Assembly (NCBI GenBank): GCA_004335835.1
Contig: RWJK01001243.1
Coordinates: forward strand, 128,969-192,968
Direction: 5' to 3'
From: Scenedesmus sp. ARA3
Taxonomy: Eukaryota > Chlorophyta > Chlorophyceae > Sphaeropleales > Scenedesmaceae
Length of the DNA stretch: 64,000 nt
This document shows, in pieces, positions 1 to 64,000 of the stretch. How positions within the stretch are numbered: position 1 is the first letter of the stretch; each line of letters opens with the position of its first letter. The notes below the pieces were generated by a model. It was given only the letters and a program-made list of their open reading frames with translations, was not told the DNA's origin and ran no database searches. A program made the position numbers and the translations under genes.

Positions 1-87
1 GCTGCGCGGTAGGAAGTCAGGCGCCTGCATGCTCCTACGCCCATGCTTGCACACTGCAAACACATGCGCTTACACAAGATTCTGCTG

Positions 88-170
88 TGCCTGCCGCCAA
101 GATCCCGAACGGTATGCCCCGTCGGTGCCCAAAATGGGCAAGATTCTCTGCCTCAGCGAGGATAACTGCT
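88..170 (+). repeat. Decayed copy of FBPase exon start
   Basis: Resembles 175-260, i.e. intron end plus exon start. The exon part reads VPKMGKILCLSEDNC then stop, against [15 protein letters not shown] in the real exon. The acceptor AG has become CG. Confidence 0.75.
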
Positions 171-213
171 GACGCAAATTCCTGTGTTGTGTCTGCCGTG
201 CAAAACCCCGCAG

Positions 214-1217
214 GTGCCCGAGGTGGGCAAGATCTACTCCTTCAACGAGGGCAACTACGCGATGTGGGATGAGCCCACCAAGAAGTACATGGACAGCCTG
301 AAGGACCCCGCAAAGTGGGGCGGCAAGCCCTACAGCGCACGCTACATCGGCTCCCTGGTGCGTGGGGAGGCTCGGGTTGTTAGCAGCAGAGAGCTGGAAG
401 TGCCTAAACATAAGGGTTGAACGCAGTGTGTGTTGCGCATTCGTGTGCGACGCGCGTGAGGGTTTGGGTTTGCTAGCAGCTGCCAGGTTGCCAGCCTGGG
501 TGGTGTTTATGTGCTGCTGCTGCTGCTGCTGCTGTGTGAGCGTCATCAGAGCGTCTTCGGCTGCTCCATGATTCCGTCAGTTCAGCTAATACATCGCATC
601 GCCTCTGCTCACCCTGCTCTGCCTTGCTTGTTCTGCCACCTTTCTATAATCTGTCGCCAGGTGGGCGACTTCCACCGCATGCTGCTGTACGGCTGCTGAC
701 CCTGATCTGCTCTGCTCCGCCAATCTATCTGCAACCTTTCCGAACACCCAGGTGGGCGACTTCCACCGCACGCTGCTGTACGGAGGCATCTACGGCTACC
801 CCGGCGACGCCAAGAACAAGAACGGCAAGCTGCGCCTGCTGTACGAGTGCGCCCCCATGAGCTTCATCGCGGAGCAGGCCGGAGGCATGGGCTCCACAGG
901 CAAGGAGCGCGTGCTGGACATCCAGCCCACAGAGGTGCACCAGAGGTGAGCCCGCAATGTGGCAGGTGGCCACCAAGCAACATTGACAAGGAATAGCAGT
1001 CAACCCTGGAGCAACATCGTGTAGCCCCTTCCTGGCAAGACAGCCTTGAGCTGTGTAGCACAATGTGGCGGCGGCTGGAGTGTGCAAGCAAGTGTCCGAT
1101 CCACCCACACGCAACTAACCACATGCGCCGCTGCTGCTGCTGCTGCTGTGCAGGGTGCCCCTGATGATCGGCTCCAAGAAGGAGGTGGAGTACTACGAGT
1201 CATTCTACAAGAACTAA
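214..1217 (+). CDS. FBP1: Plastid fructose-1,6-bisphosphatase, 3' part
   Basis: Calvin-cycle enzyme that hydrolyses fructose-1,6-bisphosphate to fructose-6-phosphate in the chloroplast stroma. Three exons fit by phase: 214-357, 752-945 and 1154-1217, ending at TAA. The translation runs [12 protein letters not shown], then [58 protein letters not shown], and ends [16 protein letters not shown]. This is the FBPase C-terminal half, with the substrate-binding YSARYIGS segment and the YECAPMS block. The N-terminal half, including the transit peptide and the redox-loop cysteines, lies left of the window, so plastid rather than cytosolic identity is inferred from sequence resemblance to plant and algal plastid forms. 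Both introns before the last exon carry decayed copies of the following exon start (88-170 and 652-696). A TGTAA motif lies at 1814-1818. Confidence 0.93.
652..696 (+). repeat. Copy of FBPase second exon start, acceptor intact
   Basis: Repeats the acceptor and first 34 bases of the exon at 752. It reads [12 protein letters not shown] and then an in-frame TGA. Use of this acceptor would truncate the enzyme. Confidence 0.85.
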
Positions 1218-3199
1218 GCCGGCTGATGGACAACGCATACCTGCGGGTGTGCTTGATCGTCAACCAACACAGTCTGGTGGCGTCTTGGTGGAGTGCATGC
1301 TGTCTGTCGTTTTGACAAGACAGGATGCCATTCTGTGCAGCCTGCCAGGTGCTGGCAGTGTGGGCAGCTTCCTGCAGTGAACCTGCTGCAGCAGCGCTGC
1401 ACTCTGCTGGTGGGCTGGGCTGCCCATGTGTCAGCAGTGGCGAGTTTTGTTTGCCGGCCAGGGGCTGAGCTGCAGCAGGCTTGTTTGCTTCTAGGCAAAT
1501 GCAGCGGGTTGTTACTGACTGGGTGCAGTCTTCTCTTGCAGCTTCCACCTGGTTTAGTGTGACAGCTTTAGCTACCACTCTATATGCCCGTGGCTGCACC
1601 TTTTACAGCCTGTGCTGGGGCAGTTTTGGAGGTTGTTTTGTCGTACGTGTACTGTGGATGCAGCGCGCTCAGCAACCGCTGTTGCTGGCTTGCGCCAAGG
1701 TTTTGGTAGCGGCTTGAGTATGAGAGCTGTTGTTGAGTGCTGAGCGGTATGCTGCAGCAGCAGTGCATCCAACTGGTTCTGCGCCAGTGAAGGGTGCTGC
1801 TCTGTCGTCTGAATGTAACAGATTACAATTCGCTACGTAGTGCACGTGCTCGGTGTTTACTTTGGTGGCTGCCGGCATTGAACAAAGGGCTGCCAATTTG
1901 CACAAAGGCTGAACAGACGCAGCTGCCATCTGCGACTTTCTTTATATGCGACCTTGAACGTTGCTTAGGTTTGGCCACCTCTCACTTCAAAACAAGCGTG
2001 CGACTGCTTGGCCTCAGCAAGACAGCTTACATGCCATATGCAAACTCTCTGTCAACAGCCAAACTTGAAGCAGGGCAAACCGCCATCATACTTCAGGATG
2101 ATAGCATTCAACGCTTGCGACTGTAGCATATGTAATGTAGTGTAGCGTATGTAATGTGATGTAATGTAATATGTAGCATCACATGCATGCAGCTGGTGAA
2201 CATGCATCATGCAGGCTGCGCAGCTGCACCAAGCAACATCATGTGCTGCTTTGCAAGGCAGCACTGATGCAGCAGCCAGCTTGACATTTCCTCTCGCAAC
2301 AGCATCAACAGCTACGCCCTGCGACCTCAAAGTCAGCAGCAGTGATTGGCAGCTTTGTTTGGACCACATGCCGGGCATGCGTAGTGAAAGCACCGCACCG
2401 TGCGTACGGTACGCAAGCTCTGCCAGTGGCAGCGGGTATGCCAGAGGCACACAGCCGGGAACCACTCACGACCATCAACATGATCGCGTCAATGCCAGCA
2501 AAGCTGTTGCTGCAGCAGCTGTGCAGCAGTCCCACAGCCGCAGCACATGGCAGCACTGTTGCTGCTGCTGCTGCTGCTGGCTGCTCACGGGTGGCACAAC
2601 CTGACCCAATGCGCATCAAGCTGCCCTGGCTGCACCTGAAACACAGCGTTTCATGTGACTCACAACGTGCACACCATGATCGTGCGCAGCTGCCGACGGA
2701 TGCAGTGTTGCACTGCGCCTGGAAGATGCATGCCATGCTGCAGCAGCAGCTGCTGCCCCAGGTGGTGATGGAATTTTGGAGGAACCATTGCTTGATGCAA
2801 CCAGCAAGCCCTGCGCTGCCTGCCAGGCATGCCCAGTAGGCGCGGCAGGCAGGGTGCAGGTGGGGACTGCTGGGACTTGGCTTGCCATGCATGGACATAT
2901 GTCCAGTGGCTGCTGCACGGCACTAGCAACTCGCACGAAACGCCTCCTGCTGCCGGCCTGTTTTGTTGCTGCCAACTGCTACAGGCCACTTGTCACGTGC
3001 CAAGTCGGAGGATTTGTGCAGCAAGCGGAAACTGGCCTGCCAGTAGCAGCGCCCACCAGGCTGCAGCTGCGTTCTCGCCACGGCATGTTGCAACTGCCAC
3101 CCTGCTGTAGTCGAGCTGGCTGTGATCAGCCGCTGCTGGGTTCTGTACAGAATCTACACATACTATGTACACCGCCAGCAGCTGCCAACTGGAACACAG
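1218..3199. other. Spacer between convergent genes
   Basis: Holds the FBPase 3' region and, from the right, the 3' region of the minus-strand WW-domain gene. TGTAA motifs occur on the plus strand at 1814-1818 and as TTACA at 2028-2032. An AT-richer stretch of short GTAATGT-type repeats lies at 2128-2180, and CAG/CTG-rich sequence at 2500-2600. The open frames here are composed of A/Q/S/C runs and match no family I know. Confidence 0.6.
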
Positions 3200-5203
3200 T
3201 CACTTCTGGTTGAGCACATCCGCATGGTAGCTGAGCGGCCGTGCGTACACAGCTGCGCGCACATGGAACACCAGCAGCGCTAGCAAGCTGGCAAGGGCCC
3301 CCACTGACACCAGCACGATCACAACAACCAGGGGGATGATTGTCTGGTCGTAGCCCTGCAATGAAGCATCAGTGGCAGGCAAGGTTGTTTGAGGTTATGG
3401 CAGAAGCAGTGCTACGATGTTATATTGTCCATTGTGCATGGCTGTTTCGCAGGGCAGCATCAGGTGGAGTCCTGCAAGCCTGCCGCTGGCTGCTGCTTGT
3501 GGGCACCATCTTTGGAGTTTAGGTTTCTAGGTTTTGACAAGCAGCACATCATGCTGAGCATTTGACTCACCACTGGCGATGGTGGTGGCGGGTAGCCCTT
3601 AGGGCTCGCTAGCAGCACAAGTGCCACAATAGCGTAGATTGCTGCTGAGCCGGCATAGGCTAGCCTGAACTCAGCGCAAGAGCAGCAGCAGCTCAGAGTA
3701 AACACTTTTGATAAGGATGCAGCAGGCGTGATGCAACAGCAAGCACGATCCAAGCTTCAGCTAGCCCAGCGGTGGCTAGCAGGCTGCCAGCCTGCCACCG
3801 TGCTGCCAACACATGATACATCGGTGAAAGCATGTTGTGGCGTTGCACGGCACAGCCGATTCTGTTTTGTATAGCCTGCTGATGTGCTTGCTGCTTGGTG
3901 CATCGGCTTTGTAGTGGCTGCTGAAGGTGCTGTTTCTTTGATGTCCCTGCTGCTGCTGCTGCTGGTGTGGATGCTGGTCAATCTGCTCACCCTGGCTTTG
4001 TAGTACGAGATCCCAGCAGCCCTAGCACAACACACACCACCCTACAGGAACGTGGCAGTACAGATTGAACAGGTGCAGTGGGTGGTTTCCTGTACCACAT
4101 CCTGCGATGCTACACAAGCACAGGCAACAGCAGTAGGATGCTGCTGTTGATGCACTGCGTGTGGCATCCAACACGTGCTGTGGCAGGCAAAGCACAGGCG
4201 ATGCATGGTTGCTGCTTTGACTGTTATAGCTTTCAAAGTTGCTGATATGATGTCTGTGATCAGTCTGCATCGCCAATCATGCCTGTGTGGTGATCTGAAG
4301 CAGCTGCTTACAGGAAGAAGGCCAGCAGGAACACGCCTGCTCCAACCCCAAGCACCCTTGGAGACTGCAGCAGCTGCCGTCCAGAAGAGCTGAGAAGCTC
4401 CTCAAATACTGCCATTTTTGATGCAGCTCAAGGCGCTGCGGTGTGGGGCTACGAAGCTAAAAGGATTCCCGGGGAACGGTCAGCTGCCAGAGATGTCACG
4501 CCTGTGCTACTGGTTGCCTCCGAAAATCATTTGCGAAACGCAACAAACAAGCTCTTATAATCCTGAAACTTGCAGCTCATGCAGTGTCAGCTGCAAGGTG
4601 TTTACTTTCTGGCAGTTCGCTGCAATGCAGCTACGATTGTTCAGCCAGACTTGTGGCAGCAAAAAAGCACGCTGATTTAACGAGATTGCTGCCGTCAGAC
4701 AATCCGTGTCTATTCTTGGTGCATACTTGTGCTTGTGTACGTCTGAAAACCCTAGCCCAGTCACCAGTCATGTGCAGATCATCAGTAGAAACCAGAACTG
4801 TACCTTTAACGTAGCAGACATTTCCAACCAATGTAAGTCAATGATATCACACCGCTGGTAACTCACTGGGGTTGTGCTGGTGAGTGCACTGTCAGTGGGC
4901 ACTGCAGCGACAACGCAGCAAAGACAATGCTGTACAGCTATCTACAGCTCTACACTGTGCTGCAGCCAGGCACTGCTCAACGCGCCCCTCCTACAGACCC
5001 ACCCAACACAGCCTCTGACACCCATATACCGTGGTGGCACCACAATGTGCATCTGACATGCAGGAACCCCTGCCTCTGCCAGAGGCAGCAGTGCTGCCAG
5101 TTGCAGCCTAGCGCCTTCTCGAGCAATGTCGCATAGCGGCTGCTGCTAGCTCACAACGCATGCACCAAACACTACAGAAGGCAGCGCCCTGTCTAACCTT
5201 TCT

Positions 5204-5234
<31 letters not shown>

Positions 5235-6648
5235 GTGGTGTGGCTCTTGGGAGGAGTGCTGCTGCTGCCCCTGGTGTGCGAACTCCTGCTATCGTTTTCG
5301 TGCAGGCACTCGCCGCCATGCTAGGTCGCTGGGCTTACTCCATGTCGTCTCCTTGGTTATCTGCAGGACAGGGACCGCCACATAGCTTGTTCGAAAACAG
5401 GGAGCAAGCACGCACTCCTGCAGGGCAATGTGCAGTAATGCAGCTGCCCCACTGTTGACACGCATCACCCTAGCTGTTGGGTCATGCCGTGACAAGTCGT
5501 GATGTGAACCGTATACAACGAACGACGCAGCCGACCAAAACATTGAAGACGTAGCCACCACAGCACAAGGCGATCTAAGCAGAAACCGGCTAAAGCAGCG
5601 GCCAGCAGGACACCTGCATGACAGCCCACTCGGAGCATCAGGAGACTTTCCACCGGGTCCCTCCCTGCTCCAGCATAGCTTGAAGGTGTGTCAACATGCA
5701 TTTACTCTTGACTAAAACAGTTTTCCTTTCACCTGGTTGTAGTAGTAGGGCCGCTCCATGTCTGCGCTGTAGTGCTCCACCCAGGTGTAGCCTGCAGCCT
5801 TGGGGTCCTCACTCAGCCGCTCACCGCCAGGGCCCAGCCAGTAGCGCAGCCCTGCCTCATCTTCAAAGGCCACGTCACCAGGGTCTGCACACAACCAAAC
5901 AACATACAAGACCGAAAGACAACATAACCTAAGAACAGGAGTCAGGGTGCAGCAGGAGGCGGGAGAGTGGAGGCCTGCGGAAGCAGAACGAGCAAGGCAA
6001 ACATGCAGCACTGCTGTGTGGATCATAGCGCATTGAAAATACCTCAGGACATCCACGTCCTCACATGCCATGTCACCAGGGTCGGCACATAACCACAGGA
6101 CAAGATCAGACAAGACAAGAGAGGAGATACAGAAGCCGGAGTATATGAGTCCGGTTGCAGCAGGGGCGGGAGAGAGGGAGGACGTTGCCGTGCACGCGTG
6201 AAACTTGCTGCAGCAAGGGATGTGCTGCTGCCACTGCTGCTGCTTCTACCTGTTGCTGGTGCGGCTGCACAGCTATGATGTGTCAAGTGACGCTGTGTTT
6301 GACTTTATTGTGTGCTGCGCACTGCAGAACCTACCCTGGAAACCATGCGAGCCAAAACTGCCTGCCAGTGTACGTGCTGGCGATGGCAGAGTGATGATCA
6401 CGCACTGCTGCTGCGATAATATGTTGCATGCACGACTGCAGCAGGCCTACAGAGCACAACGAATGAAACTTCTGACAAATCTCACCTTCCCATTGCACCT
6501 CGTTCGTCACCTCATTCCAAAAGTAGTACTGAGGCTCCTGCTGCTGCTGCTGCTGCTTGCCTGCTGCCTTGGTTTTCTGTGTAGCGCAAGCTGCTGGCCG
6601 CGGTACAGCGCATAGTGACAGCAACAAGAAAGCTACAAACACCAGCAT
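3200..6648 (-). CDS. Secretory-pathway membrane protein with WW domains
   Basis: Exons on the minus strand: 6486-6648, 5733-5884, 5310-5360, probably a polyQ exon ending at 5198, then 4312-4408, 3571-3664 and 3200-3355. The start is the ATG at 6648, chosen because it opens a signal peptide (MLVFVAFLLLSLCAVPRPA). A first WW-like motif follows (PQYYFWNEVTNEVQWEDPGD), then AFEDEAGLRYWLGPGGE, and a fuller WW domain (GYTWVEHYSADMERPYYYNQ continuing ITKETTWSKPSDLAW). The C-terminal exons encode three hydrophobic segments: VLGVGAGVFLLAFFLL, IYAIVALVLLAS and IIPLVVVIVLVSVGALASLL. WW domains bind proline-rich peptides; the partner is unknown. The joint between 5310 and 4408 is the weak point. The phases fit if a glutamine-rich exon lies near 5198-5270, but the intron between it and the WW exon would be under about 60 bases. 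Family not recognised. Confidence 0.7.
6041..6175 (-). repeat. Decayed copy of intron end and start of WW exon
   Basis: Parallels 5840-5970. It reads DPGDMACEDVDVLRYF against DPGDVAFEDEAGLRYW in the real exon, and the intron sequence next to it is also similar. The acceptor AG is CG in the copy. Confidence 0.8.
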
Positions 6649-6977
6649 AATTCGCCACCAGCGATTGGGTATGACTACTGCCCTGAGCTTACTTCGGAAC
6701 CAGATACTATTGCTATGATCGTCGGCGATTGGGTTCTTGGGTTTGTGTCTATAGAAAAGCAAAGGCGATATGAAAAATCTTGCGTGCCAATCATGCAGGC
6801 GATGTTGTTGATATGCAGTCGTGGTGTCACCAGCAATTGTCACCAGAACATGCCCTTGAAATACAGCAGTCGTACAGCCAAAGCAGACAACCTTGCTCTG
6901 CAGTTCTCATTGCGCAAAGCACTGCAAGCATATCTGGTTGCCCCTCTGGCCCAACCCCATGTCACGCATCCGTCACA

Positions 6978-9210
6978 CTACAACCGCTGCTGCCAAAACC
7001 GCAGCACTGCACAATCAACACTGTCAGGCTCGGCAGCATGTTGCTGCATGCAGCTCAACATCTGAGGCATAAGGCTCTGCCAGCCACCAGCTGACTGCAG
7101 CTCTGCTTCTAACTCCACAAGCTGCTGCAGGACTGCAGGGCTACTGCCCTGCCCCGCTTGACCGTCCAACTGCTGCTTACTACTCGCTGAGCTGCTGCCG
7201 CTGTCACCTAACAAGCTTTGACTGTCAGCACTACTGTTGCTGTTGCTTTTGCCGTTGCTTCCAGCGCCACCCGGTGCCACAGGCGCCGTGTCTTCCTGCT
7301 GCAACTGCTGCTGCTCAGCCAGCGCTGCATGCTCCACTTTCTGCCGCACCTGCTGCAGGCTCGGGCATGCTGCCACAGCTGCCTGCAGCTGCTGCTCTGC
7401 CTGCCTCACCAGCTGCAGCACTTGGGGCCTCTCAGCAAAGTAACGCCCAGACGCAGCCTGCAGCAGCAGCGGGTTCACACCAGCCGGAGAAGCCTGTTGT
7501 GTAACCTGGGTGCTGTCACCTGCTGCTGCTGCTGCTGCTGCTGCCTCAGGCCATGCAGCGCCGCTGCCGCTGCTGCCGCTGCTGCCGCTGCTGCTTGCAG
7601 GAAACCTGTCCTGCAAGCGCAGCAGGGCCGCCATGTCTGCGAGCATGCGGCTTTTGATGCTGCGCATGACGGCTGCCGTTTCCGGGTCCTGGTGGGCCCA
7701 TGCCAGTGAGGGTGATGCGTTGACCTCCAGCAGCCAGGGCCGCAGCTCAGCATCCAGAATGAAGTCCAATCCTGCAGGCAACAATGGTTGCCGGAACATG
7801 AGCGTTGCAGAAATATGAGAGGTGCAGGAGCAGGCTGGATGCCAGCAGCCAGGGCCGCAGGTCAGCATCCAGAATGAAGTCCAGGCCTGTCAACGTACAG
7901 CAACATGAGGTTTGCAGGAACATGCGGTTGCAGGAACCGTGAGTGCGCGAGCGGTTGTATGACCTCCAGCAGCCGGGGCCGCAGGTCAGCATCCAGACTA
8001 AAGTCCACGTCTGCTGATACGATCGGTTGCAGGAGCTGTGACTAGCGTTATGTCGCACTCACCCATCAGCTCAAAAGCACAGGTGCCCTGCTGCATCTGC
8101 ACGCCCCCTGTTGGCTGACTGGCAGTACAGTGCTATATGTTGTTCCCTGCAACAGCAACCGCCATCGCACCCCCACACACCCAGCAGTGAGATAGCACAG
8201 GTGTCCTTCGGCAAGCAGTGCCCCTGATGGAAAGTCACGCTTGCGCTCTCTTGCCAGTCCAAAACTACACCGTACAGCAGGCCCTATAACAGCGCAATAT
8301 TTCACATACATATGAAGCCCCCCCACTCACCCAGCAGCTCGAAAGCACAGGTGCCCCGCGGCATCTGCAGCTCCCCTGCAGCCTGCTGCACATGCGGCGC
8401 TGCTGCTGCCATCACCTTGCCGGCTGTGGCTGACAGCTGCTGCTGCAGCGTGGCTGCTGCTGCAGGGCCGAGCAGCGACAGCAGCTGCTGCATGGGCCAC
8501 ACCTCGCCTGAGGTGTTCTGTGCGTGGTTGGTCAGGTGGCCCTGCAGGCGCATGGCGTATGTCGGCAGAGCGCATGGGGAAAGTGTCAGTGCGGTTGTGC
8601 CGCCGGCAAGTGGCAAAGCAACTTGACAGTGTAGCAGCATCCCTTCTTGAACTAACGATCGATGATTCAGCAATACTCATCCTGTAAACAGGGTTTGCTG
8701 TTCCTCAAGAAAGCATGCAAAAGCCTTCACCTGAACATAGCACAGCTGCAACACAACATGCAGAAACTTCATAGGGATAGAGATGTTTTGCAAAACGCGT
8801 CCAGGCTGCAACATTAAGTTTTATAGGGTGTGTGCTGTGCTGAATAGAGTTGCCTCATTGTGCCTACCTGTGCTGCTGCACCATGTGCTGCCACAGCCTC
8901 CATGTCAGCATTGTACTGCTCCTTACTGAACAACACTAAGCCCTCGTGGTACAGGTACGCCCTGAAGGGTTTAGGGCCGAGCGCTAAAACCCACAGCCGC
9001 AGCCCAAACTTGCGCCCCTGCACCAGCAGAGGATGAGTGATGTACTGCTGCACACAGATGAAGGGACGAGGCAGCGCGGGAGCAGCAGCTGCTGCAGGGT
9101 TGCTACTGATGCTGGTGCTGTCACTGTTACTGCTGCTGCCAGTGCTCCTGGTGTTGCTCACGGCACCAGCAGCAGCAGCATGCTGCTGTCCTTGCTGCTG
9201 CTGCTGCTCT

Positions 9211-9248
<38 letters not shown>

Positions 9249-9375
9249 CCCTGGTGGGGTCAGGTAGGGTTTGTTGCGCTGCAGCAGTGCTGACAGTGAC
9301 CTGCTTGATGGCACCACCAGCAGCCCCTGCCCCAGGTGCTCCCCTGTCTTCAGAACATAGTAGCCAGTGATGGGC

Positions 9376-9413
<38 letters not shown>

Positions 9414-10632
9414 GCTTGCTGTATTGCCGCTGGTGCTGGAGTCGCTTGCACCAGCACGGTTGCTGCTGCTAGACGCTGCTGATGCTGCCGCTGCTGCTGC
9501 AACCGCCTGCATTGCTGCTGCTTCCTCTTGCAGGCGCAGGCGCAACTGCTGCAGCTGGGCAGGTATGCTGCACGGTTCAGGGCGGCAGCATGGGTGGCAG
9601 AAGCGGAAGCAGCAGTTTTGGCGCCTGAGAAAGACAACTGCTGCACAGCACAACTGCTGAACGGAAACAGCAGCAGCCACAATGATGGAACATAAAAATC
9701 TGTCATGTGATACCAGGTGCTGTCGCAACCATAAAGCATCATGCACATATTCCTTGTTGTGTGGAGCATCAAGTATGTGCTTCTGCTGCTACCCAGCATT
9801 CAGCCTGCCCCTCCAGCCCACAGTGTGTCGCCGCACCTGTACGTGCGTGGAAGCATCTGCCACGCCTCATCGCCAAATGCATTGTGCAGCGTTACCGCCA
9901 GGTGGCGCTTCTTGCTCAGGCAGTCAGTGCCTGGGCAGCAGTTTGTTGGGGCAGCGTGTAATGTTGAAGCAGGCGCGGCAAACACAGCAAGGCATTCAGG
10001 AACCGTCATCGTCCACAAGTATCCACAGATCAACGTAGCATGCATGGTATCAGCGCCCCTCCTGCACATGAGCCTTGCGCACGCAAGTGTTGACACCTGG
10101 CAGTGTGCGCCTGGCCCGGCGGCCAAACCTAAAGATGCGCTACTGCTGGTGTAGCAGTGTGTGCTGCAGGTGAGTCACCATGTCAGCCGGCTGTGGTGTG
10201 CTGCTGCTGCCATGTCATGCCTGCTGACCTGGCAGTGGGCTGACATGTCACGTATGCTGACGTGTTATGCCTGCTGCCGTAGATTGCATGCCGACCTGGC
10301 AGCATGCTTAAGTGTTGTGCTTGCTGACATATCGTGGCTGCTGACCTGGCAGTGTGCTGATGTGTCGTGCTTGCTGATGTGTACAGTCTGCAGACCTGGC
10401 AGTGTGCTGATGTGTCATGCCTGCTGACGTGTACTGTCTGCTGACCTGGCAGTGTGCTGATGTGTGATATATGCTGATGTGTACCATTTGCTGACCTGGC
10501 AGTGTGATGATGTGTCATATATGCTGACATGTACCATTTGCTGACCTGGCAGTGTGCTGATGAGCTGGCCCTGCCTCAGGAAGTGTGCAGCCTTCAGTGC
10601 ACCGTCCGAGGTTGACCACAGCACATCCCAGC

Positions 10633-10666
<34 letters not shown>

Positions 10667-11704
10667 GCAACGATAGAAGTCACACCAGCGGCATCACCAA
10701 GGTCAGCAGCATCAGCAGGAGCATGTTACGTTGCTGTGTGAGCAGGCAGGGCCGTACGCACAACGGCCACAGACAGCTGCTATGCAGCGCCTGACACCTT
10801 ACCACCTGGCAGCACATTGCACCCTACGGCACTTGGCGTCCACATGTCTGCCATGAAGCTGCTGCTATCTTTTTTGCAGCAAAGTTGGCAGCAGCCTGTG
10901 CAGCTGCCACCTAGCCAGCCAGTCGGCCAGCCAGCCAGCTAGCCAGCCAGTCACAGAGCCAGCCAGCCACAGAGCTACTAGCTCTGGCTAATAGCCAGCC
11001 AGCCGGCTCACCTGTCAGGTACCTGCCAGCCCATGGGGCCTTGTGCTGCTGCTGCTTTGAAGTTGCCGCCGGTGCGTGTGCCGCCTGCCGCAAACAGCAT
11101 GTGCTGTGCTAGCGACTCGTCACCAGAGCCGCGGAAGCGCTTCTCATCGTGCCAAAACCTGGGGCACATCAGATAAGGCAATGCAAGGTTTTGTGAGAGG
11201 TTGAGAGTTTGATGCATTTCAGGATCTTGAGGCTGCAAGATATGGCGACTGCAGCTGAAGCCTCCTGTTGTCTGGTGCCTTGCATTGCATGCTGCACAAC
11301 AGTAATATAGTACACTGTCCTGCAGAAGCGTCAGCAGTAGAAAAAACATTCAAAATCGCAGCACAACAAGCTGTGGTGTTGATTGGGTCCTCTGGTACCT
11401 GAAGTCTGCCAGCTGCTTGTGCTGCAGCGGTGCCTTGAGTGCTGGGGCCTGAGACAGCTGGAGTCCAGCCTGCCTGCGAGCCCCTGCCTGCTGCACACTC
11501 TGTGAAGCTGGTTGACCATCTGCATCTGCTGTTTTTCGTGATGCTGCTGCTGTTCTTGTTGCTCTGTGCGACCGGTCACAGTGCTGCTGCTTGATGTAGG
11601 GCCATGAGTGGTGCTGAGGCCATGGTGCACAAACACGCTGCACAGCAGTATGCCTGTGTCCTTTGGTGTTATGATAGCGCAATGGGGTTGAGCTTGGCAA
11701 GTTC
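6978..11704 (-). CDS. Tubulin tyrosine ligase-like (TTLL) enzyme
   Basis: ATP-grasp family that ligates tyrosine, glutamate or glycine to tubulin tails; a ciliary or cytoskeletal role is inferred. Minus-strand exons: 11399-~11704, 11012-11158, 10546-10631, 9837-9930, 8868-9567, 8331-8541 and 6978-7771; all internal junctions agree in phase. Visible TTL blocks in order: VPDSWDVLWSTSDGALKAAH, LPGTDCLSKKRHLAVTLHN, WQMLPRTYSIP, GYYVLKTGEHLGQG, PLLVQGRKFGLRLWVLALG, GHLTNHAQNTSG, CAFELLGLDFILDAELRPWL and LEVNASPSLAW. Oddities: the 8868-9567 exon has long Q and A runs (about 9193-9250 and 9381-9410) between conserved blocks. The last exon adds about 230 residues rich in A, Q and S after the catalytic domain. 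The start is uncertain: the N-terminal exon is open far upstream and 11704 is only the best-looking ATG. Which TTLL subgroup it belongs to cannot be told by eye. Confidence 0.88.
7837..8010 (-). repeat. Two copies of the TTLL last-exon start
   Basis: Copies at 7842-7886 (LDFILDADLRPWLL, acceptor CAG intact) and 7962-8010 (LDFSLDADLRPRLLEV, acceptor lost) precede the real exon start at 7771 in gene direction. Confidence 0.88.
8057..8232 (-). repeat. Two copies of a TTLL exon end with donor
   Basis: 8063-8110 (MQQGTCAFELMG, then GTGAGT) and 8181-8230 (decayed) copy the end of exon 8331-8541 (MPRGTCAFELLG, then GTGAGT). They lie downstream of it in gene direction. Confidence 0.82.
10291..10590 (-). 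repeat. 50-bp minisatellite running into a TTLL splice donor
   Basis: Six or more units starting CTGACCTGGCAG at 10291, 10341, 10391, 10441, 10491 and 10541, exactly 50 bases apart, with a looser one at 10224. The last unit overlaps the end of exon 10546-10631. On the minus strand every unit repeats the exon end and donor (CACACTGCCAG then GTCAGC). Confidence 0.92.
10911..11000. repeat. Imperfect CCAG tetranucleotide array
   Basis: AGCC/CCAG units with interruptions inside a TTLL intron. The same tetranucleotide recurs in a SLY1 intron at 51115-51177. Confidence 0.85.
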
Positions 11705-11856
11705 ATGGCACATGAGCAGATGATGTAGTTCAGCGCCAGCTGCTGCAGACCAGTGGCAGCAGCAGACCAGTGGCAGCAGCAGCAGCAGACCAGTGGCAGC
11801 AGCAGCAGCAGCAAACCAGAGGCAGCAGCTGTGTATGTGTTAATCGCTGCACGCAT

Positions 11857-12538
11857 GGGCCTGCATAAGGCTTGTGCTACATAGGCGCCCGTGGGCGCTC
11901 AGACACCGTACGAACCTGATGTCGTGCAGAAGACAGCGAGACTGTTATGTTGTGGCAGTCATTCAAATTGAATTTTGTCGTCACTTCAGCAGCGTCATGC
12001 CTTGCCGCAATCATATGTAACCGTGAAAGAGAAAAACGCCGATGATCTTCTGTTGATCAGGTTCAGCTGCTTGCACAATTCTGTCATCAGGGCTTCAAAA
12101 GCGTTTGCACTGTCGCACATACCTGTGTGCCTCGGCGTCAAATCCAGCACCGTAGGTTGATTGCTCAATTACTACAAATAGCCTTCAAACTATTGACGTA
12201 GCAGAAACTGCTGCATCCGGACAGCAGGCAACACCACAGCAGCAGCATGTCCAGCCATGCTAAGCGTAGTTTGAGTCTGCCAGCAGCCGCAAAGCGTCAG
12301 CAATCCAAGAAGACGACAAGACAGGTATGAAGTTTCAAGAGATTGTTGCCTGCACATGCGAGAGAACCTGTGGAGCATCAGCATGCGCAGCAACTGCATA
12401 GTGTCACGCCCACTCCGCAACGGACCCGTCTGTAGCGTTGCTTGGCACCTCTGTTTGTACAGTACAAGCTCATATGAAACACCAGGTATCTCGAGAACTT
12501 TCTGCAAACGCGTGCATACAGCAAGCTCATTTGTTTGC
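11857..12538. promoter_or_regulatory. Divergent intergenic region
   Basis: Lies between the presumed 5' end of the minus-strand TTLL gene and the plus-strand gene at 12539, so it should hold both promoters. AT content is higher than in the genes around 11940-12190. I see no convincing TATA box or other element that I can place. Confidence 0.35.
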
Positions 12539-15500
12539 ATGCTGCAGGAACCGCCTCCTGACAGCCAACCACCAGGCGATGAGTCAGACAGGCTGCTGCT
12601 GGATGCACTCAAGGCAGCTGCACCAGGCACAGAACTAGGCGTAGACGAAGATGAACTTCTCATACCAGCAGCAGCTCCTGCAGAGCACGCAGGCGACGCC
12701 GCAGAGGGCGACGCAGCAGCAGCAGCTGCTGATGCACCACCACCCCTGCCTGAAGCAGCACCTGTTGTGCGGGATGCAGCCGGCAGTGCAGCAGAGGCAG
12801 CCAGTGGGGATGGCGCTGTGGCAGCAAGTGTAGCAGTGGCAGCAGCAGGTGCAGCAGAAAGGGCTACGCCTGAAGCAGCAGCGAGAGCAGTAGCACATGC
12901 AGAGCCCAGCCTGTCAGAGCAGACACTGATCAAGAAGGTGACATCACCAGCAACAGTAACAGGTGAGCCACCGCGCACTCTTGGGCTGAAGGCTATTCCT
13001 GGCCCCATCGGCGCATGCTTCCTGCAAGTTTTTGCAAACCTTGTTGGTCCTGCAAGCAGCTGTGTGAACCCAGTCAACACAGCACCCCTTCAGACAGTGA
13101 TGTGCACTGATGCAGCCGACCACAAAATTGTGCAGCATCAAAGTCTCAGCATGCAGGTCCTTTGCTCACTTTGCTTTGCGCGTGCTGCTTTCCTGCAGGC
13201 AAGCGCAGCAGGAGGGCATGCTCAAACAAAACCAAGCAGGTGAGGCCAAAGATACCCCTGCAGTGGTCGCCTTTTGTGCTTGCAGGAACACAGCCTGCTT
13301 CGCCAGAAGCACCTGCAGCAGGCATGCCACGCTGCACGTGACCCCCATGCATGCATACCATGCCATTGAGCACCTTGATAGCAGCTAACGTCTAAGCACA
13401 GCTGCAGTACCCTGCCCGCATGCCGTGGCTAGCAGTGGCCATGTGTAGCTGCCACCTGGCAATTGCTGCACGTCATGCTACGTCACCCAGTACGCCGGCA
13501 TCTCCAACTGCTGCTGCTGCTCCTACTCACCCTGCTAACTCCATCACACTGAACCTTTCATATCTCATGTCTCATGCATGCAGATGCTGCAGCAGGTGTT
13601 TGACTCAGAGGATGAGCTGGGTGGCGGCGGCGAGGACGACTCGCCCAAGCCGCGGCGCAGGGGCAGCAAGAAGCAGCAGGAGGACAGCGACTTTGAGGTG
13701 GGCGGCGTCTTGGGGAAAGATAGGTTCAGCTGCTTTTCTTGCTTACACGCGCCAACTTGCCTTCTAGTACAGATTGTTCTACTGGATACCTGCAGCTATG
13801 ATGTGGCTGCAGCGTGGCACAGCACGCCACCTCTGGTTGAGCTGCCGTCTGCCGTTAGCCTGGCATGCAGAAGTACACAGCATATTGTATGGTAGTACAG
13901 TAGTAGCTGCATGGTGAAGCAGGTACATTGTTCCCAGTGTCCTGCAAGCTTCTACACTGCTCAAGAAGTGCTACCCTTCTTCCTGCCAGCCTCACGCGCA
14001 CTGCATCATCTGCTAGTTGTTGTCATTTTCATGCTGGCGACGCCAGCAGCAGCGACATTGACCTGGGTGATGAGCCAATGGATGCTGCTTCTTGCAAGCA
14101 AACAAACTCGCGGTGACAAAACACTGGTCTCTGCTACTCGCATGTCATGCCCACCTCGTTGCGTCCCCACTGCGGTTCTGCCTTGTAGGCTGGTGACGCC
14201 AGCAGCAGCGATGACGAGGGAAATGAGGCAACTGATGCTGCTGCTTGCATGGCTTACCCATCTTGTTGTTTGCCCACTGCTGCTCTGCCCTTTTTCTGCC
14301 TTGTTTCTGCTTCAGGCTGGTGACGCCAGCAGCAGCGATGATGAGGGCGATGAGGCGATGGAGGCGGAGGGCGGCTCCGACTTTGAGCTGGAGCTGAGCG
14401 ATGACGAGGGCAGGCCCAAGAAGAAGGGCAAGAAGGGCGCAGCAGCAAAGGTGAGGACAACCTATGAAGAACAGACAGGGTTATGTTGGTTGCTGCTGTT
14501 GTTTTATGCAGGGCATGCTGCTTCCAGGAGTGCAACAATGGGGGAAACACCACAGGGCTGTTGATTTAGGCAGGGTTGACTGTCCTGCAAGTCTAGGTGC
14601 GCTGTGGTACGTACTTCCTGAACATCGTATGCATCGCTGCACACTTTACATTGCGTCTTCTGCCTCCGCCCGGCGCACTGCAGGGCAAGAACAGCAAGGT
14701 GGCCAGCAGGGCAGCGGGCGGGGCAGCCAAGGCGCGTGCCTCCACCGGCAGTGTAGCACCACCATGCGCCAAGCCAGCAGCCAGCGGCAGGGGCTCAGCC
14801 AAGTGCAGTGCGCGCGCAGCGGTGGGTGGTGCGAGATCTTCACGACTTCAGCTGCAGGGCACTTTGTGCTGTAGCATGTTGTTCTTGCATGTGGCTTTCC
14901 GGTTGCTGTCCTGGTGCCACTGCGCTGCTCCGTAGGGTGTGTTTGTGTGGCAGGTAGCATGCGGAACCTGTAGGCTGCACAGTTGAGGTGCTGCTTGGAT
15001 CACGTGTGTGAAGAAGCTTGACAACACGTGCTGCTTCACATGCTGCACTGCTGTCCTGCAGGCCTCAGGCAAGGCTGCATCTGGCAAAGCAGCATCTGGC
15101 CGCGGCAAGGCATCAGGCAGGGGCCGCGCAGCATCAGCCAAGGCAGCAGCAGCAGCAGATGACGACGGCATGACAGCGCCGGCAGCGGTGCAGCACCGGC
15201 CGCTGCACAGCCCGGCACCAGCAGCCAGCGCAGCAGTAGGTGCCGCAGGCGGCGGCGCACTGTCTGGCAGTAGCTGTGCTGCAGGCGGGGGTATGGGGCG
15301 CTCACTGAAAGCAGCAGCAGGCAGCATGCGGCAGCCACTGGCACCTGTAGCCACTGCAGCGCGTGTGCAGCCAGAGCAGGAGGCAGATGCAGCAGATGGT
15401 GCGCCAGATGGCGGCGGTGATGGCGCTGCTGCTGGTGTGCAAGTCAGCGGGGTGCTGCCTGCAGGGACAGGTAAGACGGGCGAAGTGTGCTGCTAGCAGC

Positions 15501-16026
15501 ATGTGCAACACATACCATGTTTTGCCAAGCTTATGCTGCCCTGCGCACGCATGCATCTGTGCTGCACATCCTGCGCCAAGCTGCACGTTACGCACCGCTC
15601 CACACGCACATCTCAGACGCCTTGTCTCCACCTTCCTTAACTTGTTTCGGCCTTTCTTTTGATGCAACCTGTGTTTCTGCGATTGCAGGCATGCAGCGGC
15701 CAGCAGCCAGTGTAGCCAGCTCCCTGAAGGGCCCAGGCCTGCACAGGCGGCCAGCACTGGGCCTCACCAGCCCCCCACCTTCTGCTGCGCCTGCTGGCTC
15801 TTCAGCATCTCTCAGCAGCGGCGGCGGCAGCTTGGGCATGCAGCGCAAGACGGCTGGGCTTGGCATGACAGGCAGGCTGGGGGTGGGGCTGAGCAGCAGC
15901 AGCCCTGGCGGCGGCGGCGCAGCAGCAGGTGCTGGGCGCAGCGTGGGTGGCGGGGGTGGGATGGGTGGGGGGATGTTTGCTGGTGCTGCGTTTAGGGTGT
16001 CTGGCCTGAGGAGGCCTAAGAAGTGA
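12539..16026 (+). CDS. Low-complexity acidic/basic protein, probably nuclear
   Basis: Exons 12539-12962, 13199-13239, 13584-13697, 14316-14450, 14684-14821, 15062-15470 and 15689-16026; all phases agree, giving about 532 residues. The start at 12539 (MLQEPPPDSQPPGDESD) is the in-frame ATG; a CAG acceptor at 12548-12550 leaves open a further upstream exon. No catalytic domain is visible. In order: an alanine-rich acidic N-terminus; a basic patch GKRSRRACSNKTK that could be a nuclear localisation signal; acidic blocks FDSEDELGGGGEDD, KKQQEDSDFE and GSDFELELSDDEG alternating with basic PKPRRRGSKK and GRPKKKGKKG; an A/S/G/K tail with tandem ASGKA repeats; and a glycine-rich C-terminus ending FRVSGLRRPKK. 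Alternating SDFE-type and lysine blocks are common in chromatin and DNA-repair scaffolds, but I cannot assign a family. TGTAA lies at 16126-16130. Confidence 0.72.
14033..14255 (+). repeat. Two decayed copies of exon start 14316
   Basis: 14033-14095 (AGDASSSDIDLGDEPMDAA) and 14189-14255 (AGDASSSDDEGNEATDAAA) copy AGDASSSDDEGDEAMEAEGG of the real exon. The nearer copy keeps a TAG acceptor. Confidence 0.88.
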
Positions 16027-17590
16027 AGGCTGGCAAAGGCATGGAACATTGAACGAATGCTATTGATTAAATGAATATCGCAAGAGGAAGCTTGGGTGAG
16101 GGGGGTCCTGTGGGCTGTCATCATTTGTAAAACAGCCTGGTCATATGCAGCCTATGGAAGACCTTGGAAGGTCTGCTGGCAGGGAGGGCAGCGTTGTCGT
16201 CGGCTGCACCTGAACCGTCTTTTTGTGTGCTTTGCGTTGCGTGGTCAAATCATGCATCCCTGTCGGGCTGTCAGTTATGCTGCAACATGTCATGACGTGT
16301 ACACAGCATCACGCTGCTGGTTTGATGTTTTGAATGCAATGATGGATTATGTTACACAGTAGCTGTAAGCCATGGCTGAGGTGGTTGTGGTAGCAGAGTC
16401 AAGACAGAGCAGGAAACTGGCATTGGATCCAGCTGCCATCCGTCTTGGTGTAACGCTTTGCCACAATGTGCTGGGATCCTGGCCTGCAGCTGGTATGTAA
16501 CCGAATTTCTGGCCAGAGAACGCATTTCATGCAGCTGTGCTGGTTGAACACCCTTACTTGCGCCCAGCAGCACCCAGGCTGATGGTGTGGCTGACCTGGA
16601 AGTAACACTGGCGGTCAATTATTCCTGCCACCGTGACGCTCTTTGCCGCAACACGTCGCCAGCAGGCATCACTTTATACTTTAACCTGCACTAAACTGAG
16701 CAATAATCACCATGGCGTCCACACTCGCACAGAAGGTGTGGCTGAAGTTTATAGTGACTGGCTGAAGTCGCTTCGTATAGTTTAAGCTGTTCATCCTTAA
16801 GCATAAATCATTTTGTTAGTCGTTCGTCTGCCAATGCGGGGCCATCGCATCTGATCAGCAGCAGTTCGCGTCGCGATAGGCAGCTCACAGTCTCAATTTC
16901 TGCTCGCAGAGCTCTTTCGTGGGCCGTAATGCAGCCTTCAGGCCTGCAGTGGGCGCCAGGCCTCTGGCAGTTCGCCGTGCACCAGTGGTGGTCAAGGCAG
17001 CTGGTGAAGTCACTGTGAGCAGGATCTGGCCCAATTGATAAGCCAGCAATAAACTTCAGATGCATCATCGCTTGTATGGGACGATGTTTGATTGTTGTAT
17101 GGTGCAGATCAGGGCGTACCCCATTCTGTGCTGCCAGCAGCAGCTGTACTGTCCCTGTAGTGCAGTGCTTGCAGAGCGTTTCCTGCAGGCTCCTAGCATG
17201 TGGTGTGCATACTCCACCTTGCAAACGCAGTGTCATAGAATTCCCTTGTAACTCAGCAGCGCAATACATTAGGTGACTCCCCTGAGCAGCCCTGTGTGTA
17301 GGCATCAGGCCCAGCAATGCAATCTGGAATGTTTGACAACCCTGTGCCGCACTTGATGGCATCACAGTACTGTAGATCAGCGGGCTCAGCTGTTTTCTTG
17401 TACCAGCACCAAGTGCACCAGACCTGCAGTCAGGCTTACCTACAGCAATGCAATTTGGCTGTGTTGCATCACGCAATGCAGTTGTCAACAGGTCCCGCTG
17501 CTAAGCAGTCTTTGGGCAGTATTCCAGTGACGGCTGCACCTCTTACCATTCTGGTGCTGCTGCTGCCGCCGCCGCTGCTGCCCCCGCCAG
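16027..17590. other. Spacer, probably including 5' exons of the PDZ-rubredoxin gene
   Basis: After the 3' region of the preceding gene, an ATG in good context at 16712 begins MASTLAQK and meets a GTGTGG donor at 16736. It could be the first exon of a chloroplast transit peptide for the gene at 17591, but no connecting exon is recognisable. A 226-codon open frame on the opposite strand (16808-17488) has no visible motif. Confidence 0.35.
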
Positions 17591-19710
17591 GTTGAGATCG
17601 ACAAGCCGGTGGGCCTGAAGCTGGAGCAGAGCACAGCCAAGGGTGGCGGCCTGGTGGTCAAGGTGCGGACCTGGCACAGCTGGCAGCAGCAGCAGCGTCG
17701 CAACTTCAGCATGTGTCTTCGTCCAAACCTCTTTTCAGCTTGCTTGCATGCTGTGTCTGTGTTTCATTTGGTGTATCTGCGGTTTCTGAGCAGCTGCTGC
17801 CTTTCACGCCATCTACGCAGATGCTGTACTGCCTTGTGCTGGCTTGTACGGCAGTGCACATACGGCAGTTGCAGTCAAGCCAGGCCTCATTGAGTTCTAT
17901 AATCTGCTGCCTGTACTGCTTTGCTGCACAGGGTGTGTCAGGCAATGCAGCCAAGTCTGGCATCAAGGCGGGAGACACCATCATCTACGCCAGCTCCTTC
18001 TTTGGTGACGAGCTGTGGCCAGCAGACAAGCTGTCCTTCACGCAGACCGCCATCCAGCGCGCACCATCACCAGTGTGCTTCGTGTATGTGAGTAGCGTGT
18101 TGTTTGTTGTATCGCAGCAGAGCCTTGCACATGTAGTGGTGCAGGTGCCGGACCCTAGGTTAGCAGTTTCCCATAGGCTGCTTGGGGGACGCTACTGTGT
18201 GAGCGTACAGTATGTCGTTTGCTGGCGTGATTGCATTCCTTCAGGAGCAGCGTGCTGCCTGCTTGCCTTCTGGTCCAGCTGCTGTGCCAGAAACATGACA
18301 GGCACATAATCATGTGTTAGCATGCCGGTGACTGCTTGCCTTGCTGGTCAAAGCCCGGTCAACACCTGGTCAACGCCTGGTCAATGCAGGTCAAGGGCGA
18401 GAACACCAACGTCAACGTGAAGCGCCTGCCCAAGAAGCCAGCACCACCCCGCTTTGGCCGCAAGCTGACTGCACGCCAGTCAGAGCTGGCCTCACACATC
18501 TGCGTGGGTGCGTGACGGAGAAAGTTTGGCGAATATGTTGAGAACACAGCAGCTGCAGAACTGCAATGCATATGTGACTGATGATGAAACAGCCAGTGCA
18601 GGCTTGCATGCTTTGCCTCACACATATGCGTGGATGCGTGACTGATGCGGAAGATACGTCGAACGGCAGCTGCAGACCTGCAGCGCATGTGTGAATGCAG
18701 CAGCGTGGGCAGCACTGCATGGCAGGCAGCAGTCAATGCAGCAGCAGTGGTGGCAGAACTTTGCAGCACCCTTGCTTGATTCGTAGCTGTTGAACATCAA
18801 GCAGCATGGTGCTGCTCGTGCAGCATTGAACAGCAAGCCTGCAACAACAGGGTGTTTGCCCCCTCCTCTGCATATCCACCACCCTGCAGGCCTTTCCCCA
18901 CCACCATGCACCTTTGCTTTCTTCTTGCATTATCGTTCCTACATTTGCAGACTGCGGCTGGATTTACTGTGAGACCACTCCCTTTGAGGACACCCCCAGC
19001 GACTACCGCTGCCCGCAGTGCAATGCACCCAAGCGCCGCTTTGTGGGATATGATGCGGAGACCGGCAAGGTAACGATTGTTACGATTCTGAAATGTGACA
19101 CACTAGCTCTGGCATTGCTGTCAACAGTTTTATGTCGCAGCAAAGACAGCTGGCAGGTGCAGCTATCATAACATAAGCGCACAAACGCCCATCCTGCAAG
19201 TGCCAGTGTTGTGTTGTGAGCGCAGCGCCGCCCTCAGTGCGCTCCGCCTGCTGCCACTGCTGCTGACCAATGTTTTGCTGGTGTGACCCCTTCTGGCCTG
19301 CAGAAGTCCGGCATTGCTGAGGGCACCATCGGCACCATCGCTACAGTGGTTGGTGGCCTGGCCGGTGAGTCTTCGCAGCCCACCTGTGTTTTCCTGCAGC
19401 AAACATGATGGTGTGCTGTGCCCTAGCTCTTCCTGCAAGCTCTTTCAGTTCAGCTGTGTTCCATTTTATCATGGTGGACCTCACTGACATTCACGTGGCC
19501 GTGCTTGTGTATACAAGCAGCCATCGCAGCTGCAGGGTCTGCTGTGCATGATTGAGTTGTGCAATAACGGTGCCAAGGGTGCCCTGCACCCTTGCACGGG
19601 CGTGCCGTTGTTGACGCTGCCGGAACATGCTGCTGTTGCTGCCGTTGCTGCTTCTTGCTGCTTCTTGAACAGGCATTGTCATCCTCGCATACCTGGCGAC
19701 CAGCGTATAA
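17591..19710 (+). CDS. ENH1: PDZ-rubredoxin, ENH1-like, thylakoid-anchored
   Basis: Exons 17591-17662, 17932-18087, 18390-18507, 18951-19069, 19304-19364 and 19673-19710; phases agree (187 residues without the missing N-terminus). A PDZ-like domain comes first ([54 protein letters not shown]). Next is a linker [19 protein letters not shown], then a rubredoxin fold with two CxxC knuckles binding iron ([16 protein letters not shown] and [17 protein letters not shown]). The gene ends in a hydrophobic anchor ([20 protein letters not shown], then LATSV). Order and sequence match Arabidopsis ENH1, a chloroplast rubredoxin linked to redox and salt-stress responses. The plastid targeting peptide is not found with confidence; a candidate first exon is 16712-16735. 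TGTAA lies at 19917-19921. Confidence 0.9.
18607..18700 (+). repeat. Copy of a PDZ-rubredoxin exon end with donor
   Basis: Repeats 18490-18580. CCTCACACATATGCGTGG followed by ATGCGTGA matches the exon end CTCACACATCTGCGTGG and donor GTGCGTGA at 18507, and similarity continues into the intron. The donor GT is AT in the copy. Confidence 0.78.
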
Positions 19711-20874
19711 ATCGCCAGGCTTACAACGGGAATAGGCTGGCTGCGGTGCAGCCGCACTGTTTACATTTTGATGGCGGCTCAGTATATCGTGGATGCGGCT
19801 TGGATGCGGCATTGTTTGACACGCAACCCATGCGTGGTGACGTTGTGCTGATGGTGATGAGGGTGGTTTGGCATTGAGCAGCAGCAGCTGCTGCTGGCAG
19901 TGCCGTGTATTTCGTATGTAACAACACCAAGGAAGTACCCGCTTCAAAGGCTGCCCTGTTTGGCTGTTATGTTACACCAGTGCGCACCACACTGTGCTGT
20001 TGTGCTCCGAGCTGAGACTGCAGACACAGCAGCTGATGTTGACGAATGACCCGGCAGTAGCAAGCACACTGCCAGACCAACGTGCCATATAGTAATGCAT
20101 CGTAGCAGTGCGTTGTGTTGCGGCAAATGGGCAGCTGCCTGCAGGCATCCAACGGCTGCCAGCCAGATGCGGCATGCAGCTTTGCAGGGCACACAGATCC
20201 AGATTGCATGTATAGTACAATTAACAAATTCGACCCCTCAGTTGACAATGACACAAATATCGCGATTCTTGCAAGCAGCCCATTGCAGTCTCTCTGTCAA
20301 GACAATGCAGCACACACATAGCTAGCTAGCTATAGAGGCTATCCATAGATGGCTGAAACCGGTCCATGATCATACACTTATACAACGGCGCTGGTGTTCA
20401 AGTAACGCATGCGATCGGGTGTAATCTGTTGCAAACGAATGTTGCTCAACAACAGGTGTGGTTTGCTGCAACCTCGAGGGTGCGCGCAATCGGCAATCGT
20501 GTGCTGTGCATTGCTAAAGTGTGTGCATGCTGGGAGCTGCCTCCTCCTCCCTGCAACGGTCCTGCATCCCGCGGGATGTTGCAGCTGATCATGGATTGCG
20601 CAGTCTGATGTGGCTCTTTTCGTGCACACCAACCTCTGCACAGCCCACACCACTTGTGCAGTGGAAGCGTGGCAGCGCCAAGCGTCTTCAACAGCCTACA
20701 CTGTGCAAGTCCACACACATTCCACCTGCCATGATCCTCAGCCACAACTGCGCCTCAGGCGTACGGTACGCAGCCCAGAAGCTTAAGATACACGCGGTTT
20801 CACACAGGTGCGCATCACACTGGAGCAGCGCTAGCGCTTGGTGTGGGCAAAAATTTGGCGGTGCGTGCTGCTGC
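19711..20874. other. Spacer with palindrome and dispersed repeat
   Basis: TGTAA at 19917-19921 ends the rubredoxin gene. A 16-base perfect palindrome lies at 20318-20333 (ATAGCTAGCTAGCTAT). A dispersed-repeat copy lies at about 20530-20710. No coding exon was recognised. Confidence 0.55.
20530..20710 (-). repeat. Dispersed repeat, copy 1
   Basis: On the minus strand this resembles 24995-25165 on the plus strand: a shared CAGAGGTTGGTGTGCA core, AGCCACATCA, and a CATCCCGC segment near the end. The two copies are inverted relative to each other and diverged. Confidence 0.65.
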
Positions 20875-22186
20875 TCAGGGGCTGGGGAGGACCGGTGCCG
20901 GCGATGGGTTGGGAGACATCAGCGCTGGCGAGGGGCTCGGGAACAGCTCCACTGCAAGGACTACTTGCGCAGCTGCACTCCTGGGCTGCAGCGCCACGCC
21001 TGCTGCTACAGCCACTGCCACCATCAGCAGCAGCACTGCAGCTACGACTACCGCGAGGATGCGGCGGCCCCTGCTGCTGTTTGGGCGCAGCCTGCCATTA
21101 AACACGACAGCGCGGCGGCATGATCGGCGAGTGATTTCCACGGACACCTGCCAAACGCAGGGCATGTCAGCATGGCAGGCAAGCTGCTCAATGAGTCTCT
21201 GCAGGACACAGCCAGCAGTGCTCTGCTACATCCACAACATGGGTAGTGACTGATCATAGCAGACCACATGTGTGTATCTGCGGGCACACACATACCTATC
21301 TGTTGAGTTGACATCTTGCTGCCCCAATGCCAGCAATGCTTTGTCAATATGCAAGCCAATCATGGCTACCAGGGTGTTCCAGCAGGAGCATGACCCTTGA
21401 GTCAGCCTGATAAACATGCCCTAAAACATATATGACATGTTGGCGGCAGTCCCTGCTTACCAGGAGCGCCGTGCCTGTGGCTTTGGCTCCGGCTGTGGTG
21501 CTGCGCTTGCGTGCTGCTCATGAATCCAGTGTGCTGCCTCCGCTCCTTGCTGCAGGACGCTCACGCCTTCGGCCGCTGCAACATTGGCGTGATGTGAGCG
21601 CTGCTGCCCACCGCCCAGGAGCGCTGCACGCAAAATGTTGTAGACGCCTCCAGTGCCGGCTGCGGAGGGGCAGCACATACGGGTGTTGCAGCAAGCCTGA
21701 GATACTGCATGGTACGTCCTAAGACAGCAAATGTTAGACTTGCAGGCTTGGCTGAAAGCTAACGCTTGTTGTACGCCCAGCTGTTGCGATCCTAGGAATG
21801 CACAGGCCTGCACATGCTTGCTGAAACCTGCGCACCAACAGCGTCAGCTCACCTGGCGCTTCGCTCGCCGGAGCAACATGATGTGGGACCTGGTCAACTA
21901 GATAGTTTGCCAGTCGTGCATCTGCTGCAGCGGAGGCACGCGCAGCTGCCTCTATCTTGATCTCCAACTCCCGCTGGCTCAGCTGCGGCTGAGGTGCAAC
22001 TACGTCTTGGTGTGTAGCTACGTTGTTGGCATCGCCGCCCAGCACTTGCGCCATGTGTTCTGCTATCGCGTTTCTTTTCTGCTGAGATTCGGCGATGTTT
22101 TTCTTCAGAAGCTCGAGGTCAAGCCGTGGCCCTGAAATGCTCTGCTGCGCCACCCCAGCAGGAGACCCATCAGGAGCATGTGCCAT
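20875..22186 (-). CDS. Small single-pass membrane protein, unknown
   Basis: Minus-strand exons 21853-22186, 21461-21647, 21292/21296-21406 and 20875-21147, about 302 residues. The start at 22186 (MAHAPDGSPAGVAQQSIS) is the first ATG of a clean open exon. The N-terminal part is helical and charged (LDLELLKKNIAESQQKRN, QLSQRELEIKIEAAARAS), suggesting a coiled coil. Next come a glutamine/histidine-rich middle and then ALLALGQQDVNSTDR. The last exon has basic residues before a strong hydrophobic span (RGRRILAVVVAAVLLLMVAV) and a proline-rich tail of about 40 residues. The topology recalls a tail-anchored or type II protein, but I see no SNARE or other family signature. The junction into the last exon is uncertain: a GTATGT donor at 21295 gives another frame, and a GTGTGC donor four bases on gives the membrane frame. 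Real as a gene, unassigned in function. Confidence 0.6.
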
Positions 22187-22889
22187 GTTTGCAGCACTCG
22201 ATTTTGTTCAGAAGGCTAAGCAAGGTCTACGAATTGTGTCAGCGGGCAGCCGCTTCGCTGATGGAGTGTGCTGTGCAGAGCGACGTCAGCCGGAGATTTG
22301 CTTACAAAACAGACGTTCGCGCTTTGCTACCGTTGGAGCAAGTCTACACCTTATGAGGTTGCAACTGGAACGTGGTGATATACGCCAAGGTGGGCTCCAC
22401 AATGGGACTGCACGCAGCTGCCCGAAGGTCACCTTCGGAAGGTCAGCTAGCTGGGTGTCACATAACAGAGAACACGACACTTCCTGCGGTAAAGCAATGC
22501 GTCTTATGCCCTCAACACAGTTTGCACCTCACGCCTGTAGTTGTGCAGTCCGTGTAGCCCACATCACCCTCCTTTACTGAACAAAGGGCAACACTCTGCC
22601 AACTCTGACGCCGTGGGTCAAAGAGGCGGAGCAGCACAACATTTGTCGGTTATACTAAAAAGCAGCAAACAAGCATTGCAGGTGCGCTAAACGCTGTCCA
22701 TCAAGCTGGTGGGTTCCAATGGAAACTGCGTTCCCCGCGCTCTAGAGAAGTACGTATACAGATGTATATGTTCTGATGCTGCCCAGCACGCCCGTGAGGA
22801 GATGAGTGTTTCCCATTGTGGCATCTGGACAACCGAGTCCTAAGTGTGTCTGGTTGGCCGATCTTGTGCTGCTGAGCGTGTGTCCCGTG

Positions 22890-22937
<48 letters not shown>

Positions 22938-22944
22938 AGAAAGC
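22187..22944. promoter_or_regulatory. Divergent intergenic region with CTG tract
   Basis: Separates the minus-strand gene starting at 22186 from the plus-strand gene at 22945, so both promoters should be here. About 15 CTG units at 22892-22937 sit immediately before the downstream ATG and would lie in its 5' leader. Confidence 0.5.
22892..22937. repeat. (CTG)15 microsatellite
   Basis: Uninterrupted CTG units ending eight bases before the ATG at 22945. Confidence 0.97.
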
Positions 22945-23517
22945 ATGGGGCTGTGTGCCAGCACTCCCGTGGTCGAAGGAGATGAATTGCGCCATTTGAG
23001 CGAGGCGACCAGGCGCAGGATCGGCAGGTCGGCGGTGATTGCAGCATTCGTCGCTGCTGGCGTGTTTGTAGTGCTGGCGGACCCCACTGGCGTCTCCGCT
23101 GTAATGGCAGGCTTGTTACTGACAATTTTGCGGCTGGCAGCGGCGCTGTTTCCGGACTACTTCAAAGATATGGAGGACTGCGTGTACCTTGGCTTCCAGA
23201 GCCTAGTCAAGGTGCTGCAGGACCTTCCACACTACATGAAGCAGCTGAAGCAGAAGCTGAAGGAGGCATGGGCGTCCGCTTGGTCCACCTTCTGTGCTGG
23301 TGTGAGGAATCTGTGGGATCGATTCAAGGGGGTGTGGCCACGCTACATCAGCAGGGAAAATGCCAAGCAGCAACTGGAAGATCACTTCAAACGCATGAGC
23401 AAAGAGCAGTATGAAGAACTGCTGCTGGCCTCCCACCAAGCAAATTCTTACCTCCAGTCCTTGGTGGATCAGGCAGTACAGGCAAGGCAGCGAATGTCTG
23501 CAACCACAGCCGCTTGA
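22945..23517 (+). CDS. Intronless 190-residue membrane-associated protein, unknown
   Basis: Single open frame from ATG 22945 to TGA 23517. It begins MGLCAST, a glycine at position 2 with a nearby cysteine and serine, as in proteins that are N-myristoylated and palmitoylated (inference). Two adjacent hydrophobic segments follow (SAVIAAFVAAGVFVVLA and SAVMAGLLLTILRLAAALF). The rest is a long amphipathic, charged helix-rich region (MKQLKQKLKEAWASAW, AKQQLEDHFKRMSKEQYEEL, SLVDQAVQARQRM). It is the only intronless gene in the window and lacks the triplet-repeat character of its neighbours. No family is recognised; the helices suggest membrane shaping or scaffolding, without proof. TGTAA lies at 23782-23786. 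Confidence 0.72.
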   Translation: MGLCASTPVVEGDELRHLSEATRRRIGRSAVIAAFVAAGVFVVLADPTGVSAVMAGLLLTILRLAAALFPDYFKDMEDCVYLGFQSLVKVLQDLPHYMKQLKQKLKEAWASAWSTFCAGVRNLWDRFKGVWPRYISRENAKQQLEDHFKRMSKEQYEELLLASHQANSYLQSLVDQAVQARQRMSATTAA

Positions 23518-24994
23518 TGGCACCACAGGGCACAACACTGCAGGATGCCATCCACCTGGACTTGGTGAGCAAAAGCAGCTTGTCGAACTAGCAGCAGTTG
23601 TTTGTGCTGCTAGCAGTGCTGATCCTGTCACCTGTCTTTTATGTGCAGTAGCAACCTCAAGTGTTATGCTTGAAGTTGCTTCTCAGGCATGCTTGGTGAA
23701 GCAGGCGCTGCGGGCAAAGTAACATTACTGGTCATCATGATGAAGTCACACCAAACAGTGTGTCGGCGTCCTGTACGTTGTTGTAAGCCTTTGCATGTTT
23801 CAAATGCAGCAGGGCAAGGGTTGCTGTGCTTCTGCAAGTCAATGCAGTGAGCAGCTTCCCAATCATACTGACATGCATCGCGCTGGGAAGACAAACCTGG
23901 GATCGAACCCTTGATCATGCCGCCGTGCTTTTATCCGATGGCAGGCACACTGCACCACCTCCAAGGGCGCAGTCGCCACACCTGGTGGCAGTTGAAGCTG
24001 CAGTGCTGCTCTTTCCTGTGGTGTGACGCAGCAGTCTGAGGCTGCAGCTGGGCAAGTTGACCTCGCGGCGGACATCTTTTCCCGGGCTCTTCAACTGCGC
24101 AATGTTCTCAGCCCTCACCAGCATCACCTCGTTCCATCCTCTTTTCAGCATCGGGCCTCCTCATCCCCTGAGCAGTACTACTGTAGTACAACTTTCGACA
24201 ACACCACAGCCTGCACTAGTTCAGGGCCAACTTGCGCAAATCTCAGTCTGTTTTCGGCAGCTCTTGGAGCGCACTGTCAGCTGATGTTGCAGCACGGCTG
24301 CATTGCGCCCCTTCTGTTCTTACGTAGCTGCCACATGCGCTATGCTGGTTGGGGACCATGTCTGTTAGCGTGTTGTGTGTTGCAGTACCACTGGGCCATG
24401 GAGTGCTGGAGTTGTACAGAGTTGTACAAAGTGGCATGCACACTCGAGCATGAGCGATAGTTATGGCAGATCTATATGTCATGCACTTCAAGTTGACAGC
24501 AGTTTCAGCGCAGGTTTTCACTGAAAGAGGGGATTAGACCAGCTCTGTGAAGCGTGCTGGGTTTTGTGCAGCTGCTGCAGCAGCTGTGGCGTTGGCTTCA
24601 TGCTTGTGCTGTGGTGCCATGTTTTAGGCGGGTCCCCACAGCTGTGTCAAAGGCTGGCAGGTGCCCATCTGCATGTGCATGGCAGCAGCAGAGGTGAACA
24701 AATCAGAGATCAGGCCAATGTGGCAGGCATGATTGTTGCCGCGTGTGTTTAATATAGGCATGGGTGTGATGATGTTGCAGGCGGTTGACGCAGCTGCGGG
24801 TGATGCCCATGTGTGGTGGTATAAACTCAAACTACAGGAGTGGTTTAGTGTGGTCAGCCAATGGTTGATTTAGCTGCAGGATGTTGATTACAGAGGCCAG
24901 CTGCTGCAAATGTTTTTTTTTATCAGCTCAGATGTGAGTCACAGGAGGCTGCAGTAGAAGTTGCTGCTACCAAAGTAGTGACTGCTGCATTGTG

Positions 24995-25165
24995 GTATGA
25001 TAACATTGGCAGGCTGTTGAGGAAGCAATGTGCAGCCACGGCTCCTCTACACAAATGGTTTCGTTGTACAGAGGTTGGTGTGCATGCAAAAAGCCACATC
25101 AACTGCACAGTCTATGTGCAGCTGCGCATCCCGCAGGTTGCAGGATGCTGGCCTTTTGAAGGCAG
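24995..25165 (+). repeat. Dispersed repeat, copy 2
   Basis: See copy 1 at 20530-20710 on the opposite strand. Corresponding reading frames give similar stretches (MWLFACTPTSVQ and MWLFSCTPTSAQ), showing base-level similarity rather than a real protein. Confidence 0.65.
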
Positions 25166-25331
25166 GTCCAGCTTGCTTTGTGTGCATTGCACGGCGCATG
25201 ATTATTCGTTGCAGCGCACCCTTAGGGCTTAGCATGCCATATGCTGATGTCATATGTCGTCAACGCGGGCGTGTGAGCTAGTGTAAAGCACTGCGCGCAC
25301 GTTTTCTGCAATACCGCACCGTTGCTCAACG

Positions 25332-25365
25332 TACTACGTAGTATGTGATCATACTATATAGTATG
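25332..25365. repeat. Paired perfect palindromes
   Basis: TACTACGTAGTA (25332-25343) and CATACTATATAGTATG (25350-25365), with AGTATGTGATCA repeated directly after each centre. Confidence 0.9.
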
Positions 25366-26091
25366 TGATCAAACGCCTGTATTCTGCAGTCAGCCGGCTT
25401 AATGCTGCATGTTGTGTTGTCTTTTGCATGTCCTGCAGCTCAGCCTGAGCTGCAGGCTGCAGCAGCTGTGTGCTCGTGAAGTTGCCACCACACAATACGC
25501 TGATACAGTGCCACAGTAGGCATTTATACAGGCACTTCTAAGAAGTACTGGCCGCCACCTTGCGGCAACCTGTATCACACAGGGACCACCAGTGGTGTGC
25601 ATGCCATGGCAGCTGTGCTTCTCATTCGTCCGGGCACACACTCTCTCTGCCTGGTAAAAAAAATATTAATGCTATAAACAACAAAGTGTGCGCTCGGGAA
25701 GCCGCTGCTGGTGTAGGTACCATCTTGTGCATGGCAAGGCATGCAATCTGTTGTCTGCCTGCCTGCCTGCTGACCAGTACAACTGTACCTGGTTGCACTG
25801 ACAAGGGCAAGGTTGCAGATCAATATACATCCACAAATTTAAAGCCGTAGTGATCCACAGTTGTTGCTGTTAGGTCATTCAGAGGTCGTTCAGAGCGATA
25901 AACACTTGTTACTTTCGCACTACAGTGATGTTCAAAGCCAGTCCTGCACCAAACACACCTCAGGTGCTTTTGTTAAACGAGCTGTAAGCTTTGCGATAGG
26001 TCTCAGCCGCGGTTGCATTGTACAGGACGGAGGCGGCCAAGGCCTTTGGGACCAGCATAGATCGCTGCAGCTTTCACAAAACATAGTCAAA

Positions 26092-28133
26092 ATGTCGATA
26101 CATCAAGATAGTCGCATGTATGAGGCAAAGTATCCGGAGGTGGACGACGTGGTCATGGTGCAGGTGAGAGGGTGCAGCTGCTGCTCCTGCAATCGTTTGC
26201 AGCAGTTGGCCATGCATCTCCGTGATCTAATGCAGCAGTTCAAGCAAAAGTATTATATGAAACAAATGCCTGCCCTAGGATGTTTTAGTGCCTGCAGGAA
26301 ACCCAACAGCAGCAGGCGCGCAGGCCACTGCGCTGCGCACTCACATCTGCTGCGCTGCTGCCACTGCTGCAATGCCTGAACAGGTCAAGTCCATAGCAGA
26401 GATGGGTGCTTACGTATCGCTGCTGGAGTACAACGGCATTGAGGGCATGATCCTGCTCTCTGAGCTGTCACGGCGGCGCATCAGGTCCATCACAAAGCTC
26501 ATCAAAGTGAGCAGCGCTGCATAAGCATGCATCTTGGCATGATGGTGTTCATGATGAGGCAATGCAGCAGCATCTGCAGCAGTAGAGCTGTAGGTGCTGC
26601 AGCTGGGCAAATAGTGTGCGCACGAGCAGCTGCAGCTGCAAGAGCAGTGCGTCAACAGCAGTGCCTGCTGTGTTCCAGCCTCCTCAGCAGCAACAGCAGC
26701 AGAACGATAATCTTTAGGCTGGATGAATAGCAAAATACGGGAAACAGTGCAGCTGTATTGCAGTCATGTTGGCTGCATATCAGCCTGATCACCAGCAGCA
26801 AGCACACTGGGGGCCAACTCGTAGAGGATGACCATGATATGTATGCTGTGGACCACTCTTGCTGCAGCAGCAGCAGCAGTTGTAGCAGATTGTGCAGGTC
26901 ATGCATCAGTGCTGCACCCGCAGTTGGCTGCACACCCACTTCACTCAGCAGCCGTTTCAAAGGCTGCGCCACTGGCAGTAGCAGCCTTGACCATTAGACG
27001 TCCCTGCAGCTGCAGCAGCCTGTGAAGCACCCGGCTGCCGCATGCTTGTCAGCAACATCATCAGCAGCTGCATCATTCAGTAGCGTGTGGTGTGCTCGTC
27101 AAGCTTGCCGCAAACATGCTGCTCTCTGCTTAACAGTGATCGTCTGGAGCTCACGTGTATGCTGCATCTGCATCTGCTGCTGCGGCTGCTGGCGTGTTCA
27201 GGTTGGCCGGCAAGAGCCTGTGATGGTGCTGCGTGTGGACAAGGACAAGGGATACATCGACCTCTCAAAAAGGTGCGCAGCAGCAACAGCATCTGCGGTG
27301 GTGGCAGCAGCGGCTGCGGCAGCAGCAACGGCTGCACCAGCAGTGGCGACGGCAGGGGCAGCAGCGGGGGATTGCAGCACTGCAGCAGCGGCGGCAGCGG
27401 TGACACAGGACATGGCGGCGGCAGCAGCAACAGCACGGCAGTATGGCAGGTGTTGTGGTGTGGCAGCTGCGTTCAGCAACAGCAGAAGGCATGGCTGCAG
27501 CTGTAGCCAGCCTACTGGTATACTGGAGCAAAGGCACCACGCAACCTGCGGGGTGACTTAGCTGGCAACTGGCAGCACAGGAGTGCCAGGGCGGTCATTG
27601 ACATGCTGATGTGTAGCATTTTGTGGACCTGCATTGGTTCATCATGTTGCGTCAGTTGGTCGCCTGTGTTGCATCATTTTTGATTGTGGTTTGATGGTTC
27701 TTGCACCTGCAGGCGCGTGTCACCCGAGGACATCCAGCAGTGTGAGGACCGCTTCAACAAGAGCAAGATGGTGCACTCCATCATGCGGCACGTGGCGGAG
27801 ACAACCGGGGAGAACCTAGAGGTAGGGTTTGCAGACGGGTTTTGCATAGTTCTTTGCGTGGCAGCTGCGGCATCATGGAAGCAAACAGGACGCCATCAGG
27901 AGAAGGGCAAGGCCAGCTCAATTGTTGAATGCTATGTTTGAGCAGCAGCAGCAGCAGCGGTAGCAGTTGTTCTGGCAGGTGCAACCAGTAGTAGCATAAT
28001 CACCTGGTGTCATCAAGCTTAACACCAGCACTGACCGTGCTTGCAGTCACATGCAGCTGCTACAATCAACAACCCGAACGAACCAGAACCAGGAGGCCAC
28101 GCATTGGCATCTGCCGACTGTGCTGCTGCTGCC

Positions 28134-28166
<33 letters not shown>

Positions 28167-28783
28167 TCTGCTGCTGCTGCTGCTGCATATCTCGCGCCCA
28201 ACATCATCATCTTCACGGCCACAGGACCTGTACAAGCAGATTGTGTGGCCGCTGTACAAGCTGTACGGGCATGCCTTTGATGCTTTCAAGCTCATGCTGC
28301 TGCGGCTGCATCCTCAGTTACATGACTCCTGTGTTTCTTGTTTTACTGTGCATATGCAGGACCTGTACAAGCAGATCGCGTGGCCGCTGTACAAGCTGTA
28401 CGGGCACGCCTTTGAGGCCTTCAAGCTGATGGTGGCAGATGACGGCGCGGCGCTTGTGAAGCGGCTCGAAGAGGAGCGGGGGCCGCTGACGGTGCTCACA
28501 CCAGAGGTGCGCTGGCGCTGGCCCTGCTGCTGCCATGCTGGGGTTATAGAAGGGGTTTTGTTGATTTATTTGTTGTAGATCTAATTTGTCATCAACATGT
28601 GGCAACTGGTAGCAGCCCTGTGATCAGGGGTTTAGGAAACTACCTAAGCCGCACCCAGCCGCACCCAGCCTGCTCAGGTTTGGGTCTGCTCTGGTGTTCA
28701 GCATGATAGATGGCGCGGCGCTTGTGAAGCGGCTGGAGGAGGAGCGGGGGCCGCTGACGGTGCTCACGCCAGAGGTGCGCTGG

Positions 28784-28822
<39 letters not shown>

Positions 28823-30474
28823 GGCTGCGGCTGCGGCTGTGGCTGCGACGGTTTGTGGAGGAGGGCCGTATTCAATCAGAACCATGCTGGAGAAGAACCT
28901 GCTGATGAGTGCAGCAGCCTGGTGATCAGGCATGTGGCCGCTGGCAGGAGCCACGCGTAGCCTGCTCAGCTGTCAGCACAGCTCAATCAGCGCTGAATCT
29001 GACATTGTAACACCGCCGCATCCATACAGGTGCACGAGGCGCTGCTGAAGAACATCACATAACACCGGCGCATCCAAACTGACAGTGTAACACCGCCGCA
29101 TCCATGCAGGTGCACGAGGCGCTGCTGAAGAACATCAAGCGCCGCATGACGCCGCAGCCGGTCAAGATCCGTGCCGACGTGGAGCTCACCTGCTTCGCGT
29201 ATGACGGCGTGGAGCGCATCCGCGACGCGATGCGCGCCGCGCAGGCCTGCAGCAGCGAGGAGTGCCCCGTGCGCATGAAGCTGGTGGCGCCGCCGCTGTA
29301 CGTGCTCACCACAGCAACGCTGGACAAGGCCAAGGGCGTGGAGGTGCGTGTGTCTGTTTGCAGATTTGTGCGCAGCTCTTGCACGTACTTTGTGGGGTGC
29401 TGTTATATTCACCACATCCAGCAAGGTGCTGGCGTGTTGGTTTCAGCAGCCGGAGGACTTGGCATTGGCGCAGCTGTGGATGGGTTGTGCATGTCTGTGT
29501 ATAGAGGAGTGTCCCGTGCGCATGAAGCTGGTGGCGCCGCCGCTGTACGTGCTCACGACTGCCACGCTGGACAAGGCCAAGGGCGTGGAGGTATGTGTGG
29601 CTGTAGTGTTGTGCCGGGGGTTGTGGTGTGTATGGCTGCAGCAACATGCGCATGAAGCTGGTGGGGCCGCCTTGTATGTGCTCACCACAGCCACGCTGGA
29701 CAAGGCCAAGGGCGTGGAGGTGCGGCGCGTGTGTCTTGTTTGTTATGTCGTTCTTTATCTCACAGTGGAAGTTTTCCTGTTGGGTAAAGTTGCTGTTAAC
29801 ATGGAGTTTCCAGAGTTGCTGTCTGCAACTCACAGGAAGGCATCTGCTTTTGATGTTGTTCCCACATAAGCCTGCAGCAGCTGATATCTGTCTCACATCT
29901 GGCGCCTGCTATGGATCATGCGTGCTGCCGCAGGTGCTGTTTTCTCAGCTGAAACTTTAAAACTGCGATTGCTTGCTGCCGCAGGTGCTGAACGCTGCGT
30001 GCGAGGCGTGCCAGAAGAGCATAGAGGGCGCCAAGGGCAAGATGGCGGTCAAGGAGGCGGCGCGCGCAGTCAGCGAGCGTGATGACCGGCTGCTGGCTGA
30101 GAAGATGGAGGCGCTGGAGGCAGCCAACAGGGAGGTGCGTGGCTGGTTGTTTGCAAGGGTTGGCAGAGCAGCGTAGAGGAATGTAGGTGCTTGTGAATCA
30201 GGGGCAATGAGTGTGCTCTGTAGCACATGGCTTGTGAAGGACATTTTACTGTGAGTTCGGAAGTGCTGCAGTAGTAGTGCTGTGTCTGCATCGAACACAG
30301 GTAGGGCGGCATCCTGCGCTCGACAGATTAGCTGCTGACGGCTGCTCTTGTGCTGCTGCTGCTGCTGCTGCTGCGTGTGTGCAGGTTGACGGCGACATTG
30401 ACAGCGATGACGAGGAGGAGGACACCGGCATGGGTGACATCAACGTGGATGCGCCTCTCACCATGGAGGTGTAA
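26092..30474 (+). CDS. EIF2S1: Translation initiation factor eIF2 subunit alpha
   Basis: Part of the eIF2 GTPase complex that brings initiator Met-tRNA to the 40S ribosome; its phosphorylation shuts down translation. Exons 26092-26163, 26384-26506, 27202-27272, 27713-27821, 28360-28506, 29110-29343, 29985-30134 and 30385-30474 give 331 residues, close to the usual ~315. The N-terminal S1 domain starts [16 protein letters not shown]. The regulatory loop [15 protein letters not shown] contains the conserved phospho-serine (residue 53 here, Ser51 in human numbering). The helical domain includes [20 protein letters not shown] and [20 protein letters not shown]. The C-terminal domain has [20 protein letters not shown] and [17 protein letters not shown], and the protein ends in the acidic tail [17 protein letters not shown]. 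Exons 28360-28506 and 29110-29343 are flanked by five partial copies of their edges. TGTAA lies at 30971-30975. Confidence 0.97.
28225..28306 (+). repeat. In-frame copy of eIF2-alpha exon start
   Basis: The copy's CAG acceptor is followed by [20 protein letters not shown], against [20 protein letters not shown] in the real exon at 28360. The 135 bases between the two acceptors are open and in frame (45 codons). Confidence 0.93.
28707..28774 (+). repeat. Copy of eIF2-alpha exon end with donor
   Basis: Repeats the last 65 or so bases of exon 28360-28506 ([20 protein letters not shown]) plus donor GTGCGC, then runs into a CTG tract at 28787-28820. Confidence 0.92.
29030..29056 (+). repeat. Copy of eIF2-alpha exon start 29110
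   Basis: Acceptor CAG then VHEALLKNI, 80 bases before the real exon. The preceding ACACCGCCGCATCCA is also repeated. Confidence 0.88.
29504..29719 (+). repeat. Two copies of eIF2-alpha exon end with donors
   Basis: 29504-29590 ([20 protein letters not shown] onward, donor GTATGT) and 29646-29719 (one base shorter inside, donor GTGCGG) copy the end of exon 29110-29343 (donor GTGCGT). Confidence 0.92.
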
Positions 30475-31496
30475 GCAGCAGCAGCAGCAAAGCAGCAGCA
30501 GCAGCACTGCAAGCTGCAGCCATCTGCTGCCCCTCAGCAGGTGGCGCAGTACAGCTGCAGCAATTGGACCGTTGCTGCAGCCCGGTGGCTGCTGTTCCTG
30601 CAAGCAGCAGCAGCGGCAGCAGCAAAGGCGGACTGTGGCTGGGCGCATCAGGATCCTGCAGTTGCAGCATGTGCAGCTATTGCTGGTGGTCTATTGTGTT
30701 CCCTTTCGCTTGTACGGTTTGTGGTACCAGCAGTTGAATGGTCCGGGCGTGGGTTGCAGGCAGGCTAGGGTGTAGATAGGGGTAAGCCTCACTGTCGGAC
30801 AGGTGGCTGGTTGCCATCTGTGTATCAGTTTTGCAAGTGGCGGTACAGCCGCTGCATGCAAGGTGTTGTCGTTGTTTTGGTGGCATTGGCCTCACTTGTG
30901 TGTCATGCGCACTTGCACTGGGCATGGTCCTCCTTAGCTTTGGTGCAAGGCAAGGATGTGTCGGTCATTATGTAACTGTGTCGCCATGGTATACAGTGAG
31001 TACTCAATCTGCTGCATTATGCTTGCAATGATTGACCTGCATGCACGTTATAACCCCTTTGTTACAGTGCGCTGCACACGGAAAAAGCAGGAGTAACTTG
31101 ACACAGTGTGGCTGCAGCAGTGCTTGAAGTGACACTCATAATTCAAATTGTGTCATGTTGTCACTGCACGCCCGAGGCGTGAAAGACGGATCAAATGTTT
31201 GCGAAGGCACTGAACAGTACACGTCATTTCCTAATGTGCAAGTTACGTGCTGCACGACCTGTGACAGTACACGCCAGGGACAGCGTTGAGCACCGTCAAG
31301 CAGAGTCGTGCGAACGTCCGTCCTACATTTCATCAAAACGTTGAGATCATGAAAGTATGTGTGGCTGACCTAATCTTTGCTGCAGCCCACAGCATATCGG
31401 GTACACACAGCACAGCAGCAGTGTGCTGAGAACGCTGTAGTAAGCAAGGCTTGTGAGTTCAGCTTTGGACACCTGTGAGCAGCTCTACTAGTCAGC
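30475..31496. other. Spacer between eIF2-alpha and RecQ
   Basis: CAG-rich 3' leader sequence at 30477-30630, TGTAA at 30971-30975, then an AT-richer stretch (31040-31450) likely to hold the RecQ promoter. No exon recognised. Confidence 0.5.
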
Positions 31497-34400
31497 ATGG
31501 CTCCAGGGGAGGCGTCACAGGCGCAGCAGATGCATCAGATGCTGGGCGTGCTGCAACAGTACTGGGGTTACAACACTTTCAGGTGAGCAGCATCTGGGCG
31601 CCAGCAGTAGACTCATGCAGCACCTCTCGCAGCTGCAGCACTGTTTATTATATAAAGTTTGAAAACTTAGACGGCTGGTTGCGCGGACATGTCGACAGCA
31701 GCCAGCAGTACGAGGTCATGGCAGCGTGTGCTGCGGCAGTTGTTTCCTGCAAGCTTGCGCCTGCTGTGTTTGGCCATAGACTCACTGCCGATGCTTGACT
31801 GGATACACCATCAAACAGGCCGCCGCAAGATCAGGTGATTCTGAACGCTCTGGCCGGCAATGACAGTCTGGTTGTCATGGCCACTGGAGGTGGCAAGAGC
31901 ATCTGCTACCAGGTGCCTCCTCTGGTCACTGGTGAGCAAGTCCGCTGCTGCAGCTGCAGCTGTGTAACCGAATGATGTGCACAGGGTAGCACTTCCAGTC
32001 CATCAAGCAAAAGCAAGCAGAAGCAGTGCTGTGTTCCGCATGTGTGAATCAAAGGACGTGCACTGCACCTAGCAGCCCTGGCAGAGCTGGCATGGCCAGC
32101 AACAACATCTACACGACGACTCTCGCTTGAACCACATAGAAGCAGCTGAAGTATATCATAGCAGCAGCTTTTGTAAGAGTAGCAATCAGCTGCAATGGCG
32201 CATGCCTGAGCTGCAGCCAGCCATGAGCTGGTTGCATGCAGCAGCTGCACAATGCTGTGGGTGCCAGCTGATGGGTCGACACGCCTGCAAGCAACCACAT
32301 GCTTCCGATGCAAGCCTTGCATGCATGCTTGCACTTTTTGGTTTGCTGTGGACAGCTGGGCTGCTGCGCATCAGCGTTGCGTGGAGCAAGGGTGCCTGCC
32401 TGCTTGGGTGTGTGTTGTCCTCCGCCCTGCAGGGCTGCCGTGTGTTGTGGTGTCGCCGCTGATTGCGCTGATGGAGGATGCTTCACAGTGGTTGCCTGCA
32501 GCCATGTACGTGCCTCCTTCCTCAAAAGCATTGCACTGCACTTCGTGATGGGGTAACCGCGCATCACCTTCGCCTAGCGGAACTGTTTGCCTGAGGGCAT
32601 ATGTCTTTGTTTCCTGCAGGGCTGCCGTGTGTGGTGGTGTCGCCGCTGATTGCGCTGATGGAGGACCAGGTGGCAGCGCTGACAGCCAGAGGGGTCAGCG
32701 CAGCATTCCTGGGCAGCGCACAATCCAGCGCAGAGGTGCGTATAGTCTGGGACAGCCTGGGACGTACGATATCTGCAGCATGCAGCGTCCTTGCAGGCAG
32801 CTTTGAGCTGGGTGAAGAAGCTCTCAACCCAGAGCACCGCAACCTCTGCGCTATACACACCACGGTTGTTGCTATTTTCACACAGGTCAAGCGCAAGGCG
32901 TGGGCCGGGGAGTACCAGTTGCTGTACATCACACCTGAGCTGGCCACAGGCAACACAGCGGCGCTGCAGCAGCTGCATGCCACGCGCCGCATCGGGCTCA
33001 TCGCCATTGATGAGGCGCACTGCGTCTCTGAGTGGTGGGTAGCACAAGCGTCACATCAGATAGATGCAGTGCTGCGCTGGCTGTCACTGCTGGTTGTTTG
33101 ACTCATCTTAGCCCGGGTTGGTGGCAAGTTTCTTCAGTCAATACATTGGAAGTTGCGGTGATTGCATGAGTGTCCAAAGTTGCACAGCAAAGCACAGCGT
33201 GACACAGGGAAGCATGCATAGTATACACAACCTGACTCCTGGTCAACATCACCTGTGGCCAAGCGGCAATGGGTCAATCAGCTTCTTGCCAAGCATGTAA
33301 TATGACAGTTTAGGCATGGTAAATGCACAACCGTTCACCTGCAAGCAATGCTGGTCCAGAATTTCCCCTGCCCGAAGGCTCCTGGCGCTCCAAGTGTGCT
33401 GTGTGTGTGCTGCCTGTCCTGCAGGGGCCATGACTTCAGGCCCAGCTATAGGCAGCTGGGCGTGCTGAGGCAGGCCCTGCCTGGCGTGCCCATCATGGCA
33501 GTGACAGCAACAGCAACACAGCGCGTGCAGCAGGTGTGTACAGGTGCCATATGAACGTGATGAGCAGCATGCAGCGGCTGCGGAGGAGGCATCTGGAAGG
33601 CAGCTTGTTGTGTGCATGTGGTTGCGGCGTATTTGTGTGTGTGAGTAGCTTGGGCCCTACCTTTTCCTGCAAGGTTCTGGTATGAAGTGGCAACACATTT
33701 GATGTGCTGTGGACTAGCGACGTGCATGTGTGCAGAGCACTCCTTGCCTTGCCGACTGTGCTGACTGTGCTGGCTGTACTGCTGCGCTGCTGCTGCTTGC
33801 AGGACATCCTCAACCAGCTAGGCATGGGCAGGCCTGGCCAGCCGCAGCTGCGACAACGGGTCATGTCCTTCCAGGGCATGCATTGTATCATAGCATTTTC
33901 TGCATGTTTGACTGTGCTGACTGTGCTGCTGCGCTGCTGCTGCTTGCAGGACATCCTGAACCAGCTAGGCATGGGCAGGCCTGGCCAGCCGCAGCTGCGG
34001 CAGTGGGTCATGTCCTTCCAGCGCACAAACCTGCAGCTGTCAGTCAGCCTCAAGAACGGCACAGCAGCGGCCAACAACCTTGCAGGACTTGTGGCAGATG
34101 CAAAGGCAGCAGAGGCAAGGGGGGTGCGGCTCGAGGCGACGCTGGTGTATGCGCAGACGACAAAAGAGGTGGATGAGTTGGCGGCATACCTGCAGCAGCA
34201 GGGAGTGTCGGCTGTCAAGTGAGTTGGCTGTACAGGCTGGCGCAGCTGCTGTGCAGACTGGGATACTTGGTTTGCAGGGAGTTGGAGTGCCTTGCGGACA
34301 GGCAAAAGTACGCTGCTGTCTGCCAATTTGTCATCGAACAGGCAATTGTGGATACTGCAGCTGTCTTTTGTCATCCAACCACATCACACCACAAAAAGCA

Positions 34401-37400
34401 CGAGAGATAGATAGACAGAGCCTGCGCTGAGATTGGTTTCGGATGTGGCTTTGCTGATGCAGCGCAATCAATTCTGCCGTGCATGCATCTTCATGCATCG
34501 CAACACAGCTGCCTTGCCGCGCTGCTGCACCTGCCACCATGCAGGTACCATGCCAAGCTGCCAGTGCGTGAGCGCAACCAGGCGCATCGAGCCTTCCAGT
34601 GCGACGATGCGTGCGTGATGGTTGCCAGCCTGGCTTTTGGCATGGGCATAGACAAGCCAAACATCAGGCGCATCATCCACTACGTGCGTGAGCCTCGGCA
34701 GCAGCAGCAGCGCCAGCAGCAGATGTGAGACTTTTGTATGCGTCGACTGGTGATTTGGCTGTTAGCTAGGCTGCGCTTTGGAACATTCCACGCTGCTTAT
34801 TGCTCGCAAAGTGCTGCCCATCCTGCAAGTTGCGAACAGCTTGTGCACGTAGCACGCCCATATGATAGGCAATGTCAGCAGCTGACTCGGTCTCACAGGC
34901 ACTGCTGCAAGGCTGGTGTCATCATGCTGTCCCCTGTTCCACACAAGGTCTTGCAGTCAGTTGAAACATCACAACGTGCAACTGTTCATCATCTTTCTGC
35001 AGGGCATTACCTCGAGCTTGGAGGCCTACTACCAGCAGGCAGGCAGGGCAGGCAGGGACGGCCTGCCAGCACACTGCAGCCTGCTGTGGACGCCGCAGGA
35101 CTTCATGGTACGCCCGGGCAGCATTCGACGGCTACAGCGGCTTCAGCAATAGATAGCACGCACATGTATTGCTGGTAATGTGACGCGCTGTGCCGATGTG
35201 TGTCAGCTACCGTTGGGTGAAGATGGTTGGCTTGCTCGTCTGATACCAGCTTGCACATGCGCACGATCTGCAGCTGACCTCATTCAAGCCTCATTGCTCC
35301 CACACCATCACTTAGCACATATGATTCACCAGCACAGCCAGCCTAACTCTCACATATGCTTCAATTACGTGCTACGCACTTGCATGATATCAATCGTGGG
35401 CTGCAGACCCAGGACTTCATCAAGGGGGCAGGCAGCCTGTCTGGCTGGAGCTCAGACAGCCACAAGCGAGGCATGGACTCCCTGCGCGCATACACCAGCA
35501 GCGGCGGCTGCAGGTGCGGCACCAAGCCTGGCTATACGGCTGCTACACAAACACACACAACCTTGCACAAGCACAGCATGCAGCCGGTTGGACTCCATGC
35601 AGGCGTGCACGCGTGCAGAACTTGCCGGCACTGGCTCTCTTGATATAAAGCTACCACTGCCTGCGTGCGCAGCAGACAGCCTATATGTGTTGAGCTGCTT
35701 TAGGCCTCTGTTGACTTGCCTGCTGTTGAGGCTTATGTATGTTGAGGGGGCTTCACCCTGATGGCGCACGGCCACTGCTGCTGCTGCTGTTGCTGCTGCC
35801 GGTTGCAGGCATGCTGCGCTGGTGAACTACTTTCAGCCAGGCACGCTGCCTCAGGAGGGGCCCTGCACAGGGGGCTGTGACAACTGCAAGCGCAGGTACG
35901 AATAACAAGGGACGGATTGAGAGAACAATCAGGGACATTCCAGCCATTGCTCAACAGTGCATGCTGCTGCAGCCGCCGCATGACGCAGTGCTCGGCACAT
36001 ACCATATGAGAAGACACTGCGGGCACTTGGTGCCCTATGCTGACCATTTGGGAATGTTTCTGGCCGATGCTAGTAGACAGCATCTGTAAAACATTACTGT
36101 GGCTCATGTGACTGCTGCAGGGCTGATGCAGCAGCTGCCGCTGCCGCATCCGGCACGCAGCTCGCGCCTGGCATGTCAGCGGGCGAGACAGACGTGACAG
36201 AGCCAGCCAAGCTGCTCGTGGCGACAGTCAAGGCGATGAAGGTGCGTGTGTAACTACATGCACTAGCGTGCGTCAGCTGTGCCTGTGAGCTCTCTGTTCT
36301 GAGTCATGTTGTCGTGATGCATGCGTGTTGGATGCGTAGTGTCCATGCATACAAAGCACGAGGCGGCGCATGCGGCGCATAGGGACCAGCATGTCCTCTG
36401 CATGCGCGTGGTCATACCATAGAATGGCTGCCGTCGCATCGTGTCCACCACACCTCCTTGCATGCCATCTTTGCCGCGTCACACAGCACCAAACACCTGC
36501 TGCTGTTGCTGGTGCTGCTGCTGCCGCTGTGCAGCACTACGGCCTGAACAAGTCTGTTGCGGTGCTGCGCGGCAGCAAGGCCAAGGGCGTGGAGCAGTGG
36601 ATGCGGGAGGCGGCAGCAGCAGACGGCAGTGCGCTGTACGGCGCTGGCAGCAGCCGCAGCGAGGACTGGTGGAAGGGCCTGGGGGCTGTGCTGCTTGGAG
36701 AAGGTTTCCTGGCCAGCCAGAGCAAGACGGTGGGTGTGCAGAGTGCCGCAGCAGTTGTTTGTGTCGCTGCTGCCTTGTGGATCAGTGTTAGTGGTGAGCC
36801 AGCCGCAGCAAAGGTTGGTGGAAGGGCCTGGGGGCTGTGCTGCTTGGAGAAGGCTTCCTGGCCAGCCAGAGCAAGACGTTGAGCGCGCTGAGTCTGATGC
36901 TTGACATGGTGTTAAGTTGTGTGTGTGGCGTTCTGTGCTATCGTGTGGAGTGATTGTGGTTGGTGTGGGTGGTCTGCACCCAGAGCAGACACAGCGATCC
37001 CCAAAGGACATTGTAGCGTGTTGCGCGGTCGACGCTTACATTGGATACTTTTGAGTGCCTTCATGCTGCCTCGTCCCTGCTCGCCGCACAGAACAACCAC
37101 TCCGGCGCCAGCTTCAGCATCGTCACAGTCACCGCAAAAGGTGCGCAGCTGCTGGCGGGCCGCCCCGCGCGGCTCTGCCTGCTACTGCCGGCGCACCTTG
37201 AAGCCGAGGACGCGCGGCAGCGGCAGCGGGAGCAGCGCGAGGCAGCGGAGCGGCAGCGGCGCGAGGCGGTGCAGCAGGCGAAGCATGAGGAGGCGGCTGA
37301 GCGGGAGGTGCTGCTTGCTGAGCTGAAGCGGGCGCGCAAGGCGACAGCAGACGCGCTGGGGCAGGTGTGTTACAGTTGTAACAACAATAATTGGATACAA

Positions 37401-40400
37401 GACGCTACGAGTGGATCAAACAAGGTCATGTGGCAGAGTAGCAGTTGCTGTCGTCTTGTGGTGCATGCAGGGGAGGTGAACAAGGAATGCTGACTGTAAC
37501 AGGGCTGGCACAAGATCTGGCAGCATATCATGGCACAGCGGCATGCATGCAGCGGCCCCACCGAGCACATGCGCGATCATCAACTGCTACTCTGAAATAG
37601 GTTGGCGACGCTATCCTCCTTTTCTTTCAACTCGCTCCTGCTGCTGCTGCTGCTGCTGCTGCATTTGCAGGCGCCGGATGTGCTGGTCAATGACTTGACA
37701 CTGAACAGCCTGCTGGAGCTGCGGCCTGCCACACAGCAGCAGGTGCGGCTAGCAGCACAGCTGCACAGCAGCTGTGGAGAGTGCTACAGCCATCTCAAAA
37801 TCAAAGAGGAAGGCAGTCTGGCAATGTGCACCTGGCAGAATGCACGCATCTTCTCCCTGCCAGCTGCAGCGCACCAAACTCTGTTGTTTGTTCAGCATAG
37901 TGCTCTGGCCAGCATTGTAGTGATACATACCAAAACAACCGCAAATCAAATAATGCCGGTGCTGCCGCTGCCTGCTGTCTTCATCTTTCCGCAGCTGGAG
38001 CTAGTCAGTGGCTTTGGCCAGGCAGCGCTGCAGCACTTTGCAGCGCCGCTGCTGCAGGTGCTCACGCGCTTCTGCAGCAGCAGCAGGCACCTCAAGCACG
38101 GCAGCGAGGGCCAGTGGGTCAATGTGGCACGCATACGCTCTGGCCCACCCCAGCAGCAGCAGCAGACTGGCCAGTCCCAGTTTGCTGGCTTCTGCTTTAC
38201 CCAAGGAGCAGCCGCTACTGGGCAGGATCCAACACAAGCACCGGCAGTAGCAGCAGCAGCAGCAACACAAGCAGGGCACCTGCATGTGGACAGTGAGCTG
38301 TATCAGGCTCTGCTGGATGCCAAGGTGCTGTCAGAGCCAAAGGCCGCTGCCGCTGCTGCTTGGGAGCGCTGGCAGGCAGGCGAAAGCGCCGAGCAGGTGG
38401 CAACCGCACGGGAGAAGCCCATTCAGGTGCGCAATCAGGTGCAGCAGTTGGTGGCTGCAGATCGGTGACACAATCATGTGCAGCTGGGGAGTTGGCTAGA
38501 TCAAGAAGGACGTCGCTGTGACTATGTAGTGTTTGCAAGATAGTTTTGTTGTTTAGATGACTGTACGCCGCCATGTTAGACACGCACTACGGCTGCTGCT
38601 GCCTCTGCTGCTGCTGCTGCTGCTGCTGCCAGGTGTCCACAGTGCTCGGCTACCTGGCAGAGGCTGCTGCAGGCGCAGGCGCCTCGCCCGGCGGCTGCTC
38701 ACCTCTGCTGCTGCAGCGGCTGCAGCAGGAGGCTGAGCTGGGCGGCAGTGCAGGGTGTGAGGTGGCGCTGTGGCGCATTGCTGGCGCGCTGCACGGCCAG
38801 GCAGCTGCGGGGCTGTCAGGGCTGAAGCGGGCGCTGCCTGATGACAGCTTCGGCCAGATTAAGGTGGGGCGGAGTGGCAAGGGCTGCACGTTTGTTACAG
38901 CTTTCCAGCATTTGCAGCTCTTCAGCGATTGCAGCACAGTAATTGCAAAGCAGCAGTAATGCATCCGCTTTGCTGCACAATGTGCTGCACAGTCAGCACG
39001 CTGGCTGGGCTGAAGCGGGCGCTGCCTGATGACAGCTATGGCCAAATCAAGGTAGGCCGCAGTTGCGGGGGGTTGTGGCTGATCGCCAGCCTGCTGTGCG
39101 AGCTCTCCTGCCATCTCAATTGCCATGTTTGCCTGTCGCTTTTCTGCTGGGTTCAAAGACTGTTAAAATTACACGGCTGCTGCTGCTGCAGGTGGTGGCA
39201 GCCATGCAGTGCTTCAAGCTGCTGCCCGGCCCTGCTGCCTTTGAGGAGCAGCAGATGGCGCAGCAGCCAACGCAGCAGGTGCAGCGCAGCGCAGCGCTGG
39301 CCAAGCTGCTGCCTGTGCCCAGCAGCAGCAGCCAGCGGCTGTATGCAATGTGGAGCGTGGGGGTGCCGCTGGCAGCACTTGGAAGCATGGGTGGACTGAA
39401 CATGCAGGTGCGGTTGCGCATGCAAGAGCATACGGCTGCAGTGTAGGCCAGCTGCCATCAACTGAACAGCTCGCCCTGTTACATCATGTGCTCGGGTATT
39501 ACCTCCGCAGGTTTTGTGCATCATTTGCTTATTGTGCCTATGACCTGCTCAGCAAGCAGCTGTTTTCTGCCCTGCCTGCTTACTACTTGTTATGGCTGCC
39601 TCCTCTGCACTGCACTGCAATGACTGGCTGCAGTTGCAGGCAGTGCTTGGTGCGCTTGCAGACATGGCAACAGCTGGCTACCCTACAGACATGCAGCAGC
39701 TGGCAGCAGCAGCGCAGCTCACCGAAGCCGCAGCGCGCAGCATCGCAGCAGCGATCAGCAGCCGAGGCGAGGCAGGCATTGGTGCAGTGAAGCAGGCGCT
39801 AGACCCTCATGTAGGGTTTGGGCAGATCAAGGTGGTGGCTGCACTCATGGCTTTGAAGCAGCAGTGGTTTGCTGAAGAAGATGAGCAGCAGCAGCAAGGT
39901 GCAGCAGCTGCAGAGGCAGTTGCTAGTGAAGCGCAGGGCCAAGGTAAGCAGCAGGTTGTTAGGCAGGATGCTGTGGGTAGTCCGCAGCCTGAAGCGCTGA
40001 CAGACGCCAGCAACCTGCCCCTACTGGGCCCTTCAGCAGCAACAGGTGATGCATCACCTGCAGTTTGTGCTGGCACTGGGGCAGCAGCAGACGCAGCAGG
40101 CCAGCTAGTGACGGCAGTGCCACCAGCAGCAGCAGCAGAAGACGCAGGTGATGGCTGCAGCGACGATGCAGACGAGCAGCCTGCCTGGCGCACAGTCAAA
40201 CGGGCTCGGCCAGCCTTCAACATCAGCAACAAGACGGGCAAGCGGCGGCGGCCGACAATCGCGCCACCAGCAGCAGCTGCAGCTGTTACAGGCCAGCAGC
40301 AGCAGCAACCACCACAGCAGCAGCAGCAGCAGGTTGACATGAGCTCTCCAGCACCTGCAGGTCAGCCAACTGGCACACCAGCAGCAGCAGCAGCAGCAGC

Positions 40401-40641
40401 ACTGACTACGCCGGCAGGTGCCGCATTGATAACGCAGCAGGCAGTGCTGCAGCTGCTGTGGGATGGTACTGCCACAGGCAAGCAGCTGCTGTGCAAGCTG
40501 GGTGTGAGTGGCAGGCAGCAGGAGCAGCAGCTGCAGCAGGTGCTGCAGCAGCTGGTAGAGGAGGGTGAGCAGGTGCTAGTGACGCCTGAAGGCTCCAAGG
40601 TGGATGTGAATGACGAATGTGTGCGTTTCATTGCTTTCTGA
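31497..40641 (+). CDS. WRN-like RecQ DNA helicase
   Basis: A 3'-5' DNA helicase for recombination and replication repair. Eighteen exons: 31497-31582, 31819-31931, 32620-32735, 32886-33034, 33425-33533, 33950-34218, 34545-34683, 35003-35107, 35407 or 35413-35513, 35809-35895, 36121-36241, 36535-36729, 37092-37364, 37671-37742, 37995-38426, 38633-38863, 39192-39407 and 39640-40641, about 1,271 residues. The start [20 protein letters not shown] leads into [15 protein letters not shown]. Helicase motifs: Walker [70 protein letters not shown] motif V, and [19 protein letters not shown]. Then come the zinc cysteines ([11 protein letters not shown]), the RQC winged helix ([18 protein letters not shown]), an HRDC domain ([18 protein letters not shown] and [19 protein letters not shown]), and HTH modules as in WRN ([17 protein letters not shown]). 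GQIKVVAA and [13 protein letters not shown] are repeats of one motif. The C-terminus resembles a winged helix ([19 protein letters not shown]). Six exon edges have copies or repeats nearby. TGTAA lies at 41127-41131. Confidence 0.93.
32433..32479 (+). repeat. Copy of RecQ exon start 32620
   Basis: CTGCAG acceptor then the [22 protein letters not shown] bases, one substitution from the real exon over 45 bases; then diverged. Confidence 0.92.
33803..33876 (+). repeat. In-frame copy of RecQ exon start 33950
   Basis: TTGCAG acceptor then [18 protein letters not shown], nearly identical to the real exon, with the same polypyrimidine intron before it. The 147 bases between acceptors are open and in frame (49 codons). 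Confidence 0.95.
35090..35424 (+). repeat. Direct repeat at the two ends of one RecQ intron
   Basis: The exon ending at 35107 closes with CCGCAGGACTTCATG (TPQDFM). The next exon opens near 35407 with ACCCAGGACTTCATCAAG (TQDFIK). The intron between them therefore has a direct repeat straddling its boundaries. Confidence 0.75.
36814..36878 (+). repeat. Copy of RecQ exon end, donor lost
   Basis: Repeats the last 60 or so bases of exon 36535-36729 ([20 protein letters not shown] region). After the exon end, the donor GT of the real exon is TT in the copy. Confidence 0.9.
39006..39051 (+). repeat. Copy of RecQ exon end with donor
   Basis: [15 protein letters not shown] then GTAGGC, against [15 protein letters not shown] then GTGGGG at 38863. 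Confidence 0.92.
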
Positions 40642-41355
40642 GGGGTAATTGAGAGTGCCAGATGCGCTGTAGTGGACTTGTCAACAGATGGCATGTTGTG
40701 GCAACAGCTTTAGCTGGAGGTGGTGCTCTGCTGGTGCCTTGTGGCAATAGCCAGGCATGCTGGTGGGGTTGGTGCCACATTAATACATTCCAACCCTTGC
40801 ATCATAGAGCATACATGGTCATTCTTTGTTTATGCATCGTGCAGCAACCGGCATGGCAGCGTGAATTTGGCCCGGCTGGTGACACCCGCACCTTGGACTA
40901 CGACGTAGCGCTGGCGTAGTCCACTGTCGTCAGCTGTGCTGTAGGCAGGACAGTACCACAATGAGGTAATGCATGAATTTGTTTGTTTGCGCCGAGGGAT
41001 CGCAAGCATCTGATGGCACCATGTGGGCACTGCCAACCAGTGACTGGCATTTAGCCACCGCGCAACCTACGCGACACATATTTGCCCGTGCAGTGGTTTA
41101 AGTGTCATTTGAAGTCAACGTTTGCATGTAAATTTGCAGTGATTGCTTGAACACAGCGGAACACAGCAGGAAGTTCTCGTGCAGTCTCAAGCACATAACG
41201 CCTTCGTCACAAAAAACATCAATTCATATTCAAAATAGTTTATTATTTTGTGTAAGGTCGGTGCCACCACGGGCCCCTGTGACTGCGATCCCGTTGCAGT
41301 GCTGGCAGCAGGAGCTTGCTGCATGGGCGTGCCAGCGAAGTCGATGTAACAGTAC
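40642..41355. other. Spacer between RecQ and the cysteine-rich gene
   Basis: RecQ 3' region with TGTAA at 41127-41131, then AT-richer sequence near 41220-41250 (ATTCATATTCAAAATAG), probably the next gene's promoter. No exon recognised. Confidence 0.5.
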
Positions 41356-44300
41356 ATGAATTGTCGAAGATGGGGGCTCTCGGCGTGGCTCCTGGCTATG
41401 GTGCTGCTGAGCACAGGTGAGGCAGCAGCAGCAGCAGCACAACCATGCAGCCACATGGACCATACAGCACGCAGTGAGCTAGCAGTAGTTAAGGCATGCA
41501 GCAACGCATGTGCTACTCTAGGCAGCCAGCCCACCCTGCCAACGTGCAGGACCAGCACAGCAGTGTCACCAGCTGACGTCACCAGGCCTGGCAGCAGCCT
41601 GAAGCTGGAGCTCTGCTCAAAAACATACGCCAGTCTGCTGCTGTGGCTTGAACAGCAACAGCAGGCATCCACCTCATGTGCAAATGCCAGCTTGGGCACT
41701 GGAGCAGCAGCAACATCATGCTGAAGCTGCAGTTTGACGTTTGCTCTCGACATGTGCGCTGCATCACCTGACAGCATGCACCCTCTATACACGGCCACAG
41801 CACTGTGCAGCATTACAAGGTCGTGCGGCGCTGCCTGCTGTGTATGTATCTGACAGTAGCTGTGAGCCAACTGTTGATGTGATATTAGACCACGGACGCT
41901 TCGCTGCGGCTCACTGCACTGTACTTTGTGTTGTTGGTGCCACACATGTGTGCTGCCTTGCCTGCAGCCAGCAGCAGCCTGGAGCCCATCGCTGTGGTGG
42001 ACAGCAAGTCACTCTGCGGCTTCAGCAAAATAACACAAATAACATGCTGGAGCCAAGAAAGCTCCGAGGTGGGTGCGGCTTCACCTGAGCTGATAGATGG
42101 GTCGAGCTTGATCTTGATTTGAACTGGGATTTGAATGGCACTAACAGCAGCTAAGACAGCTGGAATCTCAGCTGGGCTGGCCTTGCATCAGAGCCCTGCG
42201 ACTTGCAGCAGTGCTTGCATGGAAGCAATTCAACCATAGCTGCAGTGCATAAGGCACAAACAGCATGCACGCAGCTGAGCAATGCGCTGTACAGCAGTTT
42301 GTCCTCTGTGTATACTGCAAAGCGGCCTGCGGGACCCGCTTTGTTGCTGCACGGCAGTTGTCACCGCCTACTACATGCACAGCTGCTTTGTGACTTACCT
42401 AAACCACCCATCTTGCAACAACCCCTTGCAACCGCTGCCATCCTCAGACGCTGCCTTTCATAGCTCGCATGGAATACACAAGGGAGGATGGTGCAAATGC
42501 AGCATGGTGCCCCATGCCCATCCCTGACAACCGCAACAAGCAGGTCTTAACCCTAGACCCTGGCGACAGCATCTTCAGTGTTAGGGTTTGCTACGACGCA
42601 AACCCTGACGTAAACCGCATCATCGGCATCATGTTTGGAGGGGTGGGGCGGCAGTATATTTGCGGCGATGTGTGGATTGCTCCAGAGAGATGCGTGTCAA
42701 GTCAGAGTGCTACTCCGGCGCCGCTGTCATATTTTGATGGCGAATGCAACTCAATCTTCATCGCCATGCCAAGTGTGTGTTGGAACAAGTGGTACAGGCC
42801 GCGCACAGCGCCGCAAGGTGAGGCTGGGCTGGTTTTGGGGTTCAGGGTTGTAGTAGAGGTGATTATTTACCTGAGCAGTGCGTGTTATGATCTCACCAGA
42901 TTATCAAGGCGTCAATGCGGCTGATCCATGTTGTCATGCCATGCCCGGTGCTGCCCTGCTGTGCCACTCAGCAAAGTATGCTTTGCTTGTACACCAGCAT
43001 GCAAGTAACACTTTGATAACCACATTCAGCAGCTGCCTCAGGATTACCCGTCAGCACACTCCAGCAGCATGAGCCAGCTCCTAAAGCCTTGCAGGGCCCT
43101 GCTGCTGCCTGAGAGCTGCTGCATGCACCCCTGATATCAAACAACTGCTCCTTCTTTCTACATTTGCCGGACTGCAGCCTGCCTAGCTGGAGAGGGTGTG
43201 CGAGCTGGCGCTGCCTTCTGCCACAGACACTACTGCATGCACCCCTGACACCCCTGCTGCTGCTGCTGCTGTTGCCTCATTACTGCACCTGCCATCAACA
43301 GCCTGCCTAGCTGGAGATGGTGTGCGAGCTGGTGCTGCCTTCTGCCTGAGACATAATTGCATGCACCCCTGACACCCCTGCTGCTGCTTCTGCTGCTGTT
43401 GCCTCATTTCTGCACCTGCCGATGCTGCCACCAACAGCCTGCCTAGCTGGGGAGGGTGTGCGAGCTGGAGCTGCCTTCTGCCAGCCGTGTCTGAATGGCA
43501 CCTACAACCCTGGGGGACTGCGGGCATGCCTGCAGTGCCCTGAGGGCCAGGTCACACCTGGCAGCTGCTGCGGAGCCACACCACTGGTGCAGACTGCAGG
43601 AGCAGCCCAATGCAGTGAGTCCTAACGGGAATTGATGTGCTTCTCTGAAGTGCGGCTGCATGGTTCAGTGACTTTTTCGCCGCTAGTGACTGCTGTTTGG
43701 CTTGGCTGGCAGCTGCTGCGGGCTGCCACGCCACTGGTGCAGACAGCAGGCGCAGCAACCTGCAGTGAGTATCACGTGGTTGGAAGTTGAGGATTATTAC
43801 CTGTCGCTTCGTTCTGTGTGCTGTGGCTTACTTTGACACATTCCCCAGCAGCAGCTGCTGTGCAGTAGGCATGGACTGCGCGGTATCACACTCGCACATC
43901 CAGCGATCGACATGCAGCGCGCTAAAATCCAGCTAGCGGGCACCCGCGTCACCTACAAAGCACCACTCAAAATGCACCCGTGTCGTGCTGCACTTGCTCT
44001 GTATCTCTCTCGCAGGCTGCCCGCCAGGCTATGGGCTGCAGCCGGCTGTGCAGAAGTGCACGCCGTGCCCCGCTGGCTTCTATTCGCCTGGCGGGGCCCG
44101 CTCGCCCTGCATTTCGTGCCCGCTGCCGTTTATGACAACACCCCGGGAAGCGGCGAGCATTGAGCAGTGTGTGTGCATGCCAGGTGGGGTTGCCACTGCT
44201 GCTAGCAACAGTAGGGTGATGCAGCCGTAGCAGCTGAGTGGAGAGCAGCGCGTCACAGCGGTTGATTGGCTTGGCATCGCTAAAAGTGCTGATGTTCAGC

Positions 44301-44809
44301 ATCATTGAGGGGTGTGTGTGTGTGCATGCCAGGTGGGGCCGCTACTGCTGCTGACGATGTGGCCAAGGTGTTATAGCCACAGCAGGTGGAAGGAGCACAG
44401 CGGTGGTGTCGTAGCACATGAGCAGCTGAGCTGCCACTGGTGTGCAGGACAGATGACCGCAGCAGCAAGCAGTGGTTGCACAGCGAGGCATGTTGGGCGT
44501 GCTCAGCAGCAGCAGCAGCAGCAGCAGCAGCAAGAGGCGGCTGCTGATGCTTTAGCAACACTTTCTCACAAGGCGTGCGGCCGCTGCTGCTGCTGCTCGC
44601 TGCATGCTGCCGCAGGGTACGGCTACAACAAGACCAGCGGCAGCTGTGCAGTCTGCCGCAAAGGCTTCTACGGCACCGGGCTCAGCAACTCAACTGGTGC
44701 TGTGGCAGTTGCAGGCCAGTTTACGCAAGTGCCATGCACAGCATGCCCACTCGGAAATACCACTGCTAGGCCGCAGTCGACGCATTCCAGGGCGTGTGTG
44801 GCGCCGTAA
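41356..44809 (+). CDS. Secreted cysteine-rich protein with GCC2/GCC3-like repeats
   Basis: Exons 41356-41416, 41968-42072, 42464-42817, 43438-43614, 44016-44183 and 44616-44809 join in phase throughout, about 320 residues. Exon 1 is a signal peptide (MNCRRWGLSAWLLAMVLLST). An N-terminal domain follows (LEPIAVVDSKSLCGFSKITQ, EDGANAAWCPMPIPDNRNKQ, YICGDVWIAPERC). Then three cysteine-rich modules of the ephrin-receptor-like GCC2/GCC3 type: FCQPCLNGTYNPGG, CPPGYGLQPAVQKCTPCPAG with FYSPGGARSPCISCP, and GYGYNKTSGSCAVCRKGFYG. Sequons such as NGT, NKT, NST and NTT suggest N-glycosylation. Such modules are frequent in algal extracellular-matrix and flagellar-surface proteins (family knowledge); the role here is not known. 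A longer reading of exon 1 to the stop at 41724 is possible if the GTGAGG donor at 41417 is skipped. Module exons have four partial copies beside them. TGTAA lies at 44969-44973. Confidence 0.78.
43178..43357 (+). repeat. Two copies of a GCC-module exon start
   Basis: 43178-43232 and 43302-43357 copy the start of exon 43438 (CLAGEGVRAGAAFC). Both keep AG acceptors, but the sequence diverges after about 50 bases. The 124-136 base spacing includes the intron tail. Confidence 0.93.
43708..43764 (+). repeat. Copy of GCC-module exon end with donor
   Basis: Matches the last 55 bases of exon 43438-43614 (GSCCGATPLVQTAGAA region) and its GTGAGT donor. Confidence 0.93.
44305..44332 (+). repeat. Short copy of exon end 44183 with donor
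   Basis: GTGTGCATGCCAG then GTGGGG is repeated about 150 bases after the real exon end. Confidence 0.75.
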
Positions 44810-45633
44810 TGGGCAACAAGGTCGGGTGATGTTAGCGGCAGCTGCTGCCGCCTTGAGTTGCGCCCGTTGTAGCGGGAGGCGCTGTGTAGAGGGCGGCTGA
44901 GTGCGGCCATGTGGCGGTGGCAGGCAATCCACCGAATGCACCAAGCCTTGGTGCGCCTTGAAGGCGCATGTAATATTCCATGGGGTTCTGCACTAGGGTA
45001 ACCCTATGGATGCTACAACCCTGTACACATTGGCTCAAGCCCTGTTGGTTGTAAAGGGTGAGGTTGTATTACGTCGTTGTATCAGCACTCAGCGGTTTGT
45101 TGCACAGTGCTGAGATGCATTGGGCAGCCACCACTGGGCAGTGACATTCCTGCCAGGGTGCCAGGCTGGCGCTGAGCTGTGCACCCTTGGCCCTGCATGG
45201 GCTTGACGGCGGAGCGATTACTGCAACCCTGAAACAATGTAACTGAACAGGGCAACATTTTATGTATTGCTTTGGTACGTGCTGCTGGCGTTACCCAAGA
45301 CGCACCCAAGACATGCCTCCTAGGACTTGTCATAGTGGCGCAGTGAAAGGCTGCTGACGTCTGCACCCCGACACCAGTGTGATCATCATTCAACGTGTCT
45401 TTGCTGTTGTCGCGTGAGTGTTTTATGCTCGCACCTTGACCTCAGTCAGTCAGCAGGTGATTCTCACCGAATCGGTGGCGGGTATATACGAGCCTGACCG
45501 GCTCACGATCAACGTTGTGCTTTGATCTTTCGACGTATGTGAGTCCGGGCTATTATCTCCCGCTCCTGGAGTGAAAGGGCCAGCAACCCTACAAGCCTGA
45601 ACCAAAACTCCTACCGCACAGCACCTGGCGGTC
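44810..45633. other. Spacer upstream of the hemolysin III-family gene
   Basis: TGTAA motifs at 44969-44973 and 45050-45054 belong to the upstream gene. The final 200 bases (45430-45633) are likely promoter and leader. No exon recognised. Confidence 0.45.
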
Positions 45634-46071
45634 ATGGGGACAGCACAGTGCCAGACAGAGACGCCACAGGTTGTGTCGGACCGACGACAAGGTCCGCACG
45701 AGCACCCGAGCAGCAAGCAGCACCAGGGTTGGCATGACCCCCTGCATGCTGCCAGCACCATGGTAGCAAGCGGCATCGACGCGGTCTGCTGCAAACCACG
45801 CCTTCGTGGCGTGCTGCACGCGCATGCTTGCTGGGCAGTGCTAGCAGCAGGGCTCATTCTGATAGCAGAGGCCCCCTGCAAGCGCTCCACGCTTGCAGCT
45901 GCAGTGTATGTGGCAGCTGCATTCTTCCAGTTTGCCATCAGTGGACTCTACCACACAGGCAACTGGGGCCCTTCAACGCACAAACTGCTCAGGAGGTGAG
46001 AACAGCAGAGGGTTATGTGATAGCTGAGCTCCAGTTCCGTTGATGGGCCTGCCAGGCAGTGTAGGAGATAT

Positions 46072-46102
<31 letters not shown>

Positions 46103-47348
46103 GGCACTCCCTGTTAGCATACATCCACACAGCAGCTGCCAATGCCTGCTTGCAGCTATCAGGATGCTGCGCAGTTGCTTGCATCAGCGCAAACAGTACT
46201 GCATGGAGTGCAGCCAGCAGTAGTAGGTTGCCCAGAATATGCTGCCACTGCTAGTATCTTCTGCGACTTGCAGGATGCTGCACAGCGTGCTTGCTTGCAC
46301 TGCTCAGTGCTAGGCAGCAGTCCATGCGTCGAACTCTGCATACAGCAACCTGCCTAATACACCAACCTGAGCGCTAAGCAACTGTTTTGCCGCCTCCTAT
46401 GCCCCTGCACTGCTTTCCTGCAAGCAGGCTGGACCACTCAGCCATCTACAGCCTCATCGCAGCGACCTACACGCCGTTTGTGATGCTGCCGATCACGCGC
46501 GTGGCTGGGGACGTGGACGGGCGGCAGCTGCTGTGCAGGATATGGCTGGGCGCGCTGTGTGGCGTGGGCAAGGTGAGGCTTGATGGCTGCCCTCGGCCAG
46601 CTCAAAAGTCTGTAGCGCTGCTGGCGGTGGCGGGAACATGCACAGCAGCATATGTTGTAGCTTGTTACAAGTGAGGTGCACTGGAGCTACAGCGCTTGCC
46701 ACCAGTGGAGCTGCTGGTGCCAACTTGCCTACATTGCCGTGTGCGCCGTGCAGTGCCTCCCGCAGCTCATCAGCAGCGCCTGTACACGCCGCTAGTGTTG
46801 CACTTGCGGTGTCTGTCATATGCACAACCCAACATCCACCCACCACCTGCCTGCTGTTCTGCTGTGCTGCTGTCCTTCTGCCTCTGCTCTCTCATCCCAT
46901 GCCGCAAGTTTTTAACAGACCTGGCTGTGGCCGCACGCCCCCAAGGCAATGAGCAGTACTGGCCAAGTGCACCAATCAAACATCAGCTGACACCCTGCCT
47001 GCTTCCTTGCTGTCCTGCTGTCCTGCTGCTGCACCTCGACAGACGTGGCTATGGCCGCATGCCCCCAAGGCGGTTAGCGCCTTCACGTACTTGCTGCTGG
47101 GCTGGTCAGCAGTGCCCTACCTGCCGCAGCTGCTGGAGGCAGTGGGCTCAGGAGTGGTGCTGCTAGTGGCACTGGGTGGGGTGTTATACTCCATTGGTGC
47201 CTTTGTGTATGCCACACACTGGCCAGACCCGTATCCAAAGTGGTTCGGGTACCACGAGGTGTTCCATACCCTCGTGCTGCTTGCAAGCATCTGCCACTTT
47301 GCAGGATTGTATCATGTGGTGGTCAAGATGTCGTTTGGGTTTGAGTGA
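45634..47348 (+). CDS. Hemolysin III / PAQR-family seven-helix membrane protein
   Basis: Exons 45634-45995, 46428-46572 and 47043-47348 join in phase (270 residues). Family marks: FFQFAISGLYHTGNW, the invariant LRRLDHSAIYSLIAATYTPF, FTYLLLGWSAVPYLPQLL, VLLVALGGVLYSIGAFVYAT, and the final histidines in FGYHEVFHTLVLLASICHFA. These His and Asp positions form the zinc site in PAQR receptors. About seven hydrophobic spans fit the family. Bacterial members are called hemolysin III, but most eukaryotic relatives are membrane receptors or hydrolases, so a lytic role should not be assumed. The start at 45634 gives a 42-residue polar extension before MVASGIDAV at 45760, which is an equally possible start. 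TGTAA lies at 47702-47706. Confidence 0.9.
46845..46955 (+). repeat. Copy of intron end and exon start 47043
   Basis: ACAG acceptor then TWLWPHAPKAMS at 46919-46955, against TWLWPHAPKAVS in the real exon; the CTGCTGT-rich intron tail is repeated too. Confidence 0.88.
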
Positions 47349-48776
47349 TTCTTGTGTGTTTGCGCTTGCGCTCGTTGGTGGCGGTTGTGGTTGCAGTGCG
47401 TGGTGGTTGGTGTCATGTGCTATACGTGATGGTCAGCTGTTGTTGCGTTTCTGCATGTTGTGTGTGACGCCGTTCCAGTTTTCCCCGGTTCTGCTGTAGG
47501 CAGGCCGCAGGCCCTGTATAAAACCAAAGCCTCCAGTGCAGCTTTTGCATAAGCAAGTTGTGCAAAGAGCTGCATGGAAGGCATGTTCTGCTTTGTCTCT
47601 TGTCACATAGCAGGCCAAAGGCTGAATGCAAGTTAGGCAGGGTGATGGTGGTGAATTTGAGCTCATGCATGCACCACATGCATGTGGTTTGAGGTGTGGT
47701 GTGTAAGCATGCGTTGCCGCGCGGCATTGCCATGCATCACTGTGCTCGCTTAGTAGTAGCAGGTTGTTCCTGGTGCTGCATGCTGCAGCACAAGACCTGA
47801 TTACAGCCAGGCGGCTGGAGCCCAGATCTGTGCCATTGCATAGGAGACAGGCTAGGTGTGATTGAATGGATGGATGCGATTGGTGCTGAAAACATGATGC
47901 TGCTGACCGCCATTGAAGGCTGCAGCATTTTGCGCGGCAACCCAGCTCTACCAGTTTTGGATGCTGCAATGCAGCATGATGATGCTTGCAGACATTTATG
48001 CTGATGCTTGCATGGTGTCGTTTGGCACATACTGGGTGCGTGCCGCATGCTGCGGGTCAACTGTGTCTGTGCCGCAGCTGCTCGAGGCATAAAGGTGCCA
48101 CAGCAGCATTGTACCGGACCGCCACGGCTGTTGAAAGCGCATGTGCTGTTAGTCCACGTTTGACTTTTGCATGCCTGGAGCCCCTGCTACTGTTTTGCAT
48201 CTTGCTGCGTGTTGATTGTGAGCAGCAGCATTGCCTGTTGCAGTTTCTGGACTGCCCGCTGCCTCTGCAGCCCCTGTTGCTGTTGCTGTTGTTGCCAGTG
48301 GTCCGTGAGGCAGCTTGCTTGCTTGGTTCTAGTGCATGCCGCTACTCCTGGCGTGGCGCAGGCTAGGCTACTGCTTTGTTGTTGTTGGGCTGTGTAAGCC
48401 TGGCAGTGAGGTCGGCGTCTTTGAAACTGTAATGCATGCTTGTGCTTGGCGCCGCAGTACACTGCTGCCCAGCACAACTGTGTGCACACGCACAACGGCA
48501 GACAATGGACCGCCAGTGCTGCGTGTGGGGCAGCACATGGGCAGGACAGGCAGTGTGTGCGCACTGCTGTGCAAGCTGACTTGATGGTGTCCTATGGCGT
48601 GTAATGCCGCCAGCAGTTTCTGCAAATAGGCAAAGCGGTGCAATGAGGCCGACACTGCGTTGCACTCCCGGCCGGTGCGCGGTTTTGATTTTGCGTTAGT
48701 TGGTGGTTGAGCCAGTCTCAGGTGCCTGCCAGACACCAGTGGTGTGCGATACTGGTGGGCACATGCATGCATGCAG

Positions 48777-48866
48777 CAGTTGTTGTTGTTGTTTGACATC
48801 GAGCTGCCGCATATGGTGATGGGTGATGCAGCGCCCTTTGTGCGAGAAGGCGGGGACGTCAACAAT
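48777..48866 (+). pseudogene. Isolated exon-like fragment
   Basis: A CAG acceptor, 30 open codons including FDIELPHMVMGDAAPFVREG, and a good GTATGT donor. The composition looks protein-like, unlike the surroundings, but no partner exons are recognisable. It may be a leftover of a decayed gene or chance. Confidence 0.25.
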
Positions 48867-49705
48867 GTATGTCAACTTTCACATTTTGCTGTTCTCTGCT
48901 GCATGCATGCGTGTGGTTGTTGTCACTGCAGGAGGAGCTTTCATTATGCATTGCTGAGCAGCAGCTGCGCTGTTGGTGTGCAGCTCGTGCATGCTATCAG
49001 GCGGCTGCAGCTGCTTGCTTCGGCATCCGAATGATGCGCACCCTTCAGCGCCATACGCTTGCATGAACGCTCGCTGTACAGCTATGTGTCGATAGGTCAT
49101 GCCCGGGCATAATAGCAGACGATTGAGTGCATGTCGTGCCGTGAGGAACATTGTGTGTGGGTTCTCTGGAACTGGCTTCCAGGTTGGGAGTTTGTGCTGC
49201 TGGCGCATTCTGCTGGTGCAGCTGGCTGGGTGTTATTACTGCCTGTGCATGATGCCTAAATTCAGGTTCGAACCTCGTGTGTGTTGTGTTTGGTGGATCC
49301 TGGGCGCCTGTTTGTTGATGGCTGGCTCCCAAGTGCAACTCCCTGCTAGGCAAGCCTGTACGTGTAATCCTTTCACAAAGACACATGGATGGAAGGGTTA
49401 GTCGTAAGTAGCATGCTGCCACACGTGGGTGTGCATTGCGGCACACACTTTGGCACTACTGCACTGCTGTTACTCGACGCTGCTCCACGTGTAGCTGACC
49501 ATGTCTGTGCCGCACCGCATGTGCTCACTGGCAGCGGCAGGCTCATTTCAGGTGCTCCGAGCACCCGAAAGTTTCAGGTGCAGCAGCCGCAGCCAGCAGA
49601 CGCTGTGTCACACGCACATGCCTTAACTGCTACCGCTTACTAAGCGGGTGTGACGCAACGTGCCTGGCAGGCAGTACCACCTAGGAGCACGCCACCTGCT
49701 AGCAG

Positions 49706-49707
<2 letters not shown>

Positions 49708-49753
<46 letters not shown>
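49708..49753. repeat. (CTG)15 microsatellite
   Basis: Perfect CTG run just 3' of the SLY1 gene. Confidence 0.95.
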
Positions 49754-49755
<2 letters not shown>

Positions 49756-49964
49756 GGAAGCTGGTGAAACATTGGCTATTTCAGACCGCCACCTGTGTTC
49801 AAGCCACAAGGCGCCTGCTGATGCGTTCACCCTTCAACAGCCGCCAGCTGCTACTGCTGCAGCAACACAGCACCTGCGCTATGGTGCTGCACCAGCTGCT
49901 GCTGGTGCCGAGCAATGCCGCTGCGCCACGCCAGCTCCTCCAGCTGCTGCTGCTGCTGCTCTCG

Positions 49965-50806
49965 CTATGGTGCTCCGCCAGCTGCTGCTGCTGCTGCTGC
50001 CGGCGCTGCTGGTGCAATGCCGCTGCGTCTGCCCAGCTCCTCCAGCTGGTGCAGGAACTCCTCACCAGCCAGCATCTCGGTGGCACCATACAATACCTGC
50101 AGCAGCAGCAGCAGCAGCAGCGGTCGGGCGTGAAAGTTGTAAGCAGGTAAGTGGTTGCAGCGCACCAGGCTGCGATGACAGCTGTGCACTGCGCAGCACT
50201 TGACATGGTCCGTGTTCAACGCGGTCAGGCAAGCCGTCACGGATACGCATGCGAGCCGTGGCCTGGCGGTCGTCCGCCGTGGCACAACTCATACATGCAT
50301 AAGCAGGCGGCGGCTGGATACATACAGACAGCGTCTGCATCCACTGCTGTGTGCACAGCATTGATTTCAAGAGCTGGCTGGACCCCTCCGTCACTGCTGT
50401 GTGCACAGCATTGATTTCAGAAGCTGGCTGGACCCCTCCGTCTCATACAATTTATAACTACAGCCAGCTGAAGCTGCAGCCGCAGGCCTGGCTGCCTCGC
50501 ACCTGGCGCGGGGGCGTGCTCCTGCTGGCCCACGCAGCCAGGCTCTCTCTCGCTCAAGCTTCAGCCTGGCAGTCAGCTGCAGGCGCAAGCGCACATCTGC
50601 CGTGGCACAACCCATATACATGCATGAGCAGGTGCTGTGTGGATACATATAGATAGCTTCTGGATACTGATGGCAGCCGCACCTGGCGTGGCGGTGTGCT
50701 CCTGCTGGCCCATGCAGCCAGGCTCTCCCGCTCCAGGTAGTTGCCTCCGCCGATCATGAACACCAGCGCCTCACGGAAGGGGCCTTTGGCGCGGTCCAGG
50801 CCTGGC

Positions 50807-50841
<35 letters not shown>

Positions 50842-51117
50842 GAGGAGCAGGTGGAGGAGAGAAACTGTGAACAAGAAGTGATTTGAAATCCGTCATCAAA
50901 TTGGCGATTTGCGCCGGTGCATGCCCTTGAAGCCTAGCTGGTTTGAAGCCAAAAACATGTTGCCGCAGCACGTTGTCGCAGGACCGGCGCGCATCACTAC
51001 TGGCACAGGTGCATGCAGCGGCATGGAGCCGCAGGCCTGCTGCAGGCCGGCTTAGGTGGTACAACAGCCACAGCAGGCTTGCTGACAACATGATTTAATC
51101 ACGGTTGCTGCATGTAC

Positions 51118-51177
<60 letters not shown>

Positions 51178-51274
51178 TGCTTTGCTTGCTTGCTTGCTGG
51201 CTGCTGCGCACCTGTGCGCCCCGGGGGCAGCTTTGGGTCCATGACTGCAAAGCTGTCAAACTCCTGCGTGCCCT

Positions 51275-51315
<41 letters not shown>

Positions 51316-54300
51316 CAGTCAGGAAAATGTTGAGCTTTGCCTGAAACAGAGTTTGCAACTACGAATGTCGCAGCTAAGCTGATACAACATATTGGGCACG
51401 TCGCCAGCAGCAGCACATCAGTGCAGCTGCAGTTGGACCTGCTACTCGCCCGCACCCTGCCACCAGCAATTTGGATGGCCCGCCACTAGGTACAAAACAC
51501 TGCACCAAAGCATGTGGCAGCACCACCAGCAGCCGCTCCACCAAGCTGCACGCCAACACTGCTCACTGAACCCCAGTGGCACAGCATTCCGGGCCCGCCA
51601 CACAGTCAACCCACATACTTCCTGTCCCTGTGCCAGCAGCACAACAGAGAACACATGCACAGCACAAGCAGTTGAAGCATTCTAACGGCCCACCTGCTTG
51701 CCATCCATCAGCGCCTCAAGTGCAGCCGCCACCGGGGCCTGTCGCGCGCCGCTGAGCAGGTTTTTGACGCTGCGCGTGACGCTGGAGATGCCCTGCCCCA
51801 GTGCCTTGTCAGCCCAATCCAACAGGTTGCCCTGGCTAGGCGCGCCTAAAGCCCCCTGCCCTGCGGCTGCACATGCACAAGCCGCGCATAATCAGAGGTC
51901 AACAAATAGAACAAGCTGATGGAATTCAGTTGAAGAGGTGTTGAAAGAAGCCACCCGGAAAATAAAACAAGAGAAAGAGTTGTGAGCAGCTGCTGATGCC
52001 CTGCCCCAGTGCCTTGTCGGCCCAATCCAACAGGTTGCCCTGGCTGGGTGCGCCCAAAGCTCCCTGCCCTGCGGCTGCACATGCACAAAACGCACACACA
52101 CATCTGATGTAATCTCTATGTATACATCAAGAGGTCGACACAGAAACAAGATGATGGAAGTCAGTTATTGAAATACCAGAGGATGCACCCAGCATCACCA
52201 CAGAAACAGTTGTGAGCAGCTGGATACCCTGCCCCAGCACCTTGTGGGCCCAATCTAACAGGTTGCCCTGCCTGGGCGCGCCCAGGCAAGCAAACGATTG
52301 TGATCAACGACGCTCAATGATGGACACGATTCAACATTGCAACCGTCGCGAGCATGCATTTGTACGATGGCTACGATGTTGCAGGTTGGCTGGGCGCCCT
52401 AAACCTGCTGCGCACGTTGTACCGGCAAGGCACACAATCAGCTGCGCATGTCGTTCATTTGACGCCCCTCGTCCCCACCCGCCTGGTGCGGGCCGCGCAC
52501 TGCCCACCAGCCTGTTGCAAGGCGAAGCACCAGGATGATATTTAACTGAACATGCAAACGACAAACCCCTAGCACCTTCATCAGCAAATGAACACAAACA
52601 GTGTCATACAGCGCACCTGGTGCGGGCCGCGCGCTGCCTACAAGCCTGTTGCGCCGCAGCCGCGCAACGTATGTGAGCGCTGTCGTGTCGGGCACGCCGG
52701 CAGCAGTCAACGCCCCGGTCAACTCTGCCAGCTCTGCCTCACTCGGTGCTGACTCAGCAGCCAGCAGCTGCACCAGCCCCAGCCGCAACTTGTCTGCTGC
52801 TGTGCCCTTGGCACCCTGCAGGAATGCAGACATGGACAAGGGTTTTGGGTTTGGTCATTTGCAGGGTTTACTTGAGGAATGCAGGTGCTGACTCAGCAGC
52901 AAGCAGCTGACCAGCCCCAGCCTCAGCTTGTCTGCTGCTGTGCCTTTGGCGCCCTGCAGGAGTGCAGCATGACGAGGGTTTTGGGCATTAGGCATTAGTC
53001 ATTTGCAGGGTTGAGTCAGGGCATGCAGGCGCTGACTCAGCAGCCAGCAGCTGCAGCAGCCCCAGCCGCAGCTTATCGGCTGCTGTGCCCTTGGCACCCT
53101 GCAAGAATGCGGCACGACGAGTGGTCTTGGGAGCCGTCGTGTGCGCGGTTGATTTCAAACCACAACCAGGCGCTGTGAATCGAGCAGGTGCGCATGTTGT
53201 GCTGCCAAACAAACATGCATATCCTTACTCAATCCTTACTCAACCGCAAAACAAGGTCAGCCTGCAGCCGCACGTCTCGGCGCACCTGCAGCAGCTTGAG
53301 CAGCCCTGCGCTGTCCCCTTTGCCTGTGAGCAGGTCCTCCTCCAGGTTGTAGAAGCCGTCCAGGCCGCGGCCCTTGATAGCCCCAAGCAGCGAGGTGGCC
53401 AGGTTGGTGTGCTTGTCCAGCACCTTCTTCTTCTCCTGCAGGCAGGAAAACATGCAGAAAGACACAAGTGTATGTATGAATTGTTTGTGAAATCCGCAAG
53501 GGGTCATGTGCTTGTCCAGCACCTTTTTTTTTCTTTCCTGTGAGCATGAACAGATAGGCAGATCAAAATTTAAATTTTGCAGAGGCAGCATCATGGTCAG
53601 CAGCGAGGTGGCCAGGTTGGTGAGCTTGTCCAGCACCTTCTTCTTCTCCTGCGAGGGCATGAAAAGATAGGCAGATCAAAACCACAGTTTGCAGAGGCAA
53701 CATCATGGTCAGCAGCAGGAGGTTGGTATGCTTGTCCAGCACCTTCTTCTCCTGCATGCAGGAAGTGCGGCACAGCAAGACACCAGTTGGTTATGGAAGT
53801 GGAAAAGGAAGGATCAGAAGGATCAGCATGAAGCGAGCGCATAGTCAGCACCTTCATCTTTGCCAGAAAGCGGCACACAGCAAGGGCATCAAGCAAGGAC
53901 GCCCAGCAGCACGCTCAACAGGCAACGGTGGACACACCAAGTGGGTAGCTGCAGCTGGCGCGTGTCAGACTGCAGGTCAAAAGTAACCAGAACTTAGATT
54001 TAAGCAGCAAAGCGCACACACCTGCAGCTCCGGCAGGCTGGACACAGCGCTCATCAGGTTCTGCGTGTTGCGCCGCAGCATCTCTTCATGGTCCAGGATG
54101 GCCTCATCGCCCCCGCCAGCCGTCTTGCTGTTAATCTCATCCACAGCAGCCTTGTACTTCTGCAGCTGGCTCTCAACTTCCTCTGCAACCTACAGCAGCA
54201 CAAAACCAAACCAAAAAAGGCACAGCAGGCCAGCAGTGAGAAGGTACAAACTCAGCACCACTGGCACCGGCTGTCTTGCTGCTGTCCACGTCAATGGCAG

Positions 54301-56832
54301 CTTTTGTTTTTCTGCAGCTGCCTGTGCAGGCACAGCAGAGGTTGCGCAGCAGGGCAGATGGGCAGTGGTTACAGGCTGGCAGTTGAGTGCACGTCTTGTC
54401 ATTTTGCCTGCCCGTCTTCCCTCTTGGTTTCGCTCCTGCTGCCCGCAGCCGTAGCTGCTGCCAATTTTCCATACTGTGTCATGTATTCTCCCCATGAAAC
54501 GTTTACACAAAACCTTGCACAGTATGCGAAACAACACGGCTGCAAGCATACGGTTGTCAACACTGTTCCATGCGGCGGTGATCTCGCCTATGGGAAGGGC
54601 AGCACCCCAGCAGCCTCCCAGAAGAAGTCCTTGTCAACAGCATCAAAAGTAACACAAGTTGTGACAAGGTTGAACATCAACTTTTAAAGGCAACTATAAT
54701 ATAGTTACACACTGGTCATGACACAGGCAACACTGCACCCACCTTGGGGAAGGGCAGCGCCCCGGCAGCCTCCCAAAAGAAATCCTTGTCATCAACGTCG
54801 TAGCTCTTCTTCGCGTGCTGCGGCAGCAGCCCCGCACCCGGCGGCAGTCCCGCTGTGTCTGGTGCCAGCGTCACGCGGTTGAGCTTGAGGCCCAGCACAT
54901 CCTGCAAACACGGTGAAGTGAGAACAAAGGCATTCAGCATGAAATGCATCAACAGCAAATGTCGCTCAAACCCTGCCGTTGTGAATGCAGCAAATGAAAC
55001 CTTGCGGTTCAACTTGAGGCCCAGCACCATGCAAGGCAGCAAGCAATGGGGTCAATGGCGTGCGCCATGCATGCTTCAGCAACGGTGCATCGTCTTGGAC
55101 GTGGCGCCAGCGTCACGCGGTTCAGCTTGAGGCCCAGCACATCCTGCAAGAGAACAGAACCACAGCAAACACAGAAGCATGCGGCATGCGCTGCATCAGG
55201 ATGGCGGTTCAGCTTGAGACCCAGAACATTTTGCAGTATGCTGCTACAGCAGGCCAGGGTCAGGGGCACGCGGCTACACACCAGACCACCTGCTATACAG
55301 CCACACCACACGAAGCCTCGCAGGGCCGCTCTTTTGCCCCACCTGCACCAGCGGCTTGTATGACCATGCGTGCTGCAGCATCGCACTCAGGTCAAAGTTA
55401 CAGTCCAGCAGCCACACAAGCAACGCAAGCGCTGGAACCATGCGCCCCGGTCGTGCGTCAAACCAAAGCTTGCCTCACCTGCACCAGCGGCTTGTATGAC
55501 CACGCATGCTGCAGCATCACGCTCAGGTCGAAGTTCCTGTCCAGCAGCACCAGCAGCGGCCGCGACAGTGTAGCAGCAAGTGCGCTGGCACCCTCGCTGA
55601 ACAGGTTGCTGCGTGCTTTCAAGTGGTCCCGCAGCTTTCCTTCCAGCGCTGCTGCCACGTGCTCTGCTGCGCCACCTTTGGGGCAGCGGATGATGGGCAC
55701 GACTCCTAGCGTGACAAGCACTGAGAAGAGGCCGTCCACGATTTGACCCACAGCGCTCTGAAGAGCACACAGCACATGCGGTGGCGGTTGCAAAGGGGCA
55801 GGATGTCGCAGCAGAAGTACGGCAGACAGCAGTTGCACATGAAATGCGGCCTTGGGTGACATGTCTCAAAAAGTTATGGCAGCATCAACAGCGCCTATAG
55901 CTCCCACCAGCTACACACACTGCTATGGAAGTTGGTGCTATTCACAGCTGCTCATTCCATAAACCAACTGATCATAGAGCGCCTGGTTGACCAACTGGTG
56001 CTTGCTGACGCCCTGCAGCTCGCCCAGCATGGCTGCACTTCTGCAGCCACGTCAATAACCATACCACGTCACCCTGCTGGCCTGCTTGCTGCTATCCGAC
56101 CTCCAGCAGCAGCAACTGACCAATCACCCAAACCCGCTGCGCCTGGCACTGCTGCTGCCTTGTCATACACCCGCGACGTTCCTCCAAATGCACCTCAGCT
56201 CACCTCTATCTGTGTGTCCCGCGCTGTGGGATCATTTAGAGCCAGGTAGCTGTCCGGCAGCCCCAGTGAGAAGCAGCTGGGCTCCAGCGCAATAAATGAC
56301 AGGTACTCATCGAAGAGTTTGGCCACTCGGCTCACTGCGTTTGCTTTGACCACACCGCTTGCCAGCTGCTCTAACAGCCTGCTTGGCACTGAAGTGGCAA
56401 AGTTGACGTGCATGACATCATACAGCTGCTGCTGCGCATCCTGGATGATGCGCTCCACGTTTTCTGGCGTTGGGTGCACGAAATAGATTGCAGGAACATC
56501 CGGAATGGCCTGCCGCTCCTGCTCAAGCAGCAGGTGCAGGGTGATGCCCTGCGCGCGCAGCTCACTGACGCGCAGCAGCGGCGCTATGATGTCTTTGCAG
56601 TGCCTGTCCAGCACCAACACTTTGTACAGGTCGCCCTGGTCCCTGCTGGTTGCAGCTGTGCCATGCAGGTTCAGCATGCGCAGCAGCGCATCTGCAAGGC
56701 AGCAGGAGGCAGCAGGTGCAAGGCAAAGGAGAATGCGAGCTGCTCAAGAGCTGTGTAGATGAGCAAGTGCAACTATCACACAACATTAATGCCCTAGTCA
56801 CCTGCTTGTTTCTGCCTGATGTTCAGCGACAT
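49965..56832 (-). CDS. SLY1: SLY1, Sec1/Munc18 protein of ER-Golgi transport
   Basis: Binds the Golgi/ER syntaxin and promotes SNARE assembly for ER-to-Golgi vesicle fusion. Eleven minus-strand exons, all phases consistent: 56802-56832, 56204-56691, 55479-55757, 54743-54901, 54022-54189, 53286-53435, 52617-52815, 51694-51860, 51212-51272, 50683-50801 and 49965-50096, about 650 residues (human SCFD1 642). The start MSLNIRQKQADALLRMLNL matches the family N-terminus. Further blocks: LYKVLVLDRHCKDIIAPLLR, GITLHLLLEQERQAIPDVPA, LFDEYLSFIALEP, LVTLGVVPIIRCPKGGAAEH, RPLLVLLDRNFDLSVMLQHA, DVLGLKLNRVTL, NLMSAVSSLPELQEKKKVLD, PFREALVFMIGGGNYLE and VLYGATEMLAGEEFLHQLEE. The C-terminus adds an alanine run. 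Most introns hold partial exon copies (15 counted), the densest set in the window. Confidence 0.96.
50503..50555 (-). repeat. Copy of SLY1 exon 10 end with donor
   Basis: Matches the end of exon 50683-50801 (LAAWASRSTPPRQ region) and its GTGCG donor. Confidence 0.88.
51115..51177. repeat. (CTGG)15 tetranucleotide array
   Basis: Near-perfect array in SLY1 intron 9, continuing as TGCT-rich sequence to 51200, directly beside exon 51212-51272. Confidence 0.95.
51277..51314. repeat. (CAG)12 tract at SLY1 exon 9 acceptor
   Basis: On the minus strand it forms the pyrimidine-rich CTG run leading to the acceptor at 51273. Similar CTG runs precede exons 10 and 11 (50806-50840 and 50101-50123). Confidence 0.9.
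51994..52286 (-). repeat. Two copies of SLY1 exon 8 start
   Basis: 51994-52068 and about 52222-52286 copy QGALGAPSQGNLLDWADKAL of exon 51694-51860. The nearer one keeps the GCCGCAG acceptor. Confidence 0.93.
52480..52520 (-). repeat. Copy of SLY1 exon 7 end
   Basis: RLVGSARPAPG bases of exon 52617-52815 repeated; the donor GT is GC in the copy. Confidence 0.88.
52879..53098 (-). repeat. Two copies of SLY1 exon 7 start
   Basis: 52879-52953 and about 53024-53098 copy GAKGTAADKLRLGL and AAESAP of exon 52617-52815, acceptors kept. The nearer copy runs into a stop before the real exon. Confidence 0.93.
53507..53755 (-). repeat. Three copies of SLY1 exon 6 start
   Basis: 53507-53537 (ERKKKVLDKHM), about 53588-53648 (EKKKVLDKLTNLATSLL) and 53706-53755 (EKKVLDKHTNLL) copy the start of exon 53286-53435. 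The path from 53648 through 53537 to the real acceptor at 53435 is open and in frame. Confidence 0.93.
54262..54330 (-). repeat. Decayed copy of SLY1 exon 5 sequence
   Basis: QLQKNK and the SSKTAG-like bases resemble QLQKYKAAVDEINSKTAGG of exon 54022-54189, upstream of it in gene direction. Confidence 0.65.
54592..54646 (-). repeat. Copy of SLY1 exon 4 end
   Basis: DKDFFWEAAGVLPFP against DKDFFWEAAGALPFPK of exon 54743-54901; a stop replaces the final lysine and donor. Confidence 0.9.
55001..55233 (-). repeat. Three copies of SLY1 exon 4 start
   Basis: The VLGLKLNR-coding bases recur at about 55001-55028, 55110-55143 (CTTGCAG acceptor intact) and 55203-55233, all upstream of the real acceptor at 54901 in gene direction. 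Confidence 0.92.
55343..55402 (-). repeat. Copy of SLY1 exon 3 end with donor
   Basis: LDCNFDLSAMLQHAWSYKPL then VQ and a GTGGGG donor, against LDRNFDLSVMLQHAWSYKPL of exon 55479-55757. Confidence 0.94.
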
Positions 56833-57471
56833 AGTGCTCCTGCTGTGCTACAGGTGTGCTCCTCGCTCCTGCTGCTGCTTTACGGGCTCAGCACCAGCCC
56901 ACGCTTCTGATCAGCACGATATCAGTACAACATTTGTAGTATCATTCAAATGACGATCACCAGGTGGCTGCAGCGTGTGCTGAAAGTCACACAGAGCAGT
57001 TGCTTCGGGTATAAACGTTGTGTCTCTTTCGCGAAGTACAACCATCGGCACTGCGCAACTGGTGGTTTGCAGCTACACAACAGCTGCTTGCTCTCTTACA
57101 AGATTGACACACCTCAGGGGTTCAGGGCACTTCAGGGTTCTACAACTGTCAAGGCCTTCCACCCTGATGGCGGGGTGCACACCCTGATACCATTTTGTTC
57201 TCTTGGTGATGGCACAAGCGTAGCTCTTTCGTCTGCATGTGTTTGTCAGTTACTGCTGCGTTTTTTTGCTGGCAGTTGATGCGCCCTGTAACCAGCTTCC
57301 TGGGCTTGGTAGGTTTGCAGACAGTTGCACGCGTCTTGCACATCGTAACACCCCATGTTCTAGCGACCTGTTGTTCGGTTTCATGCAGTCAGATTGAAGT
57401 AGAGCAAGGCAGCACTTGCGCCACGCGCTGCAGCACACTGCAGCATGCTGGCGGCAGCACTGTCACAGTGT

Positions 57472-57526
57472 GGACACGGTGTCCGACACAGTCGGCGAGT
57501 CGCCAACACTGTGGTGAGACCACAGT
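57472..57526. repeat. Cluster of three inverted repeats
   Basis: GGACACGGTGTCC (57472-57484), GGCGAGTCGCC (57494-57504) and ACTGTGGT-GAG-ACCACAGT (57508-57526), each perfect. Confidence 0.9.
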
Positions 57527-57691
57527 ACCTGCCACTACCTGCCAGGGTCCAGTAGTGACAACATTGCTGGCATTGCACGAGACATCAGAAGACTTGGACA
57601 CATAAGGCAAATATATGTTAACACTGACCAGAGACAAGCATAGTGTCTGTATGTGACCGGCCTTTGGTCCTGTTAGAAGCGGCTACTAGCC

Positions 57692-57710
57692 GTGGTAGTA
57701 CCACGTGGTA
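57692..57710. repeat. Overlapping palindromes
   Basis: GTGGTAGTACCAC (57692-57704) and TACCACGTGGTA (57699-57710) share their middle arm; the second contains a CACGTG box. Confidence 0.9.
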
Positions 57711-57793
57711 TCTGGTGTAAGAATTGCACGGCACACCCACTGCCCAGCCATGGCCGAATCACATGCACAACCATCGCTATGCAGCTGCACCAA

Positions 57794-59573
57794 CTATGGT
57801 TTAAAGCCGTTACCTACGTATACCAGATCTGATCCCAAAACACTATGCAGCTTGAATGGCTTTGTCGCCATCACTTTCTCAACGTTCGCCCTAGCTTGGC
57901 CATCATTCACCTGCATGCATGCAGCAGCAGCAGCAGGCACATGGGGTTAGTGCCGCACAACACAGCGCAAGCAAACAGCAAAAACGGGTGCTTAGCAGAT
58001 GCTGGCTATATCTGCAAGGCAACATTGCTGCAGCTGGTGAGAAAAGTAACAGCATGAACAGCTGGCAGTCAGCACAAGCACAAGCCTCAGCAGCAAGCAA
58101 AGCCAGAGCCAAATCCCTGCCATGCCAACTGGCAGCATGCACCCCTAATCACGCAGTTAGAGCTGATGCAGCATCTGAGCAGCAAGATACACTTCATGCT
58201 TGATCAGCCTGCAGTACCAGGGTGTGCTCACCTCGACAGTCATAACACGGACATCAATCTTGTCAAAGTCCGTGGCGTTCAAAATTGCCGCCTCGCTTCC
58301 CTCGGTGTCAAGGCTGCAGCAAGGCAAAATGCAGTCGCAGCAGCTTATGTTGTGCTGGGGAGCATGGCGGTGCAGAGTCCATCCTGGAAAGACACTCAAG
58401 CCACAATGGGGTGGATCAACTAATTCCATATTGACTTTGATAGCTGAGCATTGGTGTCAGGGGCTGCATGCCATGCACATGCCGTAAGCGTAGCTCAAGT
58501 GCGCAGCATGTCAATTTGGTTTGTCCTGCAAGGCGCGTCCTGCAAGGCATGTCCTGCAAGGTGTATCCTGCGAGGTGAGGCATGTAACACCCGTTCTACA
58601 GCAATGTCCTGCAAGCAGCATCTTGCTGTGTCATCCTGCAAGCTGAGTCCTGCAAGGTCTGTCGTGCATGCTGCATCTGGTGGTTCTATTGATCTCATAC
58701 CACGTAGTCCCCAATGCCGCCAGTGACATTCTTGCAACAACCTTGCGCCAGTGCCTTTTCAGCTGCTCACCTCCAGTAGTCAACCCTAGTTTTCCCCAGT
58801 GCAGCCATCATCTCATGCAACGGCCAGCACGTTACACTGACGGTTTTGCCTGTGTTAATTGGGCCAGCCGCATCGCCCGCTGCTTTGATTTCGCTCTTCA
58901 TGCGGTGGTCGTGTGCTTCTGACATGTAGCCAGTGAGGCCTCCAAGGAAGCCGCCTAGTGCAAAGTCCAGCACTTCGCGCTTGCCACTGGGAGACAGGCA
59001 TGCGTTGATAGCCCTTGAAGCCGTTCTGTTACTGCTGCTCATGAGCATCTCAAACAGCTCCGGGTTCGCCTCAACAAGCAGCCCAGTCCAGTTGCGGTTG
59101 GCCTCCAGGAACACTGTGTTGCTGAGGGACGTGCCATCATGCGCACCAGACTCCACAAAGAAGCCACCGGTCATGCCATGTAGAAGCTCATCAATCAACT
59201 TGTCTTGGTCTAACTGTGAGGCGTGCTTCGCAGTAGGGAGGGGGTTGCCAGCAGCAGGCGTCTTGAAGGCAGCTGCTGGAGGCTGGCCCTGCTCTTTGCT
59301 GGGGTCTGGTGCACCAGCAACTTCTGGCTGACTGCTTGTGGAGCCGGTTGAGCTGCTGTCAAGGGTGCCAGCATATTTCACTGAAGCCTTTAACCGGACC
59401 ATTGTTTGTGTGCTTGATACACTGCATACATGCAGGGTTGTCACAGCTGTCAACAGCACAACGCCAGTCATAATGGCCAGCAGTAGCAGCCGAGCACGAC
59501 ACCCGTCTACTGTGCGCTTCATGTATTTCATTGTTTTCATTGTCAAGCTGTGTGCTTTTCGGTGTGTCGGCAC
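57794..59573 (-). CDS. Type II membrane protein with FkbM methyltransferase domain
   Basis: Minus-strand exons 58771-59573, 58232-58313 and 57794-57910 join in phase (333 residues). A short basic N-terminus (MKTMKYMKRTVDGCRARL) precedes one membrane anchor (LLLAIMTGVVLLTAVTTLHV), then a linker rich in S, P and A. The lumenal domain has FkbM-family marks: FFVESGAHDGTSLSNTVFLE (SAM-binding loop), NWTGLLVEANPELFEML, RAINACLSPSG, VDYWSLDTEGSEAAILNA and VRVMTVEVNDG. It ends VLGSDLVYVGNGFKP. The architecture suggests a Golgi enzyme O-methylating glycans or similar substrates; the substrate is unknown. The start could be the ATG at 59573 (MPTHRKAHSL) or one of the next methionines. Intron 1 contains a GTCCTGCAAGG minisatellite. 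Unlike its neighbours, it shows no exon-edge copies. Confidence 0.88.
58515..58680. repeat. GTCCTGCAAGG minisatellite
   Basis: About seven variants of TGTCCTGCAAGGC at irregular 10-30 base spacing in intron 1 of the FkbM gene. They resemble a minus-strand CTTGCAGGA acceptor-like motif. Confidence 0.75.
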
Positions 59574-60426
59574 AGTGTCAGCACGCAGTACTTGTCACGC
59601 AGCGCGTCCACTTGACCACCTGCAAGCTCGGCGTAGATCACAAGCAGGCGTTCATGAGAGCAGGGAAATGACATGCAAATATAAGCGAGGTTGAAGTGAC
59701 GTGTCGGTTATCAGGGCGTTTGAACATTGACAAGTTTGACTCGCAGAACCCGAGCAAGGGTTTCGCTGGCCCCTCAAGCCTCGAGACGTCCCAAACGCGA
59801 TTTGAACACTATACAGGCAAGAATTTTTCGCTGATCTTATTTTGCAATAGTTCCTGCGGTTGCATAGAGTGCATGGAGTTGACGGTTGTAACGGTTATTC
59901 AAACAGTTGCAGACACCATCGTCATGATGGCACCATGGCGGCAGCAGCAGCTCAAGACAGAGCGCTGAGGATTTCAGCGTGGTGTGTCGGCAGGTGGCTC
60001 CGATAGTCTGCAGCCATGCCAGCCTGTTATCCTCAAATAACTGCAGGCCAGCGCTGCCGTAGCACTGACAGCACACCCTTGACCTACAACACTTTACACC
60101 CAACTAGGACCTCGACATGTGGGCACTGCCTGTAAGTTGGCAATCAAATCGCTTTAACTGCTACTCCCTGCCCCAGCAGCTGCTGACTGCTGCAGTTGCC
60201 CGCGAGCCCTGCCTGCGCCCAAATGTGCTGGCTGTGCGCTAGGTCACGCCGCGCATGAGCACCACAGCTGCCGCTGCAGCCTGTTGACCAGGACACACCA
60301 GCTGCCCCGGCAATCGTGTGTGCCGACTACTGTGTAACAGTGTCTTGCCAACGACATGGAAAGACAGACTGAACACCCATCACGACAGGCAAACATTGCC
60401 AGCAGCCAAGTCAACCCCACAAGCCA
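59574..60426. other. Spacer between FkbM gene and SYF1
   Basis: Promoter side of the FkbM gene and 3' side of SYF1; TTACA at 60094-60098 is a possible minus-strand TGTAA signal. No exon recognised. Confidence 0.45.
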
Positions 60427-63400
60427 TTACTCCACTCTCCGCTTCTTGAAGCGCTCCAGCGCCCCAAGCTGCTGCTCGCCCTGCTGCTGCTCCCCGCCCT
60501 CAGCCTGTCCTGCAAGTGCCCCAAACACTCCTGCAGGCACTGCCTTTGTCTGCAGCTCAGGTTCAGCCTCTGCGCCATCTGCAGCAGCTGCCTCGTTGCC
60601 TGCATCTTCATCATCATCTTCATCACCCAGCTCAATCTCTTCTGGATTGGCTGCAGCTGCGGCAGCAAAATAAACGCAAACAGCAGTCGACGCAGCAGCA
60701 GCAGCAGCAGCAGCAATGAAGATGGTGGCTCGATATCACAGTACAGAAAGGCGGCCACAGCGTACTGTGCAGCGTGTGCCGTTGTGTCTCTCTAACGTTG
60801 CAATGTGTTGCGCAGCAAGCTGTTGATGCCGGCAGGTTAACAAAAACAGCTGCAGCTCTGTGCATGCACAACTCAACCATGGCGCTGACACTGGTCTGGT
60901 GTCGAATCGACACAACACTGAAGCCAGCCGTCGAGCTGCTTTCTGCACCCTGTCAGGCGTTTGCAGCGGCTGCGTTCAAACAACTGATTCGCAAACATAA
61001 GGACCAAAACATACATGCACGGCTGCGGCATTTGGCCCACAACACCAACTCAGTAGGGTGATCTGGCAAAACTGAAAACATATCCCACACCCTGGACCCA
61101 CCTGCAGCTGCTGCTGCCGCCTGCTGGCCAGCTGCTGGAGCCTGCTGCCCCTGCTGGATGACCCCAGCAGACACAAACCCTGACAGCCGCGTGCCCTTGT
61201 CAACCAGGGCAGCAGCCTCAAGCGCAGCCATGCTGTCGCCGCCCGCTGCTGCTGCTGCTCCGTCTGCGGGTGCTGCTGCTGCTGCGTCTGGCACAGGGGC
61301 CGCGGTGTGGATGTGCATCTGTGCGTAGCTGGCGGCGACCGACCTGCAGCAAACCAGCAGCATCAGCAGCAAAGTTACACAGAAGTACACAGCAGTCCTT
61401 AGCAGCACAGTGTGTCATCCTTTATACCACATGTACAACTGCCAATACTGCGTTGGCTGCCCTGCAGCTGCCCTTGCACCATACTTCTGAACTTATGACA
61501 TCACCGCCAGATGTAAAGCATTCATCAAGTCTTGGAACAGCCCCAAGCCGCAGTGTTACGCGCCAGACCCTGCAACTAATCCCATACAGCGGCGCGAAAC
61601 CTCTTGAAGCGCACCTCTTGATGCGCAGCATCTCACTGAAGGTGTCCTCATCGCCACATGTGACTGCATGCATGCTGCCCTCCAAACAAGCCTGAAACCG
61701 TAAAAACCTATGCCTGACACCCAGGCCTGAACCCCGCACCTCTTGATGCGAAGCATCTCCTTGAAGGTGTCCTCGTTGCCGTGGCGCACCTCAAACTCGT
61801 TCCACGCCTCCCAGAAGGGCCTGCGGCGGCACACAGCGCAGGACAGAGTGTAGGTGTTTCTGAGGCGTCTGGACGGTGTGTGAGTTGCAGTACAGTGCAC
61901 AGGTGAAGGTTGGAGGTGTTGTTGGCATAAATAGAGGGCTACAAGCAGCTGCAGAGGGGAACAGCTGTCACATGGCGTGCAACACAGCGCTGAAGCTCAG
62001 GAACAACAGTCTGCTTACCGTGCCCGTCGCGGGTCTGCCAAGTGGCTGCCGTGCACAAAGATGGCGCGAGCCCGATCGATCTCGCCCAGCTTGCGCTCCA
62101 GCTGCGCGTAGCGCACGCACAGGTTGCGCACGTCCTCCTCAGGCAGGTCGCCCGGCGGCTCCGACTCGATGGCTGTCTCGTAGATCTCACGCACCTGTAA
62201 TATACAAACAATGCAAGAAAGCAGGCCGCCGGAGGTTACAAAACACAGGAGGTTGAAGATGCACAGGTTGCGCACATCTTCAACGGGCAGATCCCCGGGC
62301 GGCTCCGATTCGATGGCTGTCTCGTAGATCTCACGCACCTGTCATACATTGATAATATATAGCAGCAGGCAGCAGGAGGTTATGAAACATAAAAGGTTGA
62401 AGATGCACAGGTTGCGCACATCCTCCCTGGGCAGGTCCGCAGGCGGCTCAGACTCGATGGCTGTCTCGTAGATCTCAAGCACCTGCGCAGCAGCCGGCAG
62501 TTCACGCATAAAGGAGGATTGCAGGCTGCTTGGCTAAAGGGCTGATACATGTTGGCGTGCCAATGCTGCCCCGCATATCAGCATGTTGGCGTGCTCAAAC
62601 CTGCAAATTCGCAGCCGCTTGTACAGCTGCTAATGACACGCCAGCTGCCATGCCACGCTTGCAGATTCGCAGCCGCTTGTACAGCTGTTAATGACACGCC
62701 AACTGCCATGCCACGCTAGCAGCACGCTGCTGCTGCTGCTGCTTCTACTACTTCTGCTCCTGTTGCTGCTGCTGCTGCCGCTGCTGCTGCTGCTGCCGCT
62801 GCTGCTGCTGCTGCCGCTGCTGCTGCTGCTGCTGCTGCTGCCGCTGCTGCTGCCGCTGCTGCGCCGCACCTTGGCGATGCCGAAGAAGTCTGTGGCCCTG
62901 CTGACGTACAGCTCCAGGATGGACAGCCGCTGCTCCTTGGGCACAGCAGGGATGGCGCGCTCATACACCTGCAGGGCAGCATGGCACATGCGTTTTGGCA
63001 GCCATACGCGTTTTATTGAAATCACTGATGCCGACTGCGGACTGCAAAGCTGCACCAAACGTACACAAGCTGCTCATCTCCAGATTGTGCCCAGTAGGTC
63101 TGCCAATGCAACACGAAAGCTACACAGAAACACCACGAAGCAGCGCACACCTGCATGGCGTGCCGCGCCAGGCCGTGTTGCTCCTCCAGCGCTGCATACT
63201 CCAGGAACAGCGGCTTGGCCTGCTCGGGCGGGCAGTCTGCAGCAACAACACAGCAGGCAGGTGGCAGGCGGCAGACGGCAGACGCCAGGCAGATGGACTA
63301 AACATAGTTAAAGACAAGTGTACTGATGAGGCAGAGGGGCTTGTGGCAGTCAAACACACTGTGCTTGGCTGTAGCGTTGACGGGCAGCATGGCAGCAGTT

Positions 63401-64000
63401 TCATTGGGTGCTTACAGCAACAGCGAAGCATGCGTGTTCCTGCAAACTTGCAAGCAGCAGATAGCTTTGAAGACGACTTCAGTCTTTGCTGGCGCTGCAC
63501 AAGCAAGTCATTATGGGATACTCAGCAGGCGACTCACCCTTGAGCGCTGACTCAAACATGTCCCTGGCTCGCTCCAGCTTGCTGCCCCCATACCTGCAAC
63601 AGCCGCGGTGCAGCGGGCGCACGGCAGCACCAGTAACAGAAGCAGCGTCAGCAGCAGCAAGCAGCACAAGCAGTCGGCACAATGCTCTGGCACATCCCAC
63701 ATGGTCCTGTAGCATGTACAAAGACATGCACAGTGTTCCTACATGAAACGAGAAAGAACTACTTAGACACAAAGCCACGCGCGGCAGGTGTTCCTGCCAG
63801 GAGAAGTGCAACACAACACTAAGCGCCTGACCAGTCGCAGCAACACGTCCACACGTCCACTTAACACATGATGCACCATGCTGCTTACCGCGCCACGAAG
63901 CTCTTGATGTACGCGGTCCAGATGTCAGCCACGTGCGGATACTTGAACAGCGCCGTGCCGCGCTCATACACCTGGAAGGCTGCCTCCCAGTGCTTGGCCT
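60427..64000 (-). CDS. SYF1: Pre-mRNA splicing factor SYF1/XAB2, C-terminal half
   Basis: HAT-repeat scaffold of the Prp19/NineTeen complex in the spliceosome, also linked to transcription-coupled repair. Minus-strand exons: 63889-beyond the window edge, 63538-63593, 63151-63236, 62870-62968, 62019-62194, 61740-61820, 61102-61343 and 60427-60656, all in phase. HAT units include [100 protein letters not shown] and the hallmark [20 protein letters not shown]. The tail has the acidic [20 protein letters not shown] and VPAGVFGAL, as in XAB2, and ends [11 protein letters not shown]. An alanine/glutamine-rich insert interrupts the tail (exon 61102-61343). The N-terminal half lies right of the window. 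Two exons have partial copies beside them. Confidence 0.95.
61615..61662 (-). repeat. Copy of SYF1 exon end with donor
   Basis: [13 protein letters not shown] then a GTGCGC donor, against [13 protein letters not shown] and GTGCGG at the end of exon 61740-61820. Confidence 0.9.
62257..62482 (-). repeat. Two 144-bp copies of SYF1 exon start
   Basis: Copies ending at 62338 and 62482 repeat the start of exon 62019-62194 ([18 protein letters not shown]) at exactly 144-base steps, with intron. The nearer copy has an intact acceptor and is open and in frame to the real exon. The farther one meets a stop just before the nearer. Confidence 0.95.
62725..62868. repeat. Compound CTG/CCG tract
   Basis: About 130 bases of CTG units with CCG and a few other interruptions in a SYF1 intron, abutting the donor of exon 62870-62968. 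Confidence 0.95.

Follow-up and report, generated by a model that had tools for sequence, protein, structure and literature searches.

Copies of exon edges in the introns of Scenedesmus sp. ARA3

Exon-edge copies in the 64-kb window

The 64-kb window, by which is meant the whole stretch of DNA analysed here, carries a fructose-bisphosphatase gene, eIF2-alpha, a helicase gene (exon edge 32620) that is presumably RecQ-like, an HlyIII-domain gene, Sly1 and a Syf1-like gene, together with further gene models. The presence of exon-edge copies in the introns of this Scenedesmus sp. ARA3 window is confirmed, and the copies are real. Self-BLAST of the window after masking of simple repeats returned 48 direct repeat pairs of at least 40 bits; the distance is below 300 bp in 44 of them and never exceeds 1,000 bp. 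An automatic count put the number of copies at 44, distributed over 29 predicted edges; 16 of these edges are of acceptor type (copy upstream of the exon) and 13 of donor type (downstream), with 14 on the plus and 15 on the minus strand.

The gene models come from a home-made finder that was self-trained on stretches of the same genome and chains neighbouring genes together, and they are predictions not based on RNA. Three of the 29 edges (29591, 52953 and 62338) belong to mini-exons that the finder predicted from copies, three copies being counted doubly, and edge 10545, with five copies, falls inside a 50-bp tandem array. Removal of the mini-exon edges and the array edge leaves 25 edges with 36 copies, two of them weak (edges 5884 and 18508), while edge 55479 is one further plain case absent from the automatic list. 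These counts bear out an earlier reading made from the sequence alone, which had put the number at about 40 copies and 30 edges. Its two mirror forms, with the complete exon on the outer side, were likewise found as described, as was the range of the copies, from 98% identity over 53 bp (32426/32613) to barely visible. Exon-finding programs may take such copies for real exons, as happened with the home-made finder.

Table 1. Exon-edge copies in the 64-kb window.
Feature	Position	Strand	Exon edge and remarks
Acceptor-type copy	657-692	+	upstream of fructose-bisphosphatase exon start 752; 97% over 36 bp, offset 91; FBPase_C domain
Acceptor-type copy, weak	6058-6088	-	5884; score 37
Two acceptor-type copies	7842-7889, 7960-8007	-	7771; self-BLAST and automatic count
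Two donor-type copies	8057-8110, 8175-8226	-	8330; self-BLAST and automatic count
Two acceptor-type copies	14028-14085, 14187-14229	+	14316; self-BLAST and automatic count
Donor-type copy, weak	18615-18639	+	18508; self-BLAST and automatic count
Acceptor-type copy	28222-28299	+	eIF2-alpha 28360; 91% over 78 bp
Donor-type copy	28709-28784	+	eIF2-alpha 28507; 95% over 76 bp, offset 268
Acceptor-type copy	28996-29057	+	eIF2-alpha 29110; 95% over 62 bp, offset 80
Two donor-type copies	29504-29604, 29647-29742	+	eIF2-alpha 29344
Acceptor-type copy	32426-32478	+	helicase 32620; 98% over 53 bp, offset 187; DEAD helicase domain
Acceptor-type copy, including 41 bp of intron tail	33762-33878	+	33950; 94% over 117 bp, offset 147
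Donor-type copy	36800-36893	+	36730; 89% over 94 bp
Donor-type copy	39000-39066	+	38864; self-BLAST and automatic count
Donor-type copy	43706-43770	+	43587; gene model uncertain here
Acceptor-type copy	46915-46947	+	47043; HlyIII-domain gene
Donor-type copy	50498-50547	-	Sly1 50682; insertion missing in P0121, P0122, P0125
Two acceptor-type copies	51989-52080, 52223-52282 (span 51989-52284)	-	Sly1 51866
Donor-type copy	52482-52518	-	Sly1 52616; relatives without insertion
Two acceptor-type copies, spacing 138-145	52884-52985, 53028-53131	-	Sly1 52815; relatives without repeated peptide
Three acceptor-type copies	53507-53531, 53599-53652, 53720-53761 (span 53507-53764)	-	Sly1 53435; relatives without repeated residues
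Donor-type copy, own splice site lost	54592-54639	-	Sly1 54742
Three acceptor-type copies	55004-55027, 55102-55149, 55204-55235	-	Sly1 54901; relatives without repeated peptide
Donor-type copy (typed D, elsewhere A+D)	55334-55412	-	Sly1 exon end 55479; 90% over 79 bp, offset 136; relatives without repeated peptide
Donor-type copy	61610-61655	-	Syf1-like 61739; Syf1/CRNKL1 HAT repeats
Two acceptor-type copies, period 144	62261-62342, 62405-62485	-	Syf1-like 62194

Placement and spacing in the genome sample

Copies were found at 96 of 1,001 predicted junctions, some of the 96 being copies misread as exons by the gene finder, and these are spread over 14 of the 21 sampled segments; the other seven hold no copy family. 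The sample contains 187 direct repeat pairs less than 500 bp apart, against no inverted pair within 1,500 bp. For the analysis of placement, the 200 pairs within 1,500 bp were reduced to 178 by setting aside 13 pairs more than 500 bp apart (among them all five of segment L022, which are tandem paralogue exons), four of segment L020 beyond 9700 and five of the 27-bp satellite of L018, and segments L006 (N runs) and L030 (all N) were excluded from the placement null.

In 129 of these 178 local pairs, both copies contain the same splice junction and the whole exon lies outermost, where 300 rounds of random placement gave an expectation of 36.0 ± 4.8. Pairs lying only in exons are depleted (5 against 16.0 expected), and so are those confined to introns (15, expectation 39.5) and those in intergenic DNA (4, expectation 19.2). 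The remaining 25 pairs, 13 of which belong to known families, contrast in number with the 129 junction pairs, and exon interiors are therefore not copied into introns as often as exon edges, the outcome that the sequence-only reading had named as fatal to its proposal. The 126 junction pairs typed as acceptor or donor, to which the exon, intron and flank statistics below are confined, divide almost evenly into 65 acceptor and 61 donor pairs; length cuts leave 42 of 45 contiguous pairs for the gap rates, 117 of 126 pairs for decay and 93 of 96 junctions for the flanks. The offset, unit-length and gap totals include the 50-bp array at 10213-10562 with its three rows.

The spacing of the copies has two modes. 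Within preset ranges, 31 isolated pairs at 80-170 bp have a mean offset of 122.7 bp (SD 17), which falls within the 50-200 bp that mostly characterize the unit of rice-type duplications, and 27 isolated pairs at 200-300 bp have a mean of 246.3 bp (SD 20.5). It is the length of the unit that is tight, and not that of the filler: 46 of the 66 isolated pairs fall in the two peaks, against 33.8 upon permutation (p < 0.0002), and the trough between them holds 7 pairs against 12.5 (p = 0.016). An intermediate copy is present in 21 of the 30 junctions of the longer class. At least two copies occur in 37 of 94 families, with a maximum of six at one edge, and the nearest copy has the higher score in 20 of the 37, showing no trend toward greater likeness to the exon. 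A search for periods of 2.9-15.9 bp in the offsets found none above threshold, nor was any keeping of frame seen by inspection (58, 50 and 70 of 178 offsets leave remainders of 0, 1 and 2 modulo 3).

A link to CAG/CTG microhomology, which had also been suggested, finds no support, since CAG or CTG lies within 10 bp of 70 of 126 exon-internal ends (56%) and equally of 56% of random nearby positions.

Divergence and decay of the copies

The exon and intron parts of the copies differ markedly in their preservation. The intron part is visibly duplicated in 45 of the 126 junction pairs and cannot be seen beyond 20 bp in the other 81, referred to here as isolated. Similarly, at 58 of 93 junctions the match reaches no farther than 20 bp beyond the splice site, and the similarity of the flanks exceeds chance (p < 0.05) in 18 of these 58 isolated junctions but not in the other 40. 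The earlier description of the copies as tandem accordingly has to be qualified. At least 80% of the unit at 85% identity is retained in only two non-satellite pairs, both of which include exon and intron bases.

The exon parts of 45 isolated junctions with at least 40 bp of exon differ by about 12% (325 of 2,785 columns); mismatches are distributed mostly evenly along them, with fewer in the first 10 bp. In contiguous pairs, gap events number 0.48 per 100 columns in the exon part and 3.15 in the intron part, whereas in neutral copies the former should be about half the latter. The pair at 7723/7972 of segment L010 provides an example, whose 95 exon columns contain one mismatch and whose 181 intron columns contain 45. 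When whole-unit duplication followed by neutral decay was simulated (donor type, one duplication, seven equally weighted ages), 101 of 788 detected pairs were isolated, as compared with the observed 81 of 126; at the five ages yielding isolated pairs in number, differences averaged 12.5-21%, where the observed exon parts show about 12%. The exon parts of the copies thus outlast the duplicated intron parts beyond what neutral decay allows. Acceptor copies have a strongly pyrimidine-rich flank where the match enters the intron by at least 6 bp, and otherwise a weak one (p = 0.027, 21 copies).

Among 117 copies, 27 carry a frameshift (22) or a stop (5), and 37 have lost the splice dinucleotide. 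The peptides of the eIF2-alpha copies at 28709-28784 and 29504-29742 occur once in the related protein P0001, and the insertions or repeated peptides that the Sly1 copies would create are missing from the relatives' proteins P0121, P0122 and P0125. In isolated pairs, third codon positions differ three times as often as first and second positions, and exon-copy differences amount to 0.054 at 0-fold and 0.18 at 4-fold sites. Comparison of copies with one another gave a less pronounced silent excess (0.17 versus about 0.09, a 1.9-fold third-position excess) in the larger count, and no clear excess in a smaller first count. Coding constraint on the copies, at which the third-position excess hints, is not borne out by the copy-copy comparison, the decay and the relatives' proteins. 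Nor do the copies have the character of functional tandem exon duplications, in which whole exons flanked by splice sites at either end are used in mRNA, as they are partial and, in two genes, missing from the proteins of relatives.

Origin of the copies and comparison with known systems

We think it somewhat probable that the copies arise by recurrent direct tandem duplication of about 123 bp, of the break-repair kind known in plants, with selection keeping only those units that leave the exon intact. Tandem duplications by patch repair are reportedly treated in work by Vaughn and Bennetzen from 2014 and by Schiml from 2016. Two nicks offset from each other, or a break whose overhangs are long and complementary, would be filled in and end-joined, such that the stretch between both cut points is duplicated. 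Units lying within or splitting an exon would then presumably be purged by selection, whereas a unit reaching across from an exon into its neighbouring intron would leave a complete exon at the outer splice site and an extra piece that is intronic. Because such a unit straddles the splice junction and spares the exon, it would produce the two mirror forms and their fixed side, and genes would survive the duplication because splicing removes the extra copy. Repetition of the process may underlie the accumulation of up to six copies at one junction, at multiples of about 123 bp, and the intronic copies would be free to decay through the stops, frameshifts and losses of splice sites described above, consistent with their absence from relatives' proteins in two genes. 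As to the longer likeness of the exon part, our guess is patch-wise homogenisation with the conserved exon, that is, ectopic gene conversion.

Much of the junction placement would follow from selection against broken exons together with the longer time over which exon sequence stays recognisable. Yet intron-only and intergenic pairs are fewer than these two factors alone predict, which speaks against position-blind duplication even when their faster loss of likeness is allowed for, just as the scarcity of isolated pairs in the simulation speaks against whole-unit duplication with neutral decay. The shortage of noncoding pairs, the early match ends at exon parts that differ by some 12%, the unequal gap rates and the L010 pair would all fit a process in which duplication or upkeep is itself linked to splice junctions, with exon edges and splice signal preferentially copied or kept alike, for example because breaks accompany transcription or splicing, or because the exon serves to repair its intron copy. 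We regard such a link as rather unlikely, as purely intronic and intergenic pairs of similar spacing do occur, the third-position excess and longer exon visibility account for part of the bias, the exon-internal ends show no CAG/CTG signal, and flank similarity persists in a portion of the isolated junctions. An extension of the same idea, in which exon edges are hubs of a splice-junction-linked cycle that re-duplicates units of about 123 bp, refreshes the exon part from the living exon and loses the intron part, is doubtful; if true, introns would grow in steps of about 123 bp, carrying a self-refreshing record of their flanking exons. Of the earlier proposal of ongoing duplication across splice junctions, recurrence, intronic decay and tolerance through splicing are supported, while a tie of the process to the junctions is rather unlikely.

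That diverged haplotypes or contig ends were placed side by side in assembly is very unlikely. While the assembly is fragmented (1,567 contigs) with N runs at other loci, unit lengths near 125 and 250 could recall read lengths, and silent sites are enriched among exon-copy differences, the window contains no N, the offsets scatter over 80-160, and six copies can stand at one edge. Furthermore, the stops, frameshifts and lost splice sites are unlike alleles, exon-only duplications are depleted although an assembler would make those too, and a search of the alga's own genome with two window regions found no allelic contigs. It is less credible still that the copies are alternative or redundant exon ends under selection. 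The third-position excess, the splice signals kept in many copies and the pyrimidine-rich flanks of acceptor copies would fit this, but the copies are cut at arbitrary points inside the exon, decay, and leave no trace in the relatives' proteins of two genes; their 4-fold sites, moreover, have not diverged like the intron flanks, and the weaker copy-copy silent excess is what one would expect if an evolving exon had been duplicated serially. Fossils of intron gain, whether by duplication of an exonic AGGT segment (the Rogers model) or by introner-like insertion with target-site duplication, are highly improbable. Tandem duplication is a recognised route to new introns (PMC3443670, PMC2891723), but in the AGGT model the duplicated segment itself becomes the intron, whereas here the copy brings a splice site of its own, beyond which the intron continues. 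Introner elements form many similar dispersed copies, and no family repeated in the genome came up when two regions containing several spacers (2.0 and 4.1 kb) served as queries; with very common words skipped, the only matches outside the query region itself were a local one of 36 bp and another, of about 50 bp, elsewhere.

The copies form a natural collection for the study of intron lengthening, of the shielding of genes from small duplications by splicing, and of the repair step behind the ruler of about 123 bp. Several known systems resemble recurrent duplication as proposed here. In the potato RdRp gene, a tandem duplication across an intron-exon boundary likewise encloses intron tail, acceptor and exon head, and there a cryptic donor gave rise to an additional intron and exon piece (PMC4974935); that is one gene, whereas in the alga about one in ten predicted junctions is affected, the copy stays intronic, and no new exon appears in the two proteins checked. 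Patch repair in rice also gives direct tandem duplications, enriched among mutations of 50-200 bp, and their share of insertions drops from 70% at 125 bp to 5% at 200 bp, but the account as available describes no preferred 123-bp unit, multiples or exon-edge pattern (PMC7971508). By definition, duplications of this rice type arise when adjacent nicks are repaired, and not through slippage at small annealing sites. Human repair-mediated duplications are similarly nearby and short, a few with partial exon and intron, yet only 4 of 824 donors are of this kind, and donor and copy may be separated by as much as 5 kb, frequently with filler or deletions (PMC2671141). Fill-in by CST and Pol alpha-primase, which produces small tandem duplications where breaks have complementary 3' overhangs, offers a likeness in mechanism, drawn by analogy from human and mouse cells (PMC8355091). 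The tandem genomic duplication model of intron gain shares the principle that splicing makes the duplication tolerable, but there exonic AGGT gives rise to a new intron, while in the alga existing introns are lengthened (PMC3443670, PMC2891723). Single tandem duplications across a splice boundary were known already; in this alga such duplication marks about one in ten predicted junctions, and its unit has a preferred length.

Exon-edge copies in the window and the sample

The analysis covered the DNA sequence of one genome (87.3 Mb, 1,567 contigs), sampled as the window (C903:128969-192968) and 20 further stretches, which together comprise 21 segments and 258.8 kb on 11 contigs; sampling was uneven, with eight of the 20 drawn from two contigs, C665 and the window's own, C903. 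Gene models were produced by a small hidden-Markov gene finder, written for and trained on the sampled stretches themselves and checked on two genes. It predicted 534 exons, 510 introns and 1,001 exon-intron junctions, with donors mainly AG/GTGAG-like and acceptors TGCAG/G-like (slash, splice site). The window's Sly1-like gene matches Tetradesmus obliquus protein OEZ85_013119 (P0121) at 98% identity along the entire query, and the window's eIF2-alpha is 98% identical to P0001, a relative's protein with a transcriptome-assembly-like name; these matches suggest T. obliquus or a close relative as the source. Other window genes encode fructose-bisphosphatase, DEAD helicase, Syf1/CRNKL1 and HlyIII domains.

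After simple-repeat masking, BLAST self-comparison of the window (at least 40 bits) gave 48 direct pairs, 44 of them spaced by less than 300 bp, four by 300-1,000 bp and none by more. Across the sample (at least 45 bits), 187 direct pairs lay within 500 bp, 13 at 500-1,500 bp and six at 1.5-5 kb; at that threshold a single inverted pair was found, spaced by more than 1.5 kb, and none closer. This local excess of direct repeats cannot be chance. The sequence-only reading had described introns carrying partial copies of adjoining exon edges, and such copies are indeed present: 44 on 29 predicted junctions of the window (three of these edges being copies mistaken for exons by the gene finder, and one lying within a 50-bp array), and copies at 96 junctions of the sample, spread over 14 of the 21 segments. 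Its view that duplication is recurrent is also supported, as 37 of 94 families contain two or more copies (one copy in 57, two in 22, three in 11, four in one, five in two and six in one).

No exon-edge family was seen in seven segments (L008, L009, L016, L017, L019, L022 and L029). Those with printed models do contain predicted introns, and L008 and L009 share contig C903 with copy-rich segments.

Repeats and gene-model features in the window and in sampled segments
Stretch	Positions	Feature
Window	10213-10562	Tandem array of 50-bp units, about 6-7 copies, roughly 70-80% identity, at or beside predicted exon edge 10545; period unlike that of other families
Window	43174-43483	Reads as a cysteine-rich exon missed by the gene finder
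Window	50000-59500	FkbM-type methyltransferase fused with Sly1 in P0121, as by the gene finder; relatives' P0122 and P0125 are Sly1 alone; the fusion in P0121 could stem from the merging of gene models
Window	51107-51178	Long (GGCT)n tetranucleotide run in predicted Sly1 intron
Window	throughout	Many long CAG/CTG runs
L010	7723/7972	Copy pair; a single mismatch across 95 columns of exon, 45 across 181 of intron
L014	5525-6549	Head-to-tail units of about 128-135 bp, about 75% alike, over about 1 kb across one gene's predicted exons and introns
L018	6798-7019	Perfect 27-bp-period satellite within predicted intron

Placement and spacing of the copies

The 178 pairs of the sample comprise 65 of acceptor type, 61 of donor type and three of both, so that 129 fall on junctions, compared with 36.0 ± 4.8 expected from 300 random placements with unchanged geometry. 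All other classes are depleted relative to random placement: exon-only pairs (5 observed, 16.0 expected), intron-only pairs (15 and 39.5), intergenic pairs (4 and 19.2) and a remainder of other pairs (25 and 67.3). Seven of the intron-only and 13 of the other pairs belong to known families, and gene-finder errors seem to account for some pairs of the exon-only and intron-only classes, for example at 43174-43483. The two mirror forms described earlier, with the whole exon outside, are thus recovered under a typing that itself requires a whole outer exon; rule-breaking pairs would fall among the 25 other and five exon-only pairs. When one end of a duplicated unit lies in the exon and the other in the intron, the copy joined to the remainder of the exon is bound to lie on the outer side. 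The apparent rule of "always upstream" or "always downstream" therefore needs no special mechanism, and selection would explain the sides.

Offsets between copies peak at 100-160 and 220-280 bp among all 178 pairs, with few at 160-220 bp and a minor group at 360-430 bp. For isolated pairs, in which the match ends no more than 20 bp past the splice site, the mean offsets within preset ranges are 122.7 bp (SD 17, n = 31) and 246.3 bp (SD 20.5, n = 27). In 66 isolated pairs, exon part and filler add up to more tightly clustered totals than under permuted pairing (46 versus 33.8 in the peaks, p < 0.0002; 7 versus 12.5 in the trough, p = 0.016), and a further copy intervenes in 21 of 30 second-mode junctions. 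A complete unit of about 123 bp thus seems to be gained in every event, and tandem duplication of this unit is preferred over pasting of the exon edge. Furthermore, the 19 pairs of the intron-only and intergenic classes are similarly spaced, which speaks for a ruler independent of splice sites.

Decay of the copies

The copies are intron sequence undergoing decay, as the sequence-only reading had held. Five insertions, wholly or partly copy-derived, were placed in the Sly1 protein by the gene finder; all five are absent from P0121 (annotated T. obliquus), P0122 and P0125 (the latter two with transcriptome-style names), where the flanking residues are directly joined. Similarly, each copied peptide is present once in eIF2-alpha P0001. 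Among the 117 of 126 junction pairs scored for decay, 22 copies carry a frameshift and five a stop (27 either), and 37 have lost GT or AG, some possibly through register errors. This splice-dinucleotide loss is seemingly above the mismatch rate of adjacent exon bases; the excess might reflect selection that removes decoy splice sites, or again errors of register.

Divergence between exon and copy is 0.054-0.055 at 0-fold sites and 0.178-0.184 at 4-fold sites; between copies the values are 0.087 and 0.201. These differences fit free drift of the copies, silent-only change of the exon and serial duplication, with a silent excess, by our own reckoning, about 1.6 times larger than that scheme predicts. 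In 42 of 45 contiguous pairs, whose intron part is visibly duplicated, divergence is 0.173 in the intron part and 0.080 in the exon part, and gap events per 100 columns number 3.15 and 0.48, respectively.

Similarity ends within 20 bp of the splice site in 58 of 93 junctions. In-register flank identity is 0.45-0.46 at 6-12 bp and near chance past 45 bp, gapped flank alignment exceeds chance (p < 0.05) in 18 of the 58, and the exon part of isolated junctions differs by 0.08 in its first 10 bp and 0.11-0.13 beyond. Whole-unit duplication with neutral decay was simulated on 235 real donor-type junctions, each given one duplication of a first-mode unit, over seven equally weighted ages. Isolated pairs made up 101 of 788 detected, versus 81 of 126 in the real set. 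An older mix of ages would yield more isolated pairs, yet with differences exceeding those observed (simulated means were 12.5-21% at the five oldest ages), so that simple neutral decay is rejected in quantity. Persistence of the exon part could instead arise from gene conversion by the exon or from a junction-linked process. In the L010 pair, silent sites are nearly unchanged as well; it is therefore read as what looks like homogenisation, not coding constraint.

Origin and precedents

No CAG/CTG signal was found at the exon-internal ends of copies, and the suggested link to such microhomology is not upheld. Together with direct orientation, the unit of about 123 bp and recurrence, this points to break repair through fill-in and end joining. 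Such repair would produce a direct tandem duplication of the unit, after which selection would leave units with one end in the exon and the other in the intron, giving the fixed sides. In rice (PMC7971508), insertions come most often from tandem duplications, which are enriched among 50-200 bp mutations, their share of events dropping from 70% to 5% between 125 and 200 bp, and fill-in with end joining is the proposed source; in human and mouse cells (PMC8355091), this repair has been demonstrated. The direct duplications here are read in the same way.

Among the matches listed from the open-licence literature, which excluded subscription papers, none was concerned, judging by title and opening of the abstract, with introns that systematically carry exon-edge copies, or with such a feature in Tetradesmus. 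Duplication across boundaries is already known from single cases. Partial exon/intron sequence occurs in four of 824 human repair-mediated duplication donors (PMC2671141), and the potato case (PMC4974935) is one tandem duplication across an intron-exon boundary that created a new intron, whereas here copies occur at 96 of 1,001 predicted junctions.
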